From positions 1 through 47,303 of the forward strand of contig SGPM01000214.1 of the NCBI GenBank assembly GCA_004802725.1: a stretch of DNA of 47,303 nucleotides, in the 5' to 3' direction. This document shows, piece after piece, positions 1-47,303 of the stretch. The notes under the pieces were generated by a model. It ran no database searches. It had not been told where the DNA came from and worked only from the letters and a program-made list of their open reading frames with translations. Origin of the DNA: Antrodiella citrinella. Its lineage: Eukaryota > Basidiomycota > Agaricomycetes > Polyporales > Steccherinaceae. The translations under genes and the position numbers were made by a program. Every line of letters starts with the position of its first letter. The first letter of the stretch is position 1.

Positions 1-265
1 TCACAGGGAAAGTGACCCGTACCACAGGAAAGTGACGTATCACAGGAGTGTGACCCCGTATCACAGCGTTAAGCGCTCACACGAGTCGCAGAGCGTATGG
101 CTGCGGCGTGCACAGCGATGACACCTAAGGGCCATACATGGTAGAAATAGTTTATTTGAAGCCTATTCTACATGCCTGGACATTGAAATGTACTTCCAGA
201 CCCGACGCAACGACTTTGAGGCCAGCCTCAAGCCAAACGCTGCAGCCGCGCGCGTAGGCGCTTAT
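1..265 (+). repeat. Left terminal inverted repeat (partial)
   Basis: The segment matches the reverse complement of the right end from the subterminal GTGA/TCAC repeat units (1-75) through the block around the shared motif ACATTGAAATGTACTTCCAG. After about 245 it diverges, although a GCGC-rich palindromic remnant is still recognisable. Only three or so subterminal units are inside the window; the rest must lie upstream. Confidence 0.85.
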
Positions 266-476
266 TCTGCTCAGTCGCGTCGCTTATTGGTTTCTTGGTT
301 TCTTGCTTGTTTCCTGGTGTCTCTTCGTGCCGTCTCATTCCTCTTCGCGTTTTCACGCGTCTTTCCACGTTCTTTTGTGTCTACTTATATATTCTTGCAT
401 CAGGTAAGCTTTAAAACTGTACCAGCTTCCGACGTTGTTGTCCTCCCATCTGACAATTGATGCCTCCAGAGTCCAG

Positions 477-3112
477 ATGCCTGAAGCTCGAGAACTGCTT
501 GCAGAGCTCCTGCGGCTGCGTCATGCCTTTCAAACAATGCAGAACGACCTTCGACGCTCTGATAAAGGCAGCCGATTGGAGGTACAGAGGATATGGGCAG
601 ATTGCACCAGAGCTGAGTCAAAAAGCGCAAAGGCACGTTCTCGTCCTGCCTTGGGCCTCATTCATGAACTTCTACCCGATTGTCGGTATACCCGTGGGCA
701 AACCTCCAACCAGACCAACCTGTATCCAAAGGGGTTGAACGATGTCTCGTCTTTATGCCTCGAAGACGAGTCTTCAATCGAAGCAACGTCTCGGGCGATT
801 ATATTGCGATTCAGATCAAGGATTCTTTCAGTGAGTTTTCAGTTCCTGTCATCCACCCAGTAATTCAGCGGACATGATTGCCTTCTAGCTTGCACTTCTT
901 ACCCATACCTCCTGCCAATGGATGAAGTTGGAGTACTGGCGCGATTCGGTGATGCCTTTGACCCGCAAGGTGCGCGTCCCTCTATTTCTTTCTTGGTGTA
1001 CACGTAGTCGTTGTCTCACATCTGATACTTTACTTTGCTTTCATAACATTAGCAACGCAAATTCAAGGTTGCGTTGGCTTTCGAATTCCAGAACTCGGTC
1101 CTTGCCTTTCTGTCGTTGGACTTGGTATTCCAAGTGAGTTCTTCGTTCGTTCCAATCCCGCTCCAATCGTAGGTGCTTACTACTTCGTTGTCTGTATGCT
1201 CTGCTCATCAGCCAAATTGGTATACCCCCTCGGTATCCACTACCGTTTTGTTTCCCTATCCCGATGCATACCATGAATTCGGACGCTTTCTGAGTGGAGT
1301 CGCAGACTGGATCGACGAACGCTGGGACAAACCGCGCACTCGGCATGCTATCACAGCAATCCGAGAAGCTGGAATCTGGCATGGCGTTGGGGTGTATACT
1401 GCTGGAGAAATTTTTGTCAGCGCAGGTATGTTGCAACATTGTAACGCTATAATGATATAGTTAGTCGGGGCACTGATCGTTCATGCAGGGTTATCCCCAT
1501 TTCTCCTTGAATATGAGGTCTTTTCCTCTCCCTCTCGCACGGCTCGCTTATGTGATGCATATTGGAGTTTTTTGGCAGTGTCTCACGACGATTGCTTCTG
1601 GTGTGTATCGTTGTTTGTTTGTCGGTTCAGTCACTGTGCTGTGGCCACCTACTGACGGACGTTCATGTTCATGATTTTAGGAAGGACTATATTCGTCCGG
1701 CTATCGACGAAAAGACGGGACTTATAGCACCTCAAACCAAACAACGTTTGCGCATTTGCATGCTCCTTCGTGTACACATGCAAAAGCGTCTCACGTGCAC
1801 TCGTCGACTCTCAAATCTGATCACGGCTTTCAATGTATGTTGTTCCTCTCTTGCTCTCATATGCCAGTGTTGCTACACCCTCAGTTGCTGATGTGCTGAC
1901 GACTGCTTTGACTAGACATTTTACAATCGTTTCCGTTTCAACGACAACGACAACAGCAACGACGATTTCTTTCTCTATCGATCAGAGACTGGCTGTCCTG
2001 CAGATCCCTTCGAGCCTCAATTTGTCAAGCCAGCCTTGTATCGTGCAGAGTATCCTCTCAAGCATCTATACTTCGGCGAAACATCTCCAGACCGCTCCGC
2101 CACCGATCCGCTGACAAAGTTATTTCGCTCTAAAGGTAAATGATTTCTATCCCCATCCTCGTCTCATCTCGTCTCGGTCTCGTCTCTGCACCACATAATA
2201 TATTGATCATACGTTGTCTCCAGGTCTTCTGACCGCTCCAACGCATCTGGACGTCAACTTTTACAACACAACCTCGCTGGACACCCTACTGGAATCCAAG
2301 AGGAGTTTTGTCAACGAGATACACCTCTACCAGATCGGTTGTACAGTTTGGTCCCCTCTAGTACCCTTTCCGACATGCTGTTATGGATCTAATTTGGATG
2401 CACTTGTTGCTGCTGAACAAAGACACACGTGCGTTCCTTTCTTCTCGGCTTTTGACCCTGTTTCGTTAGGCTGAGAACTTGGCGGTTGCGTACACAGTTT
2501 CAAGGTCTTCAGCAAGAACCAGCGAGAGCGCAAGCTTTTCACCACCGTTGTCAACAGTGGCACCAACGATGTTGCCATTGGACCGTTAGAATACTGTGGT
2601 CACGCAAAGCTTATCAAGCTTCCCAAGGGCAAAATGTGAGTAAACGTCCGACTCTGCCACTGAATGACTCAGCAAACCCTGCTGTTTGTAGTGCTACGTT
2701 GAGCGATGAAGACCCCATGCTACCATGGTATATTCGCGTTCGCCATATCCGCGGCAACGATCGTCGAAGGCTAGCAAAAATCAATAAGGACAAGCTTCCA
2801 AGGACGAAACGTCAGCGACTGAAGATCGAAAAGCTTTGCAGACAAGTCAGTGCAGGTAGCAGCAAGAAAACGAAAACATCGTCAGCAACGTCCAAGTCCA
2901 AGGCGAGCACATCAGCATCATTGGAGACCACTAATAAGGAGCTGGTGGTGGCGCCGCCGCCATCTGTATCTGCGGCGAAGCGATCTCCTTCTCGCCGTCG
3001 TCGTCTAGGTGCTGATAAGCGGATTGCGATGCAATCTGAGGAGACTATGGTAATTAGCAAACGTCGTCGACTCAGTCTGACATCGGTTCAGAATATCCTA
3101 TCCGGTGTGTAG
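477..3112 (+). CDS. Unrecognised multi-exon protein in transposon arm
   Basis: About ten exons can be joined in one frame by GT-AG introns. The 3' half is the most secure. It includes an exon at about 1222-1426 (segment HEFGRFLSGVADWIDERW), a stretch with LCDAYWSFLAVSHDDCFWKD, then TFYNRF...YFGETSP, LLTAPTHLDVNFYNT, VVNSGTNDVAIGPLEYCGHA, and a last exon encoding a Lys/Arg/Ser-rich basic tail (KRSPSRRRRLGADKR, SKRRRLSL) that ends at 3112. The tail looks like a nuclear localisation region. The first three exons (477 to about 1135) are uncertain because a second frame, containing LLPMDEVGVLARFGDAFDP, is equally protein-like. I do not recognise the family. It sits between two directly repeated copies of the transposon terminal repeat, so it may be a transposon protein or captured cargo. 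No catalytic motif is claimed. Confidence 0.55.
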
Positions 3113-3387
3113 GTAGAACTGTATCTTGAGAGTTTGCATCATTGCTTGCGTCTGTCTGTCGTGTGCCAGGTGTGGTGTGGCTGTGGCTGTGGCGTATGTG
3201 TGCATTTGTGCAATGATAATATACTATATTTGACCTTTCTTGTATATCTGTGTCTGTTTCTACTTGAATCTTGCACCATTCCTATAAGCCTCGTGTGGTT
3301 CTGTGGTGCTGTGTGCTGTCCTTCGACAATCATGCAAGCAGGAGGCTCGCTCCGGCTCCGGTAGGTGTAGGCGCCAGTGTTACTGTT

Positions 3388-3584
3388 GCAGAGTGTATGG
3401 CTGTGACGTGCACAGCGATGACACCTAAGGGTCATACATGGTTGGAATAGTTTATTTGAAGCCTATTCTACATGCCTGGACATTGAAATGTACTTCCAGA
3501 CCGGACACAACGACTTTGAGGCCAGCCTCAAGCCAAACGCTGCAACGCGCCCATGGGCGCTAAACGTGCAGGCTGGGCGTATAT
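3388..3584 (+). repeat. Internal third copy of the terminal repeat
   Basis: This block has the same orientation as the left end and matches bases 88-265. It lacks the subterminal repeat units. Past the CCAAACGCTGCA motif it continues with ACGCGCCCATGGGCGCTAAA, which matches the inner border of the right end (about 11197-11235) better than the left end does. It therefore looks like the true inner partner of the right terminal repeat. Confidence 0.85.
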
Positions 3585-4018
3585 ACATCCAAAAACCAGT
3601 CTCTGGATCTGCATGGGATGACACACAAGATCTGATATGTTGTATACATGTTCAGTAGATCTATATCTATGCATTCATGTAACATAACCTACCTCCAGAT
3701 GAATATGCTCACCTTATTATTGATACCTTCAAAGCCTTCAACTTCTCCTGTGCGGCTCGTCGCCGCGGTGGCACCGTGCACACGACAGGGTATAGACAGT
3801 ATAGACATGAATTCCTGTTATTGAAGCTCATTCACACTAAGGACTGCTGAAAACATGATGATAGTTCAAAGTATATTGAGCTAAAACAAGTACCAAAACG
3901 CTACGACAATCCAGTAGAACATAACTTGAATGTGCACAGCTGAGAACGAAGACCAGAGACGGGGAAGAGGGGAGAATAGTGGGGAAACAAATGAAGTTGA
4001 ATGAATACAACACGACTC
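3585..4018. other. Non-coding stretch between repeat and BTB gene
   Basis: No convincing exon is seen on either strand. The segment is AT-rich in its first half and presumably holds the 3' untranslated region of the BTB gene that ends at 4019. Confidence 0.5.
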
Positions 4019-5332
4019 CTATTGTAAACTGATCTGAACTCTTTGAACCAACTGGTTAATCGCATCATCCTCTACCCTGAATTGAAGACTCTGAGCAACA
4101 AACCCAATGAACTCGTCCTTACAAGACAGATTCGACTCCGCCGGCCACCAGTGATCATTGTTGATCAGCCTATCCGCGATGGAGGAGAGAGGACAGGGGT
4201 CAATATAGCTCAAAAGAAGTGACATAACTTTCTTGACCCAGACATCCCCCCAAATCTCCACGCATCGAACATGGCTCTGCGGTGTACACCCTAGACCTTT
4301 GGGGACAAGTGTGCCGCCACCCACTCCCGGTGGATTGAAGGCGACCATGCATCGGTGCTCTAAGATGTGTATTTTCGTCTTGGAAATGTGAAGGAAGATC
4401 TCGTCAAGGCGATGGAAGTCGAGGACCGTGATCTCTTGTATGGAACGAGCCATAATGCTTCGGATAGCTGGTCCGACCTGCACATCCAGTCCGTAGCGTG
4501 AACTGAAACAAGCGATAGTCATGTCAATTATCTTGTTGTGAATCGGAGAAAAAACAGTTCAAGATGACTTACCTGTACTTGCGGGCTAGCTCAAGCAATA
4601 CAATTGGGGAGATATTGAGTGCAGCGAGGCGGTTCACGGCGAACATTGCAGACCCGGTGGCTTGCAGATAATCAGAAACATGGAGAATTCCAAGAGTACT
4701 CTCCAGATCAGGGGCGGTGACCTCAGCAGGAGTACCCATGGTGGTGCGGCCTCTATGTAAGATGATAATCAGCCATGAGACTCTGGAAACAGAAACGATA
4801 AACGTACAATCCATAGACCCAAGAGACCCAGTATAGAAAATATTCTGGCGGGTCAATTGGAACCACAACGGGCTGATCCTCCATGGTGCCTTCATCCGAG
4901 TCGGCATCCTGGGGGATACCAAGAATATCGTACAAGGTATCGGAGTGTCTTCCTAGTATATCGCTATGAAGCTTATACAACTTGTTTCCAACCTGCAACG
5001 AATCAGCGATAGTATAATTAGCTCGGTATCATATTGAGAGCTCCGGTAGAGGATAAATGACAAAGGGATAAAAGATAAAGGGATCAAGGGATGGAATCGG
5101 GGCGGGGGAAGGGGGTGGGGGATGGAGAAGTTGAGGGAACAAAAGCACAAGTCGGAATCTGTCCGAGTCTACGCGTGCGTGCGTGCAAGTGCAAGTGAGA
5201 GATGTAAGTACATACCTGCAGAACGAGATTGCCACTGGCAAACCATAATCCATCGGCATGTTGTATCTCAGCAGCTGCTTCAGCCGCACCAGGCATGACA
5301 TTGAGGGTGTAGCCTGGTGGATTGTGCGTCTG
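4019..5332 (-). CDS. BTB/POZ domain protein
   Basis: Four exons on the minus strand encode a BTB protein of the expanded Agaricomycete type. The BTB start is recognisable as DGLWFASGNLVLQ, an intron, then VGNKLYKLHSDILGRHSDTL, a variable acidic loop, and DPPEYFLYWVSWVYG. A helical C-terminal part follows (LGILHVSDYLQATGSAMFAV, LELARKY, then SRYGLDVQVGPAIRSIMARS) and ends VQRVQISLQ. BTB domains mediate dimerisation and often link to cullin-3 ligases or transcription regulators; the partner here is unknown. The start at 5332 is favoured by the family pattern; an in-frame ATG at 5362 is an alternative. The gene lies inside the transposon, so it may be cargo. Confidence 0.8.
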
Positions 5333-5650
5333 CATTGCAGAGAATAAGCAATGGGATGGCAAGGAGACGAAAAAAGAGGGAGAAAATGCCCTAAAAAAAC
5401 TCTCTCAGTGCACAAATGGTCTCTCTATATACGTGAATCTCATACGAACACCATGAGGTAGCAGCAGCGAGGCAGCAGAAACAATGAGGATCAATATTGC
5501 CAACAACATGAGGCTACACAAAGCGGATAAAAGAGAATGAGCGCTTACACTCGCATCTTTTGCTGCAGTTGTGGCGACTGACTGATTGTCCTTGTCCCGA
5601 CTCCGACTCCCTTCAAGTTATCGTACCTACCTCCTCCAGTGATATCTGCA

Positions 5651-8061
5651 TGCCTGGTCAGTTTCCACCTCTCCCAATTCTTCCGGAGGGAGAGCAATGG
5701 CGAGAAGACATCATCGCTGCTCACGAAACTCTGGTCACTGCTTATTCAAAGACGTCTGTGGTGGCGGAGACGGGTGCTGATCCGCACCGCCTTCAGCATC
5801 ATGTTGATTATCTGGTGACGGAGGTGGTTCCGATATTGGAAGCTTTAGCAACATTGACATCACTGGACCAGAACCAGAACACCGTGCCGATGATATCTGA
5901 TGAATGGCTCACCGAGGCTGCAAACTGTATTGGCATGCTCCTCAACGCTTTGGACGATGTTAGAGGCGTACAAATAGGAAAGTAAGTTGCACACAGGTTT
6001 TATATATGCGTACTCATGTTCAATTATGTGAAAGGGAACCCTCAAACGTTGTTATTCCCGTCAATATCACAACATATCGCACTGGAAAGCGTGGACGTCC
6101 ACCGAAAGTTCCAAATCTTTCATTTCTTCAAAAGGCATTTAAGCCTGGTAGTCATATCAAGAAAAGCCATCTCTCAAAGATACTTGGGATTCATCGGAAT
6201 ACCCTCCGTTCCTATTGCAAGCAATTCAAAATTGAGACCGGCTACACAAGTGAGTCTTCGCCGGACTCCCAGACTCGCTTTTCTTGCTCAGCGCTCAGGG
6301 GGCTTGGTCCTTGGTCGGGTCCACAGGCCCCGGTGGCGGCTTTAGTCTGTCTGTCATTGAAATTAATGCCAGTGCTAATGTACCGGTACGGTTTGCCAGA
6401 CATTTCTAATGACGAGCTCGATTTGATCGTCCGGGCATATCGGTCAACTCGTCCCGATTCCGGTATACGCTATATCAGTGGATTTCTACGATCCCAGGGA
6501 CTCCGTATTCAGAAGGAACGTTTAATCGCATCCATCAAACGTATTGATCCTCTTGGCCATGTTCTACAGTTTGGTCGGAAGAAAATCCGTCGCCGGCAGT
6601 ACAAGGTTTCTCGTCCAAATGCCCTATGGCATTTAGATGGACATCATAAACTTATCCGCTGGGGCATCGTCATCCATGGAATCATTGACGGGTTTGATCG
6701 TTTAGTAAGTCATATTGTCATAGTGCTCTGTCGTTCATCGTTGTTGAGGTTGTTGAGTCGAACGTGGATGGATGGGTCGGGTCGGGTCGGGGGTCGTTGG
6801 GGGTCGGTCAAGATTATGCATTACTGAACATACAAAATTTTAGATCGTGGCGCTGAAGGCAGGAAACAGTAACAGTGCACTTACAGTGTTGAGGCTACTG
6901 CTTGAGGCCATTGCGGAATTCGGTCAAGCATCTCGCCTGCGAGGAGATCACGGCGGAGAAAACAAGTTAGCTGCTGTGTACATGATCATGAAGAACGGCT
7001 TGAATCGGGCGAGCTTCATGTGGGGATCGTAAGTGCTGCGCCTTTCTCACTTAGCCTGGCTAGCTATGTGCGTTGCTAAATAGTTCAATTATTGATTTAG
7101 ATCAACACATAATACACGCATCGAGCGCACTTGGGTTGAAGTCGGTCGTGAATTCACACGAGCCTGGCGATCATTTTTCTATCTTCTTGAACAACTCCAT
7201 GGGCTCGACGCGTACAACCCTCATCATCTATGGCTGGTTCATTTGCTGTTTCTTGAGGAAATTGTCTCCGATTGCCAAAGATTCCAGCAGCAGTGGAACA
7301 ATCATCCAATTTCTGGCCAAGGACACGACAAAACACCAGAGGTGCGCAGCGTTCTCATACATCCTTCTCATTGAGGACTTTGCGCATGACCGACTCATGC
7401 ACAATCTCAATCTCATACATCTCATACTTTAGGAAATGCGCCATCTTGGTATGAACGTTCATGGGGTGTATGTCGATCGGGACACCAGCAATGATGATTG
7501 CGCAGGAGTACATCCAAGTGTTATTCACAAATTCTACGGAGTGTCTACATCAAAAGGTATGACCACAATCATATCAACTTTAGCATTTGCAGTCTCATAT
7601 CGCAAATCAAAACAGGTCGAATATCTTCCAGTGCCAATGATGGATCAGACTCCGAGCCAGATGGCTCTGACGATGAAATGACTGGCCCGCAAGGCGTTCA
7701 AGCGGCGTTCAACTTAGACACTCTCCCTACAAAAGTTGCGGAGGAGTATGAACAGAATTTTCACCATCAGCCGGTCAAAGTCTCTCGCCATAACTGCCCA
7801 TTTGACAACGACGAAGATACGAAGAACTTTGGTGCAATGCTGACTGAATTTATCGCATCAGGTGTTGTACCTTCTGGGTATGGTATCCTACCAGAGGAAC
7901 TGGGTCCAGAAGGATACCCCACGCAGGGTATGCTACGCGTGGGTCGCCGAAGCAAAGAGCTGAAGATATCTCTTCCTAGAGATGTCTGGGTGCCTCGAGC
8001 AGAGCGTTGGTGCCAGGGACTGTATCTCCTTAATCAGATCTCAGTTGCTGCTGCTGTGTAG
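5651..8061 (+). CDS. DDE integrase/transposase (rva_4-like integrase core)
   Basis: Eight exons can be joined: 5651-5981, 6035-6249, 6373-6704, 6844-7028, 7101-7341, 7433-7556, 7616-8061, with one small boundary uncertainty. The N-terminal part has a GRPPK AT-hook-like stretch and a helix-turn-helix-like segment (HLSKILGIHRNTLRSYCKQF). The catalytic core has ALWHLDGHHKLIRW (Asp codon 6636-6638), LRGDHGGEN (Asp codon 6946-6948) and NTRIERTWVEV (Glu codon 7123-7125), so the DDE triad is complete. The C-terminal part ends with VWVPRAERWCQGL, also typical of the family. From family knowledge this is the integrase-core protein seen in many fungi and animals. It is the likely enzyme mobilising the surrounding element. 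No stop or frameshift is seen, so it could be active. Confidence 0.85.
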
Positions 8062-8359
8062 TGTACTGTGTAACATTGAATTTACGACCTTATCTACTTT
8101 GCCATGTTGCTGCCAATGAATGCGATGTGTTCATCTTCAGACTGCAGTCACCGCACATTGGAGGTAGGAAGTAGGTTAGTAATTAATTAAATATTTGAGG
8201 TCCGAATTTGAGAGTACCACAGTCTATTCAACTTTCAAGATGTTTGTGTTTGCTGGCGTCCGTCCGTCATTGTCATCGTGTTTGTGTTCAACACAGTTCC
8301 AAACCTTCACTTTCCTTCCCTACCCTTACTACAGTCTTTACTTTCATTGTTTCATAATC
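8062..8359. other. Intergenic, promoter of acidic protein gene
   Basis: No coding potential is seen. The segment contains the AT-rich AATTAATTAAATATT and a pyrimidine-rich run just before the ATG at 8360, as is common upstream of fungal starts. Confidence 0.4.
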
Positions 8360-10405
8360 ATGCTGAAAGGAAAGGCACCGCTGGCGCACTCCTCCTCTAG
8401 TGGAAAGCGACAAAAGAAGAATCGAAACAGACTCAAGCCCGACGGTCCTAGTAAGCTCATGGCTCTGCACTCGCAGCAGCAAAAGCCTGAGTTTGAAGAG
8501 CCATCCCACAAACGCGTCAAAGTGATGTCCAGTGGCAGGTCTCTCGACATCCAGGACATTATCGCAAACGCACGGAGCACTGGAACACCTTGGCAACCAT
8601 CCGGGTCCGGGTCGTCCTCAACAGCTTCTTCTGGAGCGATAGCATCATCAAGCAGCGCTGCTGGGCTGTCTCTGTCTTTATTATCCAAAGCAAACCTCGA
8701 ATCCAATCGTGGACTGAAGGGCAAGCAACCTGCTATGGTTGGTGTCGGGCTCGGTCTTGGTCTGGTTAGTACGCTCGCTCTCATTGTCTTGTTTCTTCAA
8801 TCTTAATTGACTGGCTTTGATTTTAGGCAAAATCCTCGGGTGGTCGACGGAAGGCAAACCGTCAGGGATCCACCAAAGATGACGGACGATTTCGGGTTGG
8901 GGCAATTGTCATGTTGGACAAGGGAATTGAGGTACGATATCCGTCCGTCCAGTCCAGTCCATCTCTCTATTGTGTATTTTCCCTCGCTGATTCGTTTTCT
9001 TCGTCTGTCTTTGCATTCAGGTGGTCGACAATAGACCGTCATACGCTCTGCCAACGGGGTTCCAGATGGCTCCAAGTCCAAGTCGTACACAACTCTTGAA
9101 AGCGCAGGGGTTGTACCTTGAGGACCTGCAAGACGGATTCGAGCTACACCGTTCGTTCACATTCCTTGATATCGATAGCTTGTTACGTGCTCGCTTTCCA
9201 GGGTACATGGAATGGGCAGACTCTGCTACACCTCAAATCGACGACCCACTCTTTCCTTCCCCCGCCTTCGATGATCCTTCCTACGCTACGCTCCCTCCCT
9301 ATGTTCTTTGCATGCGAGATAACAGAAAGTTTGTGCCTATCTCCGGAGCCGTCAGCAATCATTTCCCCAATGGTGCGCTGGCGGAGACCCACTCTGTGCG
9401 CAAGATTAGCAATCACAGTGGCTGGCAAGAGAACAAGCTCGTGTTCAGTGAGTAAATTGCTTTGTGCTCTGCTCTAGAGTCTATATACACCGAGTCTAAT
9501 TTATACTGCAGCATCACGCATCCCTATTCCAGACGAAATTTTGCAGACTTGGGAGGACGAAAATACTGGACCGTCTGTTCAGCTTGTTGCTGGCTACGAT
9601 GATGATGACTCCAACAATGAAGAAGAAGACGTGGAAGGTGAAGAAGAAGGTGATGATAACGCCTCCTTTGGTTCTGGCTCCAGAGCTATGATATTGGAGA
9701 AGCGATCTCAGCCTTTGCGAGCAGCCTCACAGTGGAAGGGGAAAGGCAAGGCAACAGATATGATTGGTGTGTAACTTTCACTGTTTCCATCTGTCATGAT
9801 CTGACCGCTACTCTCTATCCGTAGGAACTACCACCGCCGCTACCACCGATGATGATGGACATACAATCCCAAAGCAGAAGAAGCGCAAGTTCAGTACGTT
9901 CAGTACATTGGTGATATCCAGCTCTGATGACGACAACGACAACGACAACGACAACAATGATGATATCTCAGACCTGGATGACAACGACAACAACGGTCTT
10001 GATATCTCTCACTCTCGTGCAACTAGTCGTGCCAGCAGCATAGGACATCAAGATATGATGGGGCTCAGTCTTGATGATATCGACGGAGGAGGAGACGGAA
10101 ACGCTGCTGCCGACGCGGACGACGGTGCAGGTGCAGGTGATGGCAGCGACTCCGATGTTGAACTTATTGATCCTCCTCCCGCCGCTGCTGCAGCTCATCC
10201 CCACCCTCAGCCGTTTCCACTGATGTCTCCTCTTTATTTCCCAGACCCTCTTCTACAACTACCGGACCAGAGCAGGTCTGCTTCGACGTCTGCCCAAGGG
10301 TCTCGCACAAGTAAGCCGATCTCGCGGATTTCCGCTTCTTTTCAGCTTGATCCAAGCTATAGCGACTTCTGGGGAAACAAAGGAGCTCGCAGTCTTAATC
10401 TTTAA
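8360..10405 (+). CDS. Disordered, acidic transposon-linked protein, function unknown
   Basis: The start is the ATG at 8360 (MLKGKAPLAHSSSSGKRQKK). Exons join through short introns after GLGLGL, after DKGIE, after NKLVFS, and after TDMIG. The N-terminus is basic and Ser-rich. The only globular-looking part is around AIVMLDKGIE-VVDNRPSYALPTGF and the segment SRTQLLKAQGLYLEDLQDGF...LLRARFPGYMEW. The C-terminal half is very acidic, with runs of Asp/Asn and Glu, then Ala/Pro-rich, and ends FWGNKGARSLNL. I do not recognise a named domain. Its position directly downstream of the integrase, within the same terminal repeats, suggests an accessory protein of the element. Confidence 0.65.
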
Positions 10406-11196
10406 GTGTCCGTCTTTGTCTTCACCTCCCCTCCCCTCCTCTCTCTCTCAGAGCCAAGTTCCCAAGTTCTGCCATGATTCACTTCTCCTTCTCCTCCTTC
10501 AAGTTCTTCGGTCTGCTCTTTGTTTTCATTAACACCTAGTAATGTCTTTTGATCTTTTTGACCTATACCTTGTTCTCCTCTTCATCTTCCTCCTTCTCCA
10601 CCGCACCATTCCAACGTGTGCTCTATATTCTTTGTTTTAATTCGCTAAGCCTCGTCATGTAGGTCGTACATTTAATCGGTCGGTCATCGTCGTCCGTCGT
10701 CGTAATATTCACTTCCTGATCTCTCTTCCCCAAGTCGCTTTGAGGAGTGGTCGCTTTGCAGCCTTCTGCTTTCTGCTCTTGGGTAGTCCCTCTCTTTTTA
10801 CCGTTCGTTGTCTTGTCTTGTCTCTTTTACTTGTCACTTGTCGATCGGTCTCGTATGTGTTGGAGGCTGTTGTGCCAAGTCTTTTCTTTTGGCTGCCCCG
10901 TCGGGCTGATTTACCTTACTTTCAAGCTTCTCAGTATTACATTATTAGTACAGTGTCTGAATTCTATCCTTGAGCGAGCTTCACGATGGGCAGGACCTGA
11001 CCTGGTCGGAGAGCTGACTCGGATTACAACAACTTGAACAATGCTCGGTCCGACTGCATTGCATTGAGATATACACTGTTTAATCTGCAATACTGCCAAT
11101 ACAGCCTGTGATGGGTTCCACCACGCCTTTGTATGACCATCCAAGAGTGGTCAATCACCACCGAGGAGTTCTGAAGGTGTACTTGCACCCAGCGCG
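10406..11196. other. Non-coding 3' region of transposon
   Basis: This is a pyrimidine-rich stretch with repeated CTCCTTCTCC-like runs and no consistent reading frame or splice structure. I see no gene in it. Confidence 0.5.
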
Positions 11197-11541
11197 ACCC
11201 AGCCTGCCGTTTAGCGCCCATGGGCGCGTTGCAGCGTTTGGCTTGAGGCTGGCCTCAAAGTCGTTGCGTCGGGTCTGGAAGTACATTTCAATGGCCAGGC
11301 ATGTAGAATAGACTTCAAATAAACTATTTCTACCATGTATGGCCCTTAGGTGTCATCGCTGTGCACGTCGCAGCCATACGCTCTGCGACTCGCGTGAGCG
11401 CTTAACGCTGTGATACGGGGTCACACTCCTGTGATACGGTCACTTTCCTGTGGTACGGGTCACTTTCCCTGTGATACGGGTCACTTTCCCTGTGATACGG
11501 GTCACTTTCCCTGTGATACGGGTCACTTCCTCTGTGGTACG
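11197..11541 (-). repeat. Right terminal inverted repeat
   Basis: The reverse complement matches the left end (1-265) and, at its inner border, the internal copy (3388-3584). The core contains CTGGAAGTACATTTCAATG and GGTGTCATCGCTGTGCACG. The outer part is the 21-bp repeat array listed separately. Confidence 0.88.
11410..11541. repeat. Subterminal 21-bp tandem repeat array with GTGA/TCAC dyad
   Basis: Six to seven units of about 21 bp follow one another with consensus GTGATACGGGTCACTTTCCCT. Each contains an inverted repeat GTGA-TACGGG-TCAC. The three central units are identical and the outer units vary by one to a few bases. Related units occur in the left end (bases 1-75). Iterated dyads at both ends are a likely transposase-binding array; this function is inferred. 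Confidence 0.85.
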
Positions 11542-11852
11542 GCCGTTCTCGTGTGACGGCTGCACATTCTCTACAATGAACCTCGATTCCCCCCATACGG
11601 AGTTCATTTCGCAAACGCAGGTATATAAATTCGTTCTATGTTACGGGAAATGACATGTGCGGCGGAAAATGATTTTTTGTGCACTTTGAACAGCATATTC
11701 AGGCCCTCCTCTAGTATCGAGTGAATACTCATGGTACAGCGTCAATACTCGAGCAGCGACGTATGGAGAGAAGAAATGGTGAGATAACTGGCAGAGGTAC
11801 ATTCGGTTATTTACAAGTCGCCGAGTCGGTCTTTACACGAGCCTGAGTCGTA

Positions 11853-13342
11853 CTACGGCAGCCACGGTCCGCCCTCAGGCTGTCCTTTTGGAATTGCACG
11901 GCGGGGGCGCAAATTCCTTCCACCGTGACGGGGTGGGGGCGGTGCTCCTCCGGTAGGGGTTGGAGTCGTCGATCTACTGGCTGAAGGTGCCATATGATCG
12001 GTTTGCGGCATGGTAGGTTCATGGTTCCTTGTCTTCACCGGAGAACGCGAGTGCACGACGTCCAAAGGTAGCTTGGGCCCCCGATAAAGATCCAAGTTGG
12101 CCTCGGGCTTCGCCTTCGCCTTTCCTTTCCAATTCCTCATGTCAATCCCCACCTCCGATCCTTCGTGACTCTCCTCATCCCCGACATTCGTATCACGATG
12201 TTCACCATCTTCCTCGCTCTCTTGCGACCAGCTGTACTCTCCCACAGCAGAACGAAGGTCGTGCTCTGAGCTTTCTGCGCGTTCTAAGCCAGCCGACACA
12301 AGGATGTCTGTTGTACGTATTCCAGATGCCTGATAGAAGGCATATTTAGAATCACATTCAATACAGCGAATAAGTGTAAAAAATCGTACGTTTGTCCCAA
12401 GAGTATACATACTGGCGCTGCCGACTACACTCGTATCTTGCGGCTGCGGTGGCGGGAGGAAATACGGATGTGGAGTAATTTCAAGTGGATATTCTTCGGA
12501 TACAAGCTGGAGAGCTTCTAAGAATTCCGGGTTGAAATTTGTGCAATCCGCGTCGAAGATGGGCGCCGGATAGACAACAGAGTAGTACTCAAGATCCTTG
12601 AGCACTGCAATACTCTCGTGTGGCGCGTCCAGGGGCTCGAGGTCGGTATTCGTGTTGTTGAGACGTAGTTGAGATCCCAGTTCGTATACGGCGAACCAAA
12701 CGTCGATTATCAAGAACCCGTAAACCTTCTTGTGTTTCACCGGATTGAGCCTCCGGCAGCATCTGGCTTGATGCAAAAGTTGTGGAAAATGGTCGAGGAA
12801 CATAAGACGGATGTCTTGAACTGAAGCTCGACCTTCGCCAAACCATTTTTTGAACGCGGGGGACCGCTTGACTTCTACGAGGAAGGCTGGGTGACCTCCA
12901 AGGGAACCCGTTGTGAGCCTATGGAATACCATAGCGACAAAGTCTGGAATTCGGGACATATCCTTGGTCTGACCGCGTTCTTTCTTCAACTGCATCTGGG
13001 AAAAGCAGCCCAAATGATGGTGAATGTCGTCGTCGTCGCCTCTGTCTTCGGTGACTGTGGCAGACGAGCAGAACATCGTAAAGATAAAGCCTATATAGCC
13101 ATAAAGTGCGCTTTCGGAATGTGACTGCAGGGCGGCGTATTGGAGGTGACCTCTCAGATGAGTGAAAAACTCTTCGTGGTTCTCGAACATGGGCTAGAAA
13201 TTTGCCGTTCGGATGAGTGGTCGAGACACAAGTCAGCGATATAAACAGCACTCACTGGTTTCATGGTATCTTTCGCCGAACTTGAAGCATCAAGATACGT
13301 GTCAATCGACTCGAGAGAACGCTCGGAGGAGGATGTCGACAT
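11853..13342 (-). CDS. Family N, copy A: predicted PD-(D/E)XK nuclease-like protein
   Basis: Three exons encode about 445 residues. Exon 1 gives MSTSSSERSLESIDTYLDAS and ends KP; after a 63-nt intron it continues PMFENHEEFFTHLRGHLQ. The conserved core is SSATVTEDRGDDDDIHHHLG, then RIPDFVAMVFHRL (Asp codon 12942-12944) and GGHPAFLVEVKR (Glu 12873-12875, Lys 12867-12869). It continues PQLLHQARCCRRLNPVKHKK and VYGFLIIDVWFAVYELGS. A PD followed about 22 residues later by ExK in a hydrophobic strand, and then a Gln-containing helix, is the PD-(D/E)XK pattern. The C-terminus is disordered and acidic, then basic, with a conserved HSRSPVKTR. It is divergent from family P copy 1 with 695 bp between them. 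The fold assignment is by motif only; I do not recognise a named family. Confidence 0.8.
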
Positions 13343-13395
13343 CATGAGCAACGGAGGACTTGGAGACTTGTGCAGCTCGAACGGATCACTAGTGC

Positions 13396-13404
13396 TTTAT
13401 ATAT
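13396..13404 (-). promoter_or_regulatory. TATA-like box of family N copy A
   Basis: On the minus strand the sequence reads TATATAAAG about 55 nt before the ATG at 13342. Copies B and C of the family have CTATAAAG about 80 nt before their ATGs. Confidence 0.5.
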
Positions 13405-13928
13405 GACACCTCAAACCTTCTTCGATACTGGACGAGTGGTCTAACTCGAGAGTCTCGTACGATAGTAGTAAGAAACGATTGTCTTCCTCACCGAGTTCAG
13501 CCACGGAGACTAGTACAATGGCATATGATGAAAACAATAGAAAACAATGATGTCGCAATGTGGTCGCCTGACACGAGGCGAGTGAAAACAGGTTAGGAGT
13601 AGATGTGTGGACTCAGGAGTAGATGTTACAAAGAGAACAATGGCACAACAATGGCACGCTGATGCATCATACAGGATGCCCTTGTAGTTTCGTCGTTATT
13701 CTGACGAGATCTAGCACGATAAGGATCAGGCGTGGCGCCGAACAGGCTGAGTTAGGGATTAAGACCGAAAGTCCTTGTCGTTTGCACCGTTCTTGCAAGT
13801 ACAATAACAAGGACTAGGCTGTAACACACGGGGATACGAGACGCGTTGAGCAAAAGCATTGTCAATCATGATGCTCTTGTTCAACGCAACGGTTGAACAA
13901 AGGTTCGGATCGGGAGTGATCCGAGCGA

Positions 13929-13962
13929 GATCGATCATGACGCGCGATATAAACAGTTCAAC
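13929..13962 (+). promoter_or_regulatory. Family P promoter module (copy 1)
   Basis: GATCGATCA (13929-13937) is followed by TATAAACAGTTCAAC (13948-13962), with the ATG at 14038. The same arrangement, a GATCGATC core about 90-110 nt before the ATG and then a TATA/AAACAGTTCAAC-like element, is found upstream of P copies 4 and 5, and in weaker form upstream of copy 3. Confidence 0.6.
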
Positions 13963-14037
13963 ATTCAATCGTTACAGTGGCCGCGTCTTGTCTCGTCATT
14001 CTCGCTACCTGTCGTCTCAAACATCTCTCTCCTCGAC

Positions 14038-14780
14038 ATGAAAGACACAAGCTCTATCTCGGAAGTCACCGCGGGCGTACGAGGGATGAAGCTCGTCTCT
14101 ATCTCAGATCGAGACGAGACACATGCTCACTTGGGTGGAGGACCTCATGAGGTTGGAACGGAGAGGCGGTCGAAGAACTCGTTTGATTGGGGTGGGGATT
14201 CTGATTCTGAGTCCGACTCTGACGAGCCATTGCCCAACCCCAAAGGTAAGACCGTAGAGGAATACGAAAGAGTGAGCCTTTACCTTATGCGTCAGCCTTC
14301 CTTGTATTGACCATGACAACCTTCCAGTTGTTGGTCCGCTATTTCATGCCGTACTCGCAGGTCTTTGACGAGCTCCCCGCGGAATACAAACCCACACCAG
14401 AGAACCCCAATCCAAAGAAGCTGGTATACGGCGTTCCTGTTCCTGCGTCCGCTCTTTACGAATACGCAGAATGGGCAGGCTTAGCCACCTATGTCGGCCG
14501 TGGAGAGAAAAAGATGCCACGCTTCTCCTGTCTCGCTGTCGCTGTCGAGCTTCTCGCCAAGCATTGCGAATACAAGCTTGGCTTGGCTGTCCCCCACCTT
14601 CGGCTTTCCGACCGCGACTTCATCATCTCTATGTGCAATAACTACAATTACCAGACCGGCATTATCGACCCCCAGTTTGCCGACGATATGACGGATTTCA
14701 TCCAGTCTGAGCTAGAGCTGAACGTGGAGCAATCCAAGTCGAGATGGTTCTTCATCAACGAGACTTGCGGCTTCTCTTGA
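14038..14780 (+). CDS. Family P, copy 1: acidic small protein paired with N copy A
   Basis: Two exons encode about 228 residues. Exon 1 starts MKDTSSISEVTAGVRGMKL, carries an acidic Ser/Asp tract (GGDSDSESDSDEPLP) and ends EEYER. A 56-nt intron follows, then LLVRYFMPYSQVFDELPAEY. The conserved domain has KPTPENPNPKKLVYGVPVPA, LYEYAEWAGLATYVG, LSDRDFIISMCNNYNYQTGI, and MTDFIQSELELNVEQSKSRW, and ends FFINETCGFS. I do not recognise a named family. Every P copy shares the Y-x-PTPENP-x-P motif, a Tyr-Ala-(Glu/Lys)-Trp-Ala segment and a Trp-Phe-Phe end. It is transcribed away from N copy A. The acidic tract could mimic nucleic acid or bind a basic partner; that is inference. Confidence 0.82.
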
Positions 14781-15103
14781 TCCAAGGTTATTGGTAAGTG
14801 GTCTACACCATTGAAATCCATTCGTATATGATCTCATATGTTGCGCAGACACTGCTGTTCATTTGTTGCAGTCCTTCCACTCCGGCCCTCACGCAGCGCC
14901 GCCACGCTACTACAGTATTCATGCTTGCATAGCTTCCTTTTGTGTTTTGTGGTTAGGAACCCCGACATCATATAATTGTATCTATATCAATGTCAGAACG
15001 ATGCGCATTGTTCCTGTGCTGTGATACTTTAATAAACATACCCAAGACATCTTCTCGCCACCGTCAGTTGTCACCTACGAACTGAGTCACGCCTGTGACT
15101 CGT
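14781..15103. other. Non-coding, 3' flank of P copy 1
   Basis: No exon is seen. The stretch presumably holds the 3' untranslated region of P copy 1. Confidence 0.4.
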
Positions 15104-15155
15104 ACGCGTTCGTGTCGCGACGACGGTCGCGTCACTGCGTTGGACATCTCTCTTA
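15104..15155 (+). promoter_or_regulatory. Duplicated MCB-type promoter block upstream of P copy 2
   Basis: ACGCGT (15104-15109) is followed by GTCGCGTCACTGCGTTGGAC and ATCTCTCT. This block closely matches the one in front of MAU2 at 16343-16385. ACGCGT is the known MluI cell-cycle box (MBF site) in fungi. Confidence 0.5.
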
Positions 15156-15372
15156 AATACCATCGCCAAAGAGGAGTTTCATGAACATATTTCGCACTAG
15201 TACTACTATCTTCAAGTACTAGCGACGTGGCGTCTGGATCTCAAACATCAACTACACCTCTATCTTTGACTATCGGAACTACAGTAATCTCAGTGCGCTC
15301 GCCATACTCGTATCGTTCCTCACAGATCAAGACAAAACGTACAGGCTCGCTCGGAGGACTCTCCGCGCTGGA

Positions 15373-16006
15373 ATGGAATCCCGTTCAAGTTTAAAAGATC
15401 TGCTTAGTTGGGATGGTGGTTCAGATTCCGACTCTGACGAGCTGCCTGATCTGCCCGACCCCAAGGATGTGGGCGAAAAGGAGTACGAGAGAGTGAGTCA
15501 TTACCCTATCGCCAGCCTTCTTCGTATTGACCATGACAATGACGTCCCAGTTGTTGATACTGCATGGAATGCCGTATTCGCAGGCCTTTAACGAGCTCCT
15601 CGCGGAATACAAACCCACACCAGAGAACCCCAATCCAAAGAAGCTGGTATACGGCGTCCCTGTCCCTGCTTCTGCTCTTTTTGAATACGCAGAATGGGCA
15701 GGCCTGGCCACCTATGCCGGCAATGGACAGGAAAGGCAACCCCGCTTCTCCTGTCTCGCTGTAGCTGTCTCGCTCCTCAGCAAGTTTTGCGACGACTACA
15801 AGCTTGGTCTAGCGATTCCCCACCTTCCGCTCTCCAATCGCAGCTTCATCGTCTCGATGTGCAACAATTACAATTACCGAACAGGCATTATCGACATCGA
15901 CCTTGCCAACGACATGACGCAATTGATTCAGAGCGAGTTCGAATTGGACGTCGAACAATCCAAGTCGAAATGATTCTTCATCAATGAAACTTGCGGTTTT
16001 TCCTGA
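15373..16006 (+). pseudogene. Family P, copy 2: truncated duplicate of copy 1
   Basis: The body closely matches copy 1: EYKPTPENPNPKKLVYGVPV, LFEYAEWAGLATYAGNG, SMCNNYNYRTGIIDIDLAND. The tryptophan codon of the conserved Trp-Phe-Phe end is TGA here (15971-15973), so the last 11 codons, still readable up to the old stop at 16004-16006, are lost. The 5' end is also eroded. The sequence homologous to copy 1's first codons, upstream of 15373, has no ATG, and the first usable ATG is at 15373, just before the acidic tract. The exon 1 donor (EYER then gtgagt) and acceptor are kept. It might still give a shortened protein. No N-family partner is adjacent. Confidence 0.7.
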
Positions 16007-16342
16007 TTCAAGGATAAAGGTATGTGATATACACGTTTCTTTCGTGTTTGTCTCACATCGTGGAACCAGCTGCCATGAATACGACGTGCTAGGTCCCTCC
16101 ATCCTCTTCACCGTGACGCTCTTCCGAATCATGGTTGCCGTTCAAATCATCCTTTGGTGTTTCATATTCGAGGCGACCTAACATCGTATTCCTGTACCCA
16201 CGCTTGTTGTTCCAATGTTAAAGCTATACCGATATGCGTTTTTCTTGTGCTCTGTTGCATTCAGATTTTCAGTTCTTCGCAATGGCCACTGGCAGTTTGA
16301 GTGTCACGATCGTGACGTCTACGCGCTGTCACGTGTGACCCT

Positions 16343-16385
16343 ACGCGTTTGAGTCGCGTCACCGCGTTGGACATTTCTCTCTTCT
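16343..16385 (+). promoter_or_regulatory. MCB-type element upstream of MAU2
   Basis: ACGCGT at 16343-16348 is followed by GTCGCGTCACCGCGTTGGAC and ATTTCTCT, about 70-110 nt before the ATG at 16454. MCB boxes drive G1/S genes in yeasts (established). Control of a cohesin loader by such a box would make sense but is inferred. Confidence 0.5.
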
Positions 16386-16453
16386 ACTCAACGCCAACCT
16401 CCTTTCATCGCCTCTTTGGAAAACCAGAAGCAGAAAGGGACAGGTGTATCAAC

Positions 16454-19327
16454 ATGATGGTCAATCACCGTTCCTGCAACGTCGACGACAATCCAAGAGC
16501 TACGAAACGTATCAAACTCGATGGAGATTTTGGTCGTGCTACTAGCACTGGCAAGTGGCATGATGTTGAAGACGAACTCCCCACGTCGTCGCTATCGACA
16601 TTGACCGCGAGCGCGCCTTCTACTCCGACAACGTCTTTGAACATCAAACCAGAGTCGGATGTGGATACCAAACTGAAGCCATTGTCTCCAAGCGCACTCC
16701 TTACGGCCCTCCCCGGACTCCTCATGCACCCACCAAACCACAAATCGTATTTGCTTTCACTGGAGGTCTCCATGAATGCGCTCAGGCGTTGCTTGGATGC
16801 CGTACAACATGGCCAGGCGGGGATGGCGCCGGAGACAGAGTGCAGAGCGTGGACGGGGCTAGCGGAAGTTGGAATGAGGCTCGTCGGTGCTGGGATGGGG
16901 AGGGGCGTCGTTGAAGCTGAGGTGTTTCATCTTGCTCTCTATCCACTATTGAGCCAGTACTGACTTATTTCGTGGTTTGTAGGTGGACAGGGCGTTGAGT
17001 AAAGCGGTCAGTTTATTCACTGTGATATGTCCGATACGGTACTGACTGCATATATGCGCTGTTGTTTGCAGGGTATGATCTCGCAGAAGGTATGTTTCCC
17101 TTTGACGAGTCATTCTTCCTTTTGATGGCTTGCTCACGATCTTTTGACTTCTCCAGCATCCGTCGCTGCGACCATTCAAATTGCACGTATCTCTGCTTCA
17201 AGCTCAGTTCTCTCACTGGCAACATCGCACGAAATTCGCGCGCACCCAAATACGAACACTCATTGCCTCAATGCAACCTTCCGACCCACCATATATCGTG
17301 TACTCAGCGCACTTAGCAGCGATCGCACTATTCACAACGCCACACACACCCACAGACCCCACTGTTGCTGTTGTCAACGCTGCTAGCAGCAGTAGAAATA
17401 CCACTCCGACGAAGGCTAGTTACAAGGCCAAGTCTACGCCTATCCGTACGGCCAGTCCTGCGACTCCGCAGGCCCCCTCAACACCGAAGCAGAGCCCACA
17501 GGATATCAACGCCGCACTGGCAGCAGTACAGACGATGCAGAACCTCTCGCACGAGCGACGACACGCGCACGTTACCCTTCTCTGTCTCATACTGAGACTA
17601 CGCATCTTGGTCGCGGCCGAGATGTGGGCAGACGTAGCCGGTGCGCTGCAAGCAGCCGAAACGGCGCTAGGTGTGGAATACGTGGCTGGTACCACACCGA
17701 AAGCTACGGCAGGGAAAGGGAAAGAACGGGAGAAGGAGAAGGAGAAGGAGACGTTTGTGATGTTTGAAGACGAGGTAGAGGCAGCGATGGCGGTGCATTT
17801 GCTGATCATGAGTGTGGGGTACTGGACTCATGTGGGTGTGGCGGCGGAGGCGACGCCACGATTGGCGCATTTACATGCGATGCTAGATGAGGGCGCGTTG
17901 GATAAGTTCAAGGACGGTCTGGTGCATGTGCGTGTCCACATATTTCGTCTTGTATGAACCGGCGATATACTGACAGGCGAACGTTTCTTTTTGCCATGCA
18001 GATTGGCCTCAGTGAGGGTCCACCGTTGGTTGTGCAAGTGACACACCCACGGATCTTGTTTCTGCTCGCGTTCCTGGTGAGCACCACAGCGAAGAGAGAT
18101 GCAGTTGGACGTAGGCCGAAACGAAAGGTGTTCGCGAGCGAGGCGTTGGCGGTGTGGGACAAGGAAGTTGGGTCGGAGCTATGTCGTGAGTGAACCCGCT
18201 CTTAAATTTGCAGTAACGCGTTATGCTGACATGGTGATCTCTCCGCAGTACCACTATGGTCGAGCTACGGTGACTTAGAAGAGGTTGAACAGCGTCTAGC
18301 GAGAATCAAGGCTGACTTGATGTGTGAATTGGTAGCGGTACGTTCCTTCTCGCCTTCTCACCGAGCCAACGAAGTTTACGCCTTACTCTTTACTGTAGGT
18401 CTCGACGATGCGGAGTGAGTTTGACGAGGCTGAAAAGGTACGTACAGCACAACCTCCGATTTTCATCGCTCTTATCGTTCCACAGCACCTCGCACAACTT
18501 ATTGCCCATACACGCACATACGGCCTCTTCCCTCACTTTTCTGCGCGCATTACATTACATCACGCTCATCTCGCCCACGCACTCGCGCGACCGTCACGGG
18601 CAGACCAGTGTTACGTCGTGGCTGCGGGTTTGGCACCTGCAGGGACCTTCGTGAATGTCTCGGCGAGAGCGGGCAGGGTCTTGCTCCATCTGGGGTGGAA
18701 ACGCAATGCCGACGATGATGACGAAGGGGAGGGTGTAGACGAGGAGGAGATGAAAGAGGTTGTGAGGTTGTGCAGAGGCTTGGGTGGGACGCTCGAAGCT
18801 GTCGGGCGTGTCGTGGAGGCGTGCTTGTCAACTGAGATCATGAAGTCAAAGTAAGTCTAGCGTTCCATCTCGTCTTCTTCACATGTTTAACCAGTCTTCC
18901 ACCTTCATCTGCAGACAACATCTCAAAGCAGCCCTACACCTTGCCACCCAATCCCAGGACAATCACCTCCGCGCACTCATCCTTGCCCTCATCGCGTCGC
19001 AGTATTTCTATACAGCCGGAGACCATGCACAGCAAATGCTCCAGACGTGCGAGCAACTCGCTGCAGGGCTCGGTGCGCCGCCAGCGAGTAATGCTGAGCC
19101 TGGAGCCGTACTAGGAAACGTTCCCTTGGGGCTGTGGGTGGGTGAACGATTCTTAGGTGTGTAACCCTCTCGTCCTTTGCGTTCCTGTGACACTGTCGTC
19201 TGATGCCTTTCGAACTTGCCAAATAGAATTGTACAACCGAGCTGGGAAGACGGCGCGTGCGGAGAAACAGACTGCGGCGAACGCGCAGTACGCCAAGGCG
19301 TTGGAGACGTTGAAGAATCGACGATGA
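16454..19327 (+). CDS. MAU2: Cohesin loading factor MAU2/Scc4 homologue
   Basis: About ten exons encode a TPR-like all-helical protein. After a Ser/Thr-rich N-terminus it has LLTALPGLLMHPPNHKSYLL and LEVSMNALRRCLDAVQHG, then EAE-VDRALSKA-GMISQK across tiny exons. HPSLRPFKLHVSLLQAQFSH follows, a typical Scc4/MAU2 signature. Further on come ERRHAHVTLLCLILRLRILV, VGVAAEATPRLAHLHAMLDE and THPRILFLLAFLVSTTAKRD. The C-terminal TPR region includes TYGLFPHFSARITLHHAHLA and NHLRALILALIASQYFYTAG, and the protein ends ALETLKNRR. In other eukaryotes it partners Scc2/NIPBL to load cohesin onto chromatin. The ATG at 16454 opens the frame immediately before the disordered N-terminus; an adjacent ATG at 16457 is possible. 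Low-complexity insertions (Glu/Lys runs near 17720-17755) are usual for fungal copies. Confidence 0.88.
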
Positions 19328-19726
19328 CACGGACGAACATGGGATTAACGTTTACCACAAGGAGTTCGGATAACTTATTTGCGCAATGGACCCAGCTGCA
19401 TACTGATACACTAGCACCTCCATACCATACCATATCACACTTGCCCATTTGCTATCGTTCTATCGTTTTTTGTGCTCTGCTTGCAATGTGTCCTTCCAGC
19501 CTCGTCACTGGTACGGAGGAGCGCAATGAATATATACTTGCATGAATGGACCTCTACATCTGTGAAAACAAAAACGGGGAGGGCGGCGATTAAGCTGTAT
19601 TACTCTACTTCCTGAACGACCGCCGCGGGGAGGCATATATAATGCATAGTACAATAATAAACGAGAACGAGAAATTCGAGAGAGGTTGAGAAAGAAGAGT
19701 AAGAGAAAGTTCAAAGAAAGCATGGA
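19328..19726. other. Convergent 3' intergenic region
   Basis: This lies between the 3' ends of MAU2 (+) and ISWI (-). No exon is seen on either strand. Confidence 0.5.
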
Positions 19727-22700
19727 TTACGTCTTCTTCCTCTTGTTTGGTCGTTTCGCCGACGCAGATGCTGTGATCGTGCTGGTGGGCGTCGACGAGC
19801 GCGAGACTTTCTCCCTCTCGGCCTTCGCCACCTCCTCGATCCCTCGTTTCTACAGGACAAACTCATCAGTTACGCACACGAGACGAAAGAAGACGAGACT
19901 CACCTTCCCCTTCGTCCCCTTCACCTTGACCTCCTCCGCCTGCCTTGCCTCCGCCTCTTTCTCGATCATGCCCAATAACGTATTGCACCTCCTCTGGAGT
20001 TCCTGCGGGCTACGACTCTTGAAGAACCAATCAAAGCGGAACACAGGGAACTCCGTGATGTCCTTCTTGATCCTTTCATACACGTCCTCTGCCGTCATCC
20101 CGTAATGGTGCAGGCGTACAAGGAGGTACCGGTCTTCCTCCTCTGAATACACCTTGCCTTTCGTCGTGGGGTAGTTGAGTTCGAGCTCTTGCATTGGGTA
20201 CCGCACGGACTCGATCTTCTTGGCGAGTAGGGCCTCTAGGTTAGACCGCTTGTTCCGCTTTGCTTCGCCTTCTTCGATTCGAGCCTTGATACGGGGGTGT
20301 TCTGTGTAAAGACTATGTCAGACTGATGGAATCTAGCTCTGTAGTAGTAGTAAGACTGACCTGCGAGCTCTTTCCACTTCTTCTTGAAGACGAGGTAGTA
20401 CTCCTCAACCTCTTCCGGCGTCTTCTCCTGAATCTCACTCGCCAGCAGCTCGAAGTCTTCCGTCCTATAAAGAAAAAATAGTGTCATCAGAACGCAATAA
20501 TTCAGGGAGATAAAGGACATGATGAGTACATACCATCCGTAAGTCTCCAACGCACGAATAAACTGCTGGAAGTCACGTCTGCTCCAATCCTCGAACCCTT
20601 GAGCGATGAGCGCGTCCTTCTCGGCAAGTTCCTCTTCAGTCAGTGGCTCAGCTGCGCAAGCAAATTATTGAGCTATCCATGACCATAACGAACAAGAGTG
20701 ATTAGCACTTACAGTTATCGATCAACTCTTGTGCAGCCACCCGCTCTTCTTCCAGCTTCTCAGGTGTATCTTCTGGACCAGTGGGCTCGCGAAGCATAGC
20801 TGGGATCTCGTTGAGCTTCTTGTGCGCTGCCAGCTCCCGTTCTTGCAATTCAGCGAGCTTAGGCGGGAAGAACTGGAAGTCTTGTCTATGTTCGCAATTG
20901 AGGTCAGATAGGGTTTTCGCTGAGAGGGAAAAAGCTGATGAACGTACAACTGAAGTTGTTTGGGCGCGCGAGGGACTTTCGCAGCTTTCTCAGGCTTGGA
21001 TGGACCTGCGCGCATGGCATCTTTGTAGTACGCATCCACGGAGTAGTTCAGCTTGCGTTCGCGCTTGGACAGCGATAGAGGGTTGAATTGCATGGATTTG
21101 CGCTGTTCACAAATGCATCATCAGCACAAGAAAAGCGCAAATGGTGGAATTTGCTAACCCCTGGTCGGAAATCTTCTCCTTCCCACTGCTGCACGGACGC
21201 TTCTGACTTGAAGGTGCTCAGATCTTCGAACGTCAGCCCTTCATACTTGGTGTTCAGCATCGTCGTGCGTTCCTCGCCACGCTGAATAATAGCGTCGATG
21301 TCATCGTTGATCATCAAGCTATCGAACAATGTCTATCTTAGCGAAGATTGGAAGAGACCGAGTAGAAGAACGTACTCGTCATTTGAGTTCACGATACTCT
21401 CAGCACCGTGTGTGATCATCTCCAGCAGCTCCTCTTTGTTCGCAGCTAGGCACAGTGTCAGCTCTCACTCTACCGGTTTCTCCAGCTGTTGTCGGAACGC
21501 ACCTTTGGTGTTCTGCGTACGACCTTGTTGAATGACCAGCTGATCCAAACGCAGTTTCTGCGCAGCACGTTCTAACATTCGCTCCTCTACACTACCCTCG
21601 GTGATGAACCTGAAGACGTACACTTGCTTCGTCTGGCCGATTCGATGGGCACGATCCATGGCTTGTAAATCGGCTTGAGGATTCCTGTACACGCATTTAA
21701 AAATTGGTACGATCACAGGGAGATAGCGGAGAAATCTTACCAATCGCTGTCATAGAGGACAACAATGTCGGCGGTCGTCAGATTGATACCAAGACCTCCA
21801 GCACGTGTCGTCAACAGGAAGATGAACTTTTCGCTTTCAGGCTTGTTGTACTCATCGATAGCGACAATACGATCTTCGTGCGCAGTACTCCCGTCAATAC
21901 GGCAGTACTCTGTGAACGATACAGAAGTCAGTTGAAATGAAGGTGACACACGTTTGAATATACTGACTGTATTGTCGAAATAGACAGTAATCTTCCAATA
22001 TGTCCAGCATACGACTCATTTGACTGAAGATCAGCACGCGGGAGCCTTTCGCCTTCATGTTGTGAAGAAGCTTGTCTAGAATGACCATCTTGCCACAATT
22101 GTCTACAAGATGTTCGTCGGTGGTGTATGGAGGGCCAGGTTCCTGTGCCAAAGCATATATTCAACATCTCGTCCTAAGCAATGCATTATGGCACGCACAG
22201 CACCGTCGAAGAGGTACGGGTGGCAGGTGACCTTGCGGAGCTGCATCACCATGTTCATAAGACGCGTCTTGCCTTCTTTCTTGCCAGTAAGACCTACGAA
22301 GCACCCATTGAGAATCCGGTCAGTGAGAAACGATCAATTGAGACTCACCGTTGACAGCATCTATGTCCTTCTCCAGAACCGACCGGTACCATTTCCGCTG
22401 CATCTCGGTCAGACCGACGTAGATATTGATTTCTTTCTCTGTCAGATGTGTCAATAAGACGGAACGTAGCTATAATACGGGTTAGGGCACGTACTAGGCA
22501 GAAGACTTTTCTCTACATCGCTCTTCACGCGTCTGAGCAAGAACGGCCGGAGAATCTTGTGCAACGCTTCCACAACCTTCTTGCTTTTCTGATCGTCTCC
22601 TTCTGCCAGATCCTCGTCCTTATGGAGGAAGCTGTCCAAGTCCGAATAGTCTGAGAAGATTTCCGGACAGATGAAATTCAGCAGCGAGAACAACTCTTGC

Positions 22701-24320
22701 ATGCTGTTCTGGAGCGGTGTTCCGGTAATGAGGAGACGCCCACGAGACGTGAAGGCGCGGACGATCTTGGATAGGACAGAGTCAGAGTTCTTGATCCGAT
22801 GTGCCTCGTCAATGACAATGTACTCGAACGAGAACTTTTTCAGAGAAGAAGCTTCGCGTAGACAAAGCTCGTATGTGGTGACCAGAGCGTCGAAGTCTCC
22901 GGTGATAAGTCGAGTTGCAATGATCTCCGCGCGTTCCTCTTTCGTTCCGGTAAGAATGGCGACGTTGACATCTGGCGTCCAGTTTGCGAATTCACGCGCC
23001 CAGTTCTGGAGTGTGGATTTGGGAACAACAATTAGATGTGGGCCGTGGATATCGCGGTAATGTTTGAGGTAAGCGAGGAAGGAGATGGTTTGAAGCGTCT
23101 TGCCAAGACCCTATGCAGAGAAGACGCGTGATGAAGTGTGAATAGCCAGTCTGCTTGGCGCTCCGGGATAGACGTACCATCTCATCTGCAAGGATTCCAT
23201 TCAAACCATTATGATGCAAAGAGACCATCCAGTTCAATCCCTGCAGCTGATAGTCACGCATAAGGCCATTGATGTCTGTATATGATTAGTTTGGATGATC
23301 GTAACATTGGAGGGAGCGCTTACAGCTTGGAGACTCTTCAAACACAAACGGTTGGTCATCGCCATCAGCTGCCAGCTCACCATCCTTGAGCATCTCCTCG
23401 TCTTCTTCCTTCTCCGATTTACGATGCCGGGCGTTATTGTCACTACAGGATATGTGAATCGATGCATTTAGGATGAAGAGGGCACGAACGTACATCGCCT
23501 TTTTCCTCCCTCTACCTTTTGGCTTAGGCTGAGCATCGAGCATGGCAGCATACTCTGGATCACGCGCTCTCTGCGATGCCTGTTCAGCGATATGTAGAAA
23601 CCATATACATGCTGTACACTTGCCTTGAGGTCAACGAAGTGTTTGAACAGCTCTGTTTGGCCCAGAAGATAGGAATACCGTTTGACAGCATCCGAAATCT
23701 GTATGACATTAGGAGTGGTGATTTCAAAAAAACGCAAGGAATCTGCTCACTTTTGCTTTGTCCATGACCTCTCTCTTTGCATGTAGCTCTCCCTCCGCAG
23801 CCTTCCGCTTCTGTTTCTTAGATTGTCTATCTGCCGAGGCTTGCACCTTAGACAGCTTCGCAGGTGACTTGCCGTTTGCATCGGTCACCTAACACGTATA
23901 AAAAGCGTGTCGCCACGCGTCAGCGGGGTGCACTCGATACACCCGTAGAGACAAAGGTACGCACCTGGTCTTCGCCCTCGCTGTGCAACTCATCCATCTC
24001 TTCTACTTCGTCTGTATACTCACTCTCCACCCCTTCGCTCTCCTGTATATATATATATATAAATATCAACTCGACGCGAGTGGCGGACATGTACGTACTT
24101 GACGCGAAACGATGTTGCTGGGCACGATGTCGCTGAGGACGTCCTCCTCCATAGGAACGTCGAGAGTCTGTGAAGGTTTGTGGTGAGCGTTTTGACAATT
24201 CTCAATCGTTGACGAAGTACTTACGTTCATGACGATGAATGAACTGAGCTCGTTGGGGTCGGACAACAAGGTCAGTGTTGAGGAAGACTGCTGAATTTGG
24301 CAGAATAAGTAGACGCTCAT
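19727..24320 (-). CDS. ISWI: ISWI-family chromatin-remodelling ATPase
   Basis: This long minus-strand gene has about 18 short introns. Domains in order: acidic N-terminus ([16 protein letters not shown]); SNF2 ATPase ([20 protein letters not shown], Walker A GLGKT split by an intron just before it, [21 protein letters not shown]); helicase C ([69 protein letters not shown]); HAND-like part with [19 protein letters not shown] ([19 protein letters not shown]); and SLIDE ([20 protein letters not shown]). It ends KRPNKRKKT. The SANT-SLIDE module marks ISWI rather than other SNF2 classes. The enzyme slides and spaces nucleosomes. The start is uncertain: the ATG at 24320 extends the frame, while the ATG at 24230 gives only Met-Asn before the first intron. 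Confidence 0.92.
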
Positions 24321-24530
24321 TGCAATTAGTTTCTGAAATGATTATTTTCAAGATGTGCGGATCTAGACGCCCGTACAACGCGGGGCCGTCGTCGCGGGCT
24401 GCGCCTGCTCTTGGATCTAGACTTGACTTGCTCATTGCTCAAGTCGTCGTGCTCGTTTGGTGCTCGTCGTTCATAACAGTGATCAGCCTGCAAACATCGA
24501 CGACAAACACCGACATCATATATCTCCACG
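24321..24530. promoter_or_regulatory. Short bidirectional promoter ISWI / UBP2
   Basis: About 210 bp separate the proposed starts of the divergent ISWI (-) and UBP2-like (+) genes. No clear TATA box is seen. The two genes probably share this control region. Confidence 0.5.
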
Positions 24531-27500
24531 ATGACTTCGTCAAAGAGCTCGTCGCCGGCCAAATCGCCGAGTCACGAGCGCAAGTCGTCTGCTTCCCGCT
24601 CGTCCGACCTCGGGGCAAGCAGTAGCAGCCACTCGCTGCAACGCCGCGCCACTGCGCCCACCGTACTCTGCACCGACGCGGAAAACACGCCGCCTAACGT
24701 TCTGACCAATAGACGGCCTCTCCCAACGCCTACCAACCACCAAACTATCCCTGCAGACCACTTCTACGGCACCTCTTCATCGACAGCCAGATCGTCTACC
24801 TTCAACGCGAACCCAGGTTCATCTAGAACCAGTTACATTCCCTATGTACCCTCGATGATCAATAACCCTCCGCCTCTCACCCAGGAGCCATCCGACATCG
24901 TGATGAACGACGAGACAAACCCGCCGATATATATCAATTCCGAGGACGGCTGGGGAGATCCTTCTTCGACGCCATGGGACAGTCAGACGGCGCAATGGGA
25001 CGATCCAAACATATTCACGAATTTGTCTGCCGAGTGGGGTGTTCCTGCTACTTCCACCAAGGTCGATATCGATGGGCGCGACGCCGAAGAGGAAGCCAGG
25101 TGGTGGGACGTCGACCATCGCAAGAAATGCGGTCGGCCCGGTCCCGGCATGCTACCTCCCCTGCTCGTCGATCTCCTTCACAACCCGGACCATACACTTT
25201 ATTCTGTAACGGCGTCCTTTCCAGCTCCGAAACACGCTCATTCCAATAGCGCTTCCTCCACGCCCTCACAGTCGAGTTCTGTTTCTCACACTCATGTTCA
25301 TCATCCGCCCACTGCAGATGAAGTTCGTATGGCGGTCCCTCATGCGAACGCTTACTACTGCAAAGAGCACAACGGATGGGTTATACTTTCTTGGCGCTCA
25401 TCTTCTGTGCTGCCCCCACTTGCTCATTCATTCAAGCCGACCCTACCCTTCCCAGAACAGACGCGTCGCAAACGCACACAATCGTGCATCGGTGAAAGGG
25501 CGCAACCTTTTGGCCCCGAGAACAAGACCCATCATTTCCACAGATACGAGCGTGCTGTAGATGCGCGCACGATCACGACACCCTACAGGAGAAGCGATTG
25601 GGAAGAAGAGGAGATCCGGAAACGTAGACGGCGGAAGATGACGTTACGCGAAGAGGGAGATGATGCACCGGAGAAGGTGCAGGTCGAAGAGGAAGTGGAA
25701 GGAGAACTACTGGATTTGTATGTGTGCTGCCAATGTTCCGTACATTGCGTTGCTTCTCAGGTCATTCCTGGTGTTGTTCCAGTCAAGTTCATGGATGAGC
25801 TCACGAAGGACAAACAATCGCACCCTGCGTTGGACAGAACACCGAACGCGACAGTAATGGCGGCGTGGGAGACAATTATCACGTATGTGTTTAGCTCTTG
25901 CATGGTCATTTCCATTCGCGCAAGCCATGTCGGAACTGAACACCTCGTTATAGCATTGCGGAGAACAAACTTTTCAACGGCGAGTCTCGCATGCTGCCCA
26001 TCAAAAGTAACAAATTCCGAAATAAAATTGGCTGGGGTCCTGCCATGTATGTTGTACACGTTGATGCTTCAAGATGGCGACTAACACCCTTTCAACCATT
26101 TAGTCGTTGCATCTTTGATAATCTAGGCTTCACTCTCAAGCCAGTCCACGATAAGCCAGACGAGCATGCCCTTCATTCACCAGACATCGACCCGTCGACG
26201 CCGGAAGGACGACGCGCACGAGCTAAGTTGTTTCGAGGATGGGTGGAGATAAGTGCCCATGCGGCCATATTTCAGAAGTCGAAGCCAGGTGCGTATCTAG
26301 TCTACTATGGGCAGCTGGAGCTTAACCTAGAGACGTAGTGGAGACTTTTGGGAATTACGTGTTCCAGACGTTGTCGGTGAAATTTGAAAGCGCAAGGGAA
26401 ATGTGCCAAAGTGCCCTTGGCGCGCATGTAGATCAGAGTAAGTCCGGAGATTGATTTCTCACAATACAAAACATTGTTAACAACGTATTCCAGTTCCTCG
26501 GGGGCTTCTGCCCGACCAGCTGGTTGGATGCACTACTCTCGATAATGTCTGGGAAGGTCTTGGACTGACACCTATCTCGTACTCTCACGGTCAGTCTATG
26601 TGATTTGTATGTGCTTGGCAGGTGATTGTTTACAAGACTACACAGAGATCCTTACGTTCGCATACTTCGCACAATGCCGATGCAACCCAGCGGATACTCC
26701 CGTCTATTTTGGCTACCTGGTACAGCTGCTCTTGACCATGAAGTCGCTCGGTGTTCCCGCAGCCGCACAAGAGGAGCTGGAGCTGCTGATCCAAGAGGAG
26801 AAGTCGAAGGGACGCTGGGCACTGGACGACCTGCGCAGGGGTATATTGGTACTTGGTTTCGGTCGGGATAACGCGCTGGCCGTTGAGCTCGACGACGACG
26901 TGGAAGAGGAGTTCATCTTGGGGGCGTGGCGGGACGCACGGAAAAGGAGCTGGAGAGATAGTGTGAACGGGAACGAGAAGCGCATAGAGCTCAACGAGGC
27001 CTTGAAGATGCTTGCTGAGTCGAGGTCGAGCACGAAGTTGATGGAAACGTGGAAAGTCGAGAAGGGCAAAGGGATGTCTCCGGACACCGCGTATTCGACT
27101 TTGGAGGTACCTCAAGACGTTGACGAGGAAATGCTCATTACTGTCTATAACTTTAGGGTGAGTGTAGTACGACGTTCTTTTTTGATTATGCCGCTGATCT
27201 CTTCACGTGATACAGGTCGAAGACCAACCGGGACAGCTGGACAAGATGAAGGAGGCGCTATCGGTGATCGCTGAATTCAGAGATAGCCAGCGGTTACTCA
27301 TCTTCCTAGAAACCGGCCAGGACCGTACGTCGTCCTGAATGTGCATTAACGTTCTCCCTATCAATACTGACCCATTTTTTCTGGTCCAGCTGGAGATCCT
27401 GCACGTTTGGTATTGACGGACATGCCTCGCGGGTTGAACCAGCTCGGCAATACCTGCTATCTCAACTCACTGCTTCAGGTATGATCTTCGACCACAAATC

Positions 27501-29542
27501 ATTGTAACGATGAGACTCATTTTCTACATCTTCAGTATTTCTATACCATCAAAGATCTGCGAGAAGCTGTTGCGCCTTTGGCCGCTATCAACACGAAGAG
27601 TCTGGACGATGAGAAGCTGAGTGACGATGACCTCAAGCGCCATCGTGTGGGTGGTCGACTTGTCACGCGTCGGGAAATCCAGAGGTCGAAGAAATGTAAG
27701 TTCATCGCTATTTCGTGTTCGTCGGCTTCCGCTCACGGCGCCCCATGTAGTCGTCAGTCAGCTTGCAGAACTCTTCTGGAACCTCGAGTATTGCGAGGTG
27801 CCTGCAGTCACGCCTACCATTGATCTCGCCAAGTTGGCCCTCGTGACCTCCCAAGACGAGGAAGAGGACGAGGACAAGACTGGCACGGACACTTCTAACG
27901 ACACTGATGCGACGTTGGTCGACGACGGCCCTGCACCTTCACGTACACAGGAGCGATCAAAGAGCAGTTCCCCGTTAGTCGCCAGTCCTACAATGGCAAG
28001 TAGTTCCGTCCTAGGCAAGCGGATGCGTGGTGACCCGCAAAGCATGGACGTCGATTTGGATTCTTCGTATGCGGACAAAGGGAAAGAGAACTCGGTTGTA
28101 GGGCAAAAGGGCAAGGCAGGCGAGAATGAAGATTTTGAGATGGTGGAGGACGTTTCGAAACCTCAGCCTCCTGCGTTACCTCCGAGGAAAGCGACGAGGG
28201 AGGCAGACGACTCTGTGATGATGTTCGGTGAGCGTCTTCCCAATGCACAAATGCCATTTTCTGATGGTGTTGTTTCGGTTCGAAGGGAGACAACATGATG
28301 TTTCGGAGTGTATGGACAATTGCATGTTCCAGATCGAAACTGCACTGCTGGACTTCCAGGATATGGCCGACCAAGAGGACGACAAGACTAGCGTCGTCAA
28401 GCGGTAAGCCCTGCACAAACGATATCTCGTTGTAGGACATTACTGAATTTGTGACAGACTATTCTACGGCAAGAAACGTCAGAGACTAGCACCTCTAGAT
28501 TCTCCGATCATTCGCATGTCGCAACAGTCTGTTCATGAGAAGGAGGATCTGTTCTCCCATCTTCACGTCAACGTCTCAGAGGAGGGATATGATTTGTATG
28601 ATGGCCTGAGTCGTTACTTTGACGACGTTGTAGAGTTCGAAGGTATTAAGAGGCGAATGGAGGTCTCTTTGGTTGACCTGCCACCGCTCCTTCAGATTCA
28701 ACTGCAGGTAGATCTTCTTATGTTCTACGCCTTCACGTTCTATACCTAACATCTCTCCAGCGAGTTCAATTCGACCGTGACACGCAACAGGCGTACAAGT
28801 CCCAGGCATACGTCAAGTACGGAGAAACTATCTACTTGGATCGATTCATGGACAGTGCGTCCCCGGAGAAGAGAGCCCGTGCCAAAGCCATCCAAACCCG
28901 CCTCAACGCTTGCAGGGACAGGATCTACAAGCTAACACAGGGCAAAGTTTGTCGCTCGCTTCTCACTTCTCACAGAATCATTCTGACCGAGTTCCTTGCA
29001 TCTCTAGCACGCACCATTCGCACCAGCACTCGGCGGCGTCGCGGACTTCTTGGAGAAGCAAGACGCGTTCCACCTCGAAGAAGTGGATGACGACTTCATC
29101 GCGATCGTGCGCGCCGAGAACGAGTTCGTCACGTCGCAGCTCGAGACTGAGCGCGCGGACGCCGTGAAGCTGAAAGAGGAGCTAGAGGCGGTGTGGAAGG
29201 ACGACGTGGCGGCTGCGTACGAGCTGACGTCCGTTTTCATCCATCGCGGGTCGTCACCGTCGTGGGGCCACTACTTCTTCTACTCGCGACATTTACCGGA
29301 CAAGCCCGATTCATGGTTCAAGTACAACGACTCGGACGTGTCTGTTGTGCCGAAGGAGGAGGTGCTTGCGGATACCACTGGTTCCACTGCTAACCCTTAC
29401 ATGGTGAGCAAACCTTTTCCCTCAGTCGTGTACCTACTGGTTGTTCTAACGTGGCGGCGCGTAGCTTGTGTTCACGCGGAAAGAATCGGACGTTATTCAC
29501 ACAGTGCACAGATTTGATGCTGAGAAGTTACAGGACGGTTGA
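24531..29542 (+). CDS. UBP2: UBP2-like ubiquitin carboxyl-terminal hydrolase
   Basis: This is a multi-exon ubiquitin-specific protease. The long N-terminus begins MTSSKSSSPAKSPSHERKSS and contains CCQCSVHCVASQ and FRGWVEISAHAAIF. An RPT-like repeat (AYSTLEVPQDVDEEMLITVY, then LLIFLETGQD) precedes the catalytic domain, as in yeast Ubp2. The Cys box is GLNQLGNTCYLNSLLQ, with the catalytic Cys codon at 27455-27457. The His box is FIHRGSSPSWGHYFFYSRHL, with the His codon at 29269-29271, followed by WFKYNDSDVSVV. The insertion between the boxes is Ser/Asp-rich, also usual for the family. The end is HTVHRFDAEKLQDG, stop at 29540-29542. In yeast Ubp2 removes Lys63-linked ubiquitin chains and works with the Rsp5 ligase. 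All catalytic boxes are intact. Confidence 0.9.
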
Positions 29543-29912
29543 ACATGCAACATGCTGCTCATTCTATGTATCGTTGGATATCTGTATCGTTTATGAGCCC
29601 TGTTCCTCTTTGGAACGTTGTAGACTGCTGAGTTTGTAGAACGATTGCTACATAACATGTGTGATCTTTGGTATTGGAGCGATTCAACAAGTGGCGAGAT
29701 GATAGGACGTCGACGGTATTATGTTAATGGAGGTTGCGATAGAGACTGCGATAATGAACTCGAGGTATATGTACAAATGATGAGATTCCGGGCGACAAAG
29801 AGAATAGTGATTCAGGTGCAAAACAGTGAGGTAGAACCTTTCCCTGCGTACAAAGGGCAGTGCCGACGCACACCGTACGACGCGTGGACCACTCACAACT
29901 GACTGTGACCGA
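29543..29912. other. Intergenic, convergent 3' ends of UBP2 and P copy 3
   Basis: No gene is seen. Near 29870-29900 the motif TACGACGCGTGGACCACTCA also appears at the 3' flank of the other minus-strand P copies (about 35985, 39038 and 42150). It therefore marks the edge of the duplicated unit. Confidence 0.55.
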
Positions 29913-30666
29913 CTATTCGTAAACAAAGAACCACTTCGGTTGGGTTGTTGCTTCATCCAGACGTAGCTCCGACTGAATGAACCTCGTCATGTCGGCCAGA
30001 AACTGCGCGTCCGTCTGGCACGTCGTGTAGTTGTAGTTGTTCCACATCTCGATGATGCGGTGACGTGTCGAAAGGCAGAGATATGGGGTCTCCAAACACA
30101 TATCAAACCTGCAGTAGTCGCTGAGGAGGTCCACGGCTTTATGAAGGGAAAACGGGTTCGGGCGCTTCCACTTTCCACGGCCGACGTACATGTACTCAAC
30201 CAGACCGGCCCATTCTGCGTAGTCGAAAAGGGCTTCACCGGTGACAGGAATGCCGTATACCAATCTCCTTGGCTTGGGGTTTTCTGGTGTGGGGTCGTAC
30301 TTCGCAGGCAGCGAGTCCAAATCCTGCCCGTACGGCATTGAATGTAGGGTCATTACCTGAGACATTAGCAAGATCGTCAGCATGAGGAGGACTGATGAGT
30401 AGAGGACTCACCCGCTCCCACTCTTCTAAGTTCACCTTCGCAGGGTCAGGTATTGGGGGCAAGTCCTCCAACCCAGAATCCGAATCCGAATCCGAGTCCG
30501 AGTCCGAATCCCAGTTCAACATCAACAAGTCCCTCGGTCTCCCCTCTTTTGACTCCGTACCAACAGCCTCGTGCGATCCTCCCTCTGCCTCTCGATTTGT
30601 GGAATGAGACATCTTCATCATTTGTACGCCAGAGGTGATCACCGATATGGAAGTCGTGTCTGCCAT
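29913..30666 (-). CDS. Family P, copy 3: intact but without N partner
   Basis: Two exons encode about 232 residues. Exon 1 starts MADTTSISVITSGVQMMKMS, has a long Asp-Ser repeat tract followed by LEDLPPIPDPAKVNLEEWER, then a 55-nt intron and VMTLHSMPYGQDLDSLPAKY. The conserved domain has DPTPENPKPRRLVYGIPVTG, LFDYAEWAGLVEYMYVGRGK, LSTRHRIIEMWNNYNYTTCQ, and MTRFIQSELRLDEATTQPKW, and ends FFVYE. No stop or frameshift is present. Upstream, in the place where pairs B and C have family N, lies the broken FunK1 region, so this copy is an orphan. I do not recognise a named family. Confidence 0.82.
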
Positions 30667-30731
30667 GTTGAGGAGGAAAGCGTCGAACTAGTAGTATATG
30701 GGCCACAAGCAAAACGCGGTTGCACCGTGTT

Positions 30732-30765
30732 TGTATAGTCGTTCATACCGCGTTTTGATCGATCG
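30732..30765 (-). promoter_or_regulatory. Family P promoter module (copy 3)
   Basis: On the minus strand CGATCGATC (30757-30765) is followed by AAAACGCGGTATGAACGAC and TATACAAAC. This is the weaker form of the module seen at P copies 1, 4 and 5, about 65-100 nt before the ATG at 30666. Confidence 0.5.
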
Positions 30766-30766
30766 G

Positions 30767-31150
30767 TCGGCTCTGTATAGATCAAGGTCGTTAAGCGACT
30801 GGAGACGAGCCGGCAATTCCCGGTTCCGCTTCCTTGAACGACAACGTTAACGTTGTCCTTGAACTTGAACGTTTTTCTCGTCCTCTGCTCGTCAACTCGA
30901 ACTCTTCGGTCAAGAGGAGGGAAGTGATGCGAATCAACTCGCGATCTTACAACTTTGAGCGAGATTACGACTCGCAGTCAATACACTTCGAACACGCGTG
31001 GCCCCTTTTTTATCTGCCACTGGTTCAGGTACGTCTACTCAAGCTCAGAGGATTCACAAAAACCGCAGACCTTCTTACCAACTCAGACCTAAGGCCTGAG
31101 TCATTGCCATGCCGGCGTACGACTCGGACGTGACAAACAGAAAAACGTAT
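30767..31150. other. Intergenic remnant upstream of MITE
   Basis: An open stretch at 30834-31133 could encode about 99 residues with no recognisable motif. A GT donor at about 31030 and the sequence abutting the MITE suggest it may be the displaced 5' part of the FunK1 gene, but I cannot support a model. Confidence 0.35.
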
Positions 31151-31708
31151 CACTTCGTGGGAATATTTTTAGCAACGTCCGAATACGCAATAGAAGATCT
31201 TATACAAGACAGGAAAGAATATATCTAGTCTTGGGTAGCAAAAAGTACATGTATTCTCCGCCAGATATAAAAAACAAATACAGCTAGTATTCTCCAGTGA
31301 ATTCTCCTACTATTGTCTGCTGAATAAGAGTTATATTAGGTACCTGATATTTGAAATATTTACCACCGAATAAACAATTTATTTTGCTCCAAATAAAGAA
31401 TGCCCGCTGATCCCCGCTGATCGGAATGGAATTTTGGCGGGTGGTGGGCAACGAGCGCCCACTGAGTGCCCGCTCAAAACATTTTATATTCGCTGGAGAA
31501 TATTTCAAATATTAGGCACCTAATATAACTCTTTTTCAGCGGACAATAGTAGGAGCATTCACTGGAGAATATTAGCTGTATTTGTTTTTTATGTCTGGCG
31601 GAGAATACATGTACTTTTTACTACCCAAGACTAGATATATTCTTTCCTGTCTTGTATAAGATCTTCTATTGCGTATTCGGACGTTGCTAAAAATATTCCC
31701 ACGAAGTG
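31151..31708. mobile_element. 558-bp palindromic MITE/foldback element
   Basis: The left arm, starting CACTTCGTGGGAATATTTTT, and the right arm, ending AAAAATATTCCCACGAAGTG, are inverted copies over about 215 bp each with only a few mismatches. The first 90 or so bases match almost perfectly. A short centre of about 130 bp separates them. The trinucleotide TAT flanks both sides (31148-31150 and 31709-31711), a plausible 3-bp target duplication as made by PIF/Harbinger elements. No coding capacity is seen. High arm identity implies recent insertion. Transcripts through it would fold into a long hairpin. Confidence 0.85.
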
Positions 31709-34700
31709 TATATGAAGGGCTCCATGCCGTCGACACCCATCTCTTCCTGCATACATTTTTTAACGTCGAAGAGTCTGAGGTCTCACGCGTAGCATCTGTT
31801 CTCAAAAATCCTCCGTCATCTGAACAAATGGAAATTGACAGCGATCTCGACATATACGAACAATTCGTCACGATCGCCAATACCATTCTCGGCGCATATG
31901 ATGCAGACAAGATGACCGTCCACTCACACTGGACAACGCTTGGACCTCGCGATGGTCCGAACGGCGTCGCTTGCGTCCTTGGAAGTATTCATTCTTTTCT
32001 CAGAGCGAGAAGGATAATTGAGGAACTCAAGTCTGTCGAGAACACCGCAAAGCAGAATGAAAAAGTGTGTTTCACTTGTGCATGCTGGGTCCTACTTCAC
32101 GCTAACTGCTTCGTTTATGTTCTCAGCTCCGGTCGTTGATCAGGGCGGCATTGGATGTCGCAACTTTGATTTTGGACGCACAGCGTGTATGTCATGAAGA
32201 TGAACACGGGCTGTCAAACCATATTTGCGCTCTCAGGCTCAGGCTCAAGATGAATGTTAACTGCGAAGACGACATGCTGACAGAATGTGTAAACACTCCG
32301 TTGCTATGTTGACCTTTTCTGACGCTTCATTCCTTCAGCTCATTCAAACTGGATCCGTCCTCACGAGATTGATACGAGGGCGCTCTGCACTCATCACATC
32401 CGAATCGGCACCTTCAGGTTAGAATGCACCAACATCTTATTGGGCATGTTCCTATCTTCGTAGCTCCAAACGTTGATGTCGATTTAATGAGCTTCGTGAC
32501 AGGTTAAACATCGCAGTGTTGATTGAACTCCTCTGGCTGCGTCGGAAGTCAGAGGGGAAGATTAATTCAAGGTATGCCTTAAACGCGTGTATCACCGTGG
32601 CTGAAGCACATCAAAGTTCATGAAAGTCATTTTGCAGCTTGAGGAGGACAGCATGTTTTGGCACAGAGTCGACACGCCCATAGTAGCTTGGAAGCAGTAC
32701 TACTATGACGAGGTAAAACTGTGCAAGAGCATGCAGCAGGTCCTCATGTCGCAACCCGACCGGCATTTCGTGTTCGGGCTCCTCCTTAAACCGCATCAAG
32801 TTCGTGTTTTCTATTGCGACCGATCAGGTGTACTGGCAACGGATAGCTGGATACGCTGCTCGCTACGCACTGTGAGTGTCATATACGCATCTCTTGTCAA
32901 TCCTGCGCTCCTCACTATCAGTGTCATGTTCGCTCTTAAACTAGCAACACCACTCACTTATCCGTCTCGTACTCGCTCTCCGCTTTACATCCACGCCATC
33001 TCGGATGGGACCGGAACATGAAGCTGTATCTGAACCCTTCCCCCGGTAGCCACGAGTTTCGGTATACAACTGACCCGAAAGTTCAGTTGGATGACTACAG
33101 ACGCAGGTTCTGCGACGTCCGATGGGCGATCTTCGTCCCCGACGACGAGGCATCAATCAAGGGGAAATGGTATCTCACTGTACGACCGATGATCATGCAG
33201 TCGGGGATCTCAGTGATCGGTCCAGTCAGTATGAGCTGGATGGTGAAGGAGTTGAATTCGGACATGACCAACGTCACCGAGGTACGTGACCTTCATGTAT
33301 TCTGAGCAAAGCTGTTTGTGAAACGTTATCGTCAACTTAGGACTCTCCTCTGGCCCTAAAGCTCTCATGGGCCCTGTGTACGTCTCCAGCGGAGAAACGT
33401 TTTCATGGACCCACTCCCGTCGACAACGTTGGCGTCTTTCTGTCGTCTGTCAAGTCAGGCTCCGTAGATGAAGACGGGTCTTGGACACAGCACAACACCG
33501 AAAGCTTCCGTCGTGGCCTTCAAGGTCCCGTAATCTCTGGAGGTTTTTGGGGAGAGGAGGGACATAAGCCCCGAGTGCTGGTCAAGACACTCTCTAAAAC
33601 GTTTGGCTGGCCGCTCCGATACTTCGCGGATCTCACGGAGCTCGTGAGGACGATACGAGATGCGGTTCAGGGTAAGCCATCTTCGTGAGATATTGCTCTG
33701 CTCCAGGCCTTCACAGACTTTCAACAGGACACCGCGATCTGTGGTTCAAACGCGGCGTACTGCACCGAAACATCAATTCAGACAACATCCTGATATGCCC
33801 CGCTGATCATGATCTCAGCTCTCCGGACTTGCACGTGCACCGAGTTGCGACTGTCGGATGTCTGACGGACTTGGACCATGCCAAACAGACGGACGACCGT
33901 ATCACGTATAGCCCTGATGGTCTCAATGTTGACCTATAAGGGGAGACGACGCTCTTCCAGTGGGGTGAACACAAATGGATCTCGGAGAAGCGGGAAGACA
34001 TCTGGCGCCGCTGCCAAGGAAATCAAAACGGCTCATTGACCATGGCTGTGCAGTTGAAGTATTTGGGAAAGACGGAGGCTCACCATAACCTCCCGAAGGT
34101 ACGTTCACACCTCAGTATAGACTGTACGCCGTTGTTATAATGCTTGTATTCAAGGTATGGGATGCGCTGTGTGTTCCTTCCGAGGAGCAGTATCGACGTT
34201 GGCTTGAGGTACCGGAGGCAAGTTGACTGTCTCAAATCCCAGTGACGTCGAGACTTATCATTACTGTCGCTCCTCAGTCATGTCCCCCATCCTGGACGGA
34301 GACCTTCGATGGTGTCGCTGAGAGAACGGTAAGCATCTGCGGATCGGTCTTCCATTTTGATCTGACAACTCGACCACCATTTTCTGAATCGGTACTCGTC
34401 TATTCATGAGCTACGAGATGATGACTGGCATGCCATATTCCCTACCACCAGATACTTACGACGGTTATGTGTATTGCAGGCACTTGCCTCGTACCCCCCT
34501 CCGCATCCCCATCCACAGCGCCATCCACGATATCGAATGCTTCTTCTGGGTCACCGTGTATGAGTGCCTCGTCCGGTCAGGACCCGGCGGTGCGTATCGC
34601 CCAGAAGTCATGTCCGACTTTCCCCAGTCTTCTTCCGAGTCCATGACACCCCGCGAAAGAAAGGACCTCACCATGTGTATACACACCCTCTTCCACACCG

Positions 34701-35308
34701 ACGACAACGGGGATCGGAAGGCTACATTGTTTCTATCTCCAGACCTCTTCGAGAGCTCTGTCCTACCGTTCTTCCATCCCTACTTCACACGAATGAAGCC
34801 CTTGGTGCGCGAATGGTGGTACTTGCTGCAGTGCCTTTACCGCGCCCACGACGATGTCACGCAGGGTCTCGTCCACGAGAAGATCCTTGGGTTGCTGAAT
34901 GAGCACCTCGAGCGAGTTCAGGCCGGAGAAGGAGGAGGAGGAGATGGGGCGCCTGGCGCGGTGGAGACGAGTGAGAATATCATGAGGGAGGGACGTACGG
35001 AGGCGGAATGGCGACGGCGCGATGTTGAATTGGGAAGGCTCGCCGTAGGGATTGTCTGGGACGATCCGGACCCGGAGGACAGTGAGGACCCGGAGGACAA
35101 TGAGGACAACGACGACGACGACGACGACGATGATGGAGGAAATGTCGATATCAGTATGACAGAAGGGACGCAGTACTCGGAATCAATCATGGAGGCAAAC
35201 GGATGGGCGGAGAGCGAGCTCGAGAAATGGACACGGGATGAGGAGGAAGAGGAAGAGGAAGACGGTGAGAAGCAGAAGAAGAAGAAGACAAGGAGGGTCG
35301 AAGCTTGA
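31709..35308 (+). pseudogene. FunK1-type fungal protein kinase, degenerate
   Basis: Many exons follow the FunK1 layout. The N-terminal part has THLFLHTFFNVEESEV. The pre-kinase part has QPDRHFVFGLLLKPHQVRVF followed by YCDRSGVLATDSW. The kinase part has WFKRGVLHRNINSDNILI, VGCLTDLDHAKQ, and, after a later exon, RLFMSYEMMTGMPY and AIHDIECFFWVTVYECL. The C-terminus is strongly acidic. FunK1 kinases normally have His-Arg-Asp; here it is His-Arg-Asn, so the catalytic base is missing. An in-frame TAA follows GLNVDL at 33937-33939, although the downstream frame (TTLFQWGEHKW) still matches the family. The intron before the RLFMSYEM exon has no AG at the expected border near 34396. The 5' end is cut by the MITE. 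Together these indicate a pseudogene. Transcription of parts cannot be excluded. Confidence 0.72.
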
Positions 35309-35949
35309 AGGGTCAGTCATATTTGCAAATTTCGTATATGGATGTGTTTAGTCTATTCAGTCTCCGTGGTGGTTTCTCTGGAGTAGGGGGGTTGGCAAGT
35401 AAGTAAGTCGAAGACCTGCGAATATAATGAATATAGCATGGCATGGTCAACACAAGGTGCGAAGAATTGTAAATGGACTCCTCGTCGAGCTCTCGCACTC
35501 TTCTACGCAAAATCCTGGTCAGAGTAAGAGTTGGATAGAGTCAACTGGAGAAATTCCAGTGGCAATGCCTTTCCACACCGAGCACATGTTGTTGTTGGAG
35601 AAGACACCTTCATACAGGGTTTCACCCAGGGACGATTATCAGGATATCTGTAACAGTCTTGAGAATAAGAGAACGTCGACGGGAAATTGGAACGGTGATG
35701 GTGACGACGCGCGCGCGTGTGTTAGCAGTGACCGTAACTGTCTTCACTTGCCAGTGGTTCAAGTTGATCTCCCACTTTGCAACTCGGCAAAGTCAGTGGA
35801 ATCCATGGGGTATACATATACTGCAGAGTATGACAAGGAATAAGTATGACACTGCGCAACATTGTCTATGCACCAAGTTCGAATAAAGGTGTTTGCAACA
35901 TGTGCACAACGAAGGATGCTAAACGACGACACAGGCTGAGCCTTCCTTG
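35309..35949. other. Intergenic region between FunK1 and P copy 4
   Basis: Open stretches exist but lack homologues, splice structure or codon pattern that I can support. I see no gene. Confidence 0.45.
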
Positions 35950-36029
35950 AAACTGCGTACAGAGGTTAGCTCCAACGCACATTGTACGACGCGTGGACCA
36001 CTCACAACTAGCTGTGAGCCTGTGACCGG

Positions 36030-36778
36030 CTATTCTGCAACGAAGAACCACTTCGGTTGGGTTGTCGCTTCATCCAGACCCAGCTCCGACTGGATGAACC
36101 TCGTCATTTCTGCTAGAAACGGTGCGTCCGTCTGGCACGTCGTGTAGTTGTAGTTGTTCCAGAACTCGATGATGCAATGACGTGTCGAAAGGTAGAGATA
36201 TGGAGTCTTCAAATACATATCGAACCTACAGTGGTTGCTGAGGAGGTCCACGGCTTTATCGAAGGAAAACGGGTTCGGGCGCTTCCACTTTCCATGGCCG
36301 ACGTACTGCGCCACACCGGCCCATTTCGCGTAGTCGAAAAGAGCTCCGGTGGTGACGGGAATGCCGTATACCAGTCTCCTTGGCTTGGGGTTCTCTGGGG
36401 TGGGGTCGTATTCCGCAGGCAGCGAGTCCAAAGGTTGCCCGTACGGCATTGCATGTAGGGTCATTACCTGGGACATCCGCAAGATCGTCAACATGAGGAA
36501 GCCGGATGATTAGAGGACATGCGACTCACCCGCTCCCACTCTTCTACGCTCACCTTCCTAGGGTCAGGTATCGGGGGCAAGTCCTCTGACCCAGAATCCG
36601 AATCCGAATCCGAATCCGAATCCCAGTTCAACATCAACAAGTCCCTCGGCCTCTCTTCTTTTGACTCCGTGCCGACAACCTTGTGCGATCCTCCCTCCGC
36701 GTCTCGATTTGTGGAATGAGACATCTTCATCATTTGTACGCCAGAGGTGATTACCGAGATGGTATTCGTGTCTGTCAT
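36030..36778 (-). CDS. Family P, copy 4: acidic partner in pair B
   Basis: Two exons encode about 230 residues. Exon 1 starts MTDTNTISVITSGVQMMKMS, has the Asp-Ser tract followed by GSEDLPPIPDPRKVSVEEWER, then an intron with gtgag donor and VMTLHAMPYGQPLDSLPAEY. The domain keeps DPTPENPKPRRLVYGIPVTT, LFDYAKWAGVAQYVGHGKWK, LSTRHCIIEFWNNYNYTTCQ and LGLDEATTQPKWFFVAE. The Glu of the usual Tyr-Ala-Glu-Trp motif is Lys here. A longer in-frame start at 36877 exists, but the ATG at 36778 matches copies 3 and 5. It is divergent from N copy B with 558 bp between starts, and both are intact. Confidence 0.84.
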
Positions 36779-36831
36779 GCTGAGGAAAGCGATGGATGAC
36801 GGGATAGATGCAAGTTGAAGAAGGTGGGCCA

Positions 36832-36888
36832 AACAGTTGAACTGTTTATATAATCGTTGATACAGCGCCCATTCCATTTTGATCGATC
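36832..36888 (-). promoter_or_regulatory. Family P promoter module (copy 4) with 17-bp palindrome
   Basis: On the minus strand GATCGATC (36881-36888) is followed by TATATAA and then the palindrome AAACAGTTCAACTGTTT (36831-36847). The left half of the palindrome is what copy 1 has after its TATA box. The spacing to the ATG at 36778 is similar to copies 1 and 5. Confidence 0.6.
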
Positions 36889-37251
36889 GCTTATCCTCGC
36901 CTATGTATCCTTTGTTTCAATGTCCCTTTCCCATTCCTACAGTAAGTACAAGGATCATGGATGACAATAGTTCCTACATAGCGACGAATGCCGTCCCCTG
37001 ATATGGTTACTCTTTACAGATCATCCGAACATTCTGCGAGGCATGCTAATTATGACGATGTCCTCGTCTTAGGGCTCTCCATTGTTCTGATCTTGATTCG
37101 GTATGTCTGGTCCTTTGCATCCACGTTGCACCGTGTTGGCAGATTCTGCTATTGTATACTCTTTTGGCAGTTATTGTTTTACATGCTTATTGTTCACGTT
37201 CACGTTTCCGAGACGTAGGAACTTCCGGGGGTACTCAGTAAGTCTACCTAC

Positions 37252-37260
37252 GCTATAAAG
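37252..37260 (+). promoter_or_regulatory. TATA-like box of family N copy B
   Basis: GCTATAAAG lies about 80 nt before the ATG at 37337. The same motif in the same place precedes copy C (40303-40310). Confidence 0.55.
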
Positions 37261-37336
37261 TCCTGACATTCCACAAGGTAATACCGCAGCACGCTGGTTC
37301 TCCTACGGACGAGAATCCAACCTTCCCCTTGGTATC

Positions 37337-38798
37337 ATGTCAGCAACATCCTCCGCACTATCCAGTTGGCCCTCTACGATAGCACAAGAACCTCAGGCTT
37401 CTCTTGATGCTGTGCCGAAACCAGTGAGTAGAGCCCAATGCCTCTTAGACTGTCACTTATACGAACATTATCTCAGCCCTTCTACGGGACTCACGAAGAG
37501 TTTTTCGCGCATATCACGGCTCACCTCGAGTACGCCCGTCTCCAGAGAAATTCCGAATGGGCACTCTATGGCTACATCAATTTCGTCTTCACGATGTTTT
37601 GCTCATCGGCCACAGTCACTCAAGACAGAGGCGACGGAGATGACGTCCACCACCATTTGGGATGTTTTTCTCAGATGCAGCTGAAGCCGGTGAAAGAAGG
37701 CGATGTCGCTGCCGCGGATTTGTTCCGTATTCCTGACTTTGTCGCTGTGGTTTTTCATAGACTGGTGACAGGATCTATTGGAGGCCACCCGGCCTTTCTG
37801 GTGGAGGTCAAGCGTGCCAGCTGGGTTGGCCGACCTTGGTTCGGTCTCCCTCAGGACGTTGCGGAGGTTCCATTACCCGAGGAATTTCTCAAACATCTCC
37901 CGCAACTCCTGCAGCAAGCGAAATGCTGCAAGAGGGTGAACCCAGTGAACCATGACAAAGTCTACGGATTTTTGATAATTGACGTTTGGTTCGTCCTCTT
38001 TGAATTGGGCTCCTTCATACGCTCTACTCGCAACAATCAACCTGTGGATCAGAACGACCTCAACACCGTCCATGCGACCCTGTTGAAATACTGCCGGGTT
38101 CCCCCTACACCGATCTTCGACACCGATTATAAAAACTTTAATCCGCCATTCCTGGAAGCCCTCAAGATCGCTACTGAAGAATACCCACTTACAATCGCCG
38201 CACATCCGTATTTCCTGCCGCCACCACAGTTTGAGGCTACGGCCAGCGCAAACGAGGTACGATTAGTCTTCCTTCATAAAACTAAAGCGACACTGACGAC
38301 AGCTGCGCACATTATTAGGCACAATTGGATGCGTTCGTCGACATGATATCACGAGCTGCTTCCCTCGGAAAGAGCGAACAATATGATCTCGCCACTGCTA
38401 ACGGCGATTTTAGCATGTCGCAGCCTGATGAGGACGATGATGGTCATGCTGAGGTCAAAGTCGAAGCGGAGGTAATCGGTGATGAGGATAATTGGGAAGA
38501 CTCGGAGACGGACGGGGTCAAGGTGAAGGCAGGGAAGGGAAAGGGGAGGGCTCAGCCAAAGAATCAGGGAAGGTCGAGGCAGCGCCCCGCTGCGCGGGAT
38601 ATTTACAAGGGACCCGATCTTCCCTTGGACATCGTACACTCACGTTCTCCAGTGAAGACAAGGAAGCGTGCTCCTGCCAAGCCGACGGCCGATCAGCCGC
38701 TACCTTCAGCCAGCAGACAAACGTCTCCATCAAAGGGACGCTTTGCGCCGCCGCCTGGATCCAACAATCCACGCGCATATATCCATCGACCCGAGTGA
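37337..38798 (+). CDS. Family N, copy B: predicted PD-(D/E)XK nuclease-like protein
   Basis: Three exons encode about 445 residues. Exon 1 reads MSATSSALSSWPSTIAQEPQ and ends KP; after a short intron comes PFYGTHEEFFAHITAHLEYA. The core contains SSATVTQDRGDGDDVHHHLG, FRIPDFVAVVFHRL (Asp codon 37735-37737) and GGHPAFLVEVKR (Glu 37804-37806, Lys 37810-37812). LPQLLQQAKCCKRVNPVNHD and VYGFLIIDVWFVLFELGS follow. The second intron lies after ATASANE, then AQLDAFVDMISRAASLGKSE. The tail is acidic, then basic, with LDIVHSRSPVKTRKR, a possible CDK site next to a nuclear localisation signal. It is intact and faces P copy 4 head to head. Nuclease activity is predicted from motif only. Confidence 0.85.
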
Positions 38799-39074
38799 CA
38801 TAGGATTGATGCTTTTGTGTACATGTAACACACATGATCAACTGATTTCTACTTCGTCAATATTTTACTTGTAATCCTAGTGGTGGGTGATCAAACGGTG
38901 ACTACGACAACAAATGTATGGTCTATGTACGTTGTCTGCATTCCTAACGACGATGAGGTTTGGTACTATGAGAGCCGAGTCCTCCCTGCGTACTACAAAC
39001 GTTAGTTCCAACACGCACTGCACAGTACGACTCAGTGTGTGGACCACTCACTGCAGTCAACAGTCATCAGCTAG
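38799..39074. other. 3' flank between units B and C
   Basis: There is no gene. The sequence repeats at 41841-42193 and belongs to the tandem unit. Confidence 0.6.
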
Positions 39075-39804
39075 CTATTCGTGAACGAAGAACCACTTCG
39101 GTTGGGTTGTTGCTTCATCCAGACGCAGCTCCGACTGGATGAACCTCGTCATTTCGGCCAGAAACTTTGCGTCTGTCTGGCACGTCGTGTAGTTGTAGTT
39201 GTTCCACATCTCGATGATGCGGTGACGTGTCGAAAGGTAGAGATATGGAGTCTTCAAATACATATCAAACCTGCAGTAGTCGCTGAGGAGGTCCACGGCT
39301 TTACCGATGGACATCGGGTGCGGGTACTTTTCCTTTCTACGGCCGACGTACATGTACTCAGCCAGACCGGCCTATTCTGCGTAGTCGAAAAGGGCGTCGC
39401 CGGTGACAGGAATGCCGTATACCAATCTCCTTGGCTTGGGGTTCTCTGGTGTGGGGTCGTACTTCGCACGTAGCGAGTCCAAGGCCTGCCCATACGGCAT
39501 TGCATGCAGGGTCATTACCTAGGATCGTCAACATGAGGAAGGCTGATGCATGATGAATAGAGGACATGCGACTCACCCGCTCCCACTCTTCTAAGCTCAC
39601 CATCGCAGGGTCAGGTATTGGGGGCAAGTCCTCTGACTCAGAATCCGAATCCGAATCCCAGTCGAACATCAACAAGTCCCTCGGCCTCTCCTCTTTTGAC
39701 TCTGTACCAACCAATCCTACATCCGCGTGTCGGTTTGTGGAATGAGCCATCTTCATCATTTGGACGCCAGAGGTGATTACTGAGATGGAATTCGTGTCTG
39801 CCAT
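39075..39804 (-). pseudogene. Family P, copy 5: stop in Tyr-Ala-Glu-Trp motif
   Basis: Exon 1 (MADTNSISVITSGVQMMKMA, shorter acidic tract, SEDLPPIPDPAMVSLEEWER) and the exon 2 start VMTLHAMPYGQALDSLRAKY are open. The conserved tryptophan of the Tyr-Ala-Glu-Trp motif is a TAG stop (39372-39374), where copy 3 has TGG. Downstream the frame continues well conserved (MYVGRRKEKYPHPMSIGKAV, LSTRHRIIEMWNNYNYTTCQ, TTQPKWFFVHE). Such good conservation after the stop suggests recent loss. Its head-to-head partner, N copy C, is also broken. Confidence 0.8.
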
Positions 39805-39861
39805 GCTGAGGAAAGCGATGGATGACGGGATGGATGCAAGTTGAAGAATGTGGGCCAAACA

Positions 39862-39915
39862 GTTGAAATGTTTATATCATCGTTGATACAGCGCTTATGC
39901 CGTTTTAATCGATCG
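39862..39915 (-). promoter_or_regulatory. Family P promoter module (copy 5)
   Basis: On the minus strand CGATCGAT (39908-39915) is followed by GATATAAACATTTCAAC. One base differs from the AAACAGTTCAAC of copies 1 and 4, and this breaks the palindrome seen at copy 4. It lies 60-110 nt before the ATG at 39804. Confidence 0.55.
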
Positions 39916-40302
39916 CTTCAAACACCTTGCGGCCTATCACTCTATCCGGATCCTTTGTTTTGTCGGATGTCCCTTTCCTCCAGTACAACTTCAAGGACCA
40001 TGGACGATGGGTTGTGGATGACAATAGTTCCTATATAGTCATATAAGAGCTGCATCGACGAATGTCGTCTCTTGACATGGTTAATCCTTACAAACCATCC
40101 GAACATTCTGCGAGGCATGCTAGCTCTGATCAGTACGATGTTCATTGTTCTTGATTCGGTATGTCTGGTCCTTTGCAATTACATCCACGTTGCACGTTGG
40201 CAAATTTTGTCATTGTAATCTATGTTTGGAGCTATTGTTCTGTGTGCTTCATTGTTCACGTCGCAGGAACTTCCGGGTACTCATCGACATCTACCGCCTA
40301 CG

Positions 40303-40310
40303 CTATAAAG
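40303..40310 (+). promoter_or_regulatory. TATA-like box of family N copy C
   Basis: CTATAAAG lies about 80 nt before the ATG at 40387, as in copy B. Confidence 0.5.
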
Positions 40311-40386
40311 TCCTTACGTCGCACAAGGTGATACCTCAGCACGCTGGTTCTCTAACGAACGAATTTCCAACCTTTACCTCCTCACT

Positions 40387-41840
40387 ATGTCAGCAACATC
40401 TTCCGCGCTATCAAGTTGGCCCTCTACGATTGCACAAGAACTTGAACCTGATACTGCGCCGAAACCAGTGAGTAGAGCCCAATGCTTAGACTGTCCGAGT
40501 CACTTGTTTGAACGTTATCGCAGCCCTTCTACGAAACTCACGAAGAGTTTTTCGAGCATATCACGGCTCACCTCCAGTACGCCCGTCTCCAGAACTCCGA
40601 ATGGGCACTCTATGGCTACATCAACTTCGGTCTTCACGACGTTTTGCTCATCGGCCACAGTCACTCAAGACAGAGGCGACGGAGATGACGTCCACCACCA
40701 TTTGGGCTGTTTTTCTCAGATGCAGCTGAAGCCGGTAAAAGAAGGTCGTGCCACTGCCGCGGATTTGTTCCGTATTCCTGACTTTGTCGCTGTGGTTTTT
40801 CATAAACTGATGACAGGGTCTACTGGAGGCCACCCGGCCTTTCTGGTGGAAGTCAAGCGGGGCTCGATTGGCCGACTTTGGACTGGCCCCACCCAGCCCG
40901 CTGCGCAGGTCAAGTTATCCCAGGAATTTCTCAAACATCTCCCCCAACTCCTGCAGCAAGTGAAATGCTGCAAGAGGGTGAACCCAGTCAATCATGACAA
41001 AGTCTACGCATTTTTGATCATTGACGTTTGGTTCGCCCTCTTTGAATTGGGCTCCGTCCTACGCTCAACTCAAAATCAACGTGTGGATCACACCGACCTC
41101 AACACCGTCCTTGAGACCATGCAGAAATACTGCGAGTTCCCCCCCACACCGATCTTCGACACCGATTGTAAAAACTTCAATCCGACATTCCTCGAAGCCC
41201 TCAAGGTCGCCACTGAAGAATACCCACTTACAATCGCTGCACATCCGTATTTCCTGCCGCCACCACAATTTGAGGTTACGGCCAGCGCAAACGAGGTACG
41301 ACCTTAGTCTTCCTTCCAAGGCGACACTGACGACAGCTGCGCGCGTTATTAGGAACAATTGGATGTGTTTATCGACATGATATCACAAGCTGCTTCCCTC
41401 GGAAAGAGCGAACAATATGATCTCGCCACTGCTAACGGCGATTTTAGCATGTCGCAGCCTGATGACTCGGAGGACGATGATGGTCATGCTGAGATCAAAG
41501 TCGAAGCGGGGATGATTGTTGATGAGGACAAATGGGAAGACTCGGAGATCGAGACAGAGACGGAGGGGGTCAAGGTGAAGGCAGGGAAGGGAAAGGGAAA
41601 GGCTCAGGCAAAGAAGAAGGGAAAGTCGAGGCAGCGCGCGCTGCGCGGGATATTTACGAAGGACCCGATCTTCCCTTGGACATCGTGCACTCACGTTCTC
41701 CGGTGAAGACAAGGAAGCGTGCACCTGCCAAGCCGACGGCCAATCGGCCAGCACCTTCAGCCAGCAGGCCAACGTCTCCAACAAGAGGACACTTTCCGCC
41801 ACCTGGATCAAACAATCCACGCGCATATATCCCTCGTTGA
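40387..41840 (+). pseudogene. Family N, copy C: two frameshifts
   Basis: Exon 1 (MSATSSALSSWPSTIAQELE) and its intron match copy B. Near 40629 an extra G (ACTTCGGTCTTC against TTTCGTCTTC in copy B) shifts the frame after YGYIN. The frame is recovered only by reading out of phase into SSATVTQDRGDGDDVHHHLG. The core is otherwise well conserved (FRIPDFVAVVFHKL, Asp codon 40780-40782; GGHPAFLVEVKR, Glu 40849-40851, Lys 40855-40857; VYAFLIIDVWFALFELGS). A second shift near 41636-41643 removes one base in the AGGCAGCGC...GCGCGGG stretch, before ARDIYEGPDLPLDIVHSRSP. The tail in the shifted frame ends NNPRAYIPR. The PD...ExK residues survive. Both shifts could be sequence errors, but the adjacent P copy 5 also carries a stop. 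Confidence 0.78.
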
Positions 41841-42193
41841 TCCCTCGAGTCCACAAGTGACATTAGGATTGATGTTTTTGTATACACGTATCATGCATGA
41901 TGGGGTGCTTTCTACTTCGTCAATAGTTTGCTTGTAATGTGCTCCGTATGAATCTCGACGACGTTCTGTTTCGGAAGTCGGATGTGACTATGATCCTATT
42001 GGTGTGGGTGAACGGAGACTGCGACAACAAATGCATGGTCTATGTACTGATAAAGGAGCGTTGTTTGCCTTCCTAACGACGATGGGGTTTGGTACTACGA
42101 GAGCCGAGTCCTCCCTGCATACAAACGTTAGTTCCAACACACACTGCACAGTACGACCCAGCGAGTGGACCACTCACAGTCAGCTGTCATCAG

Positions 42194-42637
42194 CTATTCG
42201 TGAACGAAGAACCACTTCATTTAGATTTCTGCAGCATCCAGACGCAGCTCCGACTGGATGAACCTCCTCGTCATATCGGCCGGAAACTGCGCGTCCGTTT
42301 GGCATGTCGCGTAGTTGTAGTTGTTCCACCTCTCGATGATGTAGTTCAAGTTGCGTGTCGAAAGGAAGAGATACGGGATCTCTAAACGCATGTCAAACCT
42401 GCAGTGGTCGCTGAGGAGCTCCACGGCTCTACCGATGGAAAGCGGGTGCGGTTGCTTGTGCTGTCCATGACCGATGTACTGAGCCCATTCTGCGTAGTCG
42501 AAAAGAGCGTCATCGGTGACAGGAATGCGGTATACCTATACCAATCTCTTTGGCTTGGGGTTCTCTGGCGTGGGGTTGTACTCCGTAGGCAGCGGGTCCA
42601 AAGCTTGCCCGTACGGCCTTGCATGTAGGGTCATTAC
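42194..42637 (-). pseudogene. Family P, copy 6: exon 2 remnant
   Basis: Only the second exon is left. It starts at the usual acceptor border with VMTLHARPYGQALDPLPTEY and NPTPENPKPKRLV. A 6-bp insertion (GGTATAGGTATACC where others have GGTATACGG) then puts in a TAG stop. The rest is readable out to WNNYNYATCQTDAQFPADMT and LRLDAAEI, with small insertions (extra Asn-Leu after STR, an extra Arg), then another stop (TAA/TAG context) before the KWFFVHE end. Exon 1 and the promoter are absent. This is the oldest-looking copy and ends the tandem array. Confidence 0.82.
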
Positions 42638-43256
42638 CTGGGATATTACCAGGATCGTTGAGGAAGGCTGATGACTCACTGACTCAGATCAGGAAATCCT
42701 CCAATCCTAATTAGACGGAATTACATATAAAACGTATGAAGCAGTGTAAATCAGCATACTTACATCCATTATGTTTTACCTCGAATCAGTGGAGTCCCGG
42801 ATTATTTAACCAGCCGTTACACGGGAATCCAGAGGAAACCATGTAGACGGGTGCAAATGATCTTCTCCATAAAGGCTCACATTGAATTCGAAAGGACAAG
42901 AAGCGCCACGTCTTCAAGCTACCGAAGTCCAATCCATCCAGGACAACAGACCTACGCGATAAGGCGACAATACCGGTATCGTATAGATTTAAAAGAATGA
43001 ACGAGTCCGCGATGCACACTCTACTCTAGAGGAAACATCCGGCTCCAACAAACAAGACGTTGTAATAGGCGCCAATCTGTAGATACTACCGTTCAGATAG
43101 CAGGCAGGTGTAGATAGATGAGGGAGGGGGGGTATGGAAGGGGTCACGGGCAGAAAAAAGAGCGACAGCGTCCCGAACCGAACCAAATGTACAAACCAAG
43201 AATAACCAACGAGCTGCTAATTTGTCCACTGCCAGTGTCAGACTTTATTTTGCCGC
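42638..43256. other. Intergenic, end of tandem array to tetraspanin
   Basis: No gene is seen. The 3' half presumably contains the tetraspanin 3' untranslated region, including a G-rich run near 43120-43140. Confidence 0.45.
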
Positions 43257-45138
43257 CTAATGTACTTGCGCGCCGTCGGGTGCTTTCGCCGACAACGCAT
43301 CGTACTTGCTCCCGTACGTCGACGCATTCGACGCGCTGTTGCCATTGTACGGCATCGTCGGCATGGCGTCCAGTTGCAAGTTTGATCGCGAGCGGTTGAT
43401 GACCTCCGAGGCGACGTCGTTGCCATATTGCTCGGCCAGTTGACTGGAAGCGGAGTCAGCAGGAAAGAGAGAAACAACTGCGAGACACGACTTACTTGGC
43501 GTAGTTGTCCATGATGACGGCCATACTGTTCATGTTGAGTCGGTACGCCTTGGGCATCATGCCCTTTCCGAAGCGGTACGTGACGTGGTTCGAGCACAGC
43601 AATCCCGCGACCATGACACCCAGCTGAGCGGGGACGAGCGCAAACACGACGGTATACCACCTCTCCAACACGGTCCGCTCGAAATCGATGTATGGGCCCT
43701 TGCACCCGGGCAGGATGCTGCGTGAATAACACGTCTGGCTGCTCGTCGCCTCAACGAACGGGTTGAAGTACCCACAGCACTTCAACTGGTCCTGTATGCG
43801 CAACCGCCCGGAGACGCCGAGGTCCTGGGACCACTGGGCGTTGATCTTGCCCTCGAGGTTGAAGGTGCGTTTCTTGTAAGTGATGTAGCCCGGGGTGACG
43901 AGAAGGGCGAAGCACAGCCAGAGAAGGAAGGAGTAGGTGGCGAGGAAACTGCGGTTGTTGAGAAGGATGCCGGACCAGCCGATGAGGGAGGTGAGGACGC
44001 CGAGAGAGGAAGCGGTGGTGGAAATAATAAGCTCGGTGGTGTTGCCGACGCGGATGATGTCGGCATGGTCCCAGACGCTGAGCCAGATGAGGAGGCAGGC
44101 GATGAACGCTGCGAGCGCGTACGCCGTGAACTGCGCAGAGATGTGTGTGAGTACGTGATTGGAATATTATAGGCCAAAGGACAGGATCCAAAGGAGGAGA
44201 AATAGGAAGAGCAGGAATAGAAAGAGGAGGCAAGCGAAGGCAAGACAAGGTAGTAATTATATTCTGGAAATGCACATAGCAGAGTGAGCCTTAAGACGCC
44301 ACTGTTGCCAGCAGCAATGAATACCGCACGCGGACCATATTCCATCCTCTCAAGAAGAGATAGGACACGACGTAAGAAGAGGAGGAAGAGAGCGAGGGGG
44401 AAAGGTAACGAATGTTGCACCGCCTGCACATAGTAGAATACATTCGTAAGGTCTGTGCGTAAACGCATTGCCTCGAGATAAACTCGTAGAGGCTTGTCGA
44501 CGCGGTCGTTGCGACACAAGGACAGCACACAACCGTTCCGAAAAAGCACAGACAAAGACAGGCACAGAACGACGTACGAGGATGTTGGCGAAGAACAAGA
44601 TCCACTTGAAACGGGTCCACCGCCCGCCAGGACGAGTACGTCCGCCCTCCTTGCCACCGAACCAGCCCGAATTGACGCCATCGTAGTCCTCGTCGGCAGC
44701 ACCGGGCATCCTCGCCTCGTTGCTCCTGAACGCATCCCGTCCGCCGCCCTGCTTGGGCATCAACAGCTCTGCGGCATCCTTGCCCTTCCTGCGCTTGCTT
44801 CCAAGGCTGCCGGAGAACTTGGCGGGGAGGTAGTTGACGGAGAGCGATGTGCCGGTGGAGAGGTGCTTGTCAGCAGCGCCGCCGGGGGAGATGAGGGACG
44901 AGGAGTCGAGTTTGGGGGAGAGGGAGCGGTAGGAGGCGGAGCGGGAGGCGAAAGGAGCGTTGGGGGGGTCGAGCGGGGACTGGTTCATGTCGGCGAGCAT
45001 GTAGCGGGTGGAGGCAGAGTTGGAGACGATGGATGCGCCTTGGGAGTGGACCGACGACGACCTGGAGTGTCTTGGGCGCTGTCAGCGCCGACGAGGAGGC
45101 AAAAGTAAAGATACGTACGGGGAAGAGTCAAGGTCCAT
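43257..45138 (-). CDS. Tetraspanin (Tsp2-like)
   Basis: The start ATG at 45138 gives MDLDSSP; an intron and then SSSVHSQGASIVSNSASTRY follow. A cytosolic Ser/Gly-rich N-terminus leads to TM1 (FKWILFFANIL, then FTAYALAAFIACLLIWLSVW after an intron region). TM2 is about TTELIISTTASSLGVLTSLI and TM3 is SFLATYSFLLWLCFALLVTP. The large extracellular loop has the tetraspanin signature CCGYFNPF and the cysteines of CYSRSILPGC. TM4 is VVFALVPAQLGVMVAGLLCS. The C-terminus ends YDALSAKAPDGAQVH. Tetraspanins organise membrane microdomains; the long N-terminal extension is as in basidiomycete Tsp2. The intron region inside TM1 is about 440 bp, far longer than others here. Confidence 0.85.
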
Positions 45139-45469
45139 CTAACGTATGGTGAGGATGATGAGAGGAGAAAGAGGAAAACGTGTGAGCGGCAGGAAGACGG
45201 CGGGGCTCTCGCAGCGTACCGGGTTCGGGTTTCCGTTATCCAGATATACTGACCACATACGATCCATGGCTCGTAGCAAAGAATGTACAGGTTTACAACA
45301 ACACAGACGGAGAAGTACAGAGTACTGGAGGGCGTCGTAGAATTGCGCAGCTACTGATATACACGGTCCAGAGAACAAACAAATCTGTCGCCATCAAAAC
45401 ATACGTTCAACATCAGACCAAATTAGATTGTGTTCCTCTCTCTCTAGATATCACATATGCATCGCCAAC
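45139..45469. other. Intergenic, tetraspanin promoter and MCR1 3' end
   Basis: No coding exon is supported. The segment holds the upstream region of the tetraspanin and the 3' flank of MCR1 on the minus strand. Confidence 0.45.
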
Positions 45470-46721
45470 TTAGAACTTGAACACCTGCGAGAAATAACAA
45501 CTCTTTAGCATCACACGACCGAAACAGCAGCACGAATCATCACCTGATCCTCCGTGTACCCCAGCTCCTTCAACACACCGCCCACCGCACCCTGCTTGTA
45601 CCCCTCCTTTTTCCCCGCGATCGCAGCCACCTGCCCCGGAGGCCCGCAGATGAACACCTTCACCTTGTCCCCCAAGCTCGCCGGCGCAACGTACTTCTTC
45701 ACCATCTCCTTCCCGATGAACCCCGTCTCCCCGTCCCACGTCCCCTCGGGCTTGTCCAGCGTGTACACGACGCGGAGCGTGTCGGGGTGCGCCTTCGCGA
45801 GCGCGTCGAACTCGGCTTTGAGGAGGATGTCCGCGGGGGTCACGTTGGCGAAGATGAGCGTGAACTTGGTCTTGTTCTCCGGCGAGGCGAGCGCGTGTTC
45901 GAGAATTTGGTACATCGGTGTGCTGGGCGGGGAGTGAGTAGGCGACACCGTGACTTTCAGAACGTGTACAAGGACGTACATTCCGCTTCCGCCAGCAATC
46001 ATACCGACCTCCTCAAACTGGTTCGCTGTAGGCGTATCAGCTCAAAAAAANNCCCCGATCTCTCCTCCAACGCACCTTTATACTCAAACTTGTTGATAGG
46101 CCCCTTGATCGCCAAGCTCTCCCCCTCCTTCAACGCATGGATATGCTGGCTCATCTCCCCGCCCTCATACCGCTTGATCAAGAACACGAGCTCGCCCGGG
46201 TGGTCCGCCGGCGAGACAGGCGTATACGGCCTGATCACGGGCTTCCCCTTGTCGTCGTTCGCCGCATTGACAGCGTCCGCAGCGGACTTGACGACGACGC
46301 ACGAGGCGACAGGGAGCAGGGACGCGTCGCCGTTGGGCAGCTCGAATATGTACTTCGCGGTGTTGTGGTTGAAGGGCTCGACTTTTTTGAGTTTGAACTC
46401 GACGAAGTTTTGCGGGTCGAGGGGCGATTTTTCTTGGACGCGTTTGGGTTTCGGGCCTTCTTTGGTGGCGGAGTCGAGGTAGAGGTACGCTGCGAGGCCG
46501 ACGATGCCTACATAGTCACGTCAGTAGTCGAAGGAAAGGGTGAAGTGCTGCGACTGACCTCCGCCGCCGAGGTAGTAGGGCAAGTTGGACGGCTTGGTCT
46601 CAGGTGTGGTAGAGTACCGACGGACGTTCGCCAACTGCAACCGATTCAGCTCGTGGGTATTTCGCACGAGACAAACACATACCGTCGAGCGAGCTCTCAG
46701 AGAAGCACGAATGAACGACAT
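45470..46721 (-). CDS. MCR1: Mitochondrial NADH-cytochrome b5 reductase
   Basis: Several exons are present. The N-terminus, MSFIRASLRARST plus LANVRRYSTTPETKPSNLPY after a 46-nt intron, looks like a mitochondrial presequence, followed by a short hydrophobic segment (VGLAAYLYL) as in yeast Mcr1. The FAD-binding part has RPYTPVSPADHPGELVFLIK and GGEMSQHIHALKEGESLAIK. The NADH-binding part has MIAGGSG, TPMYQILEHAL, LIFANVTPADILLKAEFDAL, TGFIGKEMV and VFICGPPGQVAAIAG. The last exon gives VFKF, the usual family end, with the stop at 45470-45472. The enzyme passes electrons from NADH through FAD to cytochrome b5 or related acceptors at the mitochondrion. One intron contains the two N bases (46051-46052); coding sequence is unaffected. 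Confidence 0.92.
46051..46052. other. Assembly gap (NN) inside MCR1 intron
   Basis: Two undetermined bases follow a run of seven A. The true intron length here may differ. Confidence 0.95.
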
Positions 46722-47241
46722 ATCTCTTTTACAACGACTGGTCAAGGAGAAACGAGTACCAAAGGAGGTAAATTTAAAGCTGAGTCGCAGTGTTGGCAGG
46801 AACAGTCAGCGAAGCGGGAATGGTGTCATTGCGGGGACGCGATGGCGACTCGCTTGCGTTGTTCCCACAGGCCACGTTCAAAGGTACAGAGGAATGTCGC
46901 AAGTAACAAAATGCCATGTATGATGCGATTTGCTACCTGAACGAACAACACACAGATTGCATAGGGAAGGGGACCAGTATTAATGACAGCAAGGGGTACG
47001 AGTGGCATTGGAGGGCGTATGATGCGCAGAGACAGGCCGTATAATGAACGAGGGAACGACACAGACAGACGGAGAAACAAGGAGACTCGGGGAGAGACAA
47101 GGACATGAGAGGCGTAACTTAGAACAGATGGACCGACAAAATGGAATGGGAATGGAGCGCATTTCTAATCAATACAAACTTCCCTTCACCTTCGGCTTCT
47201 CTCCTTCATGCATGCACGACAAATGGATAGCACACGACGGT
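46722..47241. other. Intergenic, MCR1 promoter
   Basis: No gene is seen on either strand. The region lies upstream of MCR1 and downstream of the partial gene that enters from the right edge. Confidence 0.5.
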
Positions 47242-47303
47242 TTACTCCCCGCCTGCAGTGACCGGCGCCGCGGCGGTCGCGCTCGCCCCGTGGGCATCCT
47301 CCG
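47242..47303 (-). CDS. 3' end of an unidentified gene
   Basis: On the minus strand, an open frame enters from the right edge with Ala/Gly-rich residues (EDAHGASATAAAPVTAGGE) and stops at TAA (47242-47244). GC content rises and third positions are G/C-rich here, as expected for coding DNA. Too short to identify. Confidence 0.45.
   Translation of the reverse strand, partial: EDAHGASATAAAPVTAGGE

Follow-up and report, generated by a model that had tools for sequence, protein, structure and literature searches.

We identified, in the genome of the wood-decay polypore Antrodiella citrinella, a linked two-gene unit in which genes of two families, here called N and P, are transcribed divergently from a spacer between them. 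The layout and linkage held in two deep subfamilies, the PD...ExK motif of N was conserved, and both genes evolved under purifying selection in the past. The reading that we favour, tentatively and with somewhat less than even confidence, is that N and P form an old effector-partner unit with the anatomy of a toxin-antidote system, where N would be a PD-(D/E)XK-like effector and P its cognate partner.

The window (the whole stretch of DNA analysed, 47,303 nucleotides) is one contig of A. citrinella, and gene models were drawn from conserved splice sites (Table 1). The first-pass annotation of this DNA had described three head-to-head pairs (A, B and C). Their coordinates and layout proved to be real, and the 560-700 bp it gave between starts correspond to the start-codon spacers of the table. 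It had also attributed B and C to a tandem duplication, in agreement with repeats that are 82% identical across ~2.9 kb. For P_A1 and P_B our models agree letter for letter with NCBI EUX98_g6248 (P0005) and EUX98_g6255 (P0004), respectively, and N_B differs from EUX98_g6256 (P0001) at the start only. Three P copies, P_A2, P_D and P_E, are additional to those named before. Pair C looks broken, with one stop in P and two single-base indels in N: when N_C is aligned to N_B, a +1 indel and a -1 indel appear, and the lengths of the eight remaining indels are multiples of three. Since the assembly was sequenced by Ion Torrent, these two indels are possibly sequencing errors, which is less likely for the substitution producing the stop of P_C.

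Table 1. Features of the N and P loci in the window.
Feature	Position	Strand	Description
N_A	11853..13342	-	exons 13342-13256, 13193-12390, 12329-11853; 455 aa; open
Spacer A	13343..14037		695 bp, between the start codons of N_A and P_A1
Candidate inverted repeat in spacer A	13770..13815		9-nt arms
P_A1	14038..14780	+	exons 14038-14271, 14328-14780; 228 aa; open
P_A2	15373..15973	+	tandem P copy; early stop, shortened first exon
P_E	29913..30666	-	open P copy with no adjoining N; divergent from a FunK1-type gene
P_B	36030..36778	-	2 exons; 228 aa; open
Spacer B	36779..37336		558 bp
N_B	37337..38798	+	3 exons; 448 aa; open
P_C	39075..39804	-	single in-frame stop
Spacer C	39805..40386		582 bp
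N_C	40387..41840	+	frame disrupted by a +1 indel and a -1 indel
P_D	42194..42685	-	broken; 3' part only, of a third tandem unit

Pairs A, B and C descend from one ancestral pair, and are therefore not three independent observations within the window. More independent support for the pairing lies outside it. We found a fourth pair on contig C353, whose N shares 80% DNA identity with N_A, and four pairs of a deeply diverged subfamily (N2/P2) on contigs C558, C278, C324 and C98, the last of which is decayed. The proposal that N and P are a linked two-gene unit thus holds in both subfamilies: a divergent P accompanies all eight N loci found in the assembly, i.e., A, B, C and C353 for N1 and the four N2 loci. 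Spacers were measured in seven pairs (A, B, C, C353, C558, C278 and C324) and spanned 151-695 bp in six of them. That of C324 reaches 2921 bp because of a 2684-bp insertion, outside of which it matches the C278 spacer at 234 of 237 positions. The inverted repeat of spacer A has 8-nt arms in C353 and is degenerate in spacers B and C. In C278, P2 is open and N2 has an in-frame stop.

None of the eight N loci lacked a P, whereas 18 of the 26 P loci found in the assembly lack a head-to-head N. Such an asymmetry would be predicted were N harmful in the absence of P. These numbers come from one assembly, and that of N loci is a lower bound. N was also harder to detect than P: N2 emerged at an E-value of 0.0066, and the full-length N_B missed N2. 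No remnants of N were found around solitary P loci in the stretches that we examined. All these N loci trace back to a single pair, so the linkage could be passive, and 18 against 0 solitary copies is not a count of independent events. One ancestral pair would then have been block-copied with no functional tie between its genes. The block copying of A with C353, and likewise of B with C, is consistent with this explanation, but the gene order outlived the deep split between N1 and N2, and P was copied by itself several times, yet no lone N was found. We regard purely passive linkage as improbable.

A mobile origin, in which N would be an element-encoded endonuclease-like protein and P an accessory, whether as cargo or as remnants, might account for the dispersed copies, for flanks rich in repeats, and for the integrase-core gene at 5964-6827. 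It fits poorly with the few copies of N, with their spliceosomal introns, and with the block comparisons, where no common unit ends were seen; of all the explanations considered we give it the least credence. When we searched for an empty site or a second allele of A or C353, using one flank of each, the matches elsewhere were confined to scattered fragments of repeats.

The first-pass annotation called N nuclease-like. What stands of this is the conservation of the motif: PD...ExK is invariant in N_A, N_B and N_C353, and is aligned in three of the four N2 proteins (C558, C278 and C324), the E being lost in the decayed C98. The bare pattern is weak evidence when taken alone, because it also arose 295 times when N_B was shuffled 2000 times, and no family profile matched. 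N1 and N2 proteins are 29% identical across 150 columns and align with hhalign at p 7.9e-6, with PD and ExK in register. For N_A against the N2 of C558, C278 and C324, 0 of 1000 shuffles were as good in each case, and N1 and N2 share the position and phase of their first intron. The alignment of the motif between N1 and N2 favours a PD-(D/E)XK nuclease identity for N, as support and not as proof. The PD-(D/E)XK fold has an alpha-beta-beta-beta-alpha-beta core.

For N1, searches of Pfam, PADLOC, NCBIfam, PHROGs and PDB sequences returned only weak, chance-level rows (NCBIfam and PHROGs were searched with three N and three P entries, PADLOC with N1 only, and PDB sequences with the N1 profile). 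N2 had no match in Pfam, and neither N1 nor N2 reached the cut-off of any Pfam family. PDDEXK_12 (PF20516), a fungal PD-(D/E)XK family, resembles N in motif style only; its search of the A. citrinella genome gave no match, its controls being silent too.

The acidic tract of P had been proposed to mask a basic surface of N. We rejected this idea because N is itself acidic (pI 5.7-5.9, core net charge of -7 to -13). A relationship between N and P was also rejected (hhalign probability of 1.5%, over 19 acidic columns). P1, P3 and P2 gave at most weak, chance-level rows in Pfam, and nothing above that level was obtained for P in NCBIfam and PHROGs (three entries) or for the P1 profile against PDB sequences. 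The homology of P1 and P2 depends on P_C595b as a bridge, for which 0 of 400 shuffles were as good and the E-value in the genome was just 0.048. With hhalign the p was ~0.04, which does not improve on the N-P controls (0.035 and 0.058), and neither P_A1 nor P_B was clearly significant when compared with P2.

The dN/dS values were ~0.2-0.5 for the N cores and for P, which shows that both were under purifying selection in the past. Pairs with broken copies had values of 0.3-0.5 too, so that low values reflect past and not present function. Two P genes that have no N as neighbour, P_E and P_C355b, are nevertheless open and constrained; hence, P may also serve an independent function. Such constraint on N and P, the open solitary P copies and the short spacers of both subfamilies would also suit an ordinary co-regulated pair of host genes with a nuclear or defence task, kept in order for a common promoter and involving neither toxicity nor selfishness. 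Against this are the many broken copies, the uneven copy number, and the failure to return any relative of N1 and P1/P3 outside A. citrinella at the sensitivity used; the task is itself hypothetical. We consider such a host pair unlikely, though it deserves more weight than passive linkage or a mobile origin.

Under the effector-partner reading, N and P would be inherited together, as the complementary parts of a single unit. N would probably act on nucleic acids in the nucleus, and P would most likely bind it as an inhibitor or antidote, being made from the opposite side of a short promoter region common to N, which might ensure co-expression. The unit would spread via whole-unit duplication, and P would also spread and persist alone. 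A selfish, drive-like use of the unit is possible. In a bolder version, this mushroom-forming fungus would carry a toxin-antidote element that is made of two genes and based on a nuclease. P, kept in many solitary copies and also placed head to head with FunK1 kinase genes (P_E, and relics of P2 on C178 and C181), would be a general antidote, and a single partner family would guard two kinds of effectors. We find this version rather improbable.

The Spok meiotic drivers of Podospora and other ascomycetes are a multi-copy, patchy fungal family in which killing is linked to a PD-(D/E)XK nuclease part (PMC9972908, PMC6660238). Set side by side from descriptions, N resembles them in its PD-(D/E)XK-like motif and in belonging to a multi-copy fungal family. 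Yet, Spok is one protein with its own kinase-like resistance part, whereas N and P are encoded separately and neither matched a kinase family in Pfam; a killing role of N-P would be hypothetical. A rescue role is known for CinA. In Wolbachia cytoplasmic incompatibility, CinA-CinB comprises a nuclease protein and a partner from linked genes (PMC8787490); it is bacterial and N-P fungal, and the two are compared by description only. Among the two-gene toxin-antidote elements of animals, sept-1/zina-1 of C. elegans is reported as a working toxin-antidote system (PMC13411925); like N-P, a candidate for such a system, it has two tightly linked genes, again in a comparison by description.

Prokaryote genomes and viral contigs searched with N, and viral contigs searched with P, gave pattern matches and no relative. 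The literature matches listed included no nuclease unit of two genes that serves drive or defence in an Agaricomycete, and this counts as weak evidence that the unit is new; 'EUX98' was not found in the searched literature naming A. citrinella. If N harms and P protects, the pair would be such a unit. Even if the pair is not selfish, neither of its two protein families has a Pfam match, and their head-to-head arrangement is old. A population study of A. citrinella sampled 110 individuals, 12 of which were dropped for low coverage, and its reads are public (PRJNA1222407; PMC12878558). These reads would make the presence or absence of the pairs, and their linkage, directly testable.

The first-pass annotation had described three divergent pairs of a nuclease-like gene (N, with a PD...ExK motif) and a small acidic partner gene (P), and all three were borne out (A, B and C, see table). 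Splice sites of N and P were conserved from copy to copy, and three of our gene models, those of P_A1, P_B and the P on contig C353, were letter-identical to their NCBI counterparts (NCBI proteins from the window: EUX98_g6248 and g6255-g6258 of Antrodiella citrinella). The C353 pair was found by a DNA search; its N matches N_A at 80% and is adjoined head-to-head by an open P. Block comparison showed N, portions of the spacer and P to be common to A and C353, and B and C to be tandem repeats of ~3 kb with a partial third unit (P_D) behind them. Among the N copies, A groups with C353 and B with C. In pair C, either the genes are broken or the sequence is at fault: N_C differs from N_B by one +1 and one -1 indel (the remaining eight are multiples of three), with a dN/dS of 0.48 (0.32-0.72; here and below, bootstrap 95%), and P_C carries one stop. 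The window holds further P copies, P_A2, P_D and P_E. Eleven of the P copies were placed in a tree, where a supported group (100/99) comprises B, C, D, E and C355b, with P_E and P_C355b, both without N, nested inside it. The A-type copies (A1, A2, C353, C31) are 81-88% alike, and the tree gives no finer branching.

A genome search matched the core of N_A to contig C558 (E 0.0066), in a three-exon gene whose exon 2 aligns with the N core and which lies beside a divergent two-exon small gene. Using both C558 genes as queries, we found four loci of this second subfamily, N2 (C558, C278, C324 and C98), and twelve places with P2; a divergent P2 adjoins every N2 (4/4). The spacers measure 151 bp in C558, 237 bp in C278 and 2921 bp in C324, the last because of a 2684-bp insertion, without which 234 of 237 positions match the C278 spacer. 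The reading frame of N2 is open in C558; in C278 and C324 the nuclease-like part is followed by an in-frame stop common to both, and the C98 copy is decayed. The C98 order, N-P-P, is that of N_A, P_A1 and P_A2.

N2 is homologous to N1, the subfamily of the window. Profile comparison (hhalign) gave p 7.9e-6 over 150 columns at 29% identity, with PD and ExK aligned. No shuffle in 1000 was as good as N_A against N2 of C558, C278 or C324 (z 11.2, 7.3 and 7.2), and 1/400 was as good as N_B against C558 (z 5.6). The first intron lies in both eight residues upstream of a shared FF, in the same phase. P1 and P2 are probably homologous, judging from alignments and gene structure, and this is less sure than for N1 and N2. 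The solitary P_C595b, a relative of P_A1 (E 4.8e-16), outscored all shuffles against P2 of C558 and C278 (0/400 each, z 9.8 and 5.4) and of C487 with X at its stop (0/1000, z 6.7); nine N-P controls gave z -0.7 to 1.1. P_A1 against P2 was not significant in the shuffle test, P_B was borderline at best (11/400 for C278, 25/400 for C558), and in the P2 genome search P_C595b reached only E 0.048. From shallow profiles, hhalign gave p ~0.04 over 106-114 columns, no better than N-P controls at 0.035 and 0.058 (15-19 columns; others 0.42 and 0.31). P1 and P2 alike are two-exon genes in which exon 1 is acidic and the intron lies in phase 0.

Overall, at least 8 N loci were found in this one genome, all with a divergent P (8/8), and at least 26 P loci (11 P1, 3 P3, 12 P2), 8 with a head-to-head N and 18 without, a comparison in which P is easier to detect than N. 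The P count includes two C279 copies that were weak genome-wide (2e-10 and 4e-9 in a small local search) and leaves out a C288 fragment (E 6e-4). No N remnants were found by tblastn in the stretches examined around solo P copies. The counted loci are non-independent events, for which the best candidates alone were scored; purely passive linkage of N and P seems improbable to us. Since N was not found alone, P often was, an open P2 adjoins the stopped N2 of C278, and N has a nuclease-like motif, the most economical reading, held tentatively and at somewhat under even confidence, is that N would be an effector and P its inhibitor. Spok drivers, in which killing depends on a nuclease part and protection on a kinase-like part (as described in PMC9972908 and PMC6660238), are the nearest comparison, by function and not by demonstrated kinship.

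N and P might instead be a co-regulated host pair, which we consider somewhat less likely. The N_A-P_A1 spacer contains a candidate inverted repeat that may be a chance match; it has 8-nt arms in C353, is degenerate in B and C, and was not recognisable in that form upstream of the five solitary P copies that were checked. The dN/dS was 0.29 (0.20-0.39) in the core and 0.60 (0.37-0.96) in the tail for N_A/N_C353, 0.21 (0.11-0.32) and 0.55 (0.34-0.83) for N_A/N_B, and 0.29-0.39 in five P comparisons. For C558/C278 it was 0.46 (0.28-0.72) in N2 and 0.38 (0.23-0.65) in P2, and for P2 of C558/C487 0.49 (0.30-0.78). Pairs including broken copies were likewise low (0.31-0.53), and the values therefore reflect past constraint, not present function.

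D116, E139 and K141 of N_B are invariant across N1 and aligned in N2, with strand-like hydrophobic residues upstream of ExK and a conserved Q-containing segment downstream; a PD...ExK motif in such surroundings is in the PD-(D/E)XK style. The bare pattern is common by chance (295 of 2000 shuffled N_B), and no family in the profile libraries matched N. Like P, N is acidic. The N1 tail is poorly conserved apart from a block around LPLDVVHSRSPVKTR, perhaps a candidate nuclear signal. A search of 5.8 billion proteins, requiring shared 5-residue words (7100 to 8000 candidates scored), found no relative of N1 or P1/P3 outside A. citrinella; restriction to this species does not follow, as the search covered N1 and P1/P3. 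Prokaryote genomes held no relatives of N, and viral contigs none of N or P. That the two genes are mobile cargo is the least probable account, and a very doubtful one.

P_E is divergent from a FunK1-type kinase gene, and its C355 relative has part of the P_E-FunK1 upstream stretch in common. P2 relics also face FunK1 matches, so that this head-to-head arrangement recurs in both P subfamilies. The FunK1 profile has 125 exon-level matches in the genome and matches in 4/14 control genomes; the adjacency may therefore be clustering. A foldback element lies between P_E and the FunK1-type gene, and the contig with its second copy, C245, has FunK1 matches as well.

Coordinates of the features (window positions unless a contig is named)
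Feature	Position	Detail
Pair A	11853-13342 / 14038-14780	spacer 695 bp
Pair B	36030-36778 / 37337-38798	spacer 558 bp
Pair C	39075-39804 / 40387-41840	spacer 582 bp
N of fourth pair	C353:2792-4193	spacer 625 bp
Spacer inverted repeat	13770-13815	AGTCCTTGT...ACAAGGACT
Match to N_A core	C558:4012-4467	
Decayed N2, then two tandem P2	C98:29972-32277	
P_E	29913-30666	
FunK1 match (PF17667)	32653-32844	31.2 bits, cut-off 24.1
P2 relics with the FunK1 matches they face	C178:13878-15349, C181:37426-38726	
Foldback element	31151-31708	arms 233 nt, 94% complementary, 92 nt apart
Foldback element, second copy	C245:18530-19086	91%
Repeat family	1-262, 3385-3577, 11198-11474	copies 92-96% identical
63-bp repeat	11635-11697	
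Integrase core domain rva_4 (PF24764)	5964-6827	mobile-element type gene

The copy counts are lower bounds because the genome searched comprised 602 contigs (30.0 Mb); the assembly, of strain DSM 108506, is described in section 2.3 of PMC12878558 as Ion Torrent, 1228 contigs and 33 Mb. An additional P protein, P0009, is recorded on a 5,614-bp contig, on which the searched genome yielded no P. The 63-bp repeat also occurs close to where contigs C479, C95, C424 and C190 begin and is perhaps an assembly break point. The left part of the window also contains the repeat family and the integrase-type gene.
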